From positions 1 through 64,000 of the IMG/VR virus record IMGVR_UViG_3300042566_000478: DNA of 64,000 nt, one strand, 5' to 3'. Within the stretch, counting starts at the first letter, position 1, and every line of letters starts with the position of its first letter. Below are positions 1 to 64,000 of the stretch, one piece after another. The translations under genes were made by a program, and so were the position numbers. The stretch is from a virus. The notes beneath the pieces were generated by a model. It was not told where the DNA came from, did not search any database, and saw nothing but the letters and a program-made list of their open reading frames with translations.

Positions 1-181
1 AGACACAGCACTACCCCGTCTGCATCGCTCTACGAGGCTCTGGATGGGCAATCCATGCCTACTTCTGGGTCTATGGCTGGGGCATGAATCGGTATCGGGG
101 ACTAGGTGGAGGCTTTACCCCATGTCACGCCTGCTGGTAGCAACTATTCGCTGGCACAGCACCAGAACGCTCCAGATGCTC
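1..181. other. Left window edge, no supported gene
   Basis: No reading frame here has a start, a ribosome binding site and a protein-like composition. One minus-strand frame stays open to the window edge, but I see no start for it. The stretch may hold part of a gene that continues outside the window. Confidence 0.3.
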
Positions 182-532
182 CTACACGCTCCAGACCGCT
201 ACTGGTTCACCATTGAGCGTTACCGACTCCAGAACACGCTCACGCATTCCTAGTGCGTACTCCAGCGACTCCAGATGCTCCTGTATTCCCTCCATGATGA
301 GGAGATGCTCAATGGGTTCGCTTGGGGCGAATTGTGCAATGCGTGTGGCGTATCTGGCGAGACTCACGAGCACCATCTGGGCATCGTGGCGTTGCTGTTC
401 CGTGTATGTGTCCATGCGATGTACGAGCATTCTTCGGTATCTGGATGTAAAGAGCCTGGGCGAAATCGGCTTTAGCGGCGAGATGAAATCATCAATGAAA
501 TTGGGCTCAATTCGCATGACATCGGAATGCAC
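182..532 (-). CDS. Hypothetical protein, about 110 aa
   Basis: I do not recognise the family. The product looks globular, helical and mildly acidic, with no membrane segment. The frame opens with GTG at 532; an in-frame ATG a few codons later (product MRIEPNFIDD) is an equally good start, since neither has a clear Shine-Dalgarno sequence. It lies downstream of the terminator at 637-672, so it would need its own promoter, and I do not see one. This is the least certain of the longer genes. Confidence 0.45.
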   Translation of the reverse strand: MHSDVMRIEPNFIDDFISPLKPISPRLFTSRYRRMLVHRMDTYTEQQRHDAQMVLVSLARYATRIAQFAPSEPIEHLLIMEGIQEHLESLEYALGMRERVLESVTLNGEPVAVWSV

Positions 533-636
533 CTGTCACGAGTGTTTACGCGAAGTTTCGCTTACTCATCATCCATCTGCATTCATTCCAGAGGCTTAGA
601 AGGGCTCATATCGCCTGTAAATCTGGGCATAAATGC

Positions 637-672
637 AAAAAACCCCGATACCCACTCATCTGGGTATCGGGG
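637..672 (-). terminator. Rho-independent terminator after the DUF6011 gene
   Basis: A perfect 11-bp stem (643-653 with 662-672) has an 8-nt loop and is followed on the minus strand by six T residues. It lies just after the stop of the gene at 692-1510 and should end that transcript. Confidence 0.9.
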
Positions 673-691
673 CTCGTGCAGAGCGATTGAC

Positions 692-1510
692 TCAGTATCC
701 ACCCTCCGCACACTTCGCACCCATGCCACGCTTGCGTGATTCATCATCGGTCAGGATGCGATTGCAATGGAAGCACCTGCCGAGATTCTGGGCGAATTGC
801 ATCTGGGCTTCATCCCATTGGGCTGAGTCCATTGCTTCAATCGCATCCATCACACGCTTCGCTTCGGTGAGTGACATGACTGGCGAATTGCTGGTGTCCT
901 CGTGGCTGAATGCTCCACCAATGATTCGCTTCAGAACATAAATCGTTCCCGACTTCCGCCTGCTCTGCACGAATCCATAGAAATCCAAATCGTTGTTGCC
1001 CGTGTGCGATGGCAATGCGAAGTAAGCATCACCATCCAAATCTGCACACGCTTCAGCGATGAACTTCTCAACACGCTTCGCAAGAATTGATGAAGGCTTC
1101 GCAGGCTCAATGCACTCACCCTTGTGATGCCAAGTAGACCAACCACCATTGCTCAACACGGCGAGTCCACTCATGTAAGCGACATCATGTCCGCAGAGTT
1201 CGCATGACTTCGCATACTTGTTTTCAATGATGCGTGTCATACCAGTTGTGCCTGCATCAACAATGTGTGAGCAATCAAATGAGAATGACACTTCAGCATT
1301 CTTTGGTGAGATGACATCAACAGGCTTGTCCTTCAATTCTGAAATCAATTTGCTCGCCTGTGACTTGGTGATATTTGCATTCTTGGATTCAATCCACGAC
1401 TTCGCAGATTCAATCGTTGGCTCAATGCCAAACAACGATGCTCGCTGTGACATGAGTGTGAGCAGGAACTTCATCTGCGCTGGAGTGATTGGTTCGGTGG
1501 ATACTGACAT
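692..1510 (-). CDS. DUF6011-type zinc-binding protein
   Basis: A 272-aa soluble protein. The C-terminal 25 residues (CFHCNRILTDDESRKRGMG, then KCA) match the DUF6011 pattern CxxCxRxLTDxxSxxxGxGxxC, a probable treble-clef zinc site common in phage and actinobacterial proteins of unknown role. A second CxxC (SCELCGHDV) lies mid-protein. The N-terminus has two short repeats of the type TPAQMKFLLTLM and TKSQASKLISEL, typical of small helical modules. The start has a strong GAGGAGG site. It is a single-gene unit with its own leader motif upstream and a terminator downstream. The biological role is unknown. Confidence 0.8.
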   Translation of the reverse strand: MSVSTEPITPAQMKFLLTLMSQRASLFGIEPTIESAKSWIESKNANITKSQASKLISELKDKPVDVISPKNAEVSFSFDCSHIVDAGTTGMTRIIENKYAKSCELCGHDVAYMSGLAVLSNGGWSTWHHKGECIEPAKPSSILAKRVEKFIAEACADLDGDAYFALPSHTGNNDLDFYGFVQSRRKSGTIYVLKRIIGGAFSHEDTSNSPVMSLTEAKRVMDAIEAMDSAQWDEAQMQFAQNLGRCFHCNRILTDDESRKRGMGAKCAEGGY

Positions 1511-1540
1511 GGTGACCTCCTCTGGTCGTTTGGGTTACTT

Positions 1541-1553
1541 GAACATTACAGAC
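1541..1553 (-). promoter_or_regulatory. Leader motif GTCTGTAATGTTC
   Basis: One of five close copies of GTCTGTAATGTYC that sit about 30-60 nt upstream of a start codon. TAATGT fits the TANNNT pattern of an actinobacterial -10 box, but no clear -35 box is visible. It could be a phage promoter or an activator or repressor site. It lies in the 69-nt gap between two genes. Confidence 0.5.
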
Positions 1554-1579
1554 ATTTGGGGCGAATGTGGTGCTGGGTA

Positions 1580-3067
1580 TTAGCCCTCCCATCCGTAGGA
1601 CTCCAGAACCAACATGGCAACGGCTTTGCGCTCATCATCCAGCAGGTCATCTGCCTCGCCATCCAGAACGCTGGACAAGATTCGGTTCTTCATCATGATG
1701 ATTTGAATCATGCGCTCATCAATCGTTGAATGCTCCTCAATCGCACTCAACATGATGTGCGAAACGACATCACGCTTCTGTCCGATTCTCTGCAAACGGT
1801 CTTCGCATTGCAGAAGGTCTGCTGATGTCCAAGGCAACGATGCGCTCACATGATGTCGTGCTGATGTGAGTGTGAGTCCAGTTCCCGATGCAATGATGTT
1901 GCCAACCAACACTCGTGCTGTTCCGTTCTGGAATGCATCAACACTTGCCATCTTCGCTGAGTCATTCATGCCCCCAACAACTTGTACTGCATTCACATCT
2001 GCGAATGCATCCATGTAACGCTTCGCCTCCTCTTTGAATGCACAAGTGATGAACACCTGCTCATCGTTGTCCAGAAGTTCACGCACATAAGCAACAACGC
2101 CATTCACCTTGCCAAGTGCTGACAACTTGCGAAGTTCATTGATGCGAATCAATGCTTCTGCTCGCTCAACATTGTTCGCCTTCTCCTGACCTTTGGTGAT
2201 GCGAATCCACTCGTAGAGATTTGCTTCGGCGTAGCGATACAACTTCTCGTACTTCTCCTCCATCTCCATCGCAACTTCCATACGACCCTTGTTCGGCAAT
2301 TCCAGAACATCGGAACGCTTCATGCGAAGCATGAATGAGCCCACGAGAACATCGTGCAATTCGTTCAAGCGTTGCGCTCCACGAGTGCCATAGTTGTCAA
2401 TGCGTGGTGCATAGCGAGCCATGTATCCACGAATGCCACCTTCAAATGCACCTTGTTGCTCCAGACCATTGATGACCGACAACAATTCCATTGGGCGATT
2501 GATGAGTGGCGTTCCCGACATCATCACTCGGATTCCAGACAATGGAATTGATTGCGAAATATCAATCACGGCTTGCGAACGCTTTGCTCGCTTGCCACCC
2601 TTGATGCGCTGGCATTCATCCACGATGATTCCCTTCACATGACCCTTCAACAGATTCTTGTAACCATCTGCCGATGTGTCACCCATGATGAGTACATCAA
2701 CATCTGGCAATGACTTGATTCCCTGCTTCACAGGGTTAGTACCCGTGATGGTATGCACACTCAACTGCGGAGCGAAGCGTGAGAACTCACGCTTGAATTG
2801 CAATCGCATTGTCGGTGGGCAAACAATCAATACTGGGCGCATTCCTGCTTGAACACTTGATTGCGAAATCGCAACAGCAGTTGGTGACTTGCCTGTTCCC
2901 ATCTCCATCGCAAGCAACACTCGCTGACGCTCCAATGCAAACTTGGTTGCTTCAACTTGATGTGGCATCAATGGCAATGCAGTTTCTTGAACAGCGAAGT
3001 TCAACTTGCTTGGTGCATCATTCAAAATTGACATGAAGCCTTGAAGTGCATCTGACTGGGTTTTCAT
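1580..3067 (-). CDS. SNF2/DEAD-like superfamily 2 helicase
   Basis: A 495-aa ATPase with the SF2/SNF2 order of motifs: Walker A in MEMGTGKSPTAVAIS, motif II as VDECQR, motif III as MSGTP, and motifs V/VI ending in QCEDRLQRIGQKRD. SNF2-like proteins translocate on double-stranded DNA; in phages they are linked to replication, recombination or exclusion functions. The frame is open up to 3241, but the ATG at 3067 has an ideal AGGAGG site four bases away and lies after the leader motif at 3125-3137, so I start it there. This is the first of two SNF2-type helicases in the window; the other (32149-33693) belongs to the replication block. Confidence 0.88.
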   Translation of the reverse strand: MKTQSDALQGFMSILNDAPSKLNFAVQETALPLMPHQVEATKFALERQRVLLAMEMGTGKSPTAVAISQSSVQAGMRPVLIVCPPTMRLQFKREFSRFAPQLSVHTITGTNPVKQGIKSLPDVDVLIMGDTSADGYKNLLKGHVKGIIVDECQRIKGGKRAKRSQAVIDISQSIPLSGIRVMMSGTPLINRPMELLSVINGLEQQGAFEGGIRGYMARYAPRIDNYGTRGAQRLNELHDVLVGSFMLRMKRSDVLELPNKGRMEVAMEMEEKYEKLYRYAEANLYEWIRITKGQEKANNVERAEALIRINELRKLSALGKVNGVVAYVRELLDNDEQVFITCAFKEEAKRYMDAFADVNAVQVVGGMNDSAKMASVDAFQNGTARVLVGNIIASGTGLTLTSARHHVSASLPWTSADLLQCEDRLQRIGQKRDVVSHIMLSAIEEHSTIDERMIQIIMMKNRILSSVLDGEADDLLDDERKAVAMLVLESYGWEG

Positions 3068-3124
3068 ATTTCCTCCTGTGGAATTGGTTGGGTTCAGCGT
3101 AGCCAGTTTGGAATGGATTCGGCA

Positions 3125-3137
3125 GGACATTACAGAC
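3125..3137 (-). promoter_or_regulatory. Leader motif GTCTGTAATGTCC
   Basis: A close copy of the recurrent leader motif, preceded by a run of eight A residues on the minus strand and 57 nt upstream of the helicase start. Promoter function is inferred from position and repetition. Confidence 0.5.
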
Positions 3138-3146
3138 TTTTTTTTA

Positions 3147-3207
3147 GAGCCCCAGAATGCCAGAAGCCCCGACTCCACAGGGGTTCTGGAGTCAGGGCTC
3201 TGGGCTC
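3147..3207 (-). terminator. Nested stem-loop between operons
   Basis: The inner stem 3166-3176/3188-3198 has 11 pairs including one wobble. An outer stem pairs 3147-3156 with 3199-3207. It lies directly after the stop of the gene at 3222. No T-tract follows, so it is a weaker terminator or a processing structure; the leader motif begins right after it. Confidence 0.6.
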
Positions 3208-3221
3208 GGCTTTGCTTCGGG

Positions 3222-3791
3222 CTACTGGTATCGCACCTCATCCCACATGGCTACCTGCATGATGCGATTCCCAGCCTCTGGTGAGAAGAAAAAGTGATTG
3301 GTCTGCATTCCCAGCCTCCATTGGCGAAGTACTGAGTCATCGGTGAGTGACAGCATCTTCACAGCACCAACGATGTCACGGCGTGACAATTCAGCCATAG
3401 TGCAGGTCGTACCAACTGTGTGACCTGACATTGGTTCACCTACCCAAAGTCTCACGAAATCTTCCCAGAACGAAACTGGATGCGAATCTTCTGCGTACTT
3501 GAACACATCTGTGAACGACACATAAGTGAACAGTTCTTGATTGTGGAAATGAGGAACATTAGTAGGCAGAGTGTTGAAGCGTGATGACAACACAGCCTTC
3601 ACGAGTGGGTCACAGAATCGCTGTGGTTCTCCTGCGAAGTCATTCATCGCTTCAATGACTCCACACTCAGAGCAAATCTCGGTCATGTTGTCTACTCGTG
3701 AGATTGCACCTGCATACATTCCTGCGTGTTCACGATTCGGAATTGGTGAATCGCATCGTGGGCAATCTTTGATTTCATTTTGAATTGACAT
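3222..3791 (-). CDS. Zinc-ribbon protein, hypothetical
   Basis: A 189-aa protein. Residues about 9-50 form a phage-type zinc ribbon: CPRCDSPIP near the start and CSECG some 30 residues later, joined by the segment GAISRVDNMTEI that is common in actinophage small proteins. The rest is helical with no motif I can name. The open frame runs to 3923, but ATG 3791 has a GGAG site and lies a few bases from the upstream stop (3793). It is the second gene of a two-gene operon driven by the promoter at 4100-4129. Confidence 0.78.
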   Translation of the reverse strand: MSIQNEIKDCPRCDSPIPNREHAGMYAGAISRVDNMTEICSECGVIEAMNDFAGEPQRFCDPLVKAVLSSRFNTLPTNVPHFHNQELFTYVSFTDVFKYAEDSHPVSFWEDFVRLWVGEPMSGHTVGTTCTMAELSRRDIVGAVKMLSLTDDSVLRQWRLGMQTNHFFFSPEAGNRIMQVAMWDEVRYQ

Positions 3792-3792
3792 T

Positions 3793-4071
3793 TCAGAATG
3801 TCTCCTTCGTGATTGTGATTGTGTTTTCAAATGATTCTGTTTCAACAGAGATGTTGGTGATGTCTGCAAAGAACTCACCAATCGCTTGTGCTTGCTTTGC
3901 CATTGCAATGAAATGTTCTTCAACCCATTTGAAGTTGTCAGAAGTGTTCATTGTCTTTGCATCTTCACGGTACTTCTCCGATGCGTAACCAAGAATGCGA
4001 ACAAGTGTGTACGCATCAATTACGCAAGCATCTTTTTTGGTATCTGGGATTTCTACTTTTGCAAGTCTCAT
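3793..4071 (-). CDS. Hypothetical protein, 92 aa
   Basis: Not recognised. It is a small soluble protein, mostly helical in the middle and threonine-rich at its end (ITITKETF). The frame is open to 4350, but the ATG at 4071 has AAAGGAG seven bases upstream and follows a promoter, so the longer form is unlikely. It is the first gene of a two-gene operon with the zinc-ribbon protein. Confidence 0.72.
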   Translation of the reverse strand: MRLAKVEIPDTKKDACVIDAYTLVRILGYASEKYREDAKTMNTSDNFKWVEEHFIAMAKQAQAIGEFFADITNISVETESFENTITITKETF

Positions 4072-4099
4072 GACTGCTCCTTTGTGTTTGGGTACTGAC

Positions 4100-4129
4100 A
4101 TCATATGTCGGGGGTGTACCAATGTCCAA
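4100..4129 (-). promoter_or_regulatory. Sigma70-like promoter TTGGAC-18-TATGAT
   Basis: On the minus strand TTGGAC (4129-4124), an 18-bp spacer and TATGAT (4105-4100) lie about 30 nt upstream of the start at 4071. This is close to the housekeeping consensus. Confidence 0.65.
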
Positions 4130-4183
4130 CATCTAAGTTCCAGAGCCTTAGAACGCTTCCTATGAGGCGGTTTCTGGGGACAT

Positions 4184-4221
4184 AATAGAAAAGAGCCCCA
4201 GACCACTTGGGTCTGAGGCTC
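4184..4221 (-). terminator. Rho-independent terminator
   Basis: The stem 4193-4204/4210-4221 is 11-12 bp with one mismatch, followed on the minus strand by TTTTCTATT. It ends the transcript of the gene at 4271-4579. Confidence 0.82.
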
Positions 4222-4270
4222 TTCACCTGTGAGGCGGATTCCGACACTTAGCGGAGGCTTCGCATCGGAC

Positions 4271-4579
4271 TCACAAGTATGCGTGTAATGCTTCTGGCAA
4301 GTTGCGCCTGTACTCACCAGACTCAGCAACGAATCCATTTGGGCGAGCAATGACTGTCCACACTACGAATGGTGTGAAGTTGTTGTGTGGAAGAAAGCAC
4401 AACGCTTTCCACGATGCGTATGTTTCACCAACAACACGCTCTCCTCGCTTTTCGCATTCCAGAACAATTCCACCAGTTGTACCAACAAGGTCACCTCGTT
4501 GTAATTGGTCGTTGCTCCTGTCTTTCGGAGTGGTGTCCAAGATTGAATCAACAATCTCTTTGAATACTTGTTCTTGCAT
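4271..4579 (-). CDS. Hypothetical protein, 102 aa
   Basis: No family recognised. It has a short N-terminal helix, a beta-rich core (LVGTTGGIVLECEKRG) and an aromatic stretch, and looks like a small globular protein. The start is the ATG with an AAGGAG site at 4579; an in-frame ATG at 4645 overlaps the stop of the tiny upstream ORF but lacks a ribosome site. It is transcribed from the leader motif at 4761-4773. Confidence 0.7.
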   Translation of the reverse strand: MQEQVFKEIVDSILDTTPKDRSNDQLQRGDLVGTTGGIVLECEKRGERVVGETYASWKALCFLPHNNFTPFVVWTVIARPNGFVAESGEYRRNLPEALHAYL

Positions 4580-4641
4580 TTCTGCTCCTTCGTTTGGTTT
4601 GGGATAGTCAGGGTATCTGCTCGTAGGACACATTTCAAACA

Positions 4642-4713
4642 TCATTCCCAGAGCAAATAAATCACTAGCAATGTGTAGAAGATGCACCAGCCAACTGTGG
4701 CGTAATTGAACAT
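4642..4713 (-). CDS. Possible 23-aa membrane peptide
   Basis: The product MFNYATVGWCIFYTLLVIYL plus LWE is one hydrophobic membrane span. Its stop overlaps a downstream ATG (TGATG). The ribosome site is poor, so translation is uncertain. It is the first ATG in the leader after the motif at 4761-4773 and could act as a leader peptide. Confidence 0.3.
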   Translation of the reverse strand: MFNYATVGWCIFYTLLVIYLLWE

Positions 4714-4731
4714 ATTCGGGCTTTCAATCGT

Positions 4732-4788
4732 GAAGGGCTCAGAGAGTCGCAATGTTGGGGGAACATTACAGACTTTTCTGAGCCCTTC
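4732..4788 (-). other. Inverted repeat enclosing a leader motif
   Basis: An 11-bp perfect inverted repeat (4732-4742 and 4778-4788) surrounds a 35-nt loop that contains the GTCTGTAATGTTC motif at 4761-4773. It lies just after the stop of the DUF932 gene. It may work as a terminator for that gene, as a DNA operator, or both. Confidence 0.6.
4761..4773 (-). promoter_or_regulatory. Leader motif GTCTGTAATGTTC
   Basis: A copy of the recurrent motif, inside the loop of the inverted repeat 4732-4788, upstream of the genes at 4642-4713 and 4271-4579. Confidence 0.5.
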
Positions 4789-4801
4789 TGGGTTGTTAGG
4801 A

Positions 4802-5866
4802 CTAAGCAGTCACCAATTCAAGTTTGGCGAGAACCATCTTGTCGTACTCTGCTTGCTGGTTTGAAACCAAGCGAGTGTAGTTACGGTTGTAACGGTTCTT
4901 GTCAGAGCCTGACAAGTGCTGATGGAATGTTGTTGTTGCTTGGATTACTCCGAGTGCTGTGTTCTTCCAAGGCAACACTCGTGGGTCTGTGCGCCACAAG
5001 CCATTCAACAAGTCACGCTTCGGATTCTGCTTGCCAGCAGAGCGAGTGTCTTGTGTGTTGGATGGAACAATGAGTGTCTTTCCAGACTCATCCTTCATGG
5101 TGAGTTCAACCATGTTGATTGGGAACAAGTCTTTCACCAGAGCATCAAACTGATTGTCAGTTACTGACCATGCTGACAACTTCTCCAACTCTTCCATCAT
5201 GTCGCTTCCTGCGCTGTAGACAATTTCAAGAGCCTCACGCAAGTTGCCGAGGTCATTCAACTGTGCTGAACGATTGTGGCGAATCTTCACCTTGTGGTCT
5301 GCATTCTCATTGAGTGCCAACTGCAAAGTGTTGTCGCAAACAACTGCTTGGAGACAACGCAAGTATTGAGTCTGTCGCATTCCGTCATGCGATGTTGTCG
5401 CAATGAGTGTTGGGCGAAACTCAAATCCAGAAGTGCTGGAGAGATTCTCTGGTACTGAGATTTGTACCCATGCACGACTGCCCTTCTGGAGCAATCCTGC
5501 TGAGTCAATTCCGAGTTCGTTGCTGTCAAGAATCGCTTCCAAGTTCTTCAACAACACATCTTCGTATTGGTGAATCTGGTAGCGATTAGAAACAACACCA
5601 AAAACTTCTCCGTTGTTGCTGTGGGTAATCGCTTGCTTGCCATCAATCACTTTGAATGAGCCATCGCTGTTCTTTGCGTACACAGGCTTTGATACTGCTT
5701 CAAAGTTGAAGAGTCGGCGTTTGACATCTTCTACTGGAACGAATCCCTCGTAGTGATTGGACTCTTCACCTTGCTCTTCGGCTCGCCAATGCCAAGCCAT
5801 TCCACGCTTCAGCGTGTTTCCAATCAGGGTCATGCGGTTCAACCAACCGCTTGTTTCTGCTGACAT
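4802..5866 (-). CDS. DUF932 family protein
   Basis: A 354-aa protein of the DUF932 (phage/plasmid-like, TIGR03299-type) family. Visible family features are the N-terminal region ending in a basic YAKNSDGSFKVIDGKQAI segment, the conserved VVSNRYQIHQYEDVL block around residues 90-110, TTSHDGMRQTQYLRCLQAVVCDNT near residue 170, and a C-terminal NTALGVIQATTTFHQH. The family is common on plasmids and in phages; its biochemical role is not known. The length is normal. The start has a purine-rich site (AGAAAGAAG). Upstream, 5867-5976 carries an ATCAATGTCC variant of the leader motif near 5909-5918. Confidence 0.85.
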   Translation of the reverse strand: MSAETSGWLNRMTLIGNTLKRGMAWHWRAEEQGEESNHYEGFVPVEDVKRRLFNFEAVSKPVYAKNSDGSFKVIDGKQAITHSNNGEVFGVVSNRYQIHQYEDVLLKNLEAILDSNELGIDSAGLLQKGSRAWVQISVPENLSSTSGFEFRPTLIATTSHDGMRQTQYLRCLQAVVCDNTLQLALNENADHKVKIRHNRSAQLNDLGNLREALEIVYSAGSDMMEELEKLSAWSVTDNQFDALVKDLFPINMVELTMKDESGKTLIVPSNTQDTRSAGKQNPKRDLLNGLWRTDPRVLPWKNTALGVIQATTTFHQHLSGSDKNRYNRNYTRLVSNQQAEYDKMVLAKLELVTA

Positions 5867-5968
5867 GATATTGCTTCTTTCTCCGCACTCTGGCGGTGTT
5901 TGGGTTTAGGACATTGATTCAATCAGATGTTTTGTCTTTTTGCAACATCTTCTTATTTTCTTTTTATT

Positions 5969-5993
5969 GCAAGGGATTATCGCCATCCCTTGC
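5969..5993 (-). terminator. Hairpin overlapping a stop codon
   Basis: GCAAGGGA (minus 5993-5986) pairs with TCCCTTGC (5976-5969). The 9-nt loop contains the TAA stop of the upstream gene. AATAAAAAG follows instead of a T-tract, so termination is only probable. A second 6-bp stem (5930-5935/5944-5949) follows in the 110-nt gap. Confidence 0.55.
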
Positions 5994-6870
5994 CGAGGTC
6001 ACGGGCGTTCTTCCAGATACTGGATGACTCTGGTGTCTCTGATTTGGTTGCGTGAAGTTGTCGCATCACCTGCTGGCGAATCATCGTGTTCATCGCTTGG
6101 GCAAGTGCTTGTGTGAACTCTGTTTCTGACAACAAGGACATGACAATGTTTTTGAAATCAAAGTTCTTGATTTCATCTTGAACCATCTCTTTGAAATCCA
6201 TCTCATCAATTTCACTTTGTACTGCATCGCTGAAGTCGTGCTCATCAATCACATCATTGACGATTGCTGTTACTTCGTACTTCAATCTTCTGTCATCGTC
6301 TAACTCTTCAATCTTTTCTTCCAAGTCTGCGAAACGAGACTTAGTTGCGTTCTCAATTACTGCATTGAGGTCGTAGTCTTCCAATGCTTCTTCAATGACT
6401 TCATGTGCATTGATTGTCCATGCACTAAGTTTCTCAACTTCTGCTTCAAGTGCATCAATTCTGTTGCAAAGATTGTTGAGCCACTCTGGTGCTTCTGGAA
6501 CAATCTCTTCATCTCGTGATTCTGAGTTAGACACATCTTTGAATTGAAATGGATTCAAGTTGTCAAGTTCAATGTGAGTTTTGTAAATCTTTTCTGGATT
6601 CACTTTGGTGTAGTACTGCAAGTACGAAGACATTACAGAAACTCGCATTCCATTTGGCAGTCTCAACATCTCCCAACCTTCAACAGAATCGCCTGCATCA
6701 GCAAGTGTGTACGCACCATCAATCCACTCTGCTGGAAGAAGTGTTTTTGTTCCTGATGTCTGTGCTGGGATGAGTAAGTCGCTGTCACCAGTCCAATGAA
6801 CAACTCGTACATAGAGTCGCTCATTCTCTGGAAGGTCATCTGCGATGTTCCAATCGTTTTGATTATTCAT
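5977..6870 (-). CDS. Coiled-coil acidic protein, hypothetical
   Basis: A 297-aa acidic protein. After a beta-rich N-terminal third that includes GTKTLLPAEWIDGAYTL, residues about 140-270 form heptad-rich helices with short repeats of the type DFSDAVQSEIDEMDFKEMVQ and DEIKNFDFKNIVM. This suggests an oligomeric coiled-coil protein. No catalytic motif is visible. I prefer the ATG at 6870, with an AAGGAA site and two bases after the upstream stop, over the ATG at 6897, which would overlap the upstream gene by 25 nt. It is the last gene of the operon that starts at 7567. Confidence 0.72.
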   Translation of the reverse strand: MNNQNDWNIADDLPENERLYVRVVHWTGDSDLLIPAQTSGTKTLLPAEWIDGAYTLADAGDSVEGWEMLRLPNGMRVSVMSSYLQYYTKVNPEKIYKTHIELDNLNPFQFKDVSNSESRDEEIVPEAPEWLNNLCNRIDALEAEVEKLSAWTINAHEVIEEALEDYDLNAVIENATKSRFADLEEKIEELDDDRRLKYEVTAIVNDVIDEHDFSDAVQSEIDEMDFKEMVQDEIKNFDFKNIVMSLLSETEFTQALAQAMNTMIRQQVMRQLHATKSETPESSSIWKNARDLGKGWR

Positions 6871-6872
6871 GT

Positions 6873-7307
6873 TCACTTTCCTTCTTTCGTTGTCCATTGG
6901 GTTTCAATTTCATCTTTGATTGCGGTGGTAAATGTATCCCACATATAATCCGAGTTCAAACATCCAGCGAACCATTCCAAATCTTCTTTTGGCAATGCGG
7001 TGAAATACTTTGCTTTTTCTGTTTCATCTTTACTGAAATAGAACTCTGAGTTTTCTTGCAACTCTTGTTGAATTGCATCTGGACTAAATGCGATGGAGTT
7101 TGAATAATTCAAATCTCCGTAACCGCATCCTTCAAGCATTGGTCGCAATGGTTTGCCCATCTGGTCTGCAAGTTCCAGAACATCACCATCGCCACCTTGA
7201 AAGATTTCTTCTTGGTCTTGCTCTGAGAGTTCATCTGTATCAACGATGACACAATGCTCAACATAGAGAATTGTTCCAGATTGTTCACAAATAATAATCT
7301 TTGACAT
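6873..7307 (-). CDS. Hypothetical protein, 144 aa
   Basis: A very acidic soluble protein of no family I recognise. The N-terminal 30 residues look like a beta-hairpin (KIIICEQSGTILYVEHCVIV); the remainder is helical. Its start overlaps the upstream stop (TGATG), so it is translationally coupled to the gene at 7307-7567. Confidence 0.72.
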   Translation of the reverse strand: MSKIIICEQSGTILYVEHCVIVDTDELSEQDQEEIFQGGDGDVLELADQMGKPLRPMLEGCGYGDLNYSNSIAFSPDAIQQELQENSEFYFSKDETEKAKYFTALPKEDLEWFAGCLNSDYMWDTFTTAIKDEIETQWTTKEGK

Positions 7308-7567
7308 CAGCGCACCACCACATCGTATTCAGTTACATAAAAGTCTTCGTGACTGACTGACATATGTCCGTTCATCAATCCCTTCAACTCTTCAACACCA
7401 CCAGTTGCATAGAAGAAGATTTCTTCATCTGGATGTCCAAACACATCGCCAACTACATCTCCTTTTTCATTAGTGACTTCATCACCAAATGAAATGTAAA
7501 CATAATGGTCTGTTTTTGCTTCATCATCCCAGTATCGGATGGTTGCATTCGCACCTTCTGGTTTCAC
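7307..7567 (-). CDS. Hypothetical protein, 86 aa
   Basis: A small acidic protein (beta-rich, then SHEDFYVTEYDVVVR at the end); family unknown. The frame has an ATG at 7597, but that ATG has no ribosome site and lies close to the leader motif at 7614-7626, where little or no leader would be left. The GTG at 7567 has GAGGAG five bases upstream and is the better start. It is the first gene of a three-gene operon ending at 5977. Confidence 0.68.
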   Translation of the reverse strand: MKPEGANATIRYWDDEAKTDHYVYISFGDEVTNEKGDVVGDVFGHPDEEIFFYATGGVEELKGLMNGHMSVSHEDFYVTEYDVVVR

Positions 7568-7613
7568 TTTCGCTCCTCTGTTTGTTGGGACTCTCATTCA
7601 ATCAGATTGGAAC

Positions 7614-7626
7614 GGACATTACAACC
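7614..7626 (-). promoter_or_regulatory. Leader motif GGTTGTAATGTCC
   Basis: A close variant of the recurrent motif with an A-rich run before it, 46 nt upstream of the GTG start at 7567 and just after the terminator stem 7647-7687. Confidence 0.5.
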
Positions 7627-7646
7627 TTTTTCCATAGAAATGCGAA

Positions 7647-7792
7647 AGCCCCAGATGCCACTCACAAGGAAGGCATTATCTGGGGCTCAATTCACACCAA
7701 AACCCAAATTGGTGTGGCATTACCTCTGCTATTACTCAGAGGCTCGCTTGGTTACCTGTCTAACGAAAGGAGGAAAGAAAACAGGCAACCAA
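7647..7792 (-). ncRNA. Candidate structured RNA with four hairpins
   Basis: This 229-nt gene-free gap (7568-7796) holds four stems in a row. In minus-strand order they are: 7792-7781/7759-7748, 12 bp with one G-U wobble that pairs only in minus-strand RNA; 7742-7737/7728-7723, 6 bp; 7716-7709/7700-7693, 8 bp; and a GC-rich stem 7687-7672/7659-7647 that looks like a terminator. The 21-nt loop of the first hairpin contains CCTCCTTTC, the sequence of the 3' end of bacterial 16S rRNA (the anti-Shine-Dalgarno). It follows the stop of the gene at 7797. It could be a 3' UTR structure or a released small RNA; function unknown. Confidence 0.45.
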
Positions 7793-7796
7793 TCCT

Positions 7797-8012
7797 TTAC
7801 CAAAGTGCTTTCACATACTTGTGTGTCTCTTCTGCAACAGCATCTTTGTGAAATGGGTCGTGCATTGATGAGCGAAGTGTTTCGGCAACATCAGAACGCA
7901 CATTGGACAAAACATTGAAGTACGCCTGACCGTACCTCCACGATGGTTTGAACTGGTGGTAGTACTTCTCAACACGCTCCATGAACTCTTCGTATGAAAG
8001 TTTCTCTTTCAT
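7797..8012 (-). CDS. Hypothetical protein, 71 aa
   Basis: A small protein with the pattern PSWRYGQAYFNVLSNVRSDV, then DPFHKD, a combination I associate with short hypothetical proteins in actinophages. No function is known to me. The start overlaps the upstream stop (ATGA) with a GGAG site. It is the last gene of a long operon, followed by the structured region 7647-7792. Confidence 0.75.
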   Translation of the reverse strand: MKEKLSYEEFMERVEKYYHQFKPSWRYGQAYFNVLSNVRSDVAETLRSSMHDPFHKDAVAEETHKYVKALW

Positions 8013-8449
8013 TGCGCTCCCATCAAGTACGCAACAGCGAACTGAACTGCATCAAACAAATCGTGCGTTACATACAAACCTTCTGCACCAGAACTGTCAT
8101 TTGCATCAATCACTTCAAACCAAGGATTGCTCACATAAACAAATCGCTTTCGTTCTGTTACAAACTCATCAAGCAATTCATCAGTAGTGATTCCCCATTG
8201 CTCCAAATCGGTTGCATTGTAAATCGCTCCGTAATTGTCATGACCTTTGGACACGATGTCAATCTTCAATGTTCCTTGAACGCATACTGCAAGTTGCATG
8301 GTTGGGCTTTGTGCAAACACAACTGTCTTGTTTGCATTCCCGACATACCATTCAGCACCAGCACGAGACAAGTTTGGTGGAACATTCCAGATGACTTGTG
8401 GGACATTACGAACATTCCCACCTGTGACAATGATGTTTCCTGTGCTCAT
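8009..8449 (-). CDS. Hypothetical protein, 146 aa
   Basis: A soluble protein with a glycine/valine-rich N-terminus (GNIIVTGGNVRNVPQVIWNV) and a hydrophobic C-terminal helix (FDAVQFAVAYLMGAQ). Family not recognised. It is coupled by a 4-nt overlap to its downstream neighbour. Confidence 0.72.
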   Translation of the reverse strand: MSTGNIIVTGGNVRNVPQVIWNVPPNLSRAGAEWYVGNANKTVVFAQSPTMQLAVCVQGTLKIDIVSKGHDNYGAIYNATDLEQWGITTDELLDEFVTERKRFVYVSNPWFEVIDANDSSGAEGLYVTHDLFDAVQFAVAYLMGAQ

Positions 8450-8751
8450 TCTTCTTCTCCTTTTGCTACATCAAGACAAAGCAATGCGACACTTCCATCA
8501 GTATCCATTTCTTGAATCGTTTGTCCATTCCATTCAACATTGCGATATGGGTACGCAGTTGCTCGCATGAATGGTTCTCCATACACCGAGATGTTGATGT
8601 CCCATTCTCCACCGCCAAGTGCTTCTGGAATGGTGACACCTTGCCACTCATCAAAGTCATCGTAAAACACCTTCTGTTCACGAATCGCTTTCTCTGCCAA
8701 ATGCAATGCTTCTTCTGTTAGGTAATTCACTAACTCTTCGCTTTTTGTCAT
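8446..8751 (-). CDS. Hypothetical protein, 101 aa
   Basis: An acidic protein with an N-terminal helix and a beta-rich core (GEWDINISVYGEPFMRATAY). Two ATGs lie at 8757 and 8751. The second overlaps the upstream stop as ATGA, the usual junction here, and a GGAGG site precedes both. Family unknown. Confidence 0.7.
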   Translation of the reverse strand: MTKSEELVNYLTEEALHLAEKAIREQKVFYDDFDEWQGVTIPEALGGGEWDINISVYGEPFMRATAYPYRNVEWNGQTIQEMDTDGSVALLCLDVAKGEEE

Positions 8752-8981
8752 GAACATACTTCCTCCAAGTATTCCAAATCAATGTTGAATAAAATGACCG
8801 TGTGACCTTCTGGAGCGTAAAACTTTACATACGCTCCGTCTAAATCTTCTTCCATGTCTTCATTTACATTACAGACATATTTGAGTTTCGCAACATCCTC
8901 GTCACCATAAAACTGGTTGGTGTTGAGTGCTGGAATCAACAAATCTTGTGCAACTAAATCGGGGCGAATAATGTGTGGCAT
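8748..8981 (-). CDS. Hypothetical protein, 77 aa
   Basis: A small acidic protein of unknown family. The frame opens at 8999, but the ATG at 8981 overlaps the upstream stop as TAATG, so I use it. Confidence 0.68.
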   Translation of the reverse strand: MPHIIRPDLVAQDLLIPALNTNQFYGDEDVAKLKYVCNVNEDMEEDLDGAYVKFYAPEGHTVILFNIDLEYLEEVCS

Positions 8982-9487
8982 TAGAAGTGGAAATCCCAAA
9001 TCACGGCGTACTGGTTTTCTGGCTTGTCAGTAACACGAGTGCGAAACGCTTTCAAGTTTGCGCTGTGGTACTCAATGTCAAACACTTGTGTTTGGTAGTC
9101 GTAACCCTGCGGTTCAGCAAGTTCAAGTGCTTTCTTTGCTCGGTACACCGCCAGATAATCATCACCAAAGTAATCCTTATCATCTGACTCGTTTTTCTTA
9201 CCGATGGCTACAAGTTCGGAGATGGTGTAACTACCAACTTGTTCAATGAATCGTTCAAGGTCTGATTCCATTGAATCTTGCCACAGTTTGATTTTCTTCT
9301 CAAAGAGTTCTTCGTTGCCTTTGTAACAGAGAATGTTTGAACCATCAAACTCTCCATCCCATCTTCCACCGATTTCACTCCAGTCTGACCAAGCATCCTG
9401 AGCGTATAATTGAACGAAATCAGTTACTTTGTTTTCTGCTTCTGTCTTGTCAGTTGCTTCAACTAACAAAATGTGTCCGATATGCAT
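8981..9487 (-). CDS. Hypothetical protein with WSEIGGRWDG motif
   Basis: A 168-aa acidic protein with the segment AWSDWSEIGGRWDG around residues 32-45, a pattern found in several phage and plasmid proteins of unknown function. Start with an AAAGGAG site. It lies next to the Api92-like gene in an operon of small soluble proteins. Confidence 0.7.
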   Translation of the reverse strand: MHIGHILLVEATDKTEAENKVTDFVQLYAQDAWSDWSEIGGRWDGEFDGSNILCYKGNEELFEKKIKLWQDSMESDLERFIEQVGSYTISELVAIGKKNESDDKDYFGDDYLAVYRAKKALELAEPQGYDYQTQVFDIEYHSANLKAFRTRVTDKPENQYAVIWDFHF

Positions 9488-9497
9488 GATGTCTCCT

Positions 9498-10181
9498 TTA
9501 TTGGGTTTGGGTTTGCTTAGACAACTTTACAGGTGCTGGAAGAGAAAGCAACGCCTCTTCCAACATTTTTCCAATCTCTTCCTGAACAAGTTCTTCCATC
9601 TCGTAATGAACTTCTCCAGTATCGTCATTTGACATTCTCTTGAAGATGTCAATCCACTTTTCATCTTCTGAGTTTGCAATGTCAATGAACGATTCAAAGA
9701 ACTGACCGCCACGATAGTGAGCAGTCAATCCGTAAAAACCCATGCCCATCTCTTCATATGTTTCAATGAATGCGAGAGTTGGGTAGAGAGTGCTGATGTA
9801 CTGCCACAATGGTGAACAAGGTGACCACGCAGTTTGATAACTAAACTCTGCGTAGTTTCGTGTAATGAGGTTCTGGTAAATCTCTGCTGGTGACCACTTA
9901 GTTCCCCAGTTGGCAATGTTCCAGTCGTACCAATCTTTGTAACCGTACATTACAATGTTTTCTGCTTGTTTCTTCTCGTGCGCTTCTTTTTCTGGGCTAC
10001 CTTCGGCGTACCATCCTGAAACTGTGTTTGCCAATGCATCTGGTGTTGGGTGCAGTCTGGTGAAATCGTAGATTGATTCATCATCCGTATTGCATCCATC
10101 AATTCTGACCCAATGCAAAAAGTCCGAAAGTTCGGTTGCATCTCCAACCACATTGATTGTGTTGTTGCAGTAATTAGGCAT
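9498..10181 (-). CDS. Api92-like ferredoxin-fold protein
   Basis: A 227-aa protein with the N-terminal signature MPNYCNNTINVVGD of the Api92-like (YubB/DUF1281) family, followed by WNIANWGTKWSP and TAWSPCSPL blocks typical of that family. These proteins have a ferredoxin-like fold and are widespread in phages and plasmids; their biochemical function is not established. It overlaps its upstream neighbour by 8 nt. The C-terminus is glutamate- then glutamine-rich. Confidence 0.82.
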   Translation of the reverse strand: MPNYCNNTINVVGDATELSDFLHWVRIDGCNTDDESIYDFTRLHPTPDALANTVSGWYAEGSPEKEAHEKKQAENIVMYGYKDWYDWNIANWGTKWSPAEIYQNLITRNYAEFSYQTAWSPCSPLWQYISTLYPTLAFIETYEEMGMGFYGLTAHYRGGQFFESFIDIANSEDEKWIDIFKRMSNDDTGEVHYEMEELVQEEIGKMLEEALLSLPAPVKLSKQTQTQ

Positions 10182-10497
10182 TTTCCTCTTCCTCTTCTTC
10201 TTCTTCGTAGATATCTACTTGGATTTCCATGTACTCCTGTGTGCATGGGTTTTCGGTAACAAAGTATCCGATGCGATTGATGTAATGAAAGCCACTCATA
10301 ATCCATGTGCCTTCGTCACCATCTACCCATGTCCAAATGTTTGCATCTGGTTGTTTGGCAATGAAAGCCAAATCTTCTCCATAGGTTTCAAACATCGTGC
10401 CATTCCAACCCATGTCACCATTTGGGTTTTGAATTGGTTTGAATGTTGTTTCCCACAACTCCAAATCCTTTTCCATTTCTGTTGTGATTCTAGCCAT
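10174..10497 (-). CDS. Hypothetical protein with acidic tail, 107 aa
   Basis: Family not recognised. The middle is aromatic-rich (IWTWVDGDEGTWIMSGFHYI) and the protein ends in a run of glutamates (YEEEEEEEENA). Such tails occur in DNA mimics and chaperone-like small proteins, but nothing more can be said. The start overlaps the upstream stop (TAATG). Confidence 0.72.
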   Translation of the reverse strand: MARITTEMEKDLELWETTFKPIQNPNGDMGWNGTMFETYGEDLAFIAKQPDANIWTWVDGDEGTWIMSGFHYINRIGYFVTENPCTQEYMEIQVDIYEEEEEEEENA

Positions 10498-10691
10498 TAC
10501 TCCTCCTCCTTCAAGAGTTCAACCATTTCGTACAACACTTGTTGTAGCACCTCGTTACCCAATTCCACAACCCGTTCGTGAACATAACCTTCAACTTCTT
10601 CCATTGCTTCAATGCACTCGGCTTTTGACCAATGTGGGTACATTGCTTTCGCATCTTCCCAAGACCACTTGACTACAACTTCACTTGCCAT
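10497..10691 (-). CDS. Hypothetical protein, 64 aa
   Basis: A small helical, acidic protein (EDAKAMYPHWSKAECIEAME). It has an AAGGAG site and overlaps the 3' end of the short upstream gene by 11 nt. Confidence 0.7.
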   Translation of the reverse strand: MASEVVVKWSWEDAKAMYPHWSKAECIEAMEEVEGYVHERVVELGNEVLQQVLYEMVELLKEEE

Positions 10692-10809
10692 TGCGCTTCT
10701 CCTTTGCTTTGAAATAAAAAGTTGTTTGAATTACTCCGTATGCGATACCCATCCACATATAAAGTGTTTCTGTTTTGAATGTGACTGTTACATCTGCAAG
10801 AATTGACAT
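10681..10809 (-). CDS. Small hypothetical protein, 42 aa
   Basis: The product begins MSILADVTVTFKTETLYMWM and contains one moderately hydrophobic stretch, so a membrane peptide is possible. The start overlaps the upstream stop as TAATG with a GGAG site upstream. The CTGTAATGTC here is a stop/start junction and not a copy of the leader motif. Confidence 0.6.
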   Translation of the reverse strand: MSILADVTVTFKTETLYMWMGIAYGVIQTTFYFKAKEKRNGK

Positions 10810-10982
10810 TACAGAGTTTCTCCTTCTTCAACTGCTTCTACACTCTGAAACTCACGAGTTTCAAAAAGAAACACACCTTTGTCTGATGCGTGTTCTTGTG
10901 CTGTGAATGAACTGTCTGCTTCAATCTCATACACATCAGTTTCAATGTATGTGTAATACACACGGTACTTCTGGAGTTTCAT
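10809..10982 (-). CDS. Small hypothetical protein, 57 aa
   Basis: The product begins MKLQKYRVYYTYIETDVYEI, beta-rich and acidic, with a glutamate-rich end. Both ends join neighbours by TAATG overlaps, which supports it as a real gene. Confidence 0.65.
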   Translation of the reverse strand: MKLQKYRVYYTYIETDVYEIEADSSFTAQEHASDKGVFLFETREFQSVEAVEEGETL

Positions 10983-11218
10983 TAGAACTCACCTTCCCCT
11001 GTGATTGAGAAATAAAGAAAGTTCCACACTTGCTCGTTTATGGTTTCGTAACCACCGCTACAGTCAAACTCAGCGACTGCTTTTACCCACTCTTTTGAAT
11101 CTGCTTTCAATGGTTCATCATCGTCATCCGTAAAAAGATTTGATTCCCACCATGAACACGCAATCTCTTCGTCTGGGTTGAGTTCGCTGAGTAACCCAAT
11201 CACCTTGCTTACCTTCAT
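10982..11218 (-). CDS. Hypothetical protein, 78 aa
   Basis: An acidic protein. The segment MKVSKVIGLLSELNPDEEIA resembles the start of many small phage proteins (a helix followed by a P-D-E turn) but gives no function. The frame opens at 11260 upstream of the leader motif; the ATG at 11218 has AAAGGAG and is the better start. First gene of a long operon running to 7797. Confidence 0.7.
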   Translation of the reverse strand: MKVSKVIGLLSELNPDEEIACSWWESNLFTDDDDEPLKADSKEWVKAVAEFDCSGGYETINEQVWNFLYFSITGEGEF

Positions 11219-11246
11219 GTCTTCTCCTTTGGTTGTTCGTGTATGG

Positions 11247-11259
11247 AACACTACAGACA
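11247..11259 (-). promoter_or_regulatory. Leader motif GTCTGTAGTGTTC
   Basis: A variant (one base changed) of the recurrent motif, about 30 nt upstream of the ATG at 11218. Confidence 0.45.
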
Positions 11260-11293
11260 TCTGAATGGAATAGCAACCACCATTTCAAACTTT

Positions 11294-11728
11294 TTATCCA
11301 GCCTTACCCCGTGTGGCTTTTCCAAGAAACCCGTTTGCTCTGGCAAGCATTACTCGCTTGGCTGATGTGGACTTAGAGATACTGAATGCTTTAGCAACAG
11401 CCTCAATAGGTGACACTCCATAGTTCAATGCATCTTTGTAGATTCGGGCAACTTCTTCCAGAAGGTCATCTGGCAATGTTGCGCCACGCTGTGCGCCTTT
11501 GAGTGTTGCTTTGAAATCTGGTTTAGGAAGAATACTTGCGAGAGCATCTTTTGCTAATTGCACGATTGGTACTCGTCTGTAAATCTCCACCGTAATGGTG
11601 TTGTTATCAACTGATGTAATGCCGACACCTGTGAAGCGAAGCATTCCTCCAATTTTTGTGAACTTGATATTGACATCAAATTGCTGTTTGGTAACTGGGT
11701 CAATCCATGTGAAAGTTTCTGAGTTCAT
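11294..11728 (-). CDS. Putative HTH protein
   Basis: A 144-aa protein. The C-terminal 60 residues (EVARIYKDALNYGVSPIEAV, then AKAFSISKSTSAKRVMLARA) look like the helix-turn-helix module that appears in many actinobacterial proteins with the pattern SPxxAVAxxxxxSxSTAxRxVxxAR. The N-terminal half is beta-rich. A DNA-binding or regulatory role is an inference. It overlaps the WhiB gene by 4 nt and is co-transcribed with it. Confidence 0.7.
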   Translation of the reverse strand: MNSETFTWIDPVTKQQFDVNIKFTKIGGMLRFTGVGITSVDNNTITVEIYRRVPIVQLAKDALASILPKPDFKATLKGAQRGATLPDDLLEEVARIYKDALNYGVSPIEAVAKAFSISKSTSAKRVMLARANGFLGKATRGKAG

Positions 11729-12027
11729 TGTTTGTTCCTCTTACTGCGAAGGTCTTTTCGCTTTCGTGCTGTAGTACCGCCCCAGATACCTAATTCGTAA
11801 TTATCTAATGCAAAGTTGAGACAACTTTGTTTGACAGAGCAGACATTACAAAACTGTTCAATAACAACTTTGTAGTGACCACCAGCAGAACCTTTTTCTG
11901 GGAAGAATTGGTCTGCATCAACTCCTCTGCAAGCACCTTTCTCCATCCATGTCATTGGTTCACGAAGAATAAGTGTTTTGCGAATCTCTTCTTGTTGATT
12001 GATGTAAATGCTCTGTGCTGAACTCAA
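11725..12027 (-). CDS. WhiB-family transcription factor, first copy
   Basis: A 100-aa WhiB protein. It has the four cysteines of the iron-sulphur cluster site (one in GACRGVDADQFF, then CNVC and a further C in SVKQSCLNF), the GIWGGTT turn and a basic tail (ARKRKDLRSKRNK). In actinobacteria such proteins bind a 4Fe-4S cluster and the main sigma factor and change promoter choice; phage copies (such as that of TM4) act against host gene control. The start is probably TTG at 12027, which overlaps the upstream TGA and has a GGAGG site; the in-frame ATG further upstream would overlap the neighbour by 70 nt. Confidence 0.92.
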   Translation of the reverse strand: MSSAQSIYINQQEEIRKTLILREPMTWMEKGACRGVDADQFFPEKGSAGGHYKVVIEQFCNVCSVKQSCLNFALDNYELGIWGGTTARKRKDLRSKRNKQ

Positions 12028-12356
12028 ACTGCTTCCTCCATTTCCCAGAAGCCAAAGCAAGCACCATCGGAATCTAATGTTCCAAAGGTGCATCCTTCTG
12101 GTGCGATTGCATCCATCACATTGAAGAGATGGTCTACGAGAAACATTTCTTGTTCCTCGTCACGGACTGCTTTGGGGTCAATCATTGCGAACAGGACATC
12201 GTTCCAATCGTCAAGGATTGCTTCTTTGATTTTTGGGTCGTGTTCCCCGATGACTGCAAGGAAGGCTTTTGCCAAATCCTCGGTACGGAGTGTTCCTTCA
12301 GAAACGATGGAGTTTACCCACACATCTCCCAAAGGCTTGATGTTTTCGTAAGACAT
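12024..12356 (-). CDS. Hypothetical protein, 110 aa
   Basis: An acidic helical protein of unknown family, directly upstream of and coupled to WhiB. Its ribosome site is inside a small hairpin (see 12361-12377). Confidence 0.72.
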   Translation of the reverse strand: MSYENIKPLGDVWVNSIVSEGTLRTEDLAKAFLAVIGEHDPKIKEAILDDWNDVLFAMIDPKAVRDEEQEMFLVDHLFNVMDAIAPEGCTFGTLDSDGACFGFWEMEEAV

Positions 12357-12360
12357 ACTT

Positions 12361-12377
12361 GCTCCTTCTGTAGGAGC
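12361..12377 (-). promoter_or_regulatory. Hairpin covering a ribosome binding site
   Basis: GCTCC (12377-12373) pairs with GGAGC (12365-12361) across a 7-nt loop. The second arm contains the AAGGAGC ribosome site of the gene at 12024-12356, so the hairpin can mask it. A CTGTAATGTGA leader-motif variant (near 12379-12390) lies immediately upstream. Confidence 0.5.
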
Positions 12378-12411
12378 ATCACATTACAGGTTCAGAACGG
12401 AAGTGGCAACT

Positions 12412-12567
12412 CTATTCTGAGTCTTTTTTGCCGTGTTGAATCATGGGCAAATACTTTTCAGGAAGGGTACTTCCACCGCATTGGTGCATCGGTGGGTAAT
12501 TAGTTTTCACATACAAAATTACTTTGTGGTCACACCAAGGACAAAGATATGTCGTACCTTTATTCAC
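12412..12567 (-). CDS. Small zinc-ribbon-like protein, 51 aa
   Basis: The product begins MNKGTTYLCPWCDHKVILYV and has a later QCGG, so CxxC plus C could hold zinc. It starts with GTG that overlaps the stop of the lysozyme-like gene (TAGTG), with GGAG six bases before. Short, but well supported by the junction and the cysteine pattern. Confidence 0.65.
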   Translation of the reverse strand: MNKGTTYLCPWCDHKVILYVKTNYPPMHQCGGSTLPEKYLPMIQHGKKDSE

Positions 12568-13100
12568 TATAAACTCCAATGCCTCAATCCACCGTTATCA
12601 AGTAAATACTTGCTCACTTTTAGGTTACAGTCAAGTGTTCTCAAAAGTTTGATTCCACCACCACAAATGTTCTTTGTTACGGTCTGCCATGAAGAATTGA
12701 CCTGTAGCAAGCCACTATCGTATGAGCCGTTCTTGTTCAATGTCCAAATGATTTTGCCATTGGCATTCCACTTAGCATTTACTGCATCTGGGTTGCATCC
12801 GCTTTCACGCCATGCAATGTACGAAAACACCTGCACAGGGAGCAAACCGTAGTCACGGAATGCCTGCTCAAATTGAGGGCATCGCCTGGTTTTATCTGAA
12901 GGGATGCGCTTATCTTCAGGTTCTGGAATTGTTGTAGTTGTAGTTGGCACAATCAAGTAAGGCTCAACTGAAATTGGGTGCTTTGGGTAAACAGATTCTG
13001 GTGTATTTGCTGTGCTTGGGGACATTACAGAAAAGATGGAGGCGAGAACAAGATTCCCTGTCAGCGCAACCGTTTTGAGTATTTCCGACAATCTAAGCAT
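12567..13100 (-). CDS. Secreted lysozyme-like transglycosylase
   Basis: A 177-aa protein with an N-terminal hydrophobic signal-like segment (VALTGNLVLASIFSVMSPST), a threonine/proline linker (PTTTTTIPEPED) and a lysozyme-like domain of the SLT type. The catalytic glutamate is probably in AWRESGCNPDAVN; DSGLLQVNSSWQ matches the GLxQVNxxW block of this fold. It would cut the glycan strands of peptidoglycan outside the membrane. Its location in an operon with two WhiB genes, far from the lysis module, is odd (see findings). It is followed by a terminal TAGTG overlap with the small zinc protein. Confidence 0.75.
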   Translation of the reverse strand: MLRLSEILKTVALTGNLVLASIFSVMSPSTANTPESVYPKHPISVEPYLIVPTTTTTIPEPEDKRIPSDKTRRCPQFEQAFRDYGLLPVQVFSYIAWRESGCNPDAVNAKWNANGKIIWTLNKNGSYDSGLLQVNSSWQTVTKNICGGGIKLLRTLDCNLKVSKYLLDNGGLRHWSL

Positions 13101-13123
13101 TCATTATCCTTTGTTCGGGTAAT

Positions 13124-13153
13124 AAAAAAGCCCCATCCATTGAAGTATGGGGC
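13124..13153 (-). terminator. Rho-independent terminator / possible attenuator
   Basis: A 7-bp stem (13130-13136/13147-13153) with T6 after it on the minus strand. It lies between the second WhiB gene and the lysozyme-like gene. A second GTATGGGG copy at 13163-13170 could pair with the same arm, and a TTGTAGTGCTC motif lies upstream at 13171-13183, so the hairpin could act as an attenuator for the lysozyme-like gene. Confidence 0.75.
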
Positions 13154-13193
13154 GCAAGGCTCGGTATGGGGAGCACTACAAGTTTACACCAAA

Positions 13194-13607
13194 TTAGCCT
13201 TCTAGCAACCTCTGGAGCAGTATTTTTAGGTCAGGAAGTTCTTCTCCTATAAGGGGAATAATATCTACATCTATTTCATTGCGTAATGGGCGTGTTGTGT
13301 GAGCCCAATCACAATCATCACAAGCACAGCCTTGACGAAAGCGTACAACTGTTCCATGTTCAGCAAGATTGTTTGTTGTGTCCTTCTGTAGCGGTACACG
13401 CTCTTGTGGTGTTAGTCCACCCCACACTCCATATGTTTCTTTTCTTCCTATTGAGAGACACTCATCCCAAACAGGGCAGACATTACAAACTTGTTTTGCA
13501 ATGAGATAATTTATTTCTGGAGTTTGTGCGTCAAATGGTGGAAAGAAAATATCTCCATGCATTTTTCTGCACAGAGCATCCGACATCCATTCGGGAGTTT
13601 CTATCAC
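13194..13607 (-). CDS. WhiB-family protein, second copy with C-terminal extension
   Basis: A 137-aa protein. Residues 1-75 are WhiB-like: one cysteine in DALCRKMHGD, then CNVC and a further C in PVWDECLSI, and the turn YGVWGGLTPQER. The last 60 residues are additional and contain HGTVVRFRQGCACDDCDWAH, which looks like a second cysteine cluster. The canonical basic tail is replaced by this segment. The start GTG overlaps the upstream stop (TAGTG). The family is known as iron-sulphur regulators; what the extension does is unknown. Confidence 0.88.
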   Translation of the reverse strand: MIETPEWMSDALCRKMHGDIFFPPFDAQTPEINYLIAKQVCNVCPVWDECLSIGRKETYGVWGGLTPQERVPLQKDTTNNLAEHGTVVRFRQGCACDDCDWAHTTRPLRNEIDVDIIPLIGEELPDLKILLQRLLEG

Positions 13608-13903
13608 TAGTGTTTCTCTCGGTACAAAACAAGAGCAATGATTGCGTATGACGCTAGGTCAATAAGAGAATCTTCAATTCCTTCGTTGCGAAGTTTGCTA
13701 CCTTTCGCTGCGGATTGCAGACGAATCACTTTGTCGTTTGCACGAATGAGTGTTCCAACCCAAGCAGGTACTCCCCAGTCAGTTGATGCACGAACATTTG
13801 CAAGAGGGTCTTCACCTGTTCCGTAATCACTACCTTTTTTTTCATGCATCTCTCCCAACTCTTGGAGTATGCGATAAAACTCTGGGTGTCCTGTTCTGTC
13901 CAC
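13607..13903 (-). CDS. Hypothetical protein with KGSDYG motif
   Basis: A 98-aa protein with HEKKGSDYGTGEDPLANVRA and, later, GTLIRANDKVIRLQS and EDSLIDLASYAI. This conserved set is typical of a small actinophage family, sometimes annotated as MazG-like or DUF1599; I am not sure of the fold. The frame runs to a GTG at 13930, but the GTG at 13903 lies just after the upstream stop and has CGGAG, so I prefer it. Confidence 0.75.
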   Translation of the reverse strand: MDRTGHPEFYRILQELGEMHEKKGSDYGTGEDPLANVRASTDWGVPAWVGTLIRANDKVIRLQSAAKGSKLRNEGIEDSLIDLASYAIIALVLYREKH

Positions 13904-13905
13904 GA

Positions 13906-14328
13906 TTATTCTGCTCCGTTTTCTGTCCACTCTTCAAGACTGTCCATACCGTAAAAAATTGGCATTTCCAACCTTTCTGCTTCTTTTATTTCTTCAATCG
14001 CTTCGTAGGCTTCAAACACCAGAACAGCGTCACAACGCTTCATTACTTGAAAGCAATACTCATTCCAAAACTCTGTACTGTTGGGGTACTTTTGATTCCA
14101 GAAACCACAGGTAAGCACAGGAATTACTGGTAGACATATTCCAGAGGTGTACAACTCTTCTGCTAGGTCAATAGCATCTTGGTAATTGTCATCTATATTG
14201 TCACGGTGATATGGCCCAACAACATACACATGAGGAAGAAGAATGTGAGCCAAGGTTCTCATAAACTCTTTGTTTACTCCTTCTACCATGATGTCTTCGG
14301 AGTAGTTTCTTAGAACGAAATCCCCCAT
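13906..14328 (-). CDS. Nucleoside 2-deoxyribosyltransferase-like (DUF4406) protein
   Basis: A 140-aa protein. VYVVGPYHRDNIDDNYQDAI is the substrate-binding strand-turn of the deoxyribosyltransferase-like or DUF4406 fold, and CFQVMKRCDAVLVF plus the later EAIEEIKEAERLEMPIF fit its second half. Members exchange or cleave the base on deoxynucleosides, so a nucleotide-pool role is plausible. The start overlaps the stop of the tiny membrane gene (TAATG). Confidence 0.7.
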   Translation of the reverse strand: MGDFVLRNYSEDIMVEGVNKEFMRTLAHILLPHVYVVGPYHRDNIDDNYQDAIDLAEELYTSGICLPVIPVLTCGFWNQKYPNSTEFWNEYCFQVMKRCDAVLVFEAYEAIEEIKEAERLEMPIFYGMDSLEEWTENGAE

Positions 14329-14405
14329 TACGAATGCCTGTTCATATTAGAACGAATAGCCATGTAGTAGCAAGCAAGTGCGAGAACAATGAATACCTTT
14401 GTCAT
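14328..14405 (-). CDS. 25-aa single-span membrane peptide
   Basis: The product MTKVFIVLALACYYMAIRSN plus MNRHS is one membrane span with a basic end. It starts inside the upstream stop (TGATG), ends inside the downstream start (TAATG), and has an AGGA site. These two junctions give good support despite its size. Confidence 0.6.
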   Translation of the reverse strand: MTKVFIVLALACYYMAIRSNMNRHS

Positions 14406-14626
14406 CACTTTTCCTGCAACCACTTCAGACCATTACGAAGATATACGGTGGCATAACAGAACGCCATGAATATAAATCCGTATTGTTTGGTTTGGATGGC
14501 AAAAATAATCCAAAGCAATTCATTGACTGAAAGAAAAAAGAATGCGTGGGCGTGTTTTTTGCCAACATACCACATCCCTGTAACGCCGAAGATGGCAAGC
14601 ACCCACGACCATATTTGTTCACTCAT
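14405..14626 (-). CDS. Small membrane protein, 73 aa
   Basis: Three hydrophobic segments (WSWVLAIFGVTGMWYVG, AFFFLSVNELLWIIFAI, YGFIFMAFCYATVYL) predict a polytopic inner-membrane protein. The arrangement resembles short PnuC-like phage proteins but is too short to call. Its ribosome site lies in the strong hairpin at 14630-14657. Confidence 0.75.
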   Translation of the reverse strand: MSEQIWSWVLAIFGVTGMWYVGKKHAHAFFFLSVNELLWIIFAIQTKQYGFIFMAFCYATVYLRNGLKWLQEK

Positions 14627-14629
14627 TTT

Positions 14630-14657
14630 GTACTCCTAATATCCGTATTAGGAGTAC
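14630..14657 (-). promoter_or_regulatory. 12-bp perfect hairpin covering a ribosome binding site
   Basis: 14630-14641 and 14646-14657 are perfectly complementary with a TCCG loop. The arm next to the gene carries the AGGAG of the membrane protein at 14405-14626, six bases before ATG. A TAATGT box lies at the other edge of the hairpin. It may be an RNA thermometer, a translational switch or a DNA operator. Confidence 0.6.
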
Positions 14658-14669
14658 ATTAGTACAGAT

Positions 14670-14909
14670 TTACTTGTCTGTACTCCAAGCGTGAACTGAT
14701 TGAATCAGAACACCCAAAACATCGTCAGGGTTTTCATCCTCATTGACCAAAGACTGGCAATAGGTGGAAGCGGACTTAGCAACACTTTCTGCTTTTTCCA
14801 ACTTCTTAGCCATTGATTCAATCATCTGGCGAAGGGCTTGCTTGTCATCGTATGCACGAGCAAGTGATACCTGTAGGTCTTGAATTACTGCAAACTCAAA
14901 TGACTCCAT
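14670..14909 (-). CDS. Hypothetical protein, 79 aa
   Basis: A helical, coiled-coil-like small protein (ALRQMIESMAKKLEKAESVA). Start with an AGAGAGG site. Family unknown. Confidence 0.7.
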   Translation of the reverse strand: MESFEFAVIQDLQVSLARAYDDKQALRQMIESMAKKLEKAESVAKSASTYCQSLVNEDENPDDVLGVLIQSVHAWSTDK

Positions 14910-14961
14910 AAAACCTCTCTTTTTAGGTTATACACAAGCGTACAACCTATGAATGGTCTTG

Positions 14962-16398
14962 TCAAGCCTCATCCGATAGGTCAATGACATCCTGATACAT
15001 ACGGTCAGTCTGCTGGGCATTCAACCCACCTCCAGACAGTTGCCTCGTAGATTCCCCGACTGCTTGACCAAATATACGACTAAGCACCCCACTGCTTCCT
15101 CTGGCTTCTACCTCTAAGCGCATGACATCACGAGTATCCGATATGTCTTTGAACTTCTCTACCAAGTTGAACAGGCGTTCTACCTCATTGGACAACGCTG
15201 GGTCAAGACCTTGACCTTCTAGTTCTTCGGCAAAGCGAGCGAACAATACACGGCTCACTTGCATCTCCAGAAGAGCCCTCATCGCAGCCTGTAACTGGTC
15301 TTTAGTTTTGATTTCTACAGGCAACTTGAATCCACATTCTGAGTTCTCCTTGAATGCAGGACATCTGGCACTCAAATAGCAACTATTACATTGTCTGAAA
15401 AGACTACTTTGGTACTGAATTACAGGTACTTTTTCAATACCTATTTCTTCAGATTCTCCTTCTCCTGCAAGGGTTTGCGCTAATGGAGGAGTGTACTGCT
15501 CAATACCCATTACTGGTAGCAATACTTTGTCACCCTCGTGCCTCTTCTCAGACCCCCTAATAGTAATACTTGTACCCCCTGAAACCACATTTGGTGAAGT
15601 AGGCAAATTACTCAAATAGTTACTATTATCTTCATTTTCCGATAGACCTATTTCTTCTTCATCGTTGTCTTCTGATGGGTCATAGACCCCAAAAGCACCC
15701 TGCTCCCATGCTTGCCAAGACTTGATTGCCAACTTCGCAACTTCAGCGTTATCGTCTTGAACTATCTGTTCATAGTCAATTCCTAAACGAATAATGTCTG
15801 CTCGGTGTTTCTTTCGGGCAGAATCTTTTTGCTGTGCTGGGTAACGGCGTAAACCGTGACCATCCCATACTTGTGTTTCCCCGTAGCGAACTGCCGATGT
15901 CCATGAACCAACAAGAACAGAATCCCAAGGAAGGGATTCAATAATCTCTGGCTTTGACGACAAACCAATGAGTTTGGCATCCCACCTCTGAATGAGGTTT
16001 CGTATTCTGGAGATAGTTTTACCGTTTACAGCCTTGTCACTAATCGCAGCCCGACCATATCGCTGGCACAGGTAGGCAAGCCTTTCCATGTCATCTGGGT
16101 CATTCCATACTGGGATGTACCTCTCATTTAGCCATGCACCGTCATAATCAGGTCTTCCTATGATTGCAGTTAGGCTTTCGTAATGCTGGCGAATGAAATC
16201 GTCATAGCGAGTAACATCTTCATCATTCTCGGAAGTGTAAAGAATTACCTCGTTCCCACCGAACATTACAGATAAATCAAGTTCTTTTTTCTTGGGAACA
16301 GCCAAATGAGTCAGATTTATAGCAAAGCGAGTTACACCAGCATTCTGGAGAAGCGACCTGTGGGATGACTTTTCGGCATTAGCAAAGTAAATCTTCAT
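14962..16398 (-). CDS. Large hypothetical protein with cysteine cluster
   Basis: A 478-aa protein. The N-terminal 240 residues look like an alpha/beta domain (MKIYFANAEKSSHRSLLQNA; SWTSAVRYGETQVWDGHGLR) resembling conserved actinophage proteins of unknown function. Residues about 240-340 are acidic and disordered. Then follows a cysteine group (CNSCYLSARCPAFKENSECG), probably zinc binding, and a helical C-terminus (RVLFARFAEELEGQGLDPAL; LEVEARGSSGVLSRIFGQ). It is co-transcribed with the HAD-like and zinc proteins upstream (overlaps of 1-4 nt), so the three may work together. Confidence 0.75.
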   Translation of the reverse strand: MKIYFANAEKSSHRSLLQNAGVTRFAINLTHLAVPKKKELDLSVMFGGNEVILYTSENDEDVTRYDDFIRQHYESLTAIIGRPDYDGAWLNERYIPVWNDPDDMERLAYLCQRYGRAAISDKAVNGKTISRIRNLIQRWDAKLIGLSSKPEIIESLPWDSVLVGSWTSAVRYGETQVWDGHGLRRYPAQQKDSARKKHRADIIRLGIDYEQIVQDDNAEVAKLAIKSWQAWEQGAFGVYDPSEDNDEEEIGLSENEDNSNYLSNLPTSPNVVSGGTSITIRGSEKRHEGDKVLLPVMGIEQYTPPLAQTLAGEGESEEIGIEKVPVIQYQSSLFRQCNSCYLSARCPAFKENSECGFKLPVEIKTKDQLQAAMRALLEMQVSRVLFARFAEELEGQGLDPALSNEVERLFNLVEKFKDISDTRDVMRLEVEARGSSGVLSRIFGQAVGESTRQLSGGGLNAQQTDRMYQDVIDLSDEA

Positions 16399-16880
16399 TC
16401 TGGCTCTTTCGTAGTCCTATACAGCGACTGTACTTCAATTTCACGAGTCAGGTCTGTCCACATCTGTTTTTCACGAGGTTTATCCTCACGCCATTCTGGG
16501 CGAACAAAGTTAGGCAACCCAACGAGAAGACATGGGATTGCTTCTTTCATAACGAGGGTTACTGCTTCTGGATTGGTATCTACATACCAGTCAATCTTTC
16601 CATAGGCGGCGTGAAGAGCCTTTACACGGTCACAAAGAGCCTTAGCCCCTGTACCACTTGCGACATCAACATGAGCAAACTTATACCCTTCACGCTTTGC
16701 CCACGATTCCAACATTTCTGCTGAAATACCATTATCGGCAAGAAGAATAACTCTTCCGTGGTATCGGGCAAATAACGCCTCATACAATTTTTGACCATCT
16801 GGAATGGGTTGTCGTGCGCCTGGAACTTGTGCTTTGTCAGTCTGTGCATATGCTACGACATCAAAAGTAACGATAAGCAT
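16395..16880 (-). CDS. HAD-like hypothetical protein
   Basis: A 161-aa alpha/beta protein. The segments VILLADNGISAEMLESWAKR and IDWYVDTNPEAV resemble the second half of a HAD phosphatase (strand-loop-helix after residue 40; D in a late strand), but the first catalytic DxD is not obvious: the N-terminus reads MLIVTFDVVAYAQ. It could be a degenerate HAD fold. It lies between two cysteine-rich partners in one operon. Confidence 0.6.
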   Translation of the reverse strand: MLIVTFDVVAYAQTDKAQVPGARQPIPDGQKLYEALFARYHGRVILLADNGISAEMLESWAKREGYKFAHVDVASGTGAKALCDRVKALHAAYGKIDWYVDTNPEAVTLVMKEAIPCLLVGLPNFVRPEWREDKPREKQMWTDLTREIEVQSLYRTTKEPE

Positions 16881-17338
16881 CAGTCGTACATGCCCAACGC
16901 TTTACGCTCTTGTGTTGCTACATAGCCAGAACCTACTGGGCAGAAATGACAAAGGTACTGCCATTGTTCTTTAGGTACACCGACTTTGCGACCAATTGTT
17001 TTAGATTCGTCTTCCCAGTCAATGCAACTTCCTTTAGGCGCACCATGTCGCTGAAAACACTTAAGTGCCTCTACTTTGAGGTCATCACGAACTTCACGAA
17101 CCTCAATCTCGTTCTTCATCAACTCTTTTTTGATTCCAGTCTCACCATCAAGGGCATCATAGGTGGCTTGGTCACAACGGAAGATTTGAGACATGTGTGC
17201 TTCAGGGGCAGGATTTTGAGCACGAGCAAGGTGCATCTTAATGATTTCCTGCAACTCCATGTCATTGTCAGCGTTACCGTCATAATCACGCATTTTGTGC
17301 ATTGTTCCACAGGAATTGCAAACTAGAAGTCTTGGCAT
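16880..17338 (-). CDS. Zinc-binding hypothetical protein
   Basis: A 152-aa protein with CNSCG near the N-terminus, single cysteines mid-protein and LCHFCPVGSGYV near the C-terminus, so one or two metal sites are likely. No known domain name. It is the first gene of the three-gene unit to 14962. The ribosome site is weak (GAAAGTAG). Confidence 0.68.
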   Translation of the reverse strand: MPRLLVCNSCGTMHKMRDYDGNADNDMELQEIIKMHLARAQNPAPEAHMSQIFRCDQATYDALDGETGIKKELMKNEIEVREVRDDLKVEALKCFQRHGAPKGSCIDWEDESKTIGRKVGVPKEQWQYLCHFCPVGSGYVATQERKALGMYD

Positions 17339-17383
17339 GTTGTACTACTTTCTATGAACTTGTTATTTGCTGTAGTCTAGCAG

Positions 17384-17548
17384 TTACTTCTTACCTTTTT
17401 TAGACACAGCCATATTGTCCACAAGGTTTGGGTAGGGGCGACCAGCAGACTTAGCACGAGCCTTTGCCTCTGCTTTTTGGTCAGGAGTCAATTTAGTTGA
17501 TTTCTTTTTAGGGTTTGGTTTATCCCAAACGTCTTTTTTAGAAGCCAT
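17384..17548 (-). CDS. Small lysine-rich protein, 54 aa
   Basis: The product has MASKKDVWDKPNPKKKSTKL and later RAKSAGRPYPNLVDNM, a pattern seen in small actinobacterial and phage proteins (lysine-rich, with GRPYPNLVDN). It shares its first six residues with the large disordered protein at 20489-22096. It starts inside no gene but its ATG overlaps the upstream stop (TAATG). Confidence 0.7.
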   Translation of the reverse strand: MASKKDVWDKPNPKKKSTKLTPDQKAEAKARAKSAGRPYPNLVDNMAVSKKGKK

Positions 17549-17715
17549 TATTTCTTCTTCTTTTCTTTAGATTGACCTGCTTCGGACAAAGCGATTGCTA
17601 TTGCTTGTTTCTTATCTACAACAGTTGGGCCGTTCTTAGAGCCTGAACGGAGTTCACCGTGAGCGTACTCTCTCATTACTTTTGCTACTTTTTTAGCACC
17701 TTTTTTATCAGCCAT
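17548..17715 (-). CDS. DUF6496-like small protein, 55 aa
   Basis: KVMREYAHGELRSGSKNGPT followed by KKQAIAIALSEAG matches the DUF6496 pattern (KVMxEFxxGxLxSGS...VxxxxQAIAIALSEA). The family is short and common; function unknown. It is joined to both neighbours by TAATG overlaps. Confidence 0.75.
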   Translation of the reverse strand: MADKKGAKKVAKVMREYAHGELRSGSKNGPTVVDKKQAIAIALSEAGQSKEKKKK

Positions 17716-18053
17716 TATTCCTCTGGTTTATCCATTGCGTCTTTTAGTGAAGAATGAAAATCTGTATCATTGGCTAGTTTCCAACGAACTTCATCATAGT
17801 TTACATCTTTCAGGTCAAAGATGTCAATCTGTCTTGGAAGGTGACCAAAAGAAACAGCAAGTTCGTGCAGTTTTTGGTCTGGTATTTTCTTCAAGACATC
17901 AAAAACAGGTTTGTTGGCGGTGCGCTTAGTCATCTCATCATTAGCGTCAGCAAACAATCCTTTTTTTGCTACAGATGGATGGAACTGTTGCTGTTCCCCA
18001 CGTTTCGCCATTTTCTTACGGCGAAACTCCGCCATGTCAATGATTTCGCCCAC
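17715..18053 (-). CDS. Hypothetical protein, 112 aa
   Basis: A charged protein with a basic N-terminus (MAEFRRKKMAKRGEQQQF) and an acidic end. The start is probably the GTG at 18053 with AAAGG seven bases before; an internal ATG at 18035 is also possible. Family unknown. Confidence 0.68.
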   Translation of the reverse strand: MGEIIDMAEFRRKKMAKRGEQQQFHPSVAKKGLFADANDEMTKRTANKPVFDVLKKIPDQKLHELAVSFGHLPRQIDIFDLKDVNYDEVRWKLANDTDFHSSLKDAMDKPEE

Positions 18054-18063
18054 ATTACAACCT

Positions 18064-18264
18064 TTAGAGGCTAATTACTGGTTCAGTTGCCTCAGCCATT
18101 GGGCTCTTTGGGGTAATGCCGTACTGAGGTGGAGCAACAAGACTGCGCTTGATTGATGTACTTTCGTCTACCTCACCACCACGACTTGGGGTCAGCGACT
18201 TGTATGTACCATCCATGATTCCCAAGCGGAGGTCTTGGTTCTGTGAGCGTGAAGTATTTTGCAT
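18064..18264 (-). CDS. Hypothetical protein, 66 aa
   Basis: A small, polar, probably disordered protein (NTSRSQNQDLRLGIMDG; SRGGEVDESTSIKRSLVAPP). A purine-poor start. It opens the downstream unit of the small-protein cluster. Confidence 0.62.
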   Translation of the reverse strand: MQNTSRSQNQDLRLGIMDGTYKSLTPSRGGEVDESTSIKRSLVAPPQYGITPKSPMAEATEPVISL

Positions 18265-18303
18265 ATCAATCCTTATCGGTTGTGGGCAGATGCACCCATT
18301 TTA

Positions 18304-19131
18304 TCATCTACGGTTTTGTGCATTTCCTGCTGTAGAAATAACCATACCTTCAATGTTTCCAGCGTTCATAAAACCAGGTGCTGGAGAACCGTCACCACCG
18401 CCACCAAAAGTGTTGTCATTACCTTGGAATGCATTGGCTGAAGAAGCATCATTGATAACTGAACCAGTTTTTGAAGGCTTTGCAGGAGGTTTAGCAGCAG
18501 GCTTTGGCTTTACAGGTTTAGGAGTTCTGTTTGGGTTACGAGTTCCATAGGCAGGGTTTTCAGCCTTTTTCTGCGCTCGTTTTTCTGCTGTTGCCTTCTT
18601 TTGTTCATCGGTGCGTGGGGCTCTTGGGGCTCGTGAAGGTTGGGCAGGTTCAGCAGAACCACCCATAACACTGTCACCATAATTTTTAGCGGTGGTTTGT
18701 GGAGCAAAAACAGTACCCTGTGCGTTTTGTGGTGGTTGCCAGTTATCGGTAACTCGTGGTTTACTGACCGCAGAGTCACCATAATACTTACCTGTGTCTT
18801 GTGGAGCAAAAGTAGTATTTACAGGAGGGAGAGCGCCAACAATCTTGGTAATGTCATCGGCGTTAAAACCACCGCCACCGCCACCACCGCCTGAACCACC
18901 ACCGCCAGTATTGCGGTCACCATATCTGCGGTTCATTTGGCTGATGCTTTCAAAGGCATCTGGGAATGGGCTTTGTGCTTGTTTTGGTCTTCTCATAGCA
19001 GACCAGTCACGCTGAGTACCAGCGTTGGCAGGGCTAAAAGGTGCTACCTGTGGGGCTTCGCCTCGGTTGATACGCCCTGTAGCGTTATACAAAGGAGTTG
19101 TATTTACTTCACCAAAGCGGTTTGTAGGCAT
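18304..19131 (-). CDS. Disordered Gly/Pro/Asn-rich protein with VIND motif
   Basis: A 275-aa low-complexity protein. A glycine tract lies near residue 75, two repeats of the type FAPQDTGKYYGDS follow, then a lysine/proline-rich stretch (TPKPVKPKPAAKPPAKPSK), and near the end GSVINDASSANAFQGNDNTF and GMVISTAGNA. The last two blocks recur in the protein at 20489-22096, and the VIND block recurs in the tape measure. Such composition suggests a surface-exposed or flexible virion-associated protein, but I know no homologue. Confidence 0.7.
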   Translation of the reverse strand: MPTNRFGEVNTTPLYNATGRINRGEAPQVAPFSPANAGTQRDWSAMRRPKQAQSPFPDAFESISQMNRRYGDRNTGGGGSGGGGGGGGFNADDITKIVGALPPVNTTFAPQDTGKYYGDSAVSKPRVTDNWQPPQNAQGTVFAPQTTAKNYGDSVMGGSAEPAQPSRAPRAPRTDEQKKATAEKRAQKKAENPAYGTRNPNRTPKPVKPKPAAKPPAKPSKTGSVINDASSANAFQGNDNTFGGGGDGSPAPGFMNAGNIEGMVISTAGNAQNRR

Positions 19132-19137
19132 GTTCTA

Positions 19138-19458
19138 TTATACCCACAGACTTTGCATTGAGTATCTACCACTACCACCGTAGGTATCGTCATTCATTTG
19201 TGCTCGGCGGAACATTACAGGAGCACCAGAAACCCATGAACGGTATGTTGGGGCGTAACGGTCTACAGATAGAACATCCATAACACCAAGTTCTTGTTTT
19301 AAGAACCCACGACTCTCTGGCATTAACTGCTGAGGAACAACAGGGCGAGTAGCACGGATAGTTTCTGGGTCAGAAATAGCATTCTGCAATGCAATATCCA
19401 CCAGCATCTCTTCACGAGATTGCCAAGGTCTGCGAGTGCGCTGGTTATCTACAGGCAT
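19138..19458 (-). CDS. Hypothetical protein, 106 aa
   Basis: An arginine-rich, glycine-poor small protein (VDNQRTRRPWQSREEMLVDI). Its C-terminus DDTYGGSGRYSMQSLWV is aromatic. Family unknown. Confidence 0.65.
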   Translation of the reverse strand: MPVDNQRTRRPWQSREEMLVDIALQNAISDPETIRATRPVVPQQLMPESRGFLKQELGVMDVLSVDRYAPTYRSWVSGAPVMFRRAQMNDDTYGGSGRYSMQSLWV

Positions 19459-19460
19459 TG

Positions 19461-19649
19461 TTACTGACCGTAACTTGCAGGAGTTTGTTGCGAGGGTAGC
19501 AACTCACTACTATCTGTTTTGTCACTAAGTTTACCAATGTCTTCTTTATTATGTTTGTCTGCTAACTCATCACTGCGAGTGTCACCGCCAAAAAATTGAC
19601 GACCAACCTTACGGTTTGGGTGATGTCGGGTGTCTTCTCCGTTAGGCAT
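19461..19649 (-). CDS. MPxGxDTRH-leader protein, 62 aa
   Basis: The product begins MPNGEDTRHHPNRKVGRQFF. This N-terminal peptide is shared with three other small proteins in the cluster. The rest is polar and probably unfolded. Confidence 0.65.
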   Translation of the reverse strand: MPNGEDTRHHPNRKVGRQFFGGDTRSDELADKHNKEDIGKLSDKTDSSELLPSQQTPASYGQ

Positions 19650-19651
19650 AT

Positions 19652-19987
19652 TTACTCCTCGTAATAATGTGCTGTGCTGTGTGGGTTACTGCGGTCAGGC
19701 ATATCTATGTCAGTGTTGTGGGTGTATTGGTCACGATACATCTCATCTACATCTCCGTGGAACCTTTTCACATTTTGTATAATCTGTTCCATTGAAGCAG
19801 GTGTACCATCAAGATTGGTTCCAAAGTGTTTATGCATTTCACCATCTGTCATCGCCTCAGCCACAATTCCGTGTGATTCCGTTTGTGGCTTTAAATACGT
19901 AGGCATGCTCTTAACTACTCCTGCGGTAAATGAAACTGCGTTAAGGTGATTGTCACCTATTTCGTTATTACGATGGTCACGTGCCAT
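19652..19987 (-). CDS. Hypothetical protein, 111 aa
   Basis: A histidine- and aspartate-rich protein (MARDHRNNEIGDNHLNAVSF; TDIDMPDRSNPHSTAHYYEE). Helical in the middle. Family unknown. TAATG overlap with the upstream gene. Confidence 0.65.
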   Translation of the reverse strand: MARDHRNNEIGDNHLNAVSFTAGVVKSMPTYLKPQTESHGIVAEAMTDGEMHKHFGTNLDGTPASMEQIIQNVKRFHGDVDEMYRDQYTHNTDIDMPDRSNPHSTAHYYEE

Positions 19988-20181
19988 TAGTCTCTCATTT
20001 CTCTTTCGCTGAATCCAGAATCTGGGGTTAGACCGTCATTACCACGAGCATCTTCCATCGCTTCGTAAGCATCACGGTCTTCCTGTTCCATCTGCTTTTC
20101 ACGCATTTCGTTGTGCATATCCATAATGTCACGACCAACACGGCGACCCATGTGATGACGAGTGTCTTGTCCTCTAGGCAT
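19987..20181 (-). CDS. MPxGxDTRH-leader protein, 64 aa
   Basis: The product begins MPRGQDTRHHMGRRVGRDIM and continues as a charged helix (EMREKQMEQEDRDAYEAMED). The second of the four members of the N-terminal peptide family. Confidence 0.68.
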   Translation of the reverse strand: MPRGQDTRHHMGRRVGRDIMDMHNEMREKQMEQEDRDAYEAMEDARGNDGLTPDSGFSEREMRD

Positions 20182-20489
20182 TACTTAATCGGCTTTCCTC
20201 TAAATGATGGATTGTTGTTTTCATCCCATGAGAATAGCGGTTTCTTTTCTACTCTTCCAGTACCGCCTTTAGCCTTATCAATGAGGTTACGAGGGGCAAT
20301 GTCAGACAGACGGGCTTCTTGACCCGTGTACTCAGGTGTGTTTGGGTCATCCAAGTCAGGATTTCCTGGTCCACCAATCATTGCATCTTTAATGCGAGAC
20401 ATCATTGAAGGCTTTGCCTTCTTAGCACGATGTGCATCAAGACTTACAATGCGAGCACCGTGATGACGGGTGTCTTCACCTTTAGGCAT
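20181..20489 (-). CDS. MPxGxDTRH-leader protein, 102 aa
   Basis: The product begins MPKGEDTRHHGARIVSLDAH; the remainder has a basic segment, a proline/aspartate-rich middle and a lysine-rich end. Third member of the N-terminal peptide family. TAATG start overlap. Confidence 0.68.
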   Translation of the reverse strand: MPKGEDTRHHGARIVSLDAHRAKKAKPSMMSRIKDAMIGGPGNPDLDDPNTPEYTGQEARLSDIAPRNLIDKAKGGTGRVEKKPLFSWDENNNPSFRGKPIK

Positions 20490-22096
20490 TATGGTTGCTG
20501 AGTTCTTGGATTGTTAGTTGTTGGGCGACCTTGGCGTGTTGCGTTATGTCCACGAACATGTGCATTTCCACCAGTTGAAACAGCCATACCAGGACCATCA
20601 GTAGTTGCGTTTCCACCAGTTGAGATAGCCATACCGCCACCACCAATGTTGCCAGCGTTGAAAGAGTTGTTACCAAAGGTGTTGTTGTTACCTTGGAAAG
20701 CGTTGTTGCTTGATGTGTCGTTAATGACCGCACCATTCATGCTTCTGTTGTAGTTCTTACTGGTGTTTTGTGGTGCGTATGTGTTACCGCCACCACCGCC
20801 TGAGCCACCGCTTGGAGGAGTACTTCCACCTGCGCCACCACCAGTTGGAGGTGTTGGAGGAGGGAAACCTGCACCAGGAGTTACATAACCACCACCAGGA
20901 GGTGGAGGTGGAGGTGTTCCACCGCCAGAACCAGATGTTGGGCGTGGAGGACTTGGAGGTGCTCCAGCGCCAGCAGTTGGTGCTCCACCTTTACCGCCAG
21001 AACCTGAAATCCATCCACGAATACGTGAACCAAAACTTGGCTTAGTTGGCTCTGCTTCAGGAGCAGAAACAGGTTCACTTGCAGGCGCAGACTGTGGTTT
21101 TGGAGTGGTGTCTCGGCTACCAGTTTCTTTCATGTCACGAAGTTTGCGAATGCGTTCAGCGTTAGCCTTAGCCTCTTCAGCAGTTCCGTAAACAGGTTCA
21201 CTCTTACCAGACTTGTCAGTGTTCAAAATAAAACGCCGACCATCACCTCGTGGTTTTGGTGAAGAAGTATCGGGAGCAGAATCTTCATCAGAAGAACCAT
21301 AGGTGATTACACCTACATCCTCGGAAGATTCTGACTTTCTTGGGCTAATTTCTCGGTAGCCTTGTGCTGCCAAATCGTCATATTCTGTTTTTTGTTCTGG
21401 GGTTAGTTTGTCATACCCAGGTGTTGTTTTCTTAGCCTCTGGCTTCTTGGTGAAGCGGTTAAGGTCAACAGTGTTACCTGAACTATCTGAACGAGGAACT
21501 TGTGGAGGGACAGTAGAACCCTTACCAGCAAGTGCGCTGTCATCATTAACTACTGGACCACTTGTTGGAGTTCCTTTACCCTTTGGCATCCCACCATCAT
21601 CGTTAACTACTGGTGTAGATTTTGGTGTTGGCGTTTTCTTATTAGCACCTGGCTTCTTGCTCTTAGGCTTTGCCTTTTCCTTTTCAGCAGTCTCGTTCAT
21701 GCGCTCTACTGCGGCATCAGTTGCATTCTTTTTCTTAGCAGTAGGCTTCTTAGTATCTTTTTTAGTTGCCACGGTGTCTTCTCCTGACGAAAGTAGTGGT
21801 GATGTGCGCCATGCGCCTTCTGAAACTAGTTTTTTCTTGCGCTCTTCATTAGAAGCAAGGGCTTCTGTTGGACCAGCCGCTTCACGCTTTTCTTTACGGT
21901 CAGCAAGTCTGCGACCTTTAAGTCCTGACGCTTGGTCTTCTGCGCTTACTGCTTTACGAGCAGCAGAAACAGCATCACGCATTTCCTTTTCTTCTTCTGG
22001 CAATTTATATTCGCCAGCAAGAGGACCACTAACTACCTCAGCACGACCACCACGACCACCTTTTGAGTAGTAATTCTTATCTTTTTTAGAAGCCAT
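20489..22096 (-). CDS. Large disordered Lys/Pro/Gly-rich protein with VIND motif
   Basis: A 535-aa protein of very low complexity: a lysine/glutamate-rich N-terminal half (KKPTAKKKNATDAAVERMNE; TPKSTPVVNDDGGMPKGKGT), then a proline/glycine-rich half with long Pro and Gly runs, ending with GAVINDTSSNNAFQGNNNTF, a GNIGGGGMAISTGGNA block and a second MAVSTGGNA copy. It shares these blocks with the protein at 18304-19131. No folded domain is evident. I start it at the ATG 22096, with GGAG before it; a TTG a few codons earlier is a possible alternative. Confidence 0.72.
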   Translation of the reverse strand: MASKKDKNYYSKGGRGGRAEVVSGPLAGEYKLPEEEKEMRDAVSAARKAVSAEDQASGLKGRRLADRKEKREAAGPTEALASNEERKKKLVSEGAWRTSPLLSSGEDTVATKKDTKKPTAKKKNATDAAVERMNETAEKEKAKPKSKKPGANKKTPTPKSTPVVNDDGGMPKGKGTPTSGPVVNDDSALAGKGSTVPPQVPRSDSSGNTVDLNRFTKKPEAKKTTPGYDKLTPEQKTEYDDLAAQGYREISPRKSESSEDVGVITYGSSDEDSAPDTSSPKPRGDGRRFILNTDKSGKSEPVYGTAEEAKANAERIRKLRDMKETGSRDTTPKPQSAPASEPVSAPEAEPTKPSFGSRIRGWISGSGGKGGAPTAGAGAPPSPPRPTSGSGGGTPPPPPPGGGYVTPGAGFPPPTPPTGGGAGGSTPPSGGSGGGGGNTYAPQNTSKNYNRSMNGAVINDTSSNNAFQGNNNTFGNNSFNAGNIGGGGMAISTGGNATTDGPGMAVSTGGNAHVRGHNATRQGRPTTNNPRTQQP

Positions 22097-22098
22097 GA

Positions 22099-22599
22099 TT
22101 ATCTCCAAGTAGGGCGAAGCGTTTGCAAGGATGCACGGCGCTCTGCGTCAATATAATCTTGGTTAGGTTGGTCCATGACACGAGGAATGCCTTTAGGTCC
22201 AACTTTACCGTCATTCGTCAATTGTACAGGAACTGCGCCTGGAGGTGCGAACTTCCTACCTTTTGATTCATATGCGATACCAGTCCACATATTGAACTCA
22301 TCAGGCCAAATGTAATCGCCTGGATTGATTCGCTCACCTTTGTGTACTCCACGAGAGTATTGACGAGCATTCATTCGGCTTAGTGAGCCAAGAATCTTGT
22401 CCTGTCTACGATTAGACGACATTGTGCCAAGGTATCCATCTGGATACGTGGTGTCTTGTAATGTCCTGTAACCAGCAAGTTGGTAATCCTTGTTGTTACG
22501 GAAAACAGGAGCAGGGCCAAATTGCGCCTGCGTAGCAGCGCCTGGAGGGTCGGAAGGACTATTCCAATGTGTAAATGCGGTTTGAGAAGAACCAGCCAT
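22099..22599 (-). CDS. Hypothetical protein, 166 aa
   Basis: A polar protein rich in Pro, Gly, Asn and Arg (HWNSPSDPPGAATQAQFGPA; NRRQDKILGSLSRMNARQYS). No family recognised. Its stop is two bases before the start of the large disordered protein. Confidence 0.66.
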   Translation of the reverse strand: MAGSSQTAFTHWNSPSDPPGAATQAQFGPAPVFRNNKDYQLAGYRTLQDTTYPDGYLGTMSSNRRQDKILGSLSRMNARQYSRGVHKGERINPGDYIWPDEFNMWTGIAYESKGRKFAPPGAVPVQLTNDGKVGPKGIPRVMDQPNQDYIDAERRASLQTLRPTWR

Positions 22600-22724
22600 C
22601 AGCCATTACCAGCCATACCTGCATTCATACCCGTGAGAAAACCACCTTGTGCGCCAGCCACAGCAGTGATTGGGCGTGGTTTAGCCTTTTTAGTTGCTTT
22701 CTTCTTCTTCTTTTTAGCAGCCAC
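22599..22724 (-). CDS. Lysine-rich peptide, 41 aa
   Basis: The product begins MAAKKKKKKATKKAKPRPIT and ends with a glycine-rich stretch. It starts with GTG inside the upstream stop (TAGTG) and ends inside the next start (TGATG), which supports it. Confidence 0.58.
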   Translation of the reverse strand: MAAKKKKKKATKKAKPRPITAVAGAQGGFLTGMNAGMAGNG

Positions 22725-23071
22725 TAGTTATACCAACCGTTCCTATATCTTTCTTCACGCTCTTCTTTTGGTGGCATTGGTTTTTCTTTTTTAGGGGCAG
22801 GCTTTGACTTTTCTTTATTAGGGGCAGGCTTTGGAGGGTAACTGTTGTAGTCATCCCTCTTCTTCTGTGGACCATACGGGTCGTTTGGACCACCAGGACC
22901 ATTAGGACCGCTACCACCACCAGCGCCAGCAATCTTCTTTTTAGGTGGTTTTTGTCCAGCGCCACCACCACCTGTGCTTGTTTGTGGGGCAGGTGGGTAA
23001 AACTTTTCGTTTATTTCACGAACACCTACTTTGCGAGCAGGGTTGTGACGAGTGTCTTGTCCTCTAGGCAT
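22724..23071 (-). CDS. MPxGxDTRH-leader, Pro/Lys-rich protein, 115 aa
   Basis: The product begins MPRGQDTRHNPARKVGVREI and then becomes low complexity: glycine/proline-rich, then repeats of the type KPAPNKEKSKPAPKKEKPMP. Fourth member of the N-terminal peptide family. Confidence 0.68.
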   Translation of the reverse strand: MPRGQDTRHNPARKVGVREINEKFYPPAPQTSTGGGGAGQKPPKKKIAGAGGGSGPNGPGGPNDPYGPQKKRDDYNSYPPKPAPNKEKSKPAPKKEKPMPPKEEREERYRNGWYN

Positions 23072-23073
23072 GG

Positions 23074-23241
23074 TTACTTCCTATCTTGCTTAACTTTAAC
23101 TTTTACGCCACTCTTTTTACGAGAAACGCCAACATCAAAACCATCGCCATCGTAAGTAATGGTCCCGTAAAGAGGGTTACCTCCAGCAGACTTGCTCTTA
23201 TCTCGCTTGTATGAAAACTTTCCAAATTGGAATTCGTTCAT
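23074..23241 (-). CDS. Small basic protein, 55 aa
   Basis: The product begins MNEFQFGKFSYKRDKSKSAG and ends lysine-rich (GVKVKVKQDRK). It has GGAG before the ATG and lies between two cluster genes. Family unknown. Confidence 0.62.
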   Translation of the reverse strand: MNEFQFGKFSYKRDKSKSAGGNPLYGTITYDGDGFDVGVSRKKSGVKVKVKQDRK

Positions 23242-23243
23242 AA

Positions 23244-23447
23244 CTAACTCCAGCGTTGGTCAAGCCAAACTTTGATTTTTCCAGCACCAGTTGGTCGTGG
23301 TGGGCGAATAATGGCAACACTATCCTCACCATTTGGAACAAACCGTGAAGATGATGGATTATGCATAGCATCTACTTGTTTGCGGTTTGCACGACCACCA
23401 TATACTGGTTCACTGTAGACTTTAGAAGATTTGCGAATGTATCCCAT
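23244..23447 (-). CDS. Hypothetical protein, 67 aa
   Basis: A basic protein with an internal PNGEDSVAII that resembles the cluster's MPNGEDTRH peptide. No other feature recognised. Confidence 0.62.
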   Translation of the reverse strand: MGYIRKSSKVYSEPVYGGRANRKQVDAMHNPSSSRFVPNGEDSVAIIRPPRPTGAGKIKVWLDQRWS

Positions 23448-23449
23448 AA

Positions 23450-24016
23450 TCAGTAAGGCATATCCTTATCCATGTCAGCCCTCATTTTGTTTTCTTTTTG
23501 GCGGTAGGCTTGTTCGCCTTTAGCACCACCTTCAAGGTATGCCTTCTCACTTCTTTCTGGTTGAATGGCAAATGGGCCTGTTTGACTACGAGCAACTGAT
23601 TCGTTAGTCTTCATGCGGTCTGTTTCTTGCTTTTTAGCAACATCAAACGATTGTCCTGCGGCTTTTGACTCAGCCATTACTTTAGGGCTGTTTACTTTTT
23701 TCAAAGCCTTTGCAGACTTCTTCTTATCCTTAAGAATTGCTTTACCTTCTGGGGATGAAGGCTCATGGTAAGTGGTGTATTCAGCACCAATCTTTACACG
23801 CTTACGGGCTGTATCAGACTGAAGGATACTTGGACCACCATTACCTGTAGAAGCAGCATCACGGTCTGCTCGGCGCTGGGTCATTGCCTGTGTAGTGTTG
23901 CCACTATCGTCACGAACCGTGTGGGTGTCTGGCTTTGCGCCAACTCGTGGCTTATGTGCGCCACTGTTTGCAAACGGGGTGATACTGTTCACCTTGTCAC
24001 GATTAAACCAGCCCAT
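23450..24016 (-). CDS. Hypothetical disordered protein, 188 aa
   Basis: A lysine-, serine- and glutamine-rich protein with little predicted fold (GAHKPRVGAKPDTHTVRDDS; DKKKSAKALKKVNSPKVMAE). No family recognised. Confidence 0.66.
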   Translation of the reverse strand: MGWFNRDKVNSITPFANSGAHKPRVGAKPDTHTVRDDSGNTTQAMTQRRADRDAASTGNGGPSILQSDTARKRVKIGAEYTTYHEPSSPEGKAILKDKKKSAKALKKVNSPKVMAESKAAGQSFDVAKKQETDRMKTNESVARSQTGPFAIQPERSEKAYLEGGAKGEQAYRQKENKMRADMDKDMPY

Positions 24017-24019
24017 GTT

Positions 24020-24310
24020 TTACCTCACTACGGGTTTGAAGGATATAGCGGAGATATTCTCTCCATTCTCTCCAATAATATCATCAAAGCCAATAACAAA
24101 AGATAGGTCAATACCACGTGGGGCAACAAAGCCTCTTGCAATGGCTGAGGCTTTAGCGGCTTGGTTCACAGCGCTTGCGCCAATGGCACGAATCTTAGGC
24201 AATTGACCAGCCACGATTGAACGGGCAAGGATAGAACCCACGCTTTGGGGGTTACTTGAGCCTGATACTTTCAGGACATCTTCAACTTTTGTATTCAGTT
24301 CTTGGGACAT
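24020..24310 (-). CDS. spoVS: SpoVS family protein
   Basis: A 96-aa protein matching stage V sporulation protein S along nearly its full length: VLKVSGSSNPQSVGSILARS, then VRAIG-like IRAIGASAVNQAAKASAIAR and GIDLSFVIGF. SpoVS has an Alba-like fold and probably binds nucleic acid. In Bacillus it affects sporulation; copies exist in many non-spore-formers and phages. Its use here is unknown. Conserved family length. Confidence 0.88.
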   Translation of the reverse strand: MSQELNTKVEDVLKVSGSSNPQSVGSILARSIVAGQLPKIRAIGASAVNQAAKASAIARGFVAPRGIDLSFVIGFDDIIGENGENISAISFKPVVR

Positions 24311-24352
24311 ATTGACTCCTAGTTAGGTAAACAGTTGTCCCAATAATATCAT

Positions 24353-24724
24353 TTATACGTAACCAGCATCCTTGAGCAACTTAAGCATGTCTTCTAACGG
24401 CATAATTGCATAGGATTCACCAATTGCAGCAGCACCTTTTCCTGGTCGCTTTACCACCAGCAAAGGTACTCCACGCTTTAACTTGGAAGCCTGCTCCACA
24501 GTGGCATTGAGCCATTCGCTTAGTTTAAAAGACTTCTGGTTCTTGCATTGGATGGCAATCTCTTTAGGAGGAATGTCACGAGCCTGAACTACTCCGTGAA
24601 TATCCCCAGCATCGTTCTCACCAGCGAGGGCAGTACGGCGAGCATTACAGAAATCTTGCTCCTTGAGGTAGTTGACAATTAAGGTTTCAAACGAAGTGCC
24701 TTTGGCTTTGTGTTTATTTCCCAT
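24353..24724 (-). CDS. Holliday-junction resolvase-like nuclease
   Basis: A 123-aa protein of PD-(D/E)xK type: N-terminal KAKGTSFETLIVNYL, RRTALAGENDAGDIHGV carrying the catalytic aspartate, then the E/Q-x-K like IAIQCKNQKSF motif. This arrangement matches phage Holliday-junction resolvases that cut branched DNA after recombination. The E of ExK appears as Q (IQCKN), which is unusual. It overlaps the upstream gene by 11 nt. Confidence 0.75.
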   Translation of the reverse strand: MGNKHKAKGTSFETLIVNYLKEQDFCNARRTALAGENDAGDIHGVVQARDIPPKEIAIQCKNQKSFKLSEWLNATVEQASKLKRGVPLLVVKRPGKGAAAIGESYAIMPLEDMLKLLKDAGYV

Positions 24725-25127
24725 AACCTAACTCTTCCATAATCCTTTTACCTTTTTCCGTAATAGCGTAGACACCGTTAGGGTGACCTACCATGCTTAA
24801 CCTGGTTTCTTTAGTGGCAAACAAGAAATCTGAGCCAGCCAAAGCACTCACATAACGGCGATGGTTGTACTTACTACCTTCATCATTCATGCCTGTAAGT
24901 TCCCCAACTTCATCTGCTGTTAAATCCTTGTGGTCATAGAAACAACGCAAGACAGGGTAGTAAGGGGAACTTTCAGTAAGCGTTCCAATTATTTGTTTCT
25001 TTGTTTGTTTGTGGGCTATTCCACCTGTGTCAAGTAGGTTACGAAGACGGACAATTTCTTCAGCCGCTTCTACGCAATCTGCCTTTTTGGGAAAATTCCC
25101 ACGAAGCCTCTCAACAATATCTTTCAT
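24714..25127 (-). CDS. Winged-helix hypothetical protein
   Basis: A 137-aa protein. MKDIVERLRG plus EAAEEIVRLRNLL is the small coiled N-terminal module common in phage genes; the rest has a winged-helix look (ADEVGELTGMNDEGSKYNHR; GVYAITEKGKRIMEELG), probably DNA binding. It overlaps the upstream start (TAATG). Confidence 0.68.
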   Translation of the reverse strand: MKDIVERLRGNFPKKADCVEAAEEIVRLRNLLDTGGIAHKQTKKQIIGTLTESSPYYPVLRCFYDHKDLTADEVGELTGMNDEGSKYNHRRYVSALAGSDFLFATKETRLSMVGHPNGVYAITEKGKRIMEELGYGK

Positions 25128-25597
25128 TAAGGGGTGAACCTGTGTTGGCGAAGTTCTTTACCTGACATACCAATACGGCGTGACAACTCACGAGAAACTA
25201 CCTGAGCACCACGCTCGCAACGGTCAAACACTGTGTCTACCAGTTTTCGGTAAGCACGTTTCTGTGTGTAGATTTCCAACTGCTCGGTAATCTTTGGGTC
25301 AATGTCACGCTTGGCTTTAGCCACGGTAACCAAGTCACCCTTGGTCTTGTTTCCCCACTGCTCAATCAAGATGGATGACTGGAGGTATTCAAACTCGTTA
25401 CGGGTGCGTTCCTCAGCAATCTCAGCCTGAACAAGTTGTGCTTTGGCGTAAACCAACCAAGCCATGAAGTCGGTGTACAACTCCATCAAGTCATGGTCAC
25501 CGATGTCTCCAATGTTACGAGGAAGTTCTGGGAGTAGTCCTTTTGGCTTTTCTGGTAACGGGAAGTTTTGTTTGAACAGTTCCATCTCTGGATTCAT
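25127..25597 (-). CDS. Hypothetical recombination-linked protein
   Basis: A 156-aa helical, basic protein (KRDIDPKITEQLEIYTQKRA; ERGAQVVSRELSRRIGMSGK). Family not known to me; it is in the recombination block next to the Cas4-like nuclease. Its start overlaps the nuclease gene out of frame by 83 nt, though it has GGAG in a good position. Confidence 0.65.
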   Translation of the reverse strand: MNPEMELFKQNFPLPEKPKGLLPELPRNIGDIGDHDLMELYTDFMAWLVYAKAQLVQAEIAEERTRNEFEYLQSSILIEQWGNKTKGDLVTVAKAKRDIDPKITEQLEIYTQKRAYRKLVDTVFDRCERGAQVVSRELSRRIGMSGKELRQHRFTP

Positions 25598-26468
25598 CGT
25601 CTAGTCTCCAACATGTGTTTTTATAAGGACAGTATTTGCAACCATTGCATGTGGGTTCTTCTGCCCACATTGGTCGCATTGGTGGAATGTCTCCGTTCAA
25701 TGCTGACATAAGACGCTTGCAATTGTCAAGCATTGGTTGCACTAATTCTGGGGTAAACCCAACTACAAACTCTTTAACTTCTTGTGTTGGTTTCCATTCG
25801 TACAAGAAAGTCATCTGGTGAATGCCAGTGCAATACATGTACAACAAACCTTGCCTAATGTGGCTTGGGAAAGGCTGGCGCACTTTCTTCCACATACCAT
25901 CAAGTGTTAACTCACCTTTTTGGTATTGCTTATATAAGTCAATCGCTTCAAACCTAAGAGTCCCCATACCAATTGATTTAATCTCAATAAGTGTTCGGCC
26001 CTTCTTGTCATTGACGATACCGTCAGCGTGACCAAGAATGTGGTGCTCTTCATTTCTAATTGGTACTTCACGATAAATAGGTTTAGGAGTGCCACATGAC
26101 GGACATTTCTCTGGGCTTACTGCTTCCCATTTATGGTTACAGATGTCGCTCTTACATTGCCACAGCCCCTCAAGAACACCTGCATTATTTAGCCAGTCCT
26201 GCCACTTGGCATGAATGTAATGTCCCTCAGCAAACACGTTCAGTCGTTGGAACGAGAAGTCTTCTGGGTCTTTAGGATGCTTTTTAATTGTGTACCAATT
26301 AGCCCGTGGACACCAATCTCGTTTTGCTAAGTCACTAGGGTGAATGTGGTCAGTATCTCGTGTTGATTCTCTAACATCACGGTCTTTAAGAATTTGCATA
26401 GCCACAGTTGGAAGAATACGACCATCCATAGTGAGTAACTTTTTGTAACTACTTAGTTCACTCATCAA
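25515..26468 (-). CDS. Cas4/RecB-like nuclease
   Basis: A 317-aa PD-(D/E)xK nuclease of the Cas4 type: histidine in HIHPSDLAKRDWCPRANWYT, aspartate in ILGHADGIVND, ExK in TLIEIKSIGMG, and a C-terminal cysteine group (CNGCKYCPYKNTC) that, with the early CPRANW cysteine, would bind an iron-sulphur cluster. A second CxxC pair (CNHKWEAV, KCPSCG) lies in the middle. Phage copies act as exonucleases in DNA recombination. Two start codons (ATG ATG) at 26468; overlap of 11 nt with the upstream gene. Confidence 0.85.
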   Translation of the reverse strand: MMSELSSYKKLLTMDGRILPTVAMQILKDRDVRESTRDTDHIHPSDLAKRDWCPRANWYTIKKHPKDPEDFSFQRLNVFAEGHYIHAKWQDWLNNAGVLEGLWQCKSDICNHKWEAVSPEKCPSCGTPKPIYREVPIRNEEHHILGHADGIVNDKKGRTLIEIKSIGMGTLRFEAIDLYKQYQKGELTLDGMWKKVRQPFPSHIRQGLLYMYCTGIHQMTFLYEWKPTQEVKEFVVGFTPELVQPMLDNCKRLMSALNGDIPPMRPMWAEEPTCNGCKYCPYKNTCWRLDDESRDGTVQTKLPVTRKAKRTTPRTSS

Positions 26469-26796
26469 TCATCTCCAGGAAATCGTCTTCAGGAATAACA
26501 ACATACCGTCTTCCACCAATGTCAAACTGCAATACTGGAAGTCTGTTCTCAATGATGGCTCGTTCTCGCAACTCAACAAGGTCAAGAGCCTTGATAGTTA
26601 TTTGTGTTAATCCTGTCGTGAGTTTGTTTTCAATGAGGAAACTTTCCGCACGAACATCATTCTTGCGAAGCCAACCAGCACCAGAGCGAGCATTACGGCT
26701 TCCCTTGTACGAATTAGCGGTTCGCTTCTCTTGTTTAACAGACGCTTTATTAATGTTCCTTCTGTCATCTGCTGGGTCCTTTCCTATAATCCTCAC
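26458..26796 (-). CDS. Small PDDEXK-like resolvase or nuclease
   Basis: A 112-aa protein. SGAGWLRKNDVRAESFLIEN carries a D and the ENK of the PD-(D/E)xK site, then a helix and a final beta segment (RRYVVIPEDDFLEMI). Actinophage proteins of this size and pattern are annotated as Holliday-junction resolvases. It is coupled to RecA by a 4-nt overlap. Confidence 0.7.
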   Translation of the reverse strand: MRIIGKDPADDRRNINKASVKQEKRTANSYKGSRNARSGAGWLRKNDVRAESFLIENKLTTGLTQITIKALDLVELRERAIIENRLPVLQFDIGGRRYVVIPEDDFLEMIDE

Positions 26797-27815
26797 CGTG
26801 CCACACCGTAGTGTGCTTCAACTTTGGCAATTAAATCCTTCTGCATATCAAGGTCTTCACGGAATGCGTCAAGCATCTTGTCTTTACCTTGCCAGCGACC
26901 TTCCCCAAATGAGTAGTACGCACCAGCACGAGTAATGATGTCTACCGCAATACCAATGTTCAACATGTCCTTGAGAGTATCGTAATCACCCTTCGCAAAC
27001 CCTTGTGTTTGGGCAAAATAGAAATCAATGACAGCGCTTTGGTTAGGGCGATATGTCTTGTTCTTGAGTGTACGAGCCTTAATGGTCTGCCCTACTACTT
27101 CATCTTTCTCTTTCAACCACTCGTCACGCTTTACTTCAACACGGCAGAAGTATGCAAAGTTCTTTGCAAGACCACCTGGGGTAGTACGTGGGTCACCCCA
27201 CATAACACCAATCTTTTGTCTCCACTGGTTAATCATCAAGCCAGTGCAGTTGCGTTCCTCCGTAATAAGTGAACGCTTCTGAGCCTCTGATGACTTACGG
27301 AAAAACTTAGATGTAAGACGAGCACCAAGACCTACGGTGAACTCTTCCATCATCTTCTCGGACTCATCATCTGGAACAAGCGCAGGTAGTGAGTCAATAA
27401 CAATCATGTCAACAGCACGGTTAGCCATGACGTTGATAACCAAGTTATACGCCTGTTCCATAATGTTGGTTTCAACAATCCACAAACGGTCTAGGTCAAC
27501 ACCAATTGACTCTGCGTACTCAGGAACAAACTCTTCGGCAGCAATCCACAGACAAATAAAGTCTGGGTTAGTTGCTTGGTTAGTTGCAATGGTTTTAAAC
27601 GCAAGTGCAGTCTTACCAGAAGACTCTTCACCAATGATTTCACTCCATTGGTTTACAGGCCAGCCACCACCAAGCATCAAGTCATATGACAAAATGCCCG
27701 TGGAAATACGGTCTAATTTGCCACGGGTTTCACTACCCTTAACAATTGTTCCTGCACCGTATTGTTTGTTTACTGAATTAATGATTGAAGACAGACTGTC
27801 CCAATTGTTTTCCAC
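26793..27815 (-). CDS. recA: RecA-like recombinase
   Basis: A 340-aa RecA/UvsX family ATPase. Walker A is GEESSGKT (residues 62-69), Walker B VDM-IVIDSLPA, the ATP-sensing NQWR is near residue 200, and the second DNA-binding loop includes TTPGGLAKNFA. It forms filaments on single-stranded DNA and pairs homologous DNA. The length is normal for phage RecA. It is surrounded by nucleases and the DNA polymerase. Confidence 0.93.
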   Translation of the reverse strand: MENNWDSLSSIINSVNKQYGAGTIVKGSETRGKLDRISTGILSYDLMLGGGWPVNQWSEIIGEESSGKTALAFKTIATNQATNPDFICLWIAAEEFVPEYAESIGVDLDRLWIVETNIMEQAYNLVINVMANRAVDMIVIDSLPALVPDDESEKMMEEFTVGLGARLTSKFFRKSSEAQKRSLITEERNCTGLMINQWRQKIGVMWGDPRTTPGGLAKNFAYFCRVEVKRDEWLKEKDEVVGQTIKARTLKNKTYRPNQSAVIDFYFAQTQGFAKGDYDTLKDMLNIGIAVDIITRAGAYYSFGEGRWQGKDKMLDAFREDLDMQKDLIAKVEAHYGVAR

Positions 27816-27823
27816 TTGTTCTC

Positions 27824-28201
27824 CTATACCCAGTTAGATTGTTCACCTTGGTCGTAAAGTGAGTTCCACCCACATTCAAAACATCTTGGTGCAGGTACTT
27901 TACCACCTGCTGATGCATTTGAGCGACTAAAAACTTTATTACCTCCACAACGTGGACAAGTTTGATTTCCGTCTACACGATGTGCTTCTCCACCCTTCCA
28001 ATTCCTAATAGCACTGCCCATATCTGTTTGACCATTGGGGTCAACCTGCTGTGCCACATTAGTTTGGTGCTGTAACGGTGACTGCATCACACGCTGTTGT
28101 GCTTGCTGTTGTAATGCTGGAAGCACCACACGTTCTGTAGGCAATGACCTACGCTCTTCTTGGGGTGCGTTGCTTAGTTTTCTATCCCACCAACTACTCA
28201 T
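27824..28201 (-). CDS. Zinc-ribbon hypothetical protein
   Basis: A 125-aa protein with a glutamine-rich N-terminus and a C-terminal zinc ribbon (CPRCGGNKVFSRS followed by PRCFECGWNSLY). Common at this place in actinophage recombination modules; exact role unknown. Confidence 0.72.
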   Translation of the reverse strand: MSSWWDRKLSNAPQEERRSLPTERVVLPALQQQAQQRVMQSPLQHQTNVAQQVDPNGQTDMGSAIRNWKGGEAHRVDGNQTCPRCGGNKVFSRSNASAGGKVPAPRCFECGWNSLYDQGEQSNWV

Positions 28202-28210
28202 TGTTCTTCC

Positions 28211-28561
28211 TTATTCTACAGGTGATATTAACGCAATAACTTGGTTTTCTAACATCTTTTGTACGAGAGCCATACCAAATGCTACTAGTACCCCCTTGGA
28301 GCCTTCAAGCATAGCAGGGGGTGGTAATTCTTCATCATCCATTGTTTTGGACAACACCTCAGTAAACCATTCTACTGACTCTTCAATCTCATCATAGATA
28401 CCAAAGTCATGTAGTAATTCCCATTGGTCGTCAATAAGTTGTTCTTCTAATTCCTGTACTTCTTGAGAAGGTGGAGTCATCCCAACACTTTGAGCAATCT
28501 GTTGTCCACCAGGAAAGGAAAGCATCAGGCAAAAGTTTCTCTTTTCTGCAATATCGTTCAT
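28211..28561 (-). CDS. Hypothetical protein, 116 aa
   Basis: An acidic helical protein (QEVQELEEQLIDDQWELLHD; SVEWFTEVLSKTMDDEEL). The ATG at 28561 overlaps the polymerase stop (ATGA) and has AAAGGA; the longer frame is unlikely. Family unknown. Confidence 0.7.
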   Translation of the reverse strand: MNDIAEKRNFCLMLSFPGGQQIAQSVGMTPPSQEVQELEEQLIDDQWELLHDFGIYDEIEESVEWFTEVLSKTMDDEELPPPAMLEGSKGVLVAFGMALVQKMLENQVIALISPVE

Positions 28562-30609
28562 TTTCCTTTTGCCTCCGACCAGTTCGTTGCTGCATGACAA
28601 GACACCTTAAGTGTGACTCCCATAATACTCCTATCGTGGCCCATAGCAGTAACTAGGGTGGACATTGCAGAGTTTTCATCTTCTTCTGGGGCAACTGCAA
28701 CAAGTTCGTCATGTACTTGTACCAGCATCTTGGCATTAGTTCCTACAAAGGCTTTGTTTACGTCAATCATGGCTTGCTTACAAATATCTGCGGCACTTCC
28801 CTGAATGATGGCGTTAATAGCCTGCCGTTGTGCTCGTGACTGTGTGAACGAGTCTTTGGACAAAAGGTCTGGAAGTCTGCGCCTACGACCAGTCAAGGTA
28901 GTTACATACCCAACTCGTGCGGCTTTGGTAATAGCAAGTTGCTTCCAACGTGTCAGTTCTGCAAAACTCTTATAGTAATTATTCAAAATTTCCATAGCAT
29001 GCTCATCGTCAATGCCTGTAGTACGGGCAAGTTTTGCATAACCACCACCGTATGCGGTAAGAAAGTTTACTCCCTTACCAATCTGTCGTTCTTCTGATGA
29101 CACTTCGCCTACGGGTTTCTTAAATACAGCAGCCGCAGTTGCGGCGTGAATGTCCTCGTTGTTTCTAAAAATGCGAAGCAACTGCTGGTCTTGGCTAAAC
29201 ATAGCCATTACTCGGAGTTCAATCTGGTCATAGTCAGCCACAAGCATTGTGTACCCATCTGGTGGAACAAACAAACTACGAATAGTTGAATCTCGTGGGA
29301 TGTTCTGCAAGTTCGGGTTAGACGAAGACAAACGACCAGTTGCGGCTCGGTGCAAGTTAAAAGACGGATGTAACTTACCGTTGTTCAACTTAGGCAAAAG
29401 ACCATCAACATATGTTGACTTCATCTTTTGGATTTCCGCATAGTTCAACAACAGTGGGATTAGTGGATGCTTATCTTTTAACTTCTCCAAAGCCTCGTTG
29501 TCTACAGACGGAGCACCCTTGTTAGTTTTCTTAGTTGGTTTAAGACCAAGCCCACCTGCTCGTTTACCCGTAAACAAATAGGTTTGTTTGTCCTTGTTAG
29601 AGTCTGGGTTAAACCCAGCATAAGAGTTGTCCACAATGTCTAAGAGACACTCTCTAATCTTGTTGTCTAACTCTTTGCGAAGCAGTTTAAGTGAGGCTGT
29701 GTTTACTGTAATGCCCTCATCTTCCATCAGCATGAGTACACGAAGCACTTCCATATCCTGTTTAATTGCAGGCTGGAGTTCTTCATGCATATTAAGTTTT
29801 GCTCGTAACTTTGAGTACAGCATCCATGTCCAACGAGCATCTAAGTGAACGTACTTAGCCGCAGAACTAAAGGGTACTGTGTTAATGACAGCACCAAGTT
29901 TTCCTTCTTTGGCGTAAGCGTCATGCCCACCAAAGTTTTGAGCAATTAAGTTGGTTAACGAAAATGATTGAGAGTTCTCATCTTCCAGATGTTGGAGAAT
30001 CATTGTGTCAACATATGGGCCTGGAGGTAACTCTCCGTAATACTTCTTTATAGAACGAGCGTCAAACTTTACGTTGTGTCCTACCTTTGTAAGTTCACTA
30101 AAGAATATAGGGCGAAGCGCTTCAAACACTTCGTATTTAGATAACTGTTGTGGTGGTTCTGAGTACACGCCAGGAATCACATACTTGGCTTTAGCCATTG
30201 ACTCCTTACCGCTTACAGTTACCTTGCGATATCCAGGTGGTGGAATGGTTGTACCATCACCACGCTCTTCTGGAACAATAATCTCGCCAAGAAGGTGACC
30301 CATTGGAATAGCCCATGAGCGACCATACGTAGCAATCCCAATCCAAAAGACTTCGTTGCGTAACGGGTCTAATGCCAAATCTTTGAGGTAACGCTGGCGA
30401 ATTGCTTCTGTTGATGAAGCGACAATAGAGTCCGTAGGGTTCTTGAGTGTTGCGATGTGGTCTTTGCACTCTTTTGTAAAAAGTGCATTGATATCATCAT
30501 GGCGCTCAATCACCCCACGGGACTCAATGTCAAAGGCGAACTCCCCTGCCTTTGTAACTACCTCAACAAGTTCATGCAACTCTTCAACGGTGTGTACCGT
30601 TTGTTGCAT
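28558..30609 (-). CDS. polA: Family A DNA polymerase (3'-5' exonuclease and polymerase)
   Basis: A 683-aa replicative polymerase of the PolI family without the 5'-3' exonuclease. The proofreading domain shows FDIES near residue 27 and VGHNVKFDARSI; the polymerase domain has motif A DYDQIELRVMAMFS, motif B with RQIGKGVNFLTAYGGG, and motif C VQVHDELV. This is the standard phage form. It is followed by a coupled gene and preceded by the SSB-like gene. Confidence 0.95.
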   Translation of the reverse strand: MQQTVHTVEELHELVEVVTKAGEFAFDIESRGVIERHDDINALFTKECKDHIATLKNPTDSIVASSTEAIRQRYLKDLALDPLRNEVFWIGIATYGRSWAIPMGHLLGEIIVPEERGDGTTIPPPGYRKVTVSGKESMAKAKYVIPGVYSEPPQQLSKYEVFEALRPIFFSELTKVGHNVKFDARSIKKYYGELPPGPYVDTMILQHLEDENSQSFSLTNLIAQNFGGHDAYAKEGKLGAVINTVPFSSAAKYVHLDARWTWMLYSKLRAKLNMHEELQPAIKQDMEVLRVLMLMEDEGITVNTASLKLLRKELDNKIRECLLDIVDNSYAGFNPDSNKDKQTYLFTGKRAGGLGLKPTKKTNKGAPSVDNEALEKLKDKHPLIPLLLNYAEIQKMKSTYVDGLLPKLNNGKLHPSFNLHRAATGRLSSSNPNLQNIPRDSTIRSLFVPPDGYTMLVADYDQIELRVMAMFSQDQQLLRIFRNNEDIHAATAAAVFKKPVGEVSSEERQIGKGVNFLTAYGGGYAKLARTTGIDDEHAMEILNNYYKSFAELTRWKQLAITKAARVGYVTTLTGRRRRLPDLLSKDSFTQSRAQRQAINAIIQGSAADICKQAMIDVNKAFVGTNAKMLVQVHDELVAVAPEEDENSAMSTLVTAMGHDRSIMGVTLKVSCHAATNWSEAKGK

Positions 30610-30614
30610 GAATC

Positions 30615-31283
30615 CTACTGAGCGTCAAGAATGTCTGTTGCTACTTCCAACAGTTCTGTGCGAGTAGGAATCTTGATAATGCTTGGGTCGTAAGCATTAT
30701 TCTTCAACACCTTCATAGTGTCTTCGTCAAATGCTTTGAGGTTCCACTCTTCAAGGTCACGCTCACGCACCATCTGCAAAATGGTTTGTGTCTGTGCTCC
30801 CTTACCAGTCTTGGATACTGCCCAGTAGTTCTTGGACAAAGGTCCTTGGCGTGGGTCAAGGTGGAAGTTCTTAAGTTGGTCAATCAAACGAACGCCAACT
30901 TCAAACGACTTAACAATTGCTTCTTCTTCGTTGCTGAGTACAGCAATGTTGAATGCAAACTTGGTGCTTGGGCGATTGCCTGCATCACAAAGTGGGCAAC
31001 CGTTTGGGTCATCGTGCAGACAAACAAATGACTTCTGGCCTTGGCGACCATCAATCCAGTGTGTGCGGAACGATGCATACGGCTCGTCTTCCAAGAACTT
31101 AATGACTTGTGTGTCTTCAGTTACCTTAAATCGTTGTGCGTATGGAGATGCTGCTTCTTGTACACGGTCTGCTGCACCCCAACCACGCTTAATGGTTTTA
31201 GATGCAGTAGGTGCGCTAACAGCCTCTGTTTTCTTCGGTGTGATTTCTTGCTCGTCATCTTCGTAATCGTCATAATTTGACAT
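30615..31283 (-). CDS. Probable single-stranded DNA-binding protein
   Basis: A 222-aa protein with an acidic N-terminal tail (YDDYEDDEQEITPKKTE), the marker KRGWGAADRVQEA and a short metal-site-like CPLCDAGN. These occur in the gp32-like single-strand binding proteins of actinophages next to PolI. The assignment rests on pattern and context. Confidence 0.65.
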   Translation of the reverse strand: MSNYDDYEDDEQEITPKKTEAVSAPTASKTIKRGWGAADRVQEAASPYAQRFKVTEDTQVIKFLEDEPYASFRTHWIDGRQGQKSFVCLHDDPNGCPLCDAGNRPSTKFAFNIAVLSNEEEAIVKSFEVGVRLIDQLKNFHLDPRQGPLSKNYWAVSKTGKGAQTQTILQMVRERDLEEWNLKAFDEDTMKVLKNNAYDPSIIKIPTRTELLEVATDILDAQ

Positions 31284-31305
31284 GATGTACCTTGCTCTTT
31301 CAGTG

Positions 31306-31746
31306 TTAATTTGACCAGTGTTCTTTTATGTGTTTTTTAAAGCCTACCCAATCTGCACCTTTTCCTCGTGGATTGTTGAGTCCAAAGTGTTCAACTGAGT
31401 AGAGCAATAACTCTACCTGCTTCTTGCTGTATAACCTACGCCCTTTCAAAGGTTTTCCAGGAATTTGTTCCCCATCTGGGGTAGCGGTTCTAAATGAAGG
31501 AGTAGGTATAAACCCACGTTCTTCCCACTTCCTGATGGTTCCTGGTTTCCTATCTAGGGCTTTAGCCACCTCACCTACGGTGTAGAAGGCTGTCTTCTCT
31601 CCACGAACCGTGTAATAGGTTGCGTGAAGAAAAACAAATGGGTCATCGTTAACTGCTGGTTTACTGCCTGCCCTGTTTTTGGGCGGCTTCTTACCAGGGT
31701 AGTTAGGCAAGTCCCCAAGGAAATCGTCTATGCCTTTAATGCCCAA
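31306..31746 (-). CDS. MerR-like HTH protein
   Basis: A 146-aa protein with FYTVGEVAKALDRKPGTIRK, then WEERGFIPTP, which is a MerR-type winged helix-turn-helix, and GRRLYSKKQVELLL continuing the wing and helix. A DNA-binding regulator or accessory of replication. It overlaps its upstream neighbour by 19 nt. Confidence 0.8.
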   Translation of the reverse strand: MGIKGIDDFLGDLPNYPGKKPPKNRAGSKPAVNDDPFVFLHATYYTVRGEKTAFYTVGEVAKALDRKPGTIRKWEERGFIPTPSFRTATPDGEQIPGKPLKGRRLYSKKQVELLLYSVEHFGLNNPRGKGADWVGFKKHIKEHWSN

Positions 31747-32147
31747 GTTTCTTTCTCAACATAAAAGGTTTTAACTTTTTCTTGAATGTCTTCGTCATTC
31801 CAAGCAAGACCAAGCAACTTGTCCTCACTAAGAACTTCAATCACTTCTTTAACTGTATCCCAGTGACCATTCTCTTTAGCCCATGCTTCAGCAGCACTGG
31901 TATTGAATGACTTGGAGATACGGCGTTCACGCTTAAGTTCTACATCACCAAGGTCAATCCAGATGTTTCCTTTTTCGTCTGGCTTACCATGTGCGACCAA
32001 CATGTCTGTCAATTGTGCCTTAAGAGCGTCTGTTCGTTTTTGGGTTTGGTCAAGTAGCGACTTGTGGTTTTTATAGTCTTCAACTACTCGCCGTGCATGC
32101 GCTTCATCAAATTCTGATGCTGGTGTTTCTCGTACAATCTTTGCCAT
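31728..32147 (-). CDS. Hypothetical protein, 139 aa
   Basis: A helical charged protein (RRVVEDYKNHKSLLDQTQKR; LGDVELKRERRISKSFNTSA) of a type common in actinophage replication blocks. Function unknown. Confidence 0.7.
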   Translation of the reverse strand: MAKIVRETPASEFDEAHARRVVEDYKNHKSLLDQTQKRTDALKAQLTDMLVAHGKPDEKGNIWIDLGDVELKRERRISKSFNTSAAEAWAKENGHWDTVKEVIEVLSEDKLLGLAWNDEDIQEKVKTFYVEKETWALKA

Positions 32148-32148
32148 G

Positions 32149-33693
32149 TTATACCTCGCTGTTTGTTAAGAACGAAGACAGTGCGCCTAAGTTCAGTTGA
32201 AAGTTTCCCTTACTGTCGTACCCACCGTCAACAAAGGCTTTATTGATGTTTCTCTTCTCTTGCAACATTTCGTATTGTCTTTCCTCAATACTGCCCTTCA
32301 TAACGAATGACACGATATTAACGTGTGGAAACTCAGATGACAACCTGATAATTCTGGCTTCTCTTTGGTCCAATTTTCCAGCACTCCAAGGAAGGTCATA
32401 GGAAATCAAGTAGTTAGCCACGGGTAAGTCTACGCCGTAACCACCAGCATCAGATGACAAGAACAGCCTTGTGTTCTGGTCTGTAGCAAATTGTTGCTTG
32501 GCTTTATCTCTAGATAAAGTATCCATTCCACCCATAAACAATACGCTGTTAGTAAGGTGTTTAGTTGCTTCTTGAATAAGTTTAAGATTGTTCTTAAAAA
32601 ATGAAAACAATACAATTTTGTTTTTAGGGTCTTCATTAAGAACATCTTCAATGTACTGAAGTACAGCATCTAACTTAGGAGTGTTGTACTTACCTGAAAG
32701 CATTCCACGAGAAATAATGTCTGCGGAATAGCGACTTCCTCCAGCAGTCTTATCATCCATAAACAAACAAGCAGATATATGTACTAATTGTGGGTTATCG
32801 CAGAACATGCGAAGAGTTGTAAGTTTGGACATAATGTCACCTTGTGCATCACCTGCACCAGCATTACCGTAGTAGTTAGCCCACAAATCAAAACTACGAC
32901 CATGTTGTGTAACTGCTTTCTGAATTGCTTGTAACAACTCTTCAGCAATTACCTTGTATGTTGCTGCACCTGCTGAATCAAATGGAACAGGAATGAAGTG
33001 GTTAATAACCTGGGGTAACTGGTCTTGAATGTCCTCACGGGTTTTACGAACCATTACATCTTTCATGCTCTCATGTAATGATTTGAGGTTTCGGTATCTG
33101 CTTGGCTTGCCAAAGTGGTCACGGACAATAAAGGTTCGGTCAAACACTTCGTACTTACCCAATACTGCTGGGTCAACAAACTCCATAATTGAAAACAACT
33201 CTTCTGGTCTGTTCTCAATTGGTTGACCCGTAAGTGCAAATCTGTAATGGTACTTTTTACCTATGCGCTTGATTAACCTTGAGCGCTTGGTTCTTGGTGT
33301 TTTAATCATTGTTGCTTCGTCAACCACAATGGCATCAAACTTATGTTTTTCAAAATCTGCAAGGTCGTTAGCCAGTGACTCTGGGTTTACAATTACATAT
33401 TGAGAACTCAATGCTGTACGCCACAGTTTCTTGCGAGCAGCAACAGTCCCATCAATCACAATAGAAGATGAATCAGTAAACTTTTTAATTTCACGGTCCC
33501 ATTGATATTTAAGAGATGACGGAACAACAACAAGAACTTTGGTCACTTCTTTGGATGCCAACAATGTTTCTAGTGCGGAGATGGTGGTTACTGTTTTACC
33601 AGCACCCATCACAAGAGCAAGAAGCATTTGACCACGGTCAATCATCAACTCGGTGGCCTCTTCTTGAAACGGATACAACTTACCCTTAAACAC
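32149..33693 (-). CDS. SNF2/DEAD-like superfamily 2 helicase, second copy
   Basis: A 514-aa SF2 ATPase with Walker A ALVMGAGKTVTT, motif II VVDEATMIKT, motif III ALTGQPIENR and the C-terminal motif QREARIIRLSSEF. It translocates on DNA, probably in replication or recombination given its position between primase and polymerase. It overlaps the primase gene by 8 nt. Confidence 0.88.
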   Translation of the reverse strand: MFKGKLYPFQEEATELMIDRGQMLLALVMGAGKTVTTISALETLLASKEVTKVLVVVPSSLKYQWDREIKKFTDSSSIVIDGTVAARKKLWRTALSSQYVIVNPESLANDLADFEKHKFDAIVVDEATMIKTPRTKRSRLIKRIGKKYHYRFALTGQPIENRPEELFSIMEFVDPAVLGKYEVFDRTFIVRDHFGKPSRYRNLKSLHESMKDVMVRKTREDIQDQLPQVINHFIPVPFDSAGAATYKVIAEELLQAIQKAVTQHGRSFDLWANYYGNAGAGDAQGDIMSKLTTLRMFCDNPQLVHISACLFMDDKTAGGSRYSADIISRGMLSGKYNTPKLDAVLQYIEDVLNEDPKNKIVLFSFFKNNLKLIQEATKHLTNSVLFMGGMDTLSRDKAKQQFATDQNTRLFLSSDAGGYGVDLPVANYLISYDLPWSAGKLDQREARIIRLSSEFPHVNIVSFVMKGSIEERQYEMLQEKRNINKAFVDGGYDSKGNFQLNLGALSSFLTNSEV

Positions 33694-34612
33694 TTAACCA
33701 CCAGGGAAATACTGAGGCGTTTTTAAGTGCTGTGATAATTTCGTCTTGAGTCATGTCACCGATGTCTTTTGCGTTCGTGTGTGCGTAGTGTATATATTTT
33801 ATACCATTCCTGAAGGATGGTAGTTGCTTTTTAAGCCTTTTTGCGGAGTCAATACCTGCATCGTCATTGTCCATTGCAATGATAAGAGTGTCCACATGGT
33901 CTGAAAGAATCCTAATCTGTTCTTTACTAACCGCAGCACCAAAGGTAGCCAAACCACGAACACCGTTAGCAACTGTGTGAATACGAGCAACGTCTAACGG
34001 GGACTCAACAAGAACCGCAGTCTTCTTGTCCAGTTTGTCAATACCGAACAATGTCGCAGATTTCTTTACACCAATTGGATAGTTGCGAACCTTTGATGGT
34101 TCTTTCTCTTGCCAGCCAAGCAACTCTCCCATTGGAGAAACAATCGGCAAAATCCAAGCCTGCTTCTTTTCGTCAAACCTGATGCCATACTTTCGTGCAG
34201 ACTCTCGGTCAATGCCACGAGTCCATAACCAATCGTCAGATGGTGCAGAGAATGCACTAAACATCTTCCAATCAACTTCTGGCTTTACTACCTCAACTGG
34301 TTCTGCTGTGAGTCTCTCTAACCCAGTCTCAATGAGAAAAGAATGTACTGCAATAATGCTGTCAGGTTCACCTGTCAATTCAGAAACAAGCGTGGACAAA
34401 GTTCCTTTAGCACCGCATGAGTAACAAATCCACAAACCGCTACGTGCGTTCATGGACCATGATGGTGAGTTGTCTGCTTTACCTGTGGTCTTTTCATGCA
34501 CAGGGCAACACGCAGAAATCTCTTTCTCACCTACACGCTTTACCTTGACACCTAAACGTGACAAGACATCAGCAATGTCAGTAATACCAGTTGTCCCTGT
34601 CGCTGTCATCAT
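33686..34612 (-). CDS. DnaG-type primase with zinc finger and Toprim
   Basis: A 308-aa primase: N-terminal CHC2-like zinc finger (CCPVHEKTTG and CYSCGAKG) and a Toprim domain (AVLVESPLDVARI; LIIAMDNDDAGIDSAKRL). It makes RNA primers for lagging strands. It overlaps the helicase gene upstream by 35 nt, so the two are expressed together. ATG ATG at the start. Confidence 0.9.
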   Translation of the reverse strand: MMTATGTTGITDIADVLSRLGVKVKRVGEKEISACCPVHEKTTGKADNSPSWSMNARSGLWICYSCGAKGTLSTLVSELTGEPDSIIAVHSFLIETGLERLTAEPVEVVKPEVDWKMFSAFSAPSDDWLWTRGIDRESARKYGIRFDEKKQAWILPIVSPMGELLGWQEKEPSKVRNYPIGVKKSATLFGIDKLDKKTAVLVESPLDVARIHTVANGVRGLATFGAAVSKEQIRILSDHVDTLIIAMDNDDAGIDSAKRLKKQLPSFRNGIKYIHYAHTNAKDIGDMTQDEIITALKNASVFPWWLSV

Positions 34613-35843
34613 TCTCTCCCTCTTCTCCTACTTCTGTAAAGTCCATGTTGTTCCAGTCCCAGTTAATTCGGATTTCTCCAGATGGGGCAGAACGAGCAAT
34701 AACTACACGAATGATTCCTTGGTTCTCAATGTCTGGGTCAGACTCAACAGCAAGTACCAAGTCAGAGTCTTGAGCAAACGATGAGGTGTAACCGATTGAG
34801 TCAACAGTTACTCTGCGTGACTTCTTGTTACCTAACTTCCACGAAAGAACCTGTGTAGTACCAACAATTGGAATGTCAGCATTTTGAGCAAGTCGCTTTA
34901 ACGAACGAGTGATGTTAGTCAAGGCTTGTGGCGAACCTTTTGGTTCTCCCTGCTCGTCATCCATGAGGTACACACCGTCAACAAACAAAATGTCTGGTTT
35001 GTATTCCTGAACTTTTGCCGCTAGTGAACTTACTGTAGTAAGTGACGAGGTGTCTTCAGTAATGATAAATGGGTGCATGTTCTTGCGTAGTCGCAATGAC
35101 TCACGCACTTTTTCAAACTCCTGGTCAGAAAGACTTGCTCTCAAGATATTGCTGTATGGAACTTTGGCAACAATCGCATCGTAACGTGCGGCTTGTTCTT
35201 CAGCCGACATTTCAAATGAAACAAACAGTGGTCGCTTACCGTGAATGTGGGCAGCGTTAGCCATCATCAAGGTCATCAATGATTTACCCTTCTTTGCTTC
35301 ACCAACGAATGTAATTAACTGTTGAGGGCGAAGACCTGAAGTAATGCGGTCAAGTCCGTTAATCCCAGTGGGGATACCACGCAGAGAGTTTGGCATCTTG
35401 CGAAGTTCGTCATACTTTTCTAATCGTGCTTCCCAAGTCTCAATAAGGTTTACATCTCGTAGGCGAGCAACATCTGCTCCAGCCTTTTGAACGCCTGCGG
35501 CAAGCAACTTAAATGCTTCACTTGTATCACCAGCGTTAAGTGCAGGCATCGCTGCTGACATGGCTTCAACAAGGTTGCGTTGTCGGTAGCCAGCGTAGAG
35601 TTCATCAACCAATGCAGTGAATGGTTCTTGTTTGGCATCAACTACTTTTACTTCACCAAACTCCAAACTGAGCGCACGTTCAGTTGGAACTGAACCATGA
35701 TTACGCCAGTAGGTAATTACCCATGACCAAATCTGGCCCCACTCTTTAGTGAAGTGGTCGGCTTTTACACCGTGCTTTAATGGGTATGAAACGTCTTGCT
35801 CATTGATTACTTTGCTGATTAAGAGTTGTTCTGCACTAGCCAT
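34578..35843 (-). CDS. DnaB-like replicative helicase
   Basis: A 421-aa RecA-fold helicase of the DnaB family. Walker A reads GEAKKGKSLMTLMM, the H1a-type FVSFEMSAEEQAAR follows, Walker B lies at ILFVDGVYLM, and the H4-like segment has TTQVLSWKLG. The N-terminal third is the helical domain for ring assembly. It acts with the loader at 36273-36914 and the primase. Confidence 0.9.
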   Translation of the reverse strand: MASAEQLLISKVINEQDVSYPLKHGVKADHFTKEWGQIWSWVITYWRNHGSVPTERALSLEFGEVKVVDAKQEPFTALVDELYAGYRQRNLVEAMSAAMPALNAGDTSEAFKLLAAGVQKAGADVARLRDVNLIETWEARLEKYDELRKMPNSLRGIPTGINGLDRITSGLRPQQLITFVGEAKKGKSLMTLMMANAAHIHGKRPLFVSFEMSAEEQAARYDAIVAKVPYSNILRASLSDQEFEKVRESLRLRKNMHPFIITEDTSSLTTVSSLAAKVQEYKPDILFVDGVYLMDDEQGEPKGSPQALTNITRSLKRLAQNADIPIVGTTQVLSWKLGNKKSRRVTVDSIGYTSSFAQDSDLVLAVESDPDIENQGIIRVVIARSAPSGEIRINWDWNNMDFTEVGEEGENDDSDRDNWYY

Positions 35844-36283
35844 CAGTTATTCCACGCAGTCTTTGATGAGACTACGGTTGCCCTGAGTCCAATTAATTTG
35901 TAATGCTCTTGGTCTGCAACATAAATCTGAGTGATACCACGATTGATGCTGAGGTCATAAGCAAGTTCTTTGATGTCTTGATATGCAACCACGTTTGTTG
36001 AAATCCCCTTTTTGAGTAACCACCTGTCTATCGCATCAGCGACTTGAGGTGGAAGCAGTGTATAAACCTCTGTACCTATTCCCAACCTGTTTACTGCGTC
36101 ACTCAAAGATTTTATGGGAAGAGTATTTGGTTCCCACAGACGGAGGTACGAATCCCATTTCTCATTGCGTAAATAATAAGATGCCTTAACTTTTGCCAAG
36201 CCTTCTGGAGGATTAGCAAGCACACCCTCAAACATGGTTGCTTGAGAACGAGCAGTAAACGAAGACAGGTCATTACCTTGCAT
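35843..36283 (-). CDS. Hypothetical replication-block protein
   Basis: A 146-aa protein (counted from ATG 36283) of no family known to me; alpha/beta composition (STNVVAYQDIKELAYDLSIN; ITQIYVADQEHYKLIGLRAT). The frame runs to 36313, but the ATG at 36283 has AGGA and overlaps the loader gene only briefly. Stop overlaps the helicase start. Confidence 0.65.
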   Translation of the reverse strand: MQGNDLSSFTARSQATMFEGVLANPPEGLAKVKASYYLRNEKWDSYLRLWEPNTLPIKSLSDAVNRLGIGTEVYTLLPPQVADAIDRWLLKKGISTNVVAYQDIKELAYDLSINRGITQIYVADQEHYKLIGLRATVVSSKTAWNN

Positions 36284-36914
36284 GTTGACTAGTCCTGTAA
36301 TCCTTTCCTTCAAACGGAATCTGAAGCGTTGAGTCTTGAAGAATTGATGACAAGCGTGGTCCGTAAACTTTTGCTAAAGATGCAATGGTGTATTCGGAAG
36401 TAACGATAGTAATCAACTTCTGTTCATACCGACTGTTCAACAATGATACAAGAGCACCTTTTGTAAAATCAGTTTTCTTCTCAGCACCAAGACCGTCAAG
36501 CACCACAATGTCGTAAACCGAATTGAGGTACTTAAGCATGTACTCATCGCCGTACTCTTCTGGCAACTCCCCGTCATTACGAATCTCATCGTAAGAGGCT
36601 TCAACAAACTTTTCGGTAGTGATAAAGAAACCACCAACTTGTTTAGTTGCCAGTAACTCTGTCAACATTGCAGAAGCAAGGTGAGTTTTTCCTGTGCCAG
36701 TTGTTCCGCATAAATACAAACCTTCTCCGTTTGTACGGTTGTCATCAAAGTTCCCCATCCATCCACGAATGGCCTTGACAACACCCCAACTACCAACTTC
36801 TTCGTTGTAGTTTTCTAAAGTCTTATCTGCATACCTACGAGGAATGTGTGCGTTGGATACACGCTCTTTTGGTTGGCGGTTGCGCCAGTAACGAGGACCA
36901 TGCCAATCAGTCAT
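36273..36914 (-). CDS. DnaC/IstB-like helicase loader ATPase
   Basis: A 213-aa AAA+ protein: YLCGTTGTGKTHLASAML is the Walker A region, IVVLDGLGAEKKTDFTKG the Walker B and sensor region, and RLSSILQDSTLQIPFEGKDY the C-terminal part of this family. It loads the DnaB-like ring at the origin. Start chosen at 36914 (GGAG ten bases upstream) rather than 36941. It lies two genes downstream of the initiator, as P follows O in lambda. Confidence 0.9.
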   Translation of the reverse strand: MTDWHGPRYWRNRQPKERVSNAHIPRRYADKTLENYNEEVGSWGVVKAIRGWMGNFDDNRTNGEGLYLCGTTGTGKTHLASAMLTELLATKQVGGFFITTEKFVEASYDEIRNDGELPEEYGDEYMLKYLNSVYDIVVLDGLGAEKKTDFTKGALVSLLNSRYEQKLITIVTSEYTIASLAKVYGPRLSSILQDSTLQIPFEGKDYRTSQHAR

Positions 36915-37314
36915 TAAGGTACTTCTCCAATCGTGGGTCAAACTTCATCTGGTCTTGTGCGGTCTGCACTGTACTGCCCTGAACACGTGCGAACAACTCA
37001 CCTCTTCTTGCAGCAAATGCTCGCCACGGAGTTTCTTGTTCTTTTAATGGTGTTCGTTTAATATCATCAGCAAACAAGTCAATCATTTGGTAAATCTGTT
37101 CATGTGTTACCGAGTCTGCAACCATTGTGCTAAAGATTTTCATCATGGCTGGACCGTTAACAGGGGCGTTTAAAGACATAGACATACCAGAAGTCCTATC
37201 GTGAAGGTATGCAACTAAATCTTTAAGGTTCTTCTTCTTTGTTGGTTCAGCCTTCGGCTTGTCTTCATCAGCGCCGATTACTTTGACATCCCAGTCATCG
37301 TGTTTCTTTTTCAC
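36907..37314 (-). CDS. Hypothetical replication protein, 135 aa
   Basis: A lysine-rich N-terminus (KAEPTKKKNLKDLVAYLHDR) and a helical C-terminus (SVTHEQIYQMIDLFADDIKR) between initiator and loader. A link between the two is likely from the position. It overlaps the initiator by 4 nt. Confidence 0.72.
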   Translation of the reverse strand: MKKKHDDWDVKVIGADEDKPKAEPTKKKNLKDLVAYLHDRTSGMSMSLNAPVNGPAMMKIFSTMVADSVTHEQIYQMIDLFADDIKRTPLKEQETPWRAFAARRGELFARVQGSTVQTAQDQMKFDPRLEKYLND

Positions 37315-37826
37315 TCCGCCTCCAAGTTTTTAATCTGGCGCATCCACCTAGGGTCTTGAAGCATAAAAGTAGGAATTTTTCTATCTTTCTTTTTGGCTCC
37401 CTCTAGGGAATGATTAGTCTCTATAGATTGGGTGTCAGGGGTGACACCCTCCGAGGGTGTCGCTGGTGACACTAGGGGGGTGTCACTGCTGACACTATGG
37501 GGGGTGTCGCTGGTGACACCCTCCCTGGATTTCGGGTTGTTAAAGTCAACGGTGTACAAGTTTGTTTTGTTGTTTCCAGCCGAGGCTTTACGAATAGTTT
37601 TTCGGAGCACCCCAGCAGACTCAATCCGCTTCATGGCACGGATAATCGTGCTCCTACCCAAACCTGTCTTTTCAGCAAGGTGGTCGTAAGACGTAGTGAA
37701 TTGCTGTGTGTCATTGTCCATGTACTTCAAAGCGTTTACTAGTACGCATAGGGCTACTGGGTCGTTTCCGATGTACTCCATGACCCAACTTGGAATCGGG
37801 ATAAAGGTTCCACTGAACTTTGCCAT
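37311..37826 (-). CDS. Replication initiator, lambda O-like winged-helix protein
   Basis: A 171-aa protein. Residues 1-95 form a winged helix-turn-helix (VALCVLVNALKYMDNDTQQF; LAEKTGLGRSTIIRAMKRIE) with the N-terminal FIPIPSWVMEYIG start typical of phage initiators. Residues about 100-140 form a Ser/Thr/Pro linker with repeated GVTxDT/VSSDT/VSPAT units, and the end is short and basic. The DNA of the linker contains four 18-bp iterons (37431-37520). Function: origin binding and recruiting helicase loader and helicase. Start with GAGGAG. Confidence 0.82.
   Translation of the reverse strand: MAKFSGTFIPIPSWVMEYIGNDPVALCVLVNALKYMDNDTQQFTTSYDHLAEKTGLGRSTIIRAMKRIESAGVLRKTIRKASAGNNKTNLYTVDFNNPKSREGVTSDTPHSVSSDTPLVSPATPSEGVTPDTQSIETNHSLEGAKKKDRKIPTFMLQDPRWMRQIKNLEAE
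37431..37520. repeat. Four 18-bp iterons, candidate replication origin
   Basis: Iterons at 37431-37448, 37456-37473, 37479-37496 and 37503-37520 follow GGTGTCRCTGSTGACACY (the first has GGGG in the centre). Each is an interrupted palindrome (GTGTC-N6-GACAC), spaced 23-25 bp. An AT-rich stretch lies on their downstream side (about 37355-37425). They are inside the initiator gene, as in lambda ori. Confidence 0.78.
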
Positions 37827-37971
37827 GTTTGAATTTCTCCTCTTTGTGTGTTAACATTTGGTTATGAGAAGGACTTCTTCCTTCTCTGCCATCCCTGGTT
37901 TCCCCTTTCTACAGGGTTGGCTTTTAGGATTGAGGGTGGCAGGGTTTCCTTCTTTGACCTGCCACTCTCTC
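37827..37971 (-). promoter_or_regulatory. Initiator-gene leader with three hairpins
   Basis: A 145-nt gene-free stretch with inverted repeats: 37936-37943/37958-37965 (8 bp), a CCCTG/CAGGG pair around 37894-37916, and 37866-37873/37879-37886 (8 bp). GAGGAG follows. No T-tract and no consensus promoter is clear; a control region for the initiator is the likeliest use. Confidence 0.45.
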
Positions 37972-38550
37972 CTATAACTGTTTGGTCTGAATAGACCCGT
38001 CAGAATAGACTGTAATCTGCATTACAGGCTTTACAACGGTCAAAACCTTCTCCATGCGTGGGGTAGACACTACTTCAGGTTTTGGCTCATCCTGGGGCTT
38101 CCTAGTGGCCTCTGAGGGGGTATGACCAGGGTCTACCGCTAGTGGAGCAAGCCCATTGGTCAGTTCCAAGCATTCAAGGTTTCGGTCACTTGCCCCAAAA
38201 ACCAGTTCTTTGGTCAGTTCCGTAGGTTCTCCAGACTCGTCTGTATCAAACAATACAAGGACTTTAAGTGTGTTCTCTGAGATGGTTTGGGCTTGTGCAA
38301 AAGCATCTTCTACAAGATTCTCCATGTGGTAGACAATCAAAGAAGCGTCAAGAACTGACGGGTGTACTTTTCCTGTTGAGTACACAATGAATTTTTCATT
38401 GCGAGTAATAAGCCAGTCAAGGACTCGTGCTTGACCTGCGGTTGGTTTACCTGTCCAAATGACATGGAAGCAAGTTCCTTGTGTGTCGTTCAGCCCAGTT
38501 TCAATTACGTTTGCGGAAGCGTTTCCTGTTCCACCGATTAAGTATTCCAT
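37972..38550 (-). CDS. Hypothetical protein, 192 aa
   Basis: An alpha/beta protein (CFHVIWTGKPTAGQARVLDW; LKVLVLFDTDESGEPTEL) with a proline-rich linker and a short conserved-looking end. No family recognised. It is the gene just before the replication block. Confidence 0.65.
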   Translation of the reverse strand: MEYLIGGTGNASANVIETGLNDTQGTCFHVIWTGKPTAGQARVLDWLITRNEKFIVYSTGKVHPSVLDASLIVYHMENLVEDAFAQAQTISENTLKVLVLFDTDESGEPTELTKELVFGASDRNLECLELTNGLAPLAVDPGHTPSEATRKPQDEPKPEVVSTPRMEKVLTVVKPVMQITVYSDGSIQTKQL

Positions 38551-38559
38551 GTTGTTTCC

Positions 38560-38814
38560 TTATTTGATTGATTTTTTATGTGCCATATCTCCAGTTAGGG
38601 TGAGTAAGCGTAGCAGAGTGTGTACTGCTCCTGCAAGTGTCGCTACCACTAAACCTGACAACCATCGTTCATCAAAAGGAACAATAAAGATTGTAATGTA
38701 AGACAATATTGTTCCTGTAGTCACTTTAACCCAAGGCATTACTTCTTTTGGTAATAATGATTCAATAATTTGTAACGCTTTGTAAACGGCTAATGCACAG
38801 ATTATGTAGTTCAT
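38560..38814 (-). CDS. Small membrane protein, possibly holin-like
   Basis: An 84-aa protein with two to three hydrophobic helices (MNYIICALAVYKALQIIESL; TGTILSYITIFIVPF; LVVATLAGAVHTLLRLL) and a basic end. Holin-like by size and topology only. ATG overlaps the upstream stop (ATGA); the open frame begins a little earlier. Confidence 0.6.
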   Translation of the reverse strand: MNYIICALAVYKALQIIESLLPKEVMPWVKVTTGTILSYITIFIVPFDERWLSGLVVATLAGAVHTLLRLLTLTGDMAHKKSIK

Positions 38815-40439
38815 GTAAGTCCTGGAATCCAATCGTAAACAATCTCGTAGTCAATGTTTGTGTCAAGTAGCATGGTAACGGGTAGCAACTGCGGAATCAA
38901 CTTTTCTATAGCAAGTTCTGTCTTGCCTTTGTTAGTTGAGTATGTAGAGTAAGAAGCATATTGTGCTCCATCCCACTGGGAATCCGAAAAGTTATCTTGG
39001 TAAATAAATCCACCAAAGTCTGAATCACCATTAAAGAATGTTCCATAAGTTTTTGGTTCAACCATCCACTGGTTTACCAATACAGAGTCATTTGCATCAA
39101 GTGCGTAAATGAGTACTGGGTATGCCATAGCACTAGCACTATCTGGCATCAGAATTACACGGCGTTCACTTGGTGATATTTCAACAGGGATTAAATTGTC
39201 TGTCTGTTCATCTGTGTTCCACTCAGTCCAAGCGGCTGATGCTGACCAATATGAACCCCAGATATCGCCATCACCATCAACCATTATTGAGTTCCAATAG
39301 TCAATGTCATTGTCTACTGGTACAGCAGTTTTTGAGACAAGGGCAAATTGTGCAGAAGCAGAACTTGCATTTGTTACAAACAAACCACCTTCAACAGATG
39401 CGTAAGTGCAAGATGCACTTGACGAACTGAAATCCCATTTTTTAGTTCCAGATGTAACAACAAACTCAGAGTCAGCAATGAGGTTTACTTTTTCTGCATA
39501 CACACGAAATGTATACCGTGGTGAAGAGTAGTTCTCAATAATTTCTACTTGGCAACCAGTAACAGCAATTAAATATTGTTTGATTGCAGACAATGTTCCT
39601 TTACGTTGTCGGTAGTATCCAATGTCTTGAATTATTTGTCGGATGCGAGAAATACCAATGTCATCTGGTGTTACTTCCAGCCCAAACATGTCTGCAAGTA
39701 GCGTAAGTGATTGTGATTCAGTTACGTTTGGGTCATAGTGTTGCATTACAGAATCAAACAAAGTTCGTGTTCTGTTTAACTCAAAACCAAATGTGCTGAG
39801 GTATCTTTCCAACTGACCACGGTCTAGCCCTTGTGGGTCTAGGTTGCGCCCATACGTGTCATTTACACGGTGATGAGTAGGTATGCGTGACCAAATTTGC
39901 TCTTCGGAACCATAATTATATGGAACAAGTTCTTGTAGGTAAGCCACACGTTCGTACCAGTTGACTGCACTGATTCCAGTACCACCCTGGTTCCAATGTA
40001 AGAACATTGAGTAGTACGCCCATTGACCTGTAGGAACACCATTATGTTCAACTGAGTAAACTGAGTCGTATGAATACTGCGTTTTGATTATTGCACCGTC
40101 ACGAACTGTTTCTGGTGGTCCAGTTGGCGAATACACAATAACAATGTCAGTAACTACCGAACTCTCACTTAAGTTTTCTTCTGCTGGTGTGATTGTAAAG
40201 TTTGTCCACTCAAGAAGTACTGAAGAGTAGGAGTTAGAAATTGCTGTAAATGAAGCAGTTGTTGTTAAGTTTTCTGTAACAAAAACAATTCCATCGGAAC
40301 GTATTGCTGAGTCACTGTCTAGTCTGGTAAGACCAGTAGGTGTTGTGGTACTAATACCACGAACATAAGAACCAAACGGGTTTGCATCTGGACTTAACTC
40401 TAAGTCAGTCCTTCGTACTCTAAAGGATACTCTTGCCAT
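38811..40439 (-). CDS. Tail protein I-like baseplate protein
   Basis: A 542-aa protein. The middle (residues about 190-320) fits the P2 gpI/tail protein I type: QGLDRGQLERYLSTFGFELN, then SLTLLADMFGLEVTPDDIGI and IQDIGYYRQRKGTLSAIKQY. The flanks are beta-rich and may bind fibres. It follows baseplate J, the expected order. Confidence 0.8.
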   Translation of the reverse strand: MARVSFRVRRTDLELSPDANPFGSYVRGISTTTPTGLTRLDSDSAIRSDGIVFVTENLTTTASFTAISNSYSSVLLEWTNFTITPAEENLSESSVVTDIVIVYSPTGPPETVRDGAIIKTQYSYDSVYSVEHNGVPTGQWAYYSMFLHWNQGGTGISAVNWYERVAYLQELVPYNYGSEEQIWSRIPTHHRVNDTYGRNLDPQGLDRGQLERYLSTFGFELNRTRTLFDSVMQHYDPNVTESQSLTLLADMFGLEVTPDDIGISRIRQIIQDIGYYRQRKGTLSAIKQYLIAVTGCQVEIIENYSSPRYTFRVYAEKVNLIADSEFVVTSGTKKWDFSSSSASCTYASVEGGLFVTNASSASAQFALVSKTAVPVDNDIDYWNSIMVDGDGDIWGSYWSASAAWTEWNTDEQTDNLIPVEISPSERRVILMPDSASAMAYPVLIYALDANDSVLVNQWMVEPKTYGTFFNGDSDFGGFIYQDNFSDSQWDGAQYASYSTYSTNKGKTELAIEKLIPQLLPVTMLLDTNIDYEIVYDWIPGLT

Positions 40440-40441
40440 AA

Positions 40442-42241
40442 TTAAACGGTGATTCCTCCGCTAGAAGTAATAACAATGTTCTTTAACAAAAGAAGAGATG
40501 CTTCTCCAGAACGCACTCCAGATACAACAGGGTCCGAGCCAACTACGTCAATAACATCGTCAACTAAACCAGTTGTAAATTCTTGTACAGTTGTGTACTG
40601 AACTCCATCTACGGCAAGAATTGTTTGGTACAACTCTCCAAGTGTTATCGTTTGGTTGAAATCAACATTTTCAAATGAGAACATGTCTTTAACCGCAAGA
40701 GCAACATCTTCTTCAATTGCATCACGAACATAGTTAGGCAACACACTTAAAGTAAATTTAATAGAAACTTCGTCAAGTTCAACTTCAGGCATTACGACCA
40801 TGTTTACCCCCACCATGCTTCGTGGGTCAATGTAATCGTAAATTGTGTCTCGCACTTCTGTATCTAATGCAAGTGGCCCAGTAGTAGGGTCAACAGACAC
40901 GGTTCCGTCATAATCGTTAATGTTTCCCAACGCATAGATTTTTACTTGAGCGTTTCTAACATAACCATCAGAAACAGATGCTGAAGCAACACTTGCTGAT
41001 GCTAAATCATAGCGAAGTGTGGTTCCACTGCTACCTGTTTTTACTACATAAGTACCATTGAATGTGTCGTCAATATTGAACACTGCGATTGTTTCTCCCA
41101 CAGAAAAAGTGTGTGAAGAATCGGTAGTTAGTTGTGCAACACTTGCTGACAATTGTTTGTTTGTAATGCTTACTTGTTTAGCAGCAACATTATTTAATAC
41201 CGCTTTTGCTTTAACAACACCAGAGGTACGAAGTGTGAGGTCTTGGTAGTCCGTCAATGACACAGCACGGTCTTGCGACCTAAATGAAGATGTAATGTTT
41301 TTACGTAAGATTTCAATGCTTTCAGGATTTGCACCACCAAATGCTTTAACTGTGTTTGGGATAATAACAAGACCGTCATACCCTGCACCAATACTTGAAT
41401 CTAGTGATTCAAATTCAGTAATGGTATTAGCGGATACGTTTCCTTCAGCGCCTCGTGAAGTCCTGTAAGTAACAGTAATTACAGAGTTAGTGGTTGGTAC
41501 TTTTCCGTTTGCGTTGTTACCAAAGGTAAGAATCGTGTAGTCATCCGATGTAATGCGTGTTGAATATACAAGGTCTGTTCCAGTAGCATCAATCAGTCGC
41601 TCAATTTGAGAATAAGAAACAGAAGAGCCACCAGGTCCTTCATTTACAGTAACTGTAATTGACCTACCTACTACGTTTGGTTGGTTAAGAATAATCTGTT
41701 GATTTGAACCATTAATGCTTGTGTAGGACTCAGTATAAATTTCACCCTCAGTAAGTGGGACTCGGATGTTTCCGTCTGATTTTGAGTACGTAACATAGTT
41801 AGGAACATTTGTTCCACTTACGTTTATAGCAATTGGTGCTTGACTTAAAAAGATAACGTCAGAATTATCATATGGAGATTTACCAACAAACCTAGTATTT
41901 CTAGGAATAAGAACTGGCGCTTCATCTGTGCAGATAGAATCAGAAGGATTAATGAAGATAATCGCAGTTGCGTTACTTACTCCTTGTGCTTTGTAGTCTA
42001 AGAGGCTTGCTAAAGCCAAAACGCTTGACCGTTGTGTAGCGGTTTCCAAAAATGCTTCCTGTGCAACCCTGTCAAGGTAGTAGTGGAGTGTGTCGCCAAG
42101 GTATGCCCATAGGTCAACAAACACCATGCCAAAGTCCGTTGCTTCACGAGATGTCCATTCGGGGATAGTTTCTGAAGCACGTGAAAGCAGGTCTTCACGA
42201 ATAGACGCATAGTCCCTATTGGTATAGTCAAATTTCATCAT
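40442..42241 (-). CDS. Baseplate J-like wedge protein
   Basis: A 599-aa protein of the baseplate J family: N-terminal YTNRDYASIREDLLSRASET and DLWAYLGDTLHYYLDRVAQE, central beta domains, and the C-terminal MPEVELDEVSIKFTLSVLPN with FNQTITLGELYQTILAVDGV. It is a component of the contractile-tail wedge. Two ATGs at 42241/42238. Confidence 0.88.
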   Translation of the reverse strand: MMKFDYTNRDYASIREDLLSRASETIPEWTSREATDFGMVFVDLWAYLGDTLHYYLDRVAQEAFLETATQRSSVLALASLLDYKAQGVSNATAIIFINPSDSICTDEAPVLIPRNTRFVGKSPYDNSDVIFLSQAPIAINVSGTNVPNYVTYSKSDGNIRVPLTEGEIYTESYTSINGSNQQIILNQPNVVGRSITVTVNEGPGGSSVSYSQIERLIDATGTDLVYSTRITSDDYTILTFGNNANGKVPTTNSVITVTYRTSRGAEGNVSANTITEFESLDSSIGAGYDGLVIIPNTVKAFGGANPESIEILRKNITSSFRSQDRAVSLTDYQDLTLRTSGVVKAKAVLNNVAAKQVSITNKQLSASVAQLTTDSSHTFSVGETIAVFNIDDTFNGTYVVKTGSSGTTLRYDLASASVASASVSDGYVRNAQVKIYALGNINDYDGTVSVDPTTGPLALDTEVRDTIYDYIDPRSMVGVNMVVMPEVELDEVSIKFTLSVLPNYVRDAIEEDVALAVKDMFSFENVDFNQTITLGELYQTILAVDGVQYTTVQEFTTGLVDDVIDVVGSDPVVSGVRSGEASLLLLKNIVITSSGGITV

Positions 42242-42651
42242 AATGGGGCATCCTCAGTTAACTGGAGTGGATTATTAATTGTATATGTAGTGGTCTTTAC
42301 CATGTTTGTATATGGAAACTGGTAAGTAACCCTAATCCCAAGACTGTTTGGAAGACCAGTGGATATGTCTCCCTGTTCTATTTCCTGAACATCTATAGAA
42401 ATAATGGTTATTGATGGTATTAAGGTGCGTAGTTCAGCAAGAGACTCCATCTTAAACTCTTCAAAAACAAGTGGGTCAAACGACTCAAAGAGAAGGCTGT
42501 AGGAGTTTGAGCCAAATAACTGACTCATCGGGCGTTGACCTTGTTGAGAAAGTAGATATTCTCCTATCTGCTGTTCAACATTAGTCTCAACATCCAATAC
42601 GGCTTCTGTCTTTCCGTACTGATTAATTTGGAATGGGTATTTAAGAATCAT
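42238..42651 (-). CDS. gp25-like baseplate wedge protein
   Basis: A 137-aa gp25/gpW family protein: VETNVEQQIGEYLLSQQGQR, then YSLLFESFDPLVFEEFK, and a beta-rich end. It connects wedge and sheath in T4-like tails. Overlap of 4 nt with baseplate J. Confidence 0.88.
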   Translation of the reverse strand: MILKYPFQINQYGKTEAVLDVETNVEQQIGEYLLSQQGQRPMSQLFGSNSYSLLFESFDPLVFEEFKMESLAELRTLIPSITIISIDVQEIEQGDISTGLPNSLGIRVTYQFPYTNMVKTTTYTINNPLQLTEDAPL

Positions 42652-42658
42652 AAGACAG

Positions 42659-42895
42659 TCATCCTTGTGGGTTTACATTAAGAATAAAAACATTAGTAAA
42701 AGATTCATCATCAGCAGTTACAACTACTTGTTCTCCGTTTTGTGGCATAGGCCAAACTCCATCAATTTTCTTTCTACCAATTTTAGAAATTGTTATTGAT
42801 TTATCATTACCAAACTTGGTAGGAATACGAACCCGTATCTCCCCAGTCTCTGAGTTAGTATAAGAAACAATTGCTCTGTAAATGTTAGTAAACAT
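42659..42895 (-). CDS. OB-fold spike-like protein, 78 aa
   Basis: A short beta-rich protein (YRAIVSYTNSETGEIRVRIP; MPQNGEQVVVTADDESFTNV) that looks like the OB domain of gp5/gpV spikes. No longer needle or PAAR domain follows. It overlaps the hub gene by 11 nt. Confidence 0.7.
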   Translation of the reverse strand: MFTNIYRAIVSYTNSETGEIRVRIPTKFGNDKSITISKIGRKKIDGVWPMPQNGEQVVVTADDESFTNVFILNVNPQG

Positions 42896-44048
42896 AAGCC
42901 ATCTCTTTTTCTGTTACCCATCGTGCTTGGATTAAATTTGATTTGGGAGGTTTCTTATACTGCGGCTCGTTTATAAATGTTCCAGCAACATCAATTGTTG
43001 AATCTGTTTTAATACAAAGTTTTGTAATGTAGTGGTCTGTGTTAATAGAGTGTTCAACATTTTCTACAATCCAGTAACCATCAAACCTTGAATCATAGTT
43101 TTTAACTAGAACTAAAGAACCAGGAACTGGGGTTGAAATACCAGCGACTGTTACTTCTGCATAATAAGGAAAACTGTTTAATTTATAACCTTTTGTCATC
43201 TGGTTTAAATGCGCTTTAGATTGAGATTGAGTAGATATGCTATGCGTAAATCTGTTCTTTACTTTTTTTCCTAAACGTGTTCCTGCCAAAGCAGAGGTAG
43301 AACTTGTAATGGTTTTTCCTCTTTTATCAAGCGTGTTGATGTCATAGTTATGACTATTGCCGTATGGTGTGACATCTCCAAATGTTCCTTTAAACTCTAA
43401 GATGCTTCCAGGTTTTCTATTCTTACCTGCTGCTCTCCCTGGAGACTCCAACTCCGTAATAGGTTGATTATGAAAATATCCAGAGAATGGGTCATACACA
43501 TTAATGTGTGAACTAGTAGCGGTAACACGGTATCCAAACTTGTTTACCTCAGTTACAAGTAGTTCCCAATCAGATTGATTCTGTTGTGAAATAACTGGAA
43601 TAACAAAGTCATTATTAGGAACTGAGTACGAGGCGTTGTATTTTTTTGCCAGAGTTTTTACCAACTTAGATATTGTTGTGTTTTTATATACAGTGTTACC
43701 AATTGTTTTCATTTCGTAACTAGTACCCATACACACAATCTTTGCTTCTTGTATTAATGAGTTGTTTACAGAACCCATTCTGCTATAAGCACCAGCATCT
43801 ACATAAGCCACATACCCATAGAATGCTTTTTTATTTGCGGAATTATTACCAAGAGAAATGTATACGGGTAAACCAACATAGCCAGTGATTGAAGAGGCTG
43901 GAAAACCTGCATAAGTAATTACTGCCATGTCGTGCTTGTCTTCGGCATATGAAACTTCTACAGCAACAATACTTGAGTCACTCACGTTTCCACCGAAGAC
44001 AGATACATCAAGGAGTACCCCTTCATTAAAAAAGTCTTTTCTAATCAT
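42885..44048 (-). CDS. Baseplate hub, gpD/gp27-like protein
   Basis: A 387-aa protein similar to phage late-control gpD and T4 gp27 hub proteins: VAVEVSYAEDKHDMAVITYA, VYKNTTISKLVKTLAKKYNA, SDWELLVTEVNKFGYRV and a C-terminal region SLVLVKNYDSRFDGYWIVEN. It has the usual position between LysM and OB proteins. The start overlaps the upstream stop (ATGA). Confidence 0.85.
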   Translation of the reverse strand: MIRKDFFNEGVLLDVSVFGGNVSDSSIVAVEVSYAEDKHDMAVITYAGFPASSITGYVGLPVYISLGNNSANKKAFYGYVAYVDAGAYSRMGSVNNSLIQEAKIVCMGTSYEMKTIGNTVYKNTTISKLVKTLAKKYNASYSVPNNDFVIPVISQQNQSDWELLVTEVNKFGYRVTATSSHINVYDPFSGYFHNQPITELESPGRAAGKNRKPGSILEFKGTFGDVTPYGNSHNYDINTLDKRGKTITSSTSALAGTRLGKKVKNRFTHSISTQSQSKAHLNQMTKGYKLNSFPYYAEVTVAGISTPVPGSLVLVKNYDSRFDGYWIVENVEHSINTDHYITKLCIKTDSTIDVAGTFINEPQYKKPPKSNLIQARWVTEKEMAYVY

Positions 44049-44296
44049 TGTGGTATACGTATTTCCATTCCAGGAGCAAGGTCTAATGGAAAAGAAATCT
44101 GTGGGTTTACATCAGCAATACGCCACCATTGTGATGCATCTCCAAATAACTTAAACGCCATGTTTTCAATAGTGTCTCCCGATGTGACTAAGTAACGAGA
44201 AACTCTTACTGGGTCTGAGTCTTTACGTGTAGCAATAATTTTTCCATCTGCACCAATCTCAGAACTTACAGCGTATCTAGATAGACCATTAATCAT
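44045..44296 (-). CDS. LysM-domain tail protein
   Basis: An 83-aa protein: VSRYLVTSGDTIENMAFKLF, then WWRIADVNPQ and MEIRIPQ, which is one LysM module as in gpX tail proteins. It connects the tube initiator and hub. Confidence 0.85.
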   Translation of the reverse strand: MINGLSRYAVSSEIGADGKIIATRKDSDPVRVSRYLVTSGDTIENMAFKLFGDASQWWRIADVNPQISFPLDLAPGMEIRIPQ

Positions 44297-46425
44297 TACA
44301 TACCTACTGACTTAAAGAAAGAAACACCTTCACCAGATACGTTTGCACCTGCACCAGTTATATCACGATAGCCACCGTTATTCCATGCGTAAAACCATTC
44401 ATTGTTATCCATAAAAGCATTATGAACTTCAACTGTTTGTTTTTTATAGTGCCAGTCGTACAAAAATATTGACTGTCCTGGCATCACATCATCTTCAATT
44501 CTCCAACGAATACCTAATTCAACAGTAAACTTGTCTTGTTCAAACGGTTTAAGCAGTGTTCCTGCTGTGATGTCTGTTCTATTTGTAGTATCAAATGTCC
44601 AGTCAGTACCCTCACCTTCGGTAAAAAACCACCGATTAGTGGATGTTCCACCTTTGTTGGTGTGCATCAGGTCTTGACCAAATCTTCCAGTATCTGCTGT
44701 GGCTAACTGACCCTCTACCTTAAACACCCACGGGTCTTTTTCAGTTCCCCATTGGGCAAAATCGGTTGAAGATTGTTTTGGTGGTGCTCCTGGTTTATAG
44801 ATGTAACTTCCAGGTGCATCAGCAACGAATGTTTGACGAGTCTTTGCAGTTCCATTTGTATTTACTACGTGGGAATCCCAGTATATTTTTAACACTCCAT
44901 CCCAATAAAAACTAAAGTTCTTTCCCTCACTCTTCCATTGGTTTATCCAGTCTTCACCGTTTTTACCAATGCGTGTTTCTTCACTTATCCAAAACATTAC
45001 TGATGCTTCATCTGTCTGTTCAAACAAATGTTTAAACAAAAGAGCAGGTTGTTCTGGTCCACTTGGTGCGGGTGGTATTTGTGTGTATAGATACTTACCG
45101 TTTCTAGGTACGTGGTTTATAGAATAAATTCTGTTAAAGAAGTCTTTTTTCTTTAACAAGTCATCGTATTCTTTATACCTATCAAACTCAGGAGTGTTTG
45201 GAGATGGTGTTGTTACAATTGGTGCATTATTATCACCAACACCAATGTCTGGCAACTGAGTAAGGAACGTGTTCTGTTGAGCAAAGCCCATGTACAAAGC
45301 CTGCATTTGAATCATTACAGTTGCTTGTGTTGGAATCATGTCAGAAGAGAACTTATTAAACGTAACTTGAATTGATTGGACAAATCCTTCAACCATCATC
45401 CACTTAGTAAATAGAATACGAACAGGTGTAGGTGTAAGAAATGCTTTGTTACCAATGTTCATTGAGTATGCGTTATACCTATTTTGGTCAATTTTCTTAG
45501 TGTCTTCACCCGTTGGGTTAGTTGGAGAACTAGGTGAGTCTTTAGAAAATCCCCACTTGTTGCCAGCAGCATCAGCCTCTTGCTCACTTTGTATGGCATT
45601 ATAAATATCTTTTGCAAGACCTTGACCAATAACGTCATCCAAAATTAAAATGTCAGCGAGTACACCAATACGTGTTACCCATGAAGGGTCATATGGTTTT
45701 GATGGGTCTAAATAATCTATTGTGTTTGTTATGTTTTCTCTAAAGTTTGCTTTTACTGTTTTATCCCCAACAAGGTATCTTTGTGAGGCAACCTCTGCTT
45801 CTCGGTTAAACAAAAGTTCAAAAGCAAAACCAGCCTTACCAGGAATTGGTTGGGCTAACTGAGATGGGTCTTGGTTAAAGAAGAACTGCATATCGCTTTC
45901 AGCAGTAACCATTCTTGTAATGTTGTCAGGGTTAAATTGAAAGTTACATTTCATATTTCTAATTGTTGAAGCAGTTGACTTACCAGTAGTCTGCGCTTGT
46001 TTATTTTCTTTATCGTAAAACTCAGTAAGTCTACGAATATAACCACGTTCTACTGTTACTGTTTTATTGTTTACCGCATCACGATTTGTGTAACCTGGAT
46101 AAATAAATCTAGGGTTTTGGATACCACCATTAGGGGTATTCCATGATTTGTTTAAAGCACTGTTTGGGTCATAGTCATAAGCACCTTTTAATGACGAGTC
46201 AGGTCCGTCAGCAGTAGTACCAGTACTAGATGTAACACCAAAACCACTTCTACCGTTAGCGTCAGTACGTTTAATAGCACCAGCCGATGCCTGTTTTTTA
46301 GTATTGACTTTTACTATTGGAGTATTAACATTTGCATTCAAAGTTTGCAAACGAACTTGTTGCGCTTTTTTAGAAGCATAAGCATCAGCCTTTGCTCGTG
46401 CTTCTGGGCTATTTTCTCCAGCCAT
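44296..46425 (-). CDS. Baseplate/tube initiator-like protein, 709 aa
   Basis: A large protein with a lysine/alanine-rich N-terminus, then MKCNFQFNPDNITRMVTAES and MIPTQATVMIQMQALYMGFA, patterns resembling tube-associated (gp48/54 or CIS-tube-adaptor-like) proteins of contractile tails; the C-terminus is beta-rich and aromatic. It lies between tape measure and LysM protein, which suits a baseplate-tube adaptor. The family is not firmly identified. Confidence 0.68.
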   Translation of the reverse strand: MAGENSPEARAKADAYASKKAQQVRLQTLNANVNTPIVKVNTKKQASAGAIKRTDANGRSGFGVTSSTGTTADGPDSSLKGAYDYDPNSALNKSWNTPNGGIQNPRFIYPGYTNRDAVNNKTVTVERGYIRRLTEFYDKENKQAQTTGKSTASTIRNMKCNFQFNPDNITRMVTAESDMQFFFNQDPSQLAQPIPGKAGFAFELLFNREAEVASQRYLVGDKTVKANFRENITNTIDYLDPSKPYDPSWVTRIGVLADILILDDVIGQGLAKDIYNAIQSEQEADAAGNKWGFSKDSPSSPTNPTGEDTKKIDQNRYNAYSMNIGNKAFLTPTPVRILFTKWMMVEGFVQSIQVTFNKFSSDMIPTQATVMIQMQALYMGFAQQNTFLTQLPDIGVGDNNAPIVTTPSPNTPEFDRYKEYDDLLKKKDFFNRIYSINHVPRNGKYLYTQIPPAPSGPEQPALLFKHLFEQTDEASVMFWISEETRIGKNGEDWINQWKSEGKNFSFYWDGVLKIYWDSHVVNTNGTAKTRQTFVADAPGSYIYKPGAPPKQSSTDFAQWGTEKDPWVFKVEGQLATADTGRFGQDLMHTNKGGTSTNRWFFTEGEGTDWTFDTTNRTDITAGTLLKPFEQDKFTVELGIRWRIEDDVMPGQSIFLYDWHYKKQTVEVHNAFMDNNEWFYAWNNGGYRDITGAGANVSGEGVSFFKSVGM

Positions 46426-49190
46426 TATTTACTCCTCAACAATTCTCTACGTAATTCTTTGTCTAGCATTTGGGCAATTTGATGAGCCATTGCTCGTGCA
46501 TCTTGAACATTGTTACCAGTAGATGTCACGTGAATAGTTGGCGCAATAGTCACATTAGTTCCACCAGTAACGGTCAAGTTACTGGTTCCACCACGAGTAG
46601 GTGAACTAAATTGTGGGTCACCACGATTAAGCCCAAGTTCTGCTACGGCTGCTTGAGCCTTTGGCATCCACTCCGATGTTCTTGCCATTGGTCCACCTTC
46701 TGTGTTCCAAGGTGTGTAGTTGCCACCACCAAACTCCAAACGTGCAGCCTTGATATTTGTTAGTGGGTCCCAAAGTTCTTCATCGTTAGAAATACCATAA
46801 CGCTTTCTACGAACAGTACCCATAGGGTTTGTTGGTGTATCAAGCATATTGATTTGGAAAAGGCCATATGACTTATCTGGTGGTTTACCGTTGAACACTC
46901 CAGGAATCCAGTTAGATTCACGACCAGCAATAGCAAGCATGTTTACTAAGTCTTGTCCTTTAAACCCACGCTTGTACATCATCTGAGCAATTGTTCGTGG
47001 GTCCATTGCCTTCATGCTTCTAGTACCCTTTGGTGGCGGTGTACTTGACACACGTGTTTGTGACACACCATTGACACTTGGGGATGATGAAGAACCAGTA
47101 GAAGTGTCATACATAACGTGGTTTACACCCATAGCAGAAACTTGGTCAGATAAAGACATGCCTTGGAGGTTTACATAACCACTTCCTTCTACTCCTCCAG
47201 CAGAAACATATTTGTCACCAACAAAGTCAGGGCCAATTCCATCCCAACTACCTTTTTGTACACCAGCAGGAGTACCCCACGGTGAGCCTTGTTTTTCATA
47301 TTCATAGCGTGAGTTAGGGATGTCATTAGGTTGAATGTGCCATTTTTCTCCGTTGACATCTTTAAATGTCTTAAGACCAAACCGTGCTGCGTTAGCAACA
47401 ACCCAATCAAGGTCACCAACAAGGTCGGCAGCCAAACCAAGTTCGTGCATAGAACGACCTGGAGGTGCTGCTGGAGCACCTGTCATAAGTTTGTATTCTT
47501 TACCGTTCCAAGTAACATCGCCCTTGCTTCCATCTGTTACTTCTCTGTAGCGAGAGTTAAACAGTTGGCTTTGTGTTTCTTGACTACGGAAACCTTCACC
47601 AATACCTACGTTAGGGTTTTCTGCAAACATACGAAGTAATCGGTCTTTAAATGTTGCATTAAGTTTTCCAAACGTGGGAACATTACCTAATGATGAAAGA
47701 GGTACACGGTTTCCTTTTCCGTAACCAACAGGAACACTCTTACCATTAGAGGCTGCTTGGTTTCCAGCAGAGCCTGGTTCAACAGCAGGGTCACCTCGGA
47801 ACATTGAGCCACCAAGCATTGTCATTGCCATTCCTAGTGGAAAGGTAGCAGGATTGCTCATGCTCATAGCACCAATTCCCATCAATGCTCCACCAATACC
47901 TTTTTCTACCATCCCTCCTTTAAAGTCCATACGTTTTCCAATTAATGGAGAAAGTACTTCTTCAAGTTTTCCTAATGCTTTAGTTACAGCCTGAGTATTC
48001 TTTTCCATTTGTGCAAAGTTGTCAGACTGACGCTTATAGAAGTCTTCATCCCTTCCTTCTTTTGTTCGGGCAGTTTCTTCAGCCTGTGTAGCAAAGTTGT
48101 CTTCAATTCCCATCATCTTTCGTTGTGACTTTTTGGAAGGGTCATACATTCCCTTCCCACCCTTTTTCTGATACTGCACATTTGATTCTGCGTAATCAAG
48201 AACAAGGTCAACCATGTCTTCAGGAACACCAGATGCCAACAAACGAGCACGTGTGGCAGAACCTTGTTGACGAGCACCTGCCAACATCTTTTCGTTAGTA
48301 AGACCAGTACGTTGTGTAATGTCCTTGATTACTTGGTCCATTGACCGTTGTTGCCCACCAGGGCCATAAAGACCAGTACCAAGCATCATGGTCATTCGGT
48401 TGTTTACTTGAGCAGAACCAAGTGTTTGAGCCATTGATGCCATATCACCTGTGCTCAATGAGTAACCAGATACTGCACGAAGACCTGCCATACCTGCGGC
48501 ATTCTTTTGGGCATCAATACCAGTGCTTGCCTGCAACGCAAGAAGTTCGTTAATACCGCCGTATCCTAAACGCTCACCTTGTAGAGGTTTACGCATTTGA
48601 TGGTAGTACTGGTTTTGAGTAATACCCATGCGCTGTTGGTAGGACACAGCCAGTTTGTCAGCGCTTAATGAACGGTCATAGTTAGAAGTAATACGGTTAT
48701 CTAATGCTTGAATAGCAGCATTAACAGCAGTTAATGCTTGTGCTGTCCTAAGACCCTTAACTGGTGTTAGTCCTCCCCCGTCACCATCACCGCCACGACC
48801 ACCACCACCACCAATGATTATGGTGTGGCCTTTAGCGCTTTGAATTGCGTTGGCTGCTGAAGCGTCATTGATTACTGAGCCAGTTAATGCAGGTACTGGG
48901 TTGTCTGGGATAGCACCAGTTGCTGGGTTTGCGCCTCCACCAGCGCCAAGAGCCCCAGGATTAATCTTAGAAATACCTTGAAGAAGTTTTAGTGTCTTCT
49001 CTAACTTGGTATTAATGTTTGGGAGTTGTTGGTTAAGATACTGGAAGGAGGCTTTCATCTCCTTGATACCAGCACTTATTTTATTAAACTCAGTTGTATC
49101 TAATTTGAAGCGAGCACGAACGTCAGCAGTAGCACTGCCTTTAGGGATACCCTTACCGTTGCCTGAGAGGTCAGGTTCGTTCTTAGCCAT
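46425..49190 (-). CDS. Tape measure protein with M15 peptidase and transglycosylase domains
   Basis: A 921-aa protein. After a helical N-terminus (residues 1-80), a glycine-rich linker has GSVINDASAANAIQS and a poly-Gly stretch. Residues about 530-620 form an M15-type carboxypeptidase (GRSMHELGLAADLVGDLDWV and EKWHIQPND; zinc ligands H, D, H). Residues about 740-850 form a lysozyme-like transglycosylase (AIAGRESNWIPGV; KSYGLFQINM). So it measures tail length and probably opens the cell wall by cutting both peptide and glycan during injection. AGGAG before ATG. Confidence 0.88.
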   Translation of the reverse strand: MAKNEPDLSGNGKGIPKGSATADVRARFKLDTTEFNKISAGIKEMKASFQYLNQQLPNINTKLEKTLKLLQGISKINPGALGAGGGANPATGAIPDNPVPALTGSVINDASAANAIQSAKGHTIIIGGGGGRGGDGDGGGLTPVKGLRTAQALTAVNAAIQALDNRITSNYDRSLSADKLAVSYQQRMGITQNQYYHQMRKPLQGERLGYGGINELLALQASTGIDAQKNAAGMAGLRAVSGYSLSTGDMASMAQTLGSAQVNNRMTMMLGTGLYGPGGQQRSMDQVIKDITQRTGLTNEKMLAGARQQGSATRARLLASGVPEDMVDLVLDYAESNVQYQKKGGKGMYDPSKKSQRKMMGIEDNFATQAEETARTKEGRDEDFYKRQSDNFAQMEKNTQAVTKALGKLEEVLSPLIGKRMDFKGGMVEKGIGGALMGIGAMSMSNPATFPLGMAMTMLGGSMFRGDPAVEPGSAGNQAASNGKSVPVGYGKGNRVPLSSLGNVPTFGKLNATFKDRLLRMFAENPNVGIGEGFRSQETQSQLFNSRYREVTDGSKGDVTWNGKEYKLMTGAPAAPPGRSMHELGLAADLVGDLDWVVANAARFGLKTFKDVNGEKWHIQPNDIPNSRYEYEKQGSPWGTPAGVQKGSWDGIGPDFVGDKYVSAGGVEGSGYVNLQGMSLSDQVSAMGVNHVMYDTSTGSSSSPSVNGVSQTRVSSTPPPKGTRSMKAMDPRTIAQMMYKRGFKGQDLVNMLAIAGRESNWIPGVFNGKPPDKSYGLFQINMLDTPTNPMGTVRRKRYGISNDEELWDPLTNIKAARLEFGGGNYTPWNTEGGPMARTSEWMPKAQAAVAELGLNRGDPQFSSPTRGGTSNLTVTGGTNVTIAPTIHVTSTGNNVQDARAMAHQIAQMLDKELRRELLRSK

Positions 49191-49192
49191 GA

Positions 49193-49342
49193 TTACTCCT
49201 GTTTACGCCATTTGCTCATTGCTGACCAATACGCTCTTTGGCGTACTGTCATCGTCTTAATATCCTTGAGCGTGAAGCCCTTGTAAACCGTGGCAATCGT
49301 ATCGTACTCCCAATATAGTACTACTAAATCAGCCGAATAAAA
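49193..49342 (-). CDS. Frameshift extension of the tail assembly chaperone
   Basis: An alternative frame entered from near the 3' end of the upstream gene: about 49 codons (SADLVVLYWEYDTIATVYKG; MTVRQRAYWSAMSKWRKQE) that end just before the tape measure start. No independent start codon with a ribosome site is seen. In most tailed phages this place is occupied by the long tail chaperone made by a programmed shift; the required shift here is +1 (or -2), at or near CTTTTATTC (minus 49343-49335). Confidence 0.55.
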   Translation of the reverse strand, partial: FYSADLVVLYWEYDTIATVYKGFTLKDIKTMTVRQRAYWSAMSKWRKQE

Positions 49343-50123
49343 GTGCGGCCCAGTTGAGCATGATTGGGAATGGTTGCTCGCAATGGGCGCAGAGGGCTTC
49401 CACCTCCTTGATTTCTGGCCCTGGTTGTGCTTCAGATAGTGCTTCAACAATCTTTGCTCGGTCTTTCATACCCAATTTTTTAGCCCATGCAACAGGGTCA
49501 GCAGGCTTTTTACCTTCTTCCCAAACAGCACAACGAGCAATTAAAAACGTATTTTGCTCAGGAATGCTTCTTGCTTTTAGTCCTACAAACTGACTGTCAC
49601 TTGCAGTAACAAGATTGAACTGCATAATTGTTCCATCTTTTAGAGTTACCTTAAGCGGTTCCTTTGGGTCTTTATCTGACTTCTTTACTGGGAAGTCATT
49701 CAAGTCAATTTGTACATCGTTTGATTTAACGCAATGTGGGCAAATAATTTGGTATTCACGAAAGATTCCGTAAGTAGCACGAACTGTTTCCAAAAATAAA
49801 GCATCTCGGTCACCAATAATTAGGTTGTCAACCAACCCTGGATTCTTTGTAATGTCTATATTTCCAATGGAAACAACACTGCGCTTGAGCAGATGGGACA
49901 TGTACTGTGCGTACAAAAGGTCGTCATCAGACTCAAGCGCAGCAAGTGCTTCTTCGTCTTCACCGTTTAATTCTTTTACAAATGCAGTTGTTTCCCACTC
50001 CCCTGTTTCCTGGTTTTTAAGTCCACGAAACAGTTCAATTTTTCCGTATGGAACTATTTCCATACGGGGTGTTGGGTCAGTAATTGCAGCGTTAAGCGAC
50101 ATTGCTTGTGCGTTGTTATCCAT
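49329..50123 (-). CDS. Tail assembly chaperone / T4-like baseplate assembly protein
   Basis: A 264-aa protein between tail tube and tape measure. It contains a CPHCVKSNDVQIDLNDF block and a C-terminal LCAHCEQPFPIMLNWAALL, a cysteine pattern like zinc-containing T4-type tail assembly proteins. Position and the overlapping alternative frame suggest the short form of the tail chaperone. AGGAG before ATG. Confidence 0.7.
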   Translation of the reverse strand: MDNNAQAMSLNAAITDPTPRMEIVPYGKIELFRGLKNQETGEWETTAFVKELNGEDEEALAALESDDDLLYAQYMSHLLKRSVVSIGNIDITKNPGLVDNLIIGDRDALFLETVRATYGIFREYQIICPHCVKSNDVQIDLNDFPVKKSDKDPKEPLKVTLKDGTIMQFNLVTASDSQFVGLKARSIPEQNTFLIARCAVWEEGKKPADPVAWAKKLGMKDRAKIVEALSEAQPGPEIKEVEALCAHCEQPFPIMLNWAALLFG

Positions 50124-50164
50124 GTTTTCTCCTACTTGTATTTTTTTTAATTACTTAAGTTTAA

Positions 50165-50800
50165 TTATGCTAGCAGTGCCTGCTCACCAGTCAATGCAGA
50201 GATTTCTTCAGGTTGCCATGCAATTTGGAAACCCTCATGGTGAAGGTTCATTTGCTGAATCATAATTCCGTTGTCTCCAGCGTTCAGGTCACTTAGACCG
50301 TATGCACCAGGCCAGCAGTTGTACAACCTAAATGCCAACTTTACGTTTCCTGGTATTACGTTTCTGTCTGCTGTGTTGTCGTACTGGTACTGAACACCAG
50401 ATGCTGTGTATGGGTGGTCGTAAACTTTAACGGTTACGTCACAACGGTAGTTAGTTTCGTCACCCTTAGCACCTTGGTCAAAACCTTCTGTACCTGTTCC
50501 ACCAACCCATGCATGCATGAACTTGGTCCACTTCCAAAGTTGGTCTTGTGACGCAAAAGCACCACGAGCAAATGACACTGCTGGGAAGTCTGACTGCCCA
50601 ACCATCTTGTGTGGGTGAGTATTCATCCCACCTTCACGGTAAGCAATCAGTTCGTTCTGAACTGAGAGTCCACCTACTTGAGCAAAGCCAAGGTCACCAA
50701 TACCAGTTAGGTAGTTAGTCAAGGCTGGACCAATAGGTGTAAAGCGTACTGTGAATTTAAAGTTGCGTAGAGGGTCGGTCCTCTGTGTTCTTGTTGCCAT
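50165..50800 (-). CDS. Tail tube protein, gp19-like
   Basis: A 211-aa protein of the T4 gp19-like tube family: RTDPLRNFKFTVRFTPIGPA, GGLSVQNELIAYREGGMNTH, and a C-terminal IQQMNLHHEGFQI. It polymerises into the inner tube. AGGAG before ATG. Confidence 0.9.
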   Translation of the reverse strand: MATRTQRTDPLRNFKFTVRFTPIGPALTNYLTGIGDLGFAQVGGLSVQNELIAYREGGMNTHPHKMVGQSDFPAVSFARGAFASQDQLWKWTKFMHAWVGGTGTEGFDQGAKGDETNYRCDVTVKVYDHPYTASGVQYQYDNTADRNVIPGNVKLAFRLYNCWPGAYGLSDLNAGDNGIMIQQMNLHHEGFQIAWQPEEISALTGEQALLA

Positions 50801-50809
50801 TGATATCTC

Positions 50810-52357
50810 CTAGATATTCGTGGTGACGGTGCTTCCACCAGTCCATTGACTGATGGTGATTACGATGAATTCGGCTGGTGACTGCAATGCAACTCCAACC
50901 TCAATGTTTACTGTTCCGTTTTCAATATCGTTTTGCGTGTTGTTAGTTGAGTTACAACGGACAAAGAATGCTTCCGTTGAAGTACGGCCCTTCAAACCAC
51001 CTGAAGCCCAGAAGGTGTTCAGGAGTGAAGAAACACGCACCGTAAGGTCTGCCCACAAACGCTCATCGTTTGGTTCAAACAAAGCGCTTTGAGTGCTTTC
51101 CTTAAGAAGGTCCTTAAGGTAATTAAGTGAACGGCGAACTGTGATGTACTTCTCAGAAGTATTACGTGCCAAGGTGCGAGAACCATTGATAATTACTCCA
51201 ACGCCTGGAACTACGTTAAAGAGGTTTAATTGGCTATCCTTGTACAAGTTACCTTGTTCGGTTTCTGTAAGGTTTGCTACCAAACCATACACGTTTCGGA
51301 TGTCCAAACTATAGCCAGCAGGTGCTTTAGCAACACCACGGGTTACTTCTGAACGAACCATTGCACCAAGAACCGCACCACCTGGGTAGGTATTGCGGAT
51401 AGCGGCAGCACCAGTTTTTGTTGGGTCAAACATTTTCATTGCTGGACCGTAAACTGCTGCGAAACCAGACTTGGTGTAAGGCTGTACTGCGTCAGCAAGT
51501 GCTTGCTTGTTTGTTGCGTTTAGTGGGGTATCAACAATCAACAACGAGTTTCCACGAGTTGACATCACCGTAATGGCATTGTTAATAATTGTTGATGAGG
51601 TTTGCCCAACAAGGTTAAACAAGAGTCCCGATGTAATGGTTTCGTGACGGGTAAGAGCAGTAGCCCAATCAACGGAATCAATTGCACCCACTCCCTCAGA
51701 ACCGTTGGAGAACGTAGTAGTTGTTACGTAGTCATCAACACCAATACCAGTTACGGTAAGAGTTGCATTGCTAGCCACAGTTGCTACAGTTGAAGCACTA
51801 ACATATGACGAGTAAAGGTCAAGAACGGTTGAAACATAACGGTAGTTAGCAGGGTCAACAGAAAGATTTGACCAGCGTTCTACTTCGCTACCATCAAGTT
51901 TAACTGTCAAAGTAAACAGCGAATTCTTGGTAATCTTCGGTGCTGATGACAGGTCTGTCAGTGTTTCTGTGTCAAAGGTGTAATCAACAGACAAGTCATT
52001 ACCCCAGGTTCCAGGTGATTTGGTAATCAAGAGGATAAGGTTTGCACTACTTCCACCAGTTGGCGTTGCTGTCAAGGCGCTGTAAGCGTATGTTGACGTT
52101 GCATCAATTACACGGGTAACATAGGCTGCTTGACCACCGTTTGCAAAGTAGTGGTAGACAGCATAACCAAGGTCGTAGTTGATGTCTAATGCACCAAACA
52201 AACTGGTGTACTGTGACCATGTAGTCACAAGGGTTGGTGTCGTTGGTCCACGCTCTGCTGTGCCAATAAATGCAGCAGAAGTAGGTCCATTCGCAGTTGT
52301 CAAATTGGTTGCAAACGTACCTTCCTGTACGTAAACTCCTGGGCGTTCGTATGCCAT
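50810..52357 (-). CDS. Tail sheath protein
   Basis: A 515-aa contractile sheath protein: N-terminal MAYERPGVYVQE, domain TSAAFIGTAERGPTTPTLVT, and the conserved C-terminal QSPAEFIVITISQWTGGS. It contracts around the tube for injection. Normal length. Confidence 0.93.
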   Translation of the reverse strand: MAYERPGVYVQEGTFATNLTTANGPTSAAFIGTAERGPTTPTLVTTWSQYTSLFGALDINYDLGYAVYHYFANGGQAAYVTRVIDATSTYAYSALTATPTGGSSANLILLITKSPGTWGNDLSVDYTFDTETLTDLSSAPKITKNSLFTLTVKLDGSEVERWSNLSVDPANYRYVSTVLDLYSSYVSASTVATVASNATLTVTGIGVDDYVTTTTFSNGSEGVGAIDSVDWATALTRHETITSGLLFNLVGQTSSTIINNAITVMSTRGNSLLIVDTPLNATNKQALADAVQPYTKSGFAAVYGPAMKMFDPTKTGAAAIRNTYPGGAVLGAMVRSEVTRGVAKAPAGYSLDIRNVYGLVANLTETEQGNLYKDSQLNLFNVVPGVGVIINGSRTLARNTSEKYITVRRSLNYLKDLLKESTQSALFEPNDERLWADLTVRVSSLLNTFWASGGLKGRTSTEAFFVRCNSTNNTQNDIENGTVNIEVGVALQSPAEFIVITISQWTGGSTVTTNI

Positions 52358-52393
52358 TATTACTCCTAAAGTGTAAAGGGGATTGGAAAAAAC

Positions 52394-53062
52394 TTACTCA
52401 TTGAAAACATGCAGTTGAGATGTAATTGTACTATTAATTTGGGTAACGGGTTCTGTACCTGTCAGAGCATCAAGGTCTTGACCTGTGATTTCTGCGGACA
52501 TTTTGAGAGTTAATACCTTACGGAATATGCGCTTTCGGTAACCCGATTCCATATCCAGCAAGTCTGCGTTGGTCCAGTCCAGCATGTCAAAACGGCGTAC
52601 CGTTCCGTCTGCTGGTATGTTTATGGAGTTCCAACGAAATGGGGCGACTTTTCTAATAATCCCAGAAGTCAATTGTCTGTCATGTAGGGCAGACCGTGTA
52701 TAAATAGATACCTGATAAAGCAGGTCTACTGGGATAAAGTCGTCAAAACTAAGGATGCTGGTGCTTGCTGAAACACTGGCGCTTTCGCTAGGCCAGTAGT
52801 CAATAAATGCAGGTCGGTCTTCATATAGACCACTACCTGTGGTGTCTATGTACGCACCTTGGTCAGACAACTGGCGTTCTGTAGCATGAAGAACGTCAAT
52901 AAGTTCTACCGTAATAAATGGGTAGTCTCGCTCTGTTTCTCCTTCTGGGTAACGGAAAAAGACCTTTACTGGGCGGCGTTCATTACGGTCATCGGTGACA
53001 TACAGCCCACTAAAACGTGCTTTAATAGCCTCGTCTTCGGCAAGGAGAAACCCAGTCCGCAT
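52394..53062 (-). CDS. Neck/tail terminator-like protein
   Basis: A 222-aa protein with no certain family; the segment PVDLLYQVSIYTRSALHDRQ and its place just before the sheath resemble neck or tail-terminator proteins of myoviruses. TAATG start overlap. Confidence 0.6.
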   Translation of the reverse strand: MRTGFLLAEDEAIKARFSGLYVTDDRNERRPVKVFFRYPEGETERDYPFITVELIDVLHATERQLSDQGAYIDTTGSGLYEDRPAFIDYWPSESASVSASTSILSFDDFIPVDLLYQVSIYTRSALHDRQLTSGIIRKVAPFRWNSINIPADGTVRRFDMLDWTNADLLDMESGYRKRIFRKVLTLKMSAEITGQDLDALTGTEPVTQINSTITSQLHVFNE

Positions 53063-53478
53063 TAGTTCAACCCACCTTTTCCAGTGAGTTTGTCAAGTTT
53101 TTTGTTAAGGCTTAACTCTAAGCGTTTAGCACCCTTCATACATTCTTTGCGAAGAATGGATTGCGCTGGAGGACCATACTCTATTTGGACAGCCTTTGGT
53201 CCAGATTTACCATCAACCAAGTAGGAGATGGTTTCATCTGAGTTATTGTAATTAAGTTTAAAGTCTTTTACTAATGCTTTGTACTTAGGGTCACTTAACA
53301 CAAGACCTTCTTTGGCAATCTTATGCTCTTCGGCTAGGCTGGCGTTTACAGCGTCTTCAAGGTATTCCTGAAGGTTCATTATTAAATCACCAAAGAAAAG
53401 AATTGGGGAAGGGACACCTTCAATAATCTTTCTAGAACTGGAGACAGAAATAGGCGCAGATGCACGTTTGCCAACCAT
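53062..53478 (-). CDS. Head-tail joining protein, hypothetical
   Basis: A 138-aa lysine-rich protein (MNLQEYLEDAVNASLAEEHK; RKECMKGAKRLELSLNKKLD). The ATG at 53478 has AAGGAG five bases upstream; the GTG two codons before has none. Position suggests a connector or completion protein. Confidence 0.6.
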   Translation of the reverse strand: MVGKRASAPISVSSSRKIIEGVPSPILFFGDLIMNLQEYLEDAVNASLAEEHKIAKEGLVLSDPKYKALVKDFKLNYNNSDETISYLVDGKSGPKAVQIEYGPPAQSILRKECMKGAKRLELSLNKKLDKLTGKGGLN

Positions 53479-53528
53479 TGGCACTCCTTAGTTCTAGGCG
53501 ATGTTTGCATGCCGCACGGCATACATAT

Positions 53529-54062
53529 TTAGTTTACCAGGAATGTTGGAAGCGTAGAAGGCCAAGGCAAATCATGGATTTCCATTTGTTCTGGACCTGG
53601 GTCGTTTGGCATTTCTTGGTCAACATAAACTTCAATACCTTCAACAACGATGAGCACATCATCTGTTGCACGACCACGAACACGGTACATAGATACAGCG
53701 TAGTAACGAGCATCATAAAAGAACATGTCATTTAAATGCCTCTGATACTCAAACGGTTCAGTCATACCAGCATCACGACAGTCTTCAATTGACAAAACAG
53801 CGTTGACAACCTGCACTGGTTGACGACCTTCTGGAATTGCTCGCTTGGTATCTTCAGTCTCAGTAATCATCAACACAGGTAGAGTTACCCCTGATTTATA
53901 TGCTTTACCACCAGAACCGTATGGCGCTTCATCGTAAACATCATCTATCACGCTGCCAGCGCCAAATGGTAGAAACTCAAACCACGTAATATGTTCACCT
54001 ACGCTGCGATGGTGCTTACGATACTGCTTCCGTATTTGTGCTAATTCTCTACGGGGGTCCAC
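53529..54062 (-). CDS. Head-tail connector-like protein, 177 aa
   Basis: A mixed protein (WFEFLPFGAGSVIDDVYDEA; YYAVSMYRVRGRATDDVLIV). Function inferred only from its place between capsid and tail genes. GTG start. Confidence 0.6.
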   Translation of the reverse strand: MDPRRELAQIRKQYRKHHRSVGEHITWFEFLPFGAGSVIDDVYDEAPYGSGGKAYKSGVTLPVLMITETEDTKRAIPEGRQPVQVVNAVLSIEDCRDAGMTEPFEYQRHLNDMFFYDARYYAVSMYRVRGRATDDVLIVVEGIEVYVDQEMPNDPGPEQMEIHDLPWPSTLPTFLVN

Positions 54063-54065
54063 GGG

Positions 54066-54902
54066 TTACCAACCAGTAATCGGTGCGGTTGAATACCCTT
54101 GTTGAGGCTCAAGGTCAAGGTACACATCTTCACGAAGTGGTTCATCGTGGTCTTCAATCTTAATGTCGCCTGGGTTAATTTCAGGGAATTGTCTTTCTAT
54201 TGGACCGTAATCACCCAACTCACGTGCTTTATAAATCGGAACAAGGTATCCAGTTGTTCTAGAAACACGGCGAAGATTCATTATTTCAATGCGTTCAATA
54301 CCAATATTTAGAGCACGAGCCTGTGCTTGGTAGTTGCGAGTCCAGTAATCCAACATGGATTGAACCATTCGGAAACGCTGACTGGCAGGGATATGCACAG
54401 ACTCTGATGTCGTTACGTCAATGTCACGACTGTACTCAGTTAATAGACCCCACAAAGTTTCAACCACTGTACCCATACCAATTGTGTCTAAAACAATTGG
54501 GGCAACAAGTTCTAGTGGGGTGTCTAAGTTGTATGTATGTTGCTCAATAGAGTGACCAGCAAAGTACTCTAAGTCTTTTGGAAGAACCCATTCGTAATAA
54601 TAACCTTCTACCATTATCTTTGTAGTAGAAGAAAAAGAACGATTAAATCTTATAATCCCATTTCTATCATCCAGTGAATAGTATGTAGACGCAGATGTAT
54701 CGGATGTAATCTCAGTTGGGCTGCCGCCTGTTGGGTATGAGGCTATCCACAAAGAACTTTGTTCAATATTAGGGTTACCTAATTCATAGGTTCTACCCAC
54801 AGCGTCAAAAGATACCTGAAAGAATTTAGGGTAATCACGAAGATATGTGCGAGCAATCTCCACAATCTTTTCAACTATTGCGTGTGAGTGGTTAGCATGC
54901 AT
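54066..54902 (-). CDS. Neck-like protein, 278 aa
   Basis: A helical and beta protein (VEKIVEIARTYLRDYPKFFQ; FRMVQSMLDYWTRNYQAQAR). Position suggests a neck or adaptor protein. No ribosome site precedes the ATG; a TAAACT box ends six bases before it, so a leaderless transcript is possible. Confidence 0.62.
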   Translation of the reverse strand: MHANHSHAIVEKIVEIARTYLRDYPKFFQVSFDAVGRTYELGNPNIEQSSLWIASYPTGGSPTEITSDTSASTYYSLDDRNGIIRFNRSFSSTTKIMVEGYYYEWVLPKDLEYFAGHSIEQHTYNLDTPLELVAPIVLDTIGMGTVVETLWGLLTEYSRDIDVTTSESVHIPASQRFRMVQSMLDYWTRNYQAQARALNIGIERIEIMNLRRVSRTTGYLVPIYKARELGDYGPIERQFPEINPGDIKIEDHDEPLREDVYLDLEPQQGYSTAPITGW

Positions 54903-54919
54903 AGATATAGTTTACTTTA

Positions 54920-55087
54920 CTATTGGTCGCCAGAACCAGAGCCAGGAACTGTGTCTTGTAAATCTTGACCAATAGCAGGTTGTTGTTCACGAAAACGTGG
55001 AATATGAACTCTACGAATTCTTGTAATGTCTGCTACTGAACCAGTTGGTTTAGTTAACCGTACTGCGTAGGGTGTTGTTTCAGCCAT
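54920..55087 (-). CDS. Small structural-module protein, 55 aa
   Basis: The product begins MAETTPYAVRLTKPTGSVAD and has an Arg-rich middle and a Gly/Ser-rich end. The start overlaps the upstream stop (TAATG). Too short for a family call. Confidence 0.6.
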   Translation of the reverse strand: MAETTPYAVRLTKPTGSVADITRIRRVHIPRFREQQPAIGQDLQDTVPGSGSGDQ

Positions 55088-55731
55088 TAAATACCAGCAA
55101 ATAAAAATGGGTGAAGTGCTTCTTCACGTGCTCCTTCATACTTAGCAAGGTTTTGCCAAGCGCTATCTACGTATACGTATAACGATGATTGGTCAGTAGC
55201 AGGCACTGTCCCTGTACGAATGTATAAGTCACCTTGGTCTGCTGCTTCAGATGGGATAGCAGTACCAGTTCTGTGCGCCATGTTTAAGAACATGCGCTTA
55301 TCAACAACACTTAATGCGCTAAATGCCACTCCAGATTTTCTATAAAGTGCATAAAGTGGAAGTTGGCTAGATAAAGGTGTTGGGAAAATAGGGTTGGTTG
55401 CGCTAGGCGTTCCTTTAACTACACCGTACTGATACGTTGACGCATCAACACGAGTTACAACAAGAAGGTCAAAACGTGCATCTGTTTCAGGTGCATCAAA
55501 AAGAACAGTGCTTGCAGATACATAACCATAGTGGTTATTTACATAAACATAGGATGCTGTCAGCGCAGCAGAACCGTCACCTGCTGAGTAAACAGTAATG
55601 TCTGCTCCCGAAAGAACACCATAGTTGTGATTACCTAGGATTTGAAAATCAAGCGAATCTGGTTCTGCTTGGTCAAGGCTCTGGATTGTTACTCCGTACT
55701 CGCTTGCATTAGGTACTGTAAATCCAGCCAT
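55087..55731 (-). CDS. Beta-rich structural protein, 214 aa
   Basis: A Ser/Thr/Ala/Val-rich beta protein (SGADITVYSAGDGSAALTAS; YVYVNNHYGYVSASTVLF) with an aromatic C-terminal stretch. It resembles decoration or fibre-type virion proteins; nothing more specific. GAGG before ATG. Confidence 0.62.
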   Translation of the reverse strand: MAGFTVPNASEYGVTIQSLDQAEPDSLDFQILGNHNYGVLSGADITVYSAGDGSAALTASYVYVNNHYGYVSASTVLFDAPETDARFDLLVVTRVDASTYQYGVVKGTPSATNPIFPTPLSSQLPLYALYRKSGVAFSALSVVDKRMFLNMAHRTGTAIPSEAADQGDLYIRTGTVPATDQSSLYVYVDSAWQNLAKYEGAREEALHPFLFAGI

Positions 55732-55738
55732 TTAAACC

Positions 55739-55996
55739 TCAGAGGGTGTCGTAGATGTTGCCGTTCTTCTTCAAATATTCAAACAAACCACGTGGAAGTT
55801 TGTAACGCTTACCGTCATTAAACAACCATGTGTCTTGACCCCAAAACATTGTCCATGAACCTTTTACACGAGCACTAACAGTGTCGCTCTTTACTTCAGA
55901 TTCAAGTTCTTCTGCTTGAGGAATTTCTGATACAAAAAGAATCTCATCTTCTTGCTCTACAAATTCTTTGATAACTGATTTCTTTTTTACTGCCAC
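55739..55996 (-). CDS. Hypothetical protein after the capsid gene, 85 aa
   Basis: A charged protein with a C-terminal WTMFWGQDTWLFNDGKRYKL region. The frame opens at a TTG that is part of the GGAG ribosome site; the GTG at 55996 six bases after it is the likely start. Position suits a small head protein. Confidence 0.62.
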   Translation of the reverse strand: MAVKKKSVIKEFVEQEDEILFVSEIPQAEELESEVKSDTVSARVKGSWTMFWGQDTWLFNDGKRYKLPRGLFEYLKKNGNIYDTL

Positions 55997-56021
55997 ATTA
56001 TTCTCCAATTGTGAAAGGGTT

Positions 56022-56050
56022 GGGGGAGTCGGGTTTTACCCCGACCCCCC
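56022..56050 (-). terminator. GC-rich hairpin after the capsid gene
   Basis: A 10-11-bp stem (56022-56033 with 56040-56050, one bulge) between capsid and its neighbour. No T-tract. A partial terminator here would raise capsid over tail expression. Confidence 0.6.
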
Positions 56051-56067
56051 AATACTAGTTGACTTAA

Positions 56068-57147
56068 TTACGAGGAAGCGATTGCTCCACCCTTGGTGTT
56101 CAGCAACACACGTGATTCGTGTGTAATCATGCCGAAGCCCCAAATGGCGTACCAAGCGAGTCCATGCTCACGACCAAAGTCAATTACGCCACCGTCACGG
56201 AGTTCAACTGGCAATGCGATTGCATGTCCAAATGCGTTGTCTCCAATCATGATTGCGTTGTACGACTCTGCGTTCATTGCTTGCGTACCCGATGCTGACG
56301 AGTCAATGTCTGCTGGACCTACGTTCTTCTTAACCTGAGTGGTTTCAATGAACACAACGTCATACAGACGACCAATTTCACCAAGCATGAAGTTGCCAGG
56401 TGCAGCGTACTTGGATACTTCAATGAATTCAGGCCAGTCACGGAGCGCACGGCTCTGTGATGGGTGAACGAAGCAAACGTAAGTGTCGCCAAGGCGTGGG
56501 ATGTTCTGACCAGCGAGGATTTCAACAGCATCCTTGATGGTTGCAGGTGAGAGGTAACCTGGGTTACTTGCGTCACCCAAAGTGCCTGCATCGTAAGGAG
56601 CAATTGAACCACGGGTTGCACCGAGGGTCTTGCGACCAAACACTAGGTTTGGAGGAACTGCTGCGCCGCCACCAAATGGAATTGCGGTCTGGTAGAGGGT
56701 GTTGCGAGCCTGAATGTCCATGCTTTGTGCCATGTGACGACCAAGCAAACGGCTTGACGATGCCATAACGTCATCAAACGATGCGTTAAGGAGCAATTCG
56801 GTAACTGCAAGAGCCTGACCTTGTTCACCTACGGTGATTTGAATCTGTGATGCTGACAGAGCAACTGGCTCCATACGCACACCTTCATCAAGGGTTGCTC
56901 CTTCTGTTTCGTCTACAGCAAGGTTGCTGTAGCGCATGAAGTTGATGGTCAAACCAGGTTGTACACCAAGTTCGGTCTTCTTCACTGCAAACTGTTCAAA
57001 GCGAAGAACAGGCATTGCCTGGAACAAGATTTCCTTGGACCAGATAGTTTGAATTGCTGGGGATAAAGCGGTGTCGCTACTGTAACCAGTTGAACTAATG
57101 TTCGCTGTTGCAGTAATCGCACCACCTGTTGGTGCTGGAAATGCCAT
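56068..57147 (-). CDS. Major capsid protein, N4-gp56-like HK97 fold
   Basis: A 359-aa capsid protein: IQTIWSKEILFQAMPVLRFE, GLTINFMRYSNLAVDETEGA, and a C-terminal HGLAWYAIWGFGMITHESRV. These fit the N4-gp56 family of HK97-fold capsids. AAGGAG before ATG; scaffold gene upstream. Confidence 0.88.
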   Translation of the reverse strand: MAFPAPTGGAITATANISSTGYSSDTALSPAIQTIWSKEILFQAMPVLRFEQFAVKKTELGVQPGLTINFMRYSNLAVDETEGATLDEGVRMEPVALSASQIQITVGEQGQALAVTELLLNASFDDVMASSSRLLGRHMAQSMDIQARNTLYQTAIPFGGGAAVPPNLVFGRKTLGATRGSIAPYDAGTLGDASNPGYLSPATIKDAVEILAGQNIPRLGDTYVCFVHPSQSRALRDWPEFIEVSKYAAPGNFMLGEIGRLYDVVFIETTQVKKNVGPADIDSSASGTQAMNAESYNAIMIGDNAFGHAIALPVELRDGGVIDFGREHGLAWYAIWGFGMITHESRVLLNTKGGAIASS

Positions 57148-57179
57148 GATGTCTCCTTAAGTGACTATGGATAGATTAT

Positions 57180-57959
57180 TTAAAAACGACCTTTAGGTCG
57201 TGAACTTAAAAGCCTGTCTCGCATTTTAACATACTGGTCCATTGTCATATTACGGATATCATCCGCATTCAATGTTTGGTATTCCGTTTGAGTTTCCATT
57301 GGCCCAACGGATGGTGACGTTACCGCCACACCCTTAACACGACTTGGTTGAGTCGCTTGTTGGATACTCTCAATAATAGCAGCACTCCGTTGACGAAGGA
57401 TTTCCACTGATGCTTCAACCTCTTCTGGGGTGTTGCCTGCGACCAAATCAATCAGTTCAGGAATGATTTCGTCTTGAGACTCGTGTACACGGCGCTGGCG
57501 GTAGGTTTCAACCTCACGCAACTGGCGCTCTTTATCTAGCAATGCTTGTTGTGCAGAACGCTCTGCTTCAATTTGGGCAAAGCGGTTTTGCCATTCAGCG
57601 TCAACATTTTTAATCTTGACGTTAAATTCATCTTCAGTTCGCTTGAGAAGTTCTTTTGCGCTCAACTCATCAAACTCACGCTGACGGCGAATTTCTTCTT
57701 CCTTACGGGCAATTTCTTGCGCCTCACGGATAGCCTTCTCACGGTCTTGAGCAAGAGATGTAACTTGCTCTTCCATGCTCTTGTATCGGCTTTCAGCCTC
57801 TTCAATGCGCTTGTAGAGTTTGTCTTTCTCTTGCTTACGGATGTTTTCTACTTCGTCTTCTGTGAAGACTTTGCCCTTTGGGGCAACTGTGTTTGCCTCC
57901 GCATGAAAGGCTTCTGTAGCCTCCACAGGGATGACAATTTCGTCATTACCTTTTGCCAT
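57180..57959 (-). CDS. Capsid scaffolding protein
   Basis: A 259-aa highly charged coiled-coil protein (KQEKDKLYKRIEEAESRYKS; AREAQ-like REAQEIARKEEEIRRQREFD) between portal and capsid, the typical place and make-up of a scaffold. AGGAG before ATG. Confidence 0.88.
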   Translation of the reverse strand: MAKGNDEIVIPVEATEAFHAEANTVAPKGKVFTEDEVENIRKQEKDKLYKRIEEAESRYKSMEEQVTSLAQDREKAIREAQEIARKEEEIRRQREFDELSAKELLKRTEDEFNVKIKNVDAEWQNRFAQIEAERSAQQALLDKERQLREVETYRQRRVHESQDEIIPELIDLVAGNTPEEVEASVEILRQRSAAIIESIQQATQPSRVKGVAVTSPSVGPMETQTEYQTLNADDIRNMTMDQYVKMRDRLLSSRPKGRF

Positions 57960-58012
57960 GATTTTCTCCTAAGTGTTGTTTAGCAAATATTGACTTGTGT
58001 TATTAATACGTT

Positions 58013-59704
58013 TTATTTGTCTTCGTCAGGTATACGGCGCTGGGCGAACCTTGCTCCGTATGCCTTACTAGTCATTTGGTTCATCAATTCCATTTCTACT
58101 GGTGGGATACCAGCACCTGGAAGCACTCCGCCCCCTTGAGGGCTTCCTGCACTAGTTACATTACCATCTCCTGAAGGAGCAGGTTCAAGACCCCCTCCAT
58201 TAGGAAGTAGCCCTGTAGCCATCATTACTGCTTGACCAATTTGAGCACGAATCATATCCAATGCTCCTTGGTCAACAGCGTCATCTCGTAGTTCCTCAAA
58301 GACTTCAATCATCTTCTCATTCGGGAACTCTTCACCTAGGGCTCGTAGTGCGCCCTTCTTAGATTCAATACCCAAAGCCATCTTTGCCTGCACTTCGTTG
58401 AGTTTGATAAGAGCATCAACAGGAAGTGGGTCGGGCCAGTGAATGGTTGTCTTGTATGTATTTGGGTCATTAGGGTCTAACTGTGTGAGCATGTCTGGCT
58501 CAGGCATTGCAGACTGTGACGGGTTATAAATCAACAGTTCAGGAACAAACACAGCACAAGTTTTGATAATGATTTCGTTCAGACGTTCAAGACCCTGTGT
58601 AAAGTGAATCTTCTTCATCTGGTAACGGTTCATCAAAGGCTGGTACTGAATAGCCAAAGCAACACCTGAAGTATTAGATACTGGCTGGAATTGACCAAGA
58701 GCAGTTTCAGGTACGCCAGTGATTTCATGCATTGCTCGTTTAATCATTTGCACGTATTCAATAGCACCAGACATTTCGCCACGTGACTCAAGGTTAAACA
58801 CTTGTGCTTCTTTAGGAAGACCAGCCCAAACCTTCTTAGGACCACGCTCTAGTTGTGAAGCCTTAGCACCAGTGATGATAGTTACTGGGGCAGCGTGGTA
58901 GTTGATGATGTCTGAGATTTCAGTCATCTTCTCGTTGAGTTCACGGTTCAATTGGATAATGTCCCAAATGTCTGACTGACCCCAAGGTGATGAAGTTATT
59001 GTAATGTTCGGAATGTGAACAATTGGAACAACACCAATTGGGTTTTCATACTCATCAATCAACTCATCATTGATAAATTGCTGTACGGTATTGTCCGTAA
59101 GAATTTCAGTAAATGTGTAAACCTGACGAGTTCCTTCTGGCGATGTTCCCCAGAAACGATACTTAAGTTTAAATCTGATTAAGCGCTCACGGTCATGTGG
59201 GTGATACTCAGGGAAACAATGCGCTGGGTTTAGTGGAAGAATGCGGACACGACCTGGGTGCTGTAGCCCAACACCATCAACGTAAGGTTCATCATATGCA
59301 ACTTTTACAAAGCAGTCTCCAGTGATACTTGCAAGTTGCCCCATTTGCCACAACAAATAATGTTTGTTGTTGTGGTTGTCCCACACTTCGTGAAGCAGTT
59401 GTGGAATGATTGCTTCGTTTTGCTCAGGTACTTTAAATTGAATACCTTTACCAAAGCAGAAGTTTGTAATGAAATCCGACATGGTTTTCACATAATTCAT
59501 GGTGACGTTGTTGTCACCCATCTCACGGCGGTGTGACCAGTGATGACCTAGATACCAAGCCCAAGCAGCAGAATACCTGTTGAGTCTTGGTCCATGAACT
59601 TCAAACTCTTCGTCAGCAAGTTCAACCAATCCAAGTGGACTAATCGCTACGGTTAAGTCACTAGATGCCGCCCTATAAGACGGTGACCAAAAATCAACAG
59701 GCAT
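58013..59704 (-). CDS. Portal protein
   Basis: A 563-aa SPP1-type portal: SIL-like VPIVHIPNITITSSPWGQSD, EIMTEI-like NREL-NEKMTEISDIINY, VPETALGQFQPVSNTSGVAL and the C-terminal helical region. It forms the DNA entry ring at the head vertex. An AAAAGG site precedes ATG. Confidence 0.92.
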   Translation of the reverse strand: MPVDFWSPSYRAASSDLTVAISPLGLVELADEEFEVHGPRLNRYSAAWAWYLGHHWSHRREMGDNNVTMNYVKTMSDFITNFCFGKGIQFKVPEQNEAIIPQLLHEVWDNHNNKHYLLWQMGQLASITGDCFVKVAYDEPYVDGVGLQHPGRVRILPLNPAHCFPEYHPHDRERLIRFKLKYRFWGTSPEGTRQVYTFTEILTDNTVQQFINDELIDEYENPIGVVPIVHIPNITITSSPWGQSDIWDIIQLNRELNEKMTEISDIINYHAAPVTIITGAKASQLERGPKKVWAGLPKEAQVFNLESRGEMSGAIEYVQMIKRAMHEITGVPETALGQFQPVSNTSGVALAIQYQPLMNRYQMKKIHFTQGLERLNEIIIKTCAVFVPELLIYNPSQSAMPEPDMLTQLDPNDPNTYKTTIHWPDPLPVDALIKLNEVQAKMALGIESKKGALRALGEEFPNEKMIEVFEELRDDAVDQGALDMIRAQIGQAVMMATGLLPNGGGLEPAPSGDGNVTSAGSPQGGGVLPGAGIPPVEMELMNQMTSKAYGARFAQRRIPDEDK

Positions 59705-59741
59705 TCGTTACACCTTTTCTGAAAAGAAGAATACTAAGATA

Positions 59742-60011
59742 TTACTTCTTTTTTGCAGGGGCGGCTTTTTTGGCTGGTGCTTTCTTAGCAACAGGTGCTG
59801 CTTCCATAGCCTTGGTTGCTACGCTCAAAAGAAGAGCAGTGTTTTTTGGACCAATTTTGGTTGATACAACCGAGACAAGTGCTGCTACCGCAGGCAATGC
59901 GATTGCAATTACTTCTGGGGTCAAGTCCAACTTGGCTCCTGCATAGGTAAGTGCGCCCAAAACTGCGCCCTTAATTGCTGCGTCTGTTGTTTCTACTTTT
60001 GCTTGATTCAT
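59742..60011 (-). CDS. Small membrane protein with Lys/Ala/Pro tail
   Basis: An 89-aa protein with two hydrophobic helices (AAIKGAVLGALTYAGAKL; EVIAIALPAVAALVSVV) and a histone-H1-like tail (KKAPAKKAAPAKKK). Holin-like by topology, but the tail could bind DNA. AAGGAG before ATG. Confidence 0.62.
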   Translation of the reverse strand: MNQAKVETTDAAIKGAVLGALTYAGAKLDLTPEVIAIALPAVAALVSVVSTKIGPKNTALLLSVATKAMEAAPVAKKAPAKKAAPAKKK

Positions 60012-60038
60012 ATTAACTCCTTAATAGGGGATACCCGA

Positions 60039-60671
60039 TTATACAGGCTTACGGGTTTTGCTTTGTTCGTACTCCTGAATGTACGTGTGATACGGAGGTC
60101 CCGTATGAGGGTCAAACTTAGCACTAACGGCGAGAGCCTTCAGCGCATGGTTTTTAGCCTGTTGCACAGTTTGTTTCTTGTTGTGCGTAAGTACATGCAT
60201 AGCACCTAGGGCGTACTCGCCACCAGACCCAATCACGTACAGACCACTGGCTTCAGAAGCCCAAGCGTAATCTCCATCAACTATATAGATAGTGCCGTTA
60301 ATGGCTACAAGAATTAATGACCCTTGCTCTGCAATGTGTTGCTTGTTTTCGTTAAGGTCGGGGATTGAGTATCCTTGTGCATCAAAGCATTCACGGAGTG
60401 CTGGTATAAACTTCGCCGTAAAGAACTGGTCAAGTTTCTTCCCTTTAAGGTTTGGCGGTGGGGTCGGCGGTTGGAATACATGATGGAGAATGTTGATGGC
60501 CCGTACATCTCCAGCAGCACCAAGTAAATATTTTCCATTAGTTGATACCTTGCTACTTCCTTCACGAAGAGTTCCTATTTGCGTGGCAATGCCCCCATCA
60601 ATAGACGAGATGCGAGAGTCCACGCAGACGACTGCGAACCCATCACCTTGGACAGCGACAATAGTAGTCAT
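60039..60671 (-). CDS. HslV/proteasome-like Ntn-hydrolase protease
   Basis: A 210-aa protein with the HslV layout: MTTIVAVQGDGF with the nucleophile Thr after the first Met, CVDSRIS with the conserved Asp at residue 18, SSKVS with the probable Lys at 41, a glycine block (LLGAAGD) and IGSGGEYALGAMHVL. HslV forms protease rings in bacteria. In a head module the likely use is capsid or scaffold processing, or control of a host protein. Only two bases separate it from the stop of its neighbour. Confidence 0.82.
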   Translation of the reverse strand: MTTIVAVQGDGFAVVCVDSRISSIDGGIATQIGTLREGSSKVSTNGKYLLGAAGDVRAINILHHVFQPPTPPPNLKGKKLDQFFTAKFIPALRECFDAQGYSIPDLNENKQHIAEQGSLILVAINGTIYIVDGDYAWASEASGLYVIGSGGEYALGAMHVLTHNKKQTVQQAKNHALKALAVSAKFDPHTGPPYHTYIQEYEQSKTRKPV

Positions 60672-60673
60672 GG

Positions 60674-61831
60674 CTATTCAGCGATGAATTCCTTCCCATG
60701 ATACAACGCCCAACCGTTGTAGATGGGAATAACATCGTATGCGAACCTGTGATTTCCGTCATCCTCGTAAGTGACAACACCGATACCTTGTTGCCAATTC
60801 TCGTGACGAGTTAGAGGGCGACCATCAAGGTCTACACCACCACGTGTAGAAGGAATAGCACCGTCAATTCTAGCAAGGCAACCAGGAGAAGCAGCCATAA
60901 TGGTTCTCGGACCATCAAAGTCTTCACGTGTTTTAAACGCTGTTTCAATGCGATGAATATGCCCATAGATAACACTCGTCTTCTCTTGGTTAAGGTATAC
61001 GTGTGCAGTAGAACCTGATGATTTCACACGGTCACCGTGGATGATGCGAAGTTTTTCATTGACCCAATAGTCAGATGCTGGATAACCTGGTCGGTACTCA
61101 ATACCAAACTCATCCATACGGCAAAGGTATGGGACTGAAAGAACAGGCCACGAGTCTGGTGTGTTACCTTTGCGAAGACCGTAAGCAGCACCTGCGTTTT
61201 GTACGAGGTACTTAGGCATACGTTCTTCGTGATTTCCTGCAAGCCAAATGATTTTTGCATTTGGAGCAGCAGCACGAAGTTGAGCGCAGAACAAAGTTGC
61301 ACGGTCAATTGATGCTTGTGTAGTTTGTGCATACGCAGGATATGTCACATACTTGCCCATCTCAGGAAGGTCAAGGTTGTCACCAACAAGTGCAATAACT
61401 TCAGGTTGTAAATCTTCTATAACCTTAATGCAGATGTCAAGAGCCTTTTCGTCATGTGTTGCTTCCAAGTTTCCTTCACGGTTGCGGTAATAACCAATCT
61501 GAATATCTGGAGGAACTACACAGGTCTTAAACCCTGTTGCTTTTTTCTTAGTTACTTTTGGTGTTGGTAACTTGATAGCAGGACCTTGTTGTACAACAGG
61601 CCATTCAGGACCAGACTCCCATTTAGGTGAGAACTTAAATTGCACACCAGCAAGGTCGTGAATCTCTGCTTCACCTTCTTCGTTTTTGGTAAGTGATTGA
61701 TAGAGAGATACTCGTTGTATTTGACCAATTTCGTCTACATCAATTCCTTGACGAGCAAATAGGTCAGCAAGTTTTCCAAGCACTTCTTTAGGACTCTGTG
61801 GTCCAGCAGTTAGTTCTTCTTTAATGGACAT
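60674..61831 (-). CDS. Calcineurin-like metallophosphoesterase
   Basis: A 385-aa protein. A helical N-terminal module of about 100 residues is followed by a metallophosphoesterase: PDIQIGYY, LVGDNLDLPEM, WLAGNHEERMPK, IIHGDRVKS and YGHIHRIET carry the metal ligands. Substrate unknown. Actinophages often keep such a gene near the terminase and portal. Overlaps its upstream neighbour by 11 nt. Confidence 0.85.
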   Translation of the reverse strand: MSIKEELTAGPQSPKEVLGKLADLFARQGIDVDEIGQIQRVSLYQSLTKNEEGEAEIHDLAGVQFKFSPKWESGPEWPVVQQGPAIKLPTPKVTKKKATGFKTCVVPPDIQIGYYRNREGNLEATHDEKALDICIKVIEDLQPEVIALVGDNLDLPEMGKYVTYPAYAQTTQASIDRATLFCAQLRAAAPNAKIIWLAGNHEERMPKYLVQNAGAAYGLRKGNTPDSWPVLSVPYLCRMDEFGIEYRPGYPASDYWVNEKLRIIHGDRVKSSGSTAHVYLNQEKTSVIYGHIHRIETAFKTREDFDGPRTIMAASPGCLARIDGAIPSTRGGVDLDGRPLTRHENWQQGIGVVTYEDDGNHRFAYDVIPIYNGWALYHGKEFIAE

Positions 61832-62102
61832 CGCAACTACACATCTTTCTACTATGTTTTTCTACCATTCGGATTGTTACATCATGCCCATGTTTTTTAA
61901 GCAAATCAGAAAGCCACTTATACGTGTAGCCACTAGTTTGGATTGAGCGAGGTGAAGCGTTCTTTTCTCGTATTTTAACGAAAGCATCATCTAATGCTGC
62001 CTGTTCTTCAACAGACATTTCATTACGGACTTTGCCAATACCGCAAAGTTTTAGAGGAGCAGAACCTGCTTTAAGTTCGTCTAATAAACTATTTTTTGAC
62101 AT
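61821..62102 (-). CDS. Small HTH-like protein
   Basis: A 93-aa basic protein (SVEEQAALDDAFVKIREKNA; SGYTYKWLSDLLKKHGHDVT, then IRMVEKHSRKMCSCDVH). It resembles small HTH proteins that lie at this place in actinophages and may be terminase-related. Not sure. Confidence 0.66.
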   Translation of the reverse strand: MSKNSLLDELKAGSAPLKLCGIGKVRNEMSVEEQAALDDAFVKIREKNASPRSIQTSGYTYKWLSDLLKKHGHDVTIRMVEKHSRKMCSCDVH

Positions 62103-62232
62103 TTTTCTTCTCCAACTTGTGTCGTTCTTTTTGAAGCACCTCTATTACTCTGAACAATTCTTCAGTATCAGAAGGCCCAACAAAGACCTTACTGAGATAA
62201 TAGAGGATACGGTCAATGTCATGTACCTTCAT
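62089..62232 (-). CDS. Small hypothetical protein, 47 aa
   Basis: The product begins MKVHDIDRILYYLSKVFVGP and ends lysine-rich. Helical. It is the first gene after the strong promoter at 62261-62289, has an AAAGGG site and overlaps the next gene by 14 nt. Confidence 0.62.
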   Translation of the reverse strand: MKVHDIDRILYYLSKVFVGPSDTEELFRVIEVLQKERHKLEKKNVKK

Positions 62233-62260
62233 GCTACCACCCTTTTGGTTTAGGTTGTGT

Positions 62261-62289
62261 AGCGTATCCTACCTAAGTAGGTGTGTCAA
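62261..62289 (-). promoter_or_regulatory. Strong promoter TTGACA-17-TACGCT with spacer palindrome
   Basis: On the minus strand TTGACA (62289-62284), 17 bp, TACGCT (62266-62261). The spacer contains CCTAC-CTAA-GTAGG (62268-62281), a possible repressor site. It starts right after the stop of the endolysin and should drive the head and tail operon. Confidence 0.8.
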
Positions 62290-62829
62290 CTACCCCTGAA
62301 AGGAAGCGACAGCCTCTGGAATATTGTCACCACATACGTAGCGCAAGTGCCAAGGCTCAGAGGGAACAACTTCCCATGAGAAGCCAAACTTTTTCACATT
62401 GGCAATCAACCAATTAAGACGTTTTGGCTCTGCGGCGTTAGCCACATCAACGGCGATGCCGAGGTTATGCTGGGACTTACCAGGTGTCGCCAACATTGCC
62501 ATACCCTTTTTCAGATACCAAGTCTTGCCTTCAAATGTTTTGGTGCTTTGACCTGGGATTGGTTCAAGTTGGTAGCGAGTAAGGAATCCTTTTTTCTGTG
62601 TTTCGTAATCACGATATGTGTCACCTGCTGAAGTCGGCTTGAGTTCAACCCCTTCAGCCTTTGCAGCAGCAACCATTGCAGCCCACGCTTTTGCCGCAAT
62701 GTGGTGCATCTTTCCGCCACCTACGGCAGGGACAAGAAGATTTGCTGGCAACTTTCCAGGCTCAATGCCCTTAAGGTCCTTTGGTAATACTACGGGAACA
62801 ATATAATCCCAAGCAACTTTCTTACTCAT
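62290..62829 (-). CDS. M15 (VanY-type) carboxypeptidase endolysin
   Basis: A 179-aa D,D-peptidase: SAGDTYRDYETQKKGF, SQHNLGIAVDVANA and EPWHLRYV hold the zinc and substrate residues of the M15B family. It would cut the peptide part of peptidoglycan at lysis. No separate wall-binding domain is seen. It is next to a holin-like protein and a lipoprotein. ATGA overlap with the upstream gene. Confidence 0.88.
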   Translation of the reverse strand: MSKKVAWDYIVPVVLPKDLKGIEPGKLPANLLVPAVGGGKMHHIAAKAWAAMVAAAKAEGVELKPTSAGDTYRDYETQKKGFLTRYQLEPIPGQSTKTFEGKTWYLKKGMAMLATPGKSQHNLGIAVDVANAAEPKRLNWLIANVKKFGFSWEVVPSEPWHLRYVCGDNIPEAVASFQG

Positions 62830-63113
62830 GCAATCTCCTCATCGTCAGGGATACCATTACCATTTTTATCTTCTGCGTTCCTGCCAGTTGAAATCATCAA
62901 ACCAGCAAGTGTTCCAGTAATGAATGTCGCTACTGAAGAAAGAACGCTAAAGAACATTTTATCATTCTCTGCTTGAGCGCCGATAGGCTGTGTAACAAAC
63001 ACAAGCGCCCAAAGCACCCCGACTGTGGTGATGAGTAGGACAAAACCAAGCATGCATCCGATTACAAACTTCAAACGGGCATCTAGTTCTGCTGAGGTTA
63101 ACCGTGGTTTCAT
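62826..63113 (-). CDS. Holin-like membrane protein
   Basis: A 95-aa protein with two membrane spans (FVIGCMLGFVLLITTVGVLW; MFFSVLSSVATFITGTLAGL) and an acidic calcium-site-like end (DKNGNGIPDDEE). Position next to the endolysin fits a holin. ATGA overlaps on both sides. Confidence 0.75.
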   Translation of the reverse strand: MKPRLTSAELDARLKFVIGCMLGFVLLITTVGVLWALVFVTQPIGAQAENDKMFFSVLSSVATFITGTLAGLMISTGRNAEDKNGNGIPDDEEIA

Positions 63114-63346
63114 GGTGCTGTTGTCTCCTGTGTTGGGATTAGTTCTTCTAATACTGGGTTTACTAAACCTTCCAAAGTTGGGTCAAAACCTAGTAATGTG
63201 TCTGGGCATGCCCCATCTACTTGGCATGCAGGGCGTTGGCACTCAGGCTTTTCCCAGTTTGCTGGGTCTTGGCATTCATAACGGTATTTACCGTCATAGC
63301 CACAACTTGCTAAAAGTATTGCTGAAATAAAGAATAACTTTTTCAT
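63110..63346 (-). CDS. Small lipoprotein
   Basis: A 78-aa protein with a lipoprotein signal (MKKLFFISAILLASCGYDGK) and six more cysteines in the following half. In a lysis module it could be spanin-like or protect against superinfection; not decided. AAGGA before ATG. Confidence 0.75.
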   Translation of the reverse strand: MKKLFFISAILLASCGYDGKYRYECQDPANWEKPECQRPACQVDGACPDTLLGFDPTLEGLVNPVLEELIPTQETTAP

Positions 63347-63561
63347 TTCTTTTCCTTATCCATATGCCAGTCAATGTGTGTGTTCAAACGACCAGCCACT
63401 GCGTCAATACCGCTACGAACTTTGCGAAGTTCGGACATTACGTTTGCGTGGTCTTGACGATTTTCCGTTCTGAATTCTTTGAAGGACTTCAGAAGAAAAC
63501 CGACTCCAGTTCCTATTACGGGTATAGCAGCCGCAATGATGATTGCCCACGCATCGCTCAT
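63343..63561 (-). CDS. Membrane-anchored coiled-coil protein
   Basis: A 72-aa protein with one N-terminal span (DAWAIIIAAAIPVIGTGVGF) and a helical rest (FRTENRQDHANVMSELRKVR), like DUF2746-type proteins of actinophage lysis modules. Confidence 0.72.
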   Translation of the reverse strand: MSDAWAIIIAAAIPVIGTGVGFLLKSFKEFRTENRQDHANVMSELRKVRSGIDAVAGRLNTHIDWHMDKEKK

Positions 63562-63564
63562 AGG

Positions 63565-64000
63565 TCACTCTTTAATTCCAAATTGTTGACCATTGATTTT
63601 ACGGCGAGCATGTACCATACTTGATGCACCTTGTGGGGTGTTATCAATTACTTCTCTAATTTTTTGTCGTTGCAAAACATCTGGAGATGCATACTTTTTA
63701 GGAATACCACCAGTTTGACCGACTGGGATATCAGGGCGAACTGGGCGAACAAAACCTGATTCCGTTGCAGCGCCTTCCATTGCTTTTAACCCTGCTGTGT
63801 GTTTTACAGTCAACCCACCAGTTTGCCCAGCAAATCCACGAGCAGTGTCGTGCATGCGAGCGTCAGTATTGTCTGCATCGTAAAGATAAAATTCTTCTTC
63901 ATTACCATGTGCGTCTTGCATCACCCAGCGTTCTGGTTTTGGTTCATCTTTACCTAACCACAACGCTGCTTGAGTGGTAAGACCAGCATCATGTCGTTGT
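63565..64000 (-). CDS. Partial hypothetical protein, continues past the right edge
   Basis: The frame is open from the window edge to the stop at 63565. A TTG at 63963 is not a convincing start and codons upstream of it are sense (..DAGLTTQAALWLGKDEPKP). The C-terminal part has repeated GQTGG motifs (ARGFAGQTGGLTVKHTAG; VGQTGGIPKKYAS), which suggests a fibre or virion protein. Family unknown. Confidence 0.7.
   Translation of the reverse strand, partial: QRHDAGLTTQAALWLGKDEPKPERWVMQDAHGNEEEFYLYDADNTDARMHDTARGFAGQTGGLTVKHTAGLKAMEGAATESGFVRPVRPDIPVGQTGGIPKKYASPDVLQRQKIREVIDNTPQGASSMVHARRKINGQQFGIKE

Follow-up and report, generated by a model that had tools for sequence, protein, structure and literature searches.

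The loss of restriction sites is a known strategy of phage escape, and the genome described here is unusual in its breadth, with up to about 26 motifs lost per genome and switched on and off one word at a time among relatives. Streptomyces phages of broad host range whose DNA is free of restriction sites were reportedly described by Cox and Baltz in 1984, who are said to have tied the absence to host range on few tested sites. Those phages and the present one are alike as actinophages in which targets of host enzymes are missing; here the effect extends over the whole genome and is followed through a family. Rusinov et al. 2018 (PMC6286503) studied the avoidance of recognition sites by prokaryotic dsDNA viruses, calling a site eliminated below 0.1 of its expectation; in their survey about one in ten viral genomes showed total or nearly total elimination. 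The near-complete loss of type II sites attributed to selection is common to that survey and this genome. Different here are the 26 motifs in one genome, five tetramers among them, in a phage that also has a dpdA-like gene, and the sets that switch within one family. In the parts consulted, the survey gives no per-genome site number by which the phage could be ranked. Among the titles and abstracts returned by literature searches on avoidance and on these phages, no report of such a phage was found, which does not prove that none exists.

The window, meaning the whole stretch of DNA analysed, covers positions 1 to 64,000 of the 91,769-base IMG/VR record IMGVR_UViG_3300042566_000478. Judged from its genes, the genome is that of a contractile-tailed phage of Actinomycetota, the tail type following from the tail sheath gene, and a distant relative of Streptomyces phage BRock (Borockvirus). 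The portals are homologous and 53% identical, and the order terminase-portal-capsid-sheath is common to both genomes, which places the phage in a Borockvirus-like lineage, distant enough that a 20-kb piece gives no megablast match. BRock, a phage of Streptomyces with many tRNAs, contains all five tetramers missing or nearly missing from the window (AGCT, CCGG, GATC, TCGA and CGCG) in 41.7 kb, at 0.69-1.17 of the base-composition expectation, unlike the window phage. Planktophila phages E7 and F5 (PMC10202952) are described as WhiB-encoding phages of low-GC freshwater actinobacteria, with 39-kb genomes of about 45% GC. Set beside them by description only, the window phage is alike in its WhiB genes and in a GC content near 45%; site avoidance is not mentioned in the consulted part of that description.

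58013..59704, minus strand: SPP1-like portal gene, basis of the family tree (Pfam SPP1_portal, 6e-33)
50810..52357, minus strand: tail sheath gene (PHROG tail sheath, 2e-41)
28558..30609, minus strand: family A DNA polymerase gene, also without the missing tetramers (Pfam DNA_pol_A, 4e-111)
24353..24724, minus strand: gene for a small nuclease of the phage, a RusA-like Holliday junction resolvase (PHROG, 4e-25)
14962..16398, minus strand: DpdA-like gene, possible 7-deazaguanine DNA modification (PHROG queuine tRNA-ribosyltransferase, 6e-35)
13194..13607, minus strand: second WhiB-like regulator gene (PHROG WhiB, 2e-17)
11725..12093, minus strand: WhiB-like regulator gene (PHROG WhiB, 6e-19)
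4802-5866, strand n/a: DUF932 gene, one of two gene clusters tracking CCGG, TCGA and CGCG elimination

The WhiB search matched 780 phage records, nearly all with names of actinobacterial hosts, and an alignment of nine sequences contains four invariant cysteines and a WGG motif. These genes point to an actinobacterial host at the level of the phylum. The PHROG match assigns the DpdA-like protein to the TGT superfamily, that of DpdA in phages with 7-deazaguanine DNA; the gene had no Pfam and no PDB match, and no preQ0 synthesis gene was found among 47 scanned ORFs of the 144 called. A Cas4-like exonuclease is also encoded.

Missing words in the window and the whole record

1..64000, strand n/a: region without AGCT, CCGG, GATC and TCGA (counts; all four also 0 in the 91.8-kb record)
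549..552, strand n/a: sole CGCG, in window and whole record alike (program count)
1..16000, strand n/a: left early-gene segment, additionally without ACGT (0 of 43 expected) and almost without GGCC (1 of 30), by sliding counts

The sequence-only reading had found by eye no copy of AGCT, CCGG, GATC or TCGA in the window; the program count of the plus strand gives 0 for each, and the claim proved right and even understated. Base composition predicts 240 copies each of AGCT, GATC and TCGA and 150 of CCGG, and the Markov comparison proposed in that reading, run at maximal order, predicts 224 (AGCT), 59 (CCGG), 177 (GATC) and 140 (TCGA). A fifth palindrome, which it had not listed, is nearly absent: CGCG occurs once against 150 expected. 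In the whole 91,769-base record the four stay at 0 and CGCG at 1, and GKGCMC, GGYRCC, GRCGYC, YGGCCR, CGWCG and CGTCC, among others, are likewise at 0 in 1..64000 and at 0 or 1 in the record. This spread, the DNA polymerase gene included, bears out the genome-wide effect that had been asserted. The palindromes named as present are indeed there (CATG 246, GTAC 236, TGCA 340, GCGC 114, CTAG 79), with GGCC depleted to 33 against 150, and the GC content estimated at about 43% was computed as 44.1%. Equally low non-palindromes, named in advance as the pattern that would speak against the reading, are absent, the lowest, CCCG, standing at 0.33 of the base-composition expectation. Right of 16000, ACGT climbs to ordinary counts and GGCC is low throughout; low ACGT is common to contigs L229-L232, and L233 differs (36/53).

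A codon-preserving control, in which codons were shuffled among synonymous positions only (117 genes, 100 shuffles), yields 327±15 AGCT, 250±12 GATC, 235±14 TCGA, 117±10 CCGG and 136±10 CGCG, where the same coding DNA holds 0 of all five. Against a first-order Markov expectation, the observed and expected counts are 0/316 (AGCT), 0/240 (GATC), 0/201 (TCGA), 0/140 (CCGG) and 1/98 (CGCG). The five tetramers and other words thus fall below 0.1 of an expectation above 15, the elimination threshold of PMC6286503, with first-order Markov taken as the expectation in place of the CB measure of that survey.

A pattern search returned 26 eliminated motifs in the phage genome, degenerate and non-palindromic ones included. 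Five are four-base palindromes; 16 are palindromic as written and 10 are not (e.g., CGTCC, CCCGC, CACGTC), and CGACG equals the palindromic pattern CGWCG. The same search gave no motif in four dinucleotide shuffles and 0, 0 and 1 in three synonymous shuffles. Of the relatives, G255 had none and G545 had 2; BRock yielded 2 and pSt2308 yielded 5, and a pair of samples from bacterial chromosomes yielded 1 and 2. By the criterion of this report, the elimination is confined to exact words, as expected of enzyme targets: GGYRCC (1/54), GRCGYC (0/35), YGGCCR (0/52), GKGCMC (0/76) and CGWCG (0/58) are lost, while the near neighbours CGSCG (57/42), GGAACC (37/37) and TACGTA (15/12) stand at a normal level. 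Some near neighbours are also low (GGACCC 8/25, GGAGCC 7/22). CCCGC, GAGACC, CGTCTC and CACGTC match type IIS words; some others (GCACGC, CAGCGG, GACGGC) are not known to correspond to any specificity, a point against the restriction-site explanation.

Elimination among relatives and in other actinobacterial phages

The portal gene has homologues in 453 related loci of IMG/VR, the best 80 of 453 being kept. On a 93-row portal tree, loci with an expectation below 8 or a ratio of 0.12-0.35 were not scored. On this tree each tetramer changes state, from eliminated to normal or back, at least 4-5 times, separately from the others, while GTAC, CATG and CTAG are not once scored as eliminated. The purge of GATC can be traced base by base against G254, an 82%-identical relative: of its 146 aligned GATC sites, 0/146 are kept in the window phage, and 12 control words are kept at 30-58%. 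Where tested, in this GATC comparison, the missing words were lost largely by silent changes; the synonymous share of 69% lies inside the control range of 47-71% and is therefore by itself no pointer to selection.

DpdA was considered as a switch of avoidance and rejected, as relatives with and without elimination both have the gene; it occurs in loci without any eliminated tetramer of the 12 counted (L282, L294, L296, L297, L299, L300, L302-L307). Its absence from G255 is uninformative, since many of the genes surrounding dpdA also have no homologue on that contig. In a comparison of gene presence with avoidance over 11 genomes, several of them fragments, no cluster tracks AGCT or GATC elimination, the nearest gene for GATC being one of 73 aa found in 4/5 eliminators and 1/6 others. 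Two gene clusters, at 4802-5866 and 87499-87744 in record coordinates, jointly track CCGG (6/7 eliminators vs 0/3 non-eliminators), TCGA (5/6 vs 0/3) and CGCG (6/7 vs 0/3), which may reflect that the records without elimination are incomplete or only remotely related. When window positions 30000-50000 were compared with the phage collection for near-identical sequences, there was no match, and searches for unrelated WhiB phages returned mostly the same phage family.

Outside the family, the largely unrelated actinophage G542 has also lost AGCT, GATC, TCGA, CCGG, CGTCC, CGACG, CCCGC and GKGCMC. The same kind of elimination occurs in a 104.5-kb prophage of a Terracoccus isolate, with sharp borders and normal flanks. 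The motif search returned 24 motifs there, many of them A-rich non-palindromes, for which a first-order model is a poor guide at 67% GC; only the palindromes and CCWGG are claimed.

Probable selection by host enzymes and the alternatives

The escape from type II restriction put forward by the sequence-only reading gains strong support from the exact, enzyme-like degenerate patterns, the lineage-wise switching, the total loss of aligned GATC, the overlap with G542 and the spread over the whole record. Very probably, the recognition sites of many type II restriction enzymes were purged through selection by host enzymes. Point mutations would have removed the sites, each leftover one cutting survival on entry into a host strain with the matching enzyme. 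Host strains would vary in restriction-modification (R-M) cassettes, presumably by exchange, and the phage lineage would therefore meet many specificities; the missing set would be the union of those met often, and sets would come and go inside the family with shifts in the hosts or in the R-M types present locally.

Zero counts would likewise result if the phage shredded host DNA with site-specific nucleases of its own and lacked the sites to spare itself. The resolvase, the Cas4-like exonuclease and the two tracking clusters, one of them the DUF932 gene, fit such self-avoidance, yet 26 motifs demand many nucleases, AGCT and GATC are tracked by no cluster among the 11 genomes, several of them fragments, and the sole restriction-type match in the 47 ORFs scanned of 144 called is a ResIII helicase domain in two SNF2-type helicases, which makes it most unlikely. 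Some other sequence-specific defence (restriction glycosylases, type I or III systems, CRISPR motifs), acting on these words instead of classical type II R-M, is also very unlikely: the 10 non-palindromic motifs would suit it, but the other 16 are palindromic, CGACG reads as CGWCG, and several of the remainder fit type IIS words. The survey did not find sites of type I or IIG enzymes avoided (PMC6286503).

Compositional or mutational bias, such as methylated-cytosine decay, CpG loss or a general dislike of palindromes, has next to no probability for the five tetramers. CpG words are common in the missing set, and further palindromes are low against the synonymous shuffle (ACGT 186 vs 358, AATT 398 vs 572); however, AGCT and GATC contain no CpG, CATG, GTAC and TGCA lie close to shuffled counts, and the explanation is refuted by the shuffles, which preserve codon use yet yield hundreds of copies, and by G255, a relative of 45% GC without a single eliminated motif. 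In a metagenomic contig, a product of faulty assembly or of restriction enzymes used to make the library might be suspected, but the probability is negligible, such an artefact being refuted by agreement from other contigs (L002, L003, L004, L007), by sets that differ among contigs of one sample number (3300020172: L005, L017, L251) and by the Terracoccus isolate.

Candidate host and possible meaning of the missing set

The host of the phage is probably a small-genome actinobacterium of the Nanopelagicales, the order being suggested by GC content and the phylum by WhiB. G009, the first small genome considered as a possible host, was set aside at 57% GC. The R-M cassettes of small-genome actinobacteria are diverse, with Sau3AI-like (GATC) and HpaII-like (CCGG) enzymes among them; a BglII-like cassette was also seen. 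In the candidate order a Sau3AI-like enzyme (6.5e-48 to Sau3AI) occurs in 4/161 genomes, all 4 among the 13 with one C5-methyltransferase, and an HpaII-type enzyme in 2/161, with an adjoining methyltransferase in 2/2. Genomes with a C5-methyltransferase mostly have one, and each identified enzyme is rare. The TaqI family was found in 0/161 genomes of the order and 0/246 of the class, and no enzyme was recognised for TCGA, AGCT or CGCG; the earlier expectation of several matching enzymes in the host lineage gains support for GATC and CCGG only, within a probable host order. The order also has NgoFVII-like, MvaI/BcnI-like, NgoPII-like and EcoO109I-like enzymes, whose targets are GCSGC, CCWGG, GGCC and RGGNCCY. 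These are not eliminated in the phage (52/59, 112/141, 51/197 and 11/48 observed/expected), which counts against the restriction-site explanation.

Since relatives differ in their missing words, these may record the enzymes met by each lineage. The odds are about even that the missing set of each phage can be read as a record of which restriction enzymes an uncultured host population possesses. CGTCC, GKGCMC and CGWCG, lost here and in G542, would then be genuine specificities, in part undescribed, of R-M cassettes exchanged in small-genome actinobacteria, and differences between sets would predict host range. The word-by-word switching in this family, with a GATC purge traceable base by base, makes it possible to study the speed of restriction pressure in nature and to read host enzyme repertoires from viral contigs. 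PMC10202952 reports Ca. Nanopelagicales to be without CRISPR-Cas, and the missing words could help to place the hosts of uncultured phages without a CRISPR trace.

Missing words in the window phage

The program count returned no copy of AGCT, CCGG, GATC or TCGA and a single CGCG in the window, and the same counts hold for the whole record of 91,769 bases (the window phage), which bears out the sequence-only reading as to the first four words. When synonymous codons were shuffled 100 times across 117 genes (83,988 bases, coding DNA only), the shuffled copies held 327 AGCT, 250 GATC, 235 TCGA, 117 CCGG and 136 CGCG, against none observed; therefore amino-acid content and codon usage fail to explain the gap. 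The early-gene segment (window 1-16000), in which ACGT is additionally absent (43 expected) and GGCC occurs once (30 expected), suggests a module gained from a lineage in which more words are missing; the low ACGT is common to loci L229-L232.

A greedy search of about 4,100 patterns, with first-order expectations, gave 26 eliminated motifs in the record, the five tetramers among them. Others (observed/expected) are CGTCC 0/84, GKGCMC 0/76, CGACG, equivalent to CGWCG, 0/58, CCCGC 1/60, YGGCCR 0/52, GGYRCC 1/54, CACGTC 0/33, GAGACC 0/30, GRCGYC 0/29, AACGTT 0/29, CGTCTC 0/22, CCATGG 0/22 and TGCGCA 0/18. The same search found no motif in four dinucleotide shuffles, none in two of three synonymous shuffles and one in the third, one in 80 kb of Terracoccus chromosome, two in 100 kb of chromosome from small-genome actinobacteria, two in the Streptomyces phage BRock and five in the comparison record pSt2308. 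The degenerate patterns are exact: CGWCG has no copies, whereas CGSCG has 57/42; GGYRCC has one copy, whereas GGAACC has 37/37; and AACGTT has none, whereas TACGTA has 15/12. Many missing words match described type II specificities (AluI, MboI, TaqI, HpaII, ThaI, Hpy99I, FauI, CfrI, BanI, HgiDI, BsaI, BsmBI, NcoI, FspI); we know of none that fits GCACGC, CAGCGG or GACGGC.

The record carries sheath, baseplate, portal, PolA, RecA, DnaB-type helicase, toprim/primase and terminase genes and is therefore a contractile-tailed phage, with a gene order near the portal as in BRock. Its putative host is placed in the Actinomycetota by two WhiB genes and by related portals, which occur in Streptomyces phages as well as on contigs of Nonomuraea, Streptomyces, Actinomadura, Saccharothrix and Terracoccus; the habitat was presumably freshwater. 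Three of the ten genome portal matches, the closest (71%) included, lie on 3-16 kb contigs in MAGs labelled as other phyla and are taken for misbinned phage DNA. The short contigs L085, L091 and L092, with an actinophage portal in MAGs labelled Chloroflexi, Proteobacteria and Armatimonadota, are probably misbinned; AGCT is absent from L085 and L091. Two separate SNF2-family helicase genes occur at window 1580-3241 and 32149-33693. Near the tail-fibre region of locus L082, genes for a methyltransferase, PhyH and a weak glycosyltransferase match (4680-7104) and TauD-like and DUF6065 genes (11017-14056) possibly serve surface or sugar modification. A DpdA-like gene does not replace avoidance, because it is found in phages both with and without eliminated words. 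According to one study, phage Orion, with dpdA and without preQ0 genes, has unmodified DNA, and modified phage DNA resists some enzymes and not others (PMC6884629).

Turnover within the family and overlap with a largely unrelated phage

A portal tree of 93 rows (62 distinct) was built by a quick method from the best 80 of 453 related IMG/VR loci, 10 bacterial-genome loci, BRock, pSt2308 and the window; 13 of its 59 inner branches are open, and long branches such as Terracoccus are unsurely placed. The minimum number of state changes on this tree is five each for AGCT, TCGA, CCGG and CGCG and four for GATC.

Table. Scored rows of the 93-portal tree by state (eliminated, normal)
AGCT: 58, 33
GATC: 18, 70
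TCGA: 55, 33
CCGG: 48, 35
CGCG: 43, 34
ACGT: 2, 90
GGCC: 3, 60
GTAC: 0, 92
CATG: 0, 93
CTAG: 0, 85

The missing sets differ in composition among family members. The related records G253 and G256 are without the five tetramers (CGCG 0 and 1, respectively) and keep CGWCG (57/64 and 28/49), GGYRCC (64/70 and 48/53) and GRCGYC (41/41 and 27/31). G254 lacks these last three and nearly lacks AGCT, CCGG and CGCG, with TCGA at 25/205 and GATC normal at 234/238. G252 is without AGCT and GCWGC, and the motif search gave no eliminated motif in G255, two in G545 and seven each in G257 and G258.

The purge of GATC can be traced between G254 and the window phage (82% identity, 54.6 kb aligned). None of 146 GATC sites of G254 is kept, against 30-58% for 12 control words; TCGA, the other avoided word, keeps 0 of 10. 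Synonymous losses make up 93 of 134 scorable GATC losses (69%), within the 47-71% of control words, and therefore the signal is the complete loss rather than the silent share. The closer relative G251 (87% identity) has 15 GATC where 259 are expected; of the 10 sites that can be aligned, 8 are GGTC in the window phage, a pattern that fits either a slow regain once pressure had relaxed or a purge still incomplete.

The record G542 (44.7 kb, possibly a fragment) has no portal match and, by eye, a PolIII-like polymerase. Homologues in 11 compared family genomes exist for 12 of its 65 ORFs, and at the nucleotide level it resembles 13 family records solely in roughly 3 kb of tail-fibre sequence and a single short gene; judged by sequence, it is a different actinophage. 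It lacks AGCT, GATC, TCGA, CCGG and ACGT, with GGCC at 2/74; CGCG is not among its missing words (30/17 in L308, a 20-kb locus of this record). Four of the five tetramers are thus shared with the window phage (p 0.036), and all three of the latter's eliminated five-base words (CGTCC, CGACG, CCCGC) are among G542's nine (3.8e-6 by a hypergeometric calculation over 512 words, an approximation because one search gave both sets and words share composition). GKGCMC is eliminated in both. G542 has 25 eliminated motifs, e.g., RCATGY, GGNNCC, CTYRAG and GTMKAC. Reading by eye also points to two apparent genes for methyltransferases, and its tail-fibre genes are related to those of the window phage.

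A prophage with sharp borders and the candidate hosts

In 160 kb read from the isolate genome of Terracoccus sp. 273MFTsu3.1, the longest AGCT-free interval contains a portal relative and delimits one feature:

828,707-933,193 of the Terracoccus contig: integrated element of 104.5 kb (L102-L107) with zero AGCT and CCWGG

The CCWGG-free interval (828,221-933,479) nearly matches it, and CCGCGG and GGCGCC are absent from twenty 5-kb bins (830,000-930,000); all four words are present in the flanks. This shows that the trait is borne by the element, not the chromosome, and speaks against a metagenomic artefact. GATC, TCGA, CCGG and CGCG are normal in the element. Three tRNA genes lie close to its right end.

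The candidate hosts have genomes of only 1.2-1.5 Mb, with 40-50% GC in the pieces sampled, and come from the class of Terracoccus; size, GC and class suggest the order Nanopelagicales. Among 161 genomes of the order of the small-genome actinobacterium G096, C5-methyltransferase matches occur in 36 (33 above the family cut-off) and N6/N4-type matches in 14. One C5-methyltransferase (at least 76% identity) recurs in 13 genomes, beside varying genes (L153-L162, L214-L226) that include at least three different enzymes or candidates: a Sau3AI-like enzyme in three; a BglII-like neighbour (four scanned, three above and one below the Pfam cut-off, two more by sequence similarity only); and a small protein with no Pfam match (two scanned, one more by sequence similarity). 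The MutH/Sau3AI domain occurs in four genomes, all four among the 13, in the fourth on another contig, and the L154 enzyme matches Sau3AI at 6.5e-48. Differing enzymes beside one methyltransferase suggest, short of proof, a single common target, GATC.

Two of the 161 genomes have an HpaII-type enzyme; for TCGA, AGCT and CGCG, no matching enzyme was recognised in the candidate host genomes. The proposal that the host lineage carries several matching enzymes finds support, within the presumed order, for GATC (Sau3AI-like) and CCGG (HpaII-type) only, and has no counterpart for TCGA and AGCT. NgoFVII-like, MvaI/BcnI-like, NgoPII-like and EcoO109I-like enzymes are likewise present; their presumed targets GCSGC (52/59), CCWGG (112/141), GGCC (51/197) and RGGNCCY (11/48) are not eliminated in the window phage. 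These retained words and the lack of a TCGA, AGCT or CGCG enzyme speak against a simple phage-host match. In the pieces of candidate host DNA, AGCT, GATC and TCGA are not depleted to an extent comparable with the phage. GTAC is low in the bacterial chromosomes L153-L172 (16-41 against 72-78 expected in 20-kb pieces), usually with ACGT, unlike in the window phage, where GTAC is near-normal.

Proposed mechanism

The kind of phenomenon is already known: in a survey, elimination affects 7.1% of type II site/genome pairs and about one tenth of viral genomes, temperate phages less often (PMC6286503). The window phage shares elimination with those genomes. The number of words per genome, the word-by-word turnover within one family and the complete elimination in an integrated prophage look unusual against the literature, which is not a rank among all phages. 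The sequence comparisons show the elimination, its exactness, the switching, the purge and the overlap with G542, whereas the host's identity and the role of cleavage are inferred. On the favoured reading, strains of the presumed host order would each carry one or a few type II cassettes, different from strain to strain, with cleavage as the probable agent. A phage lineage infecting many strains would gain by losing all sites of every common specificity, because a single site can suffice for cleavage; the diversity of cassettes would then give the missing set its breadth, and changes of host would make the missing words switch.
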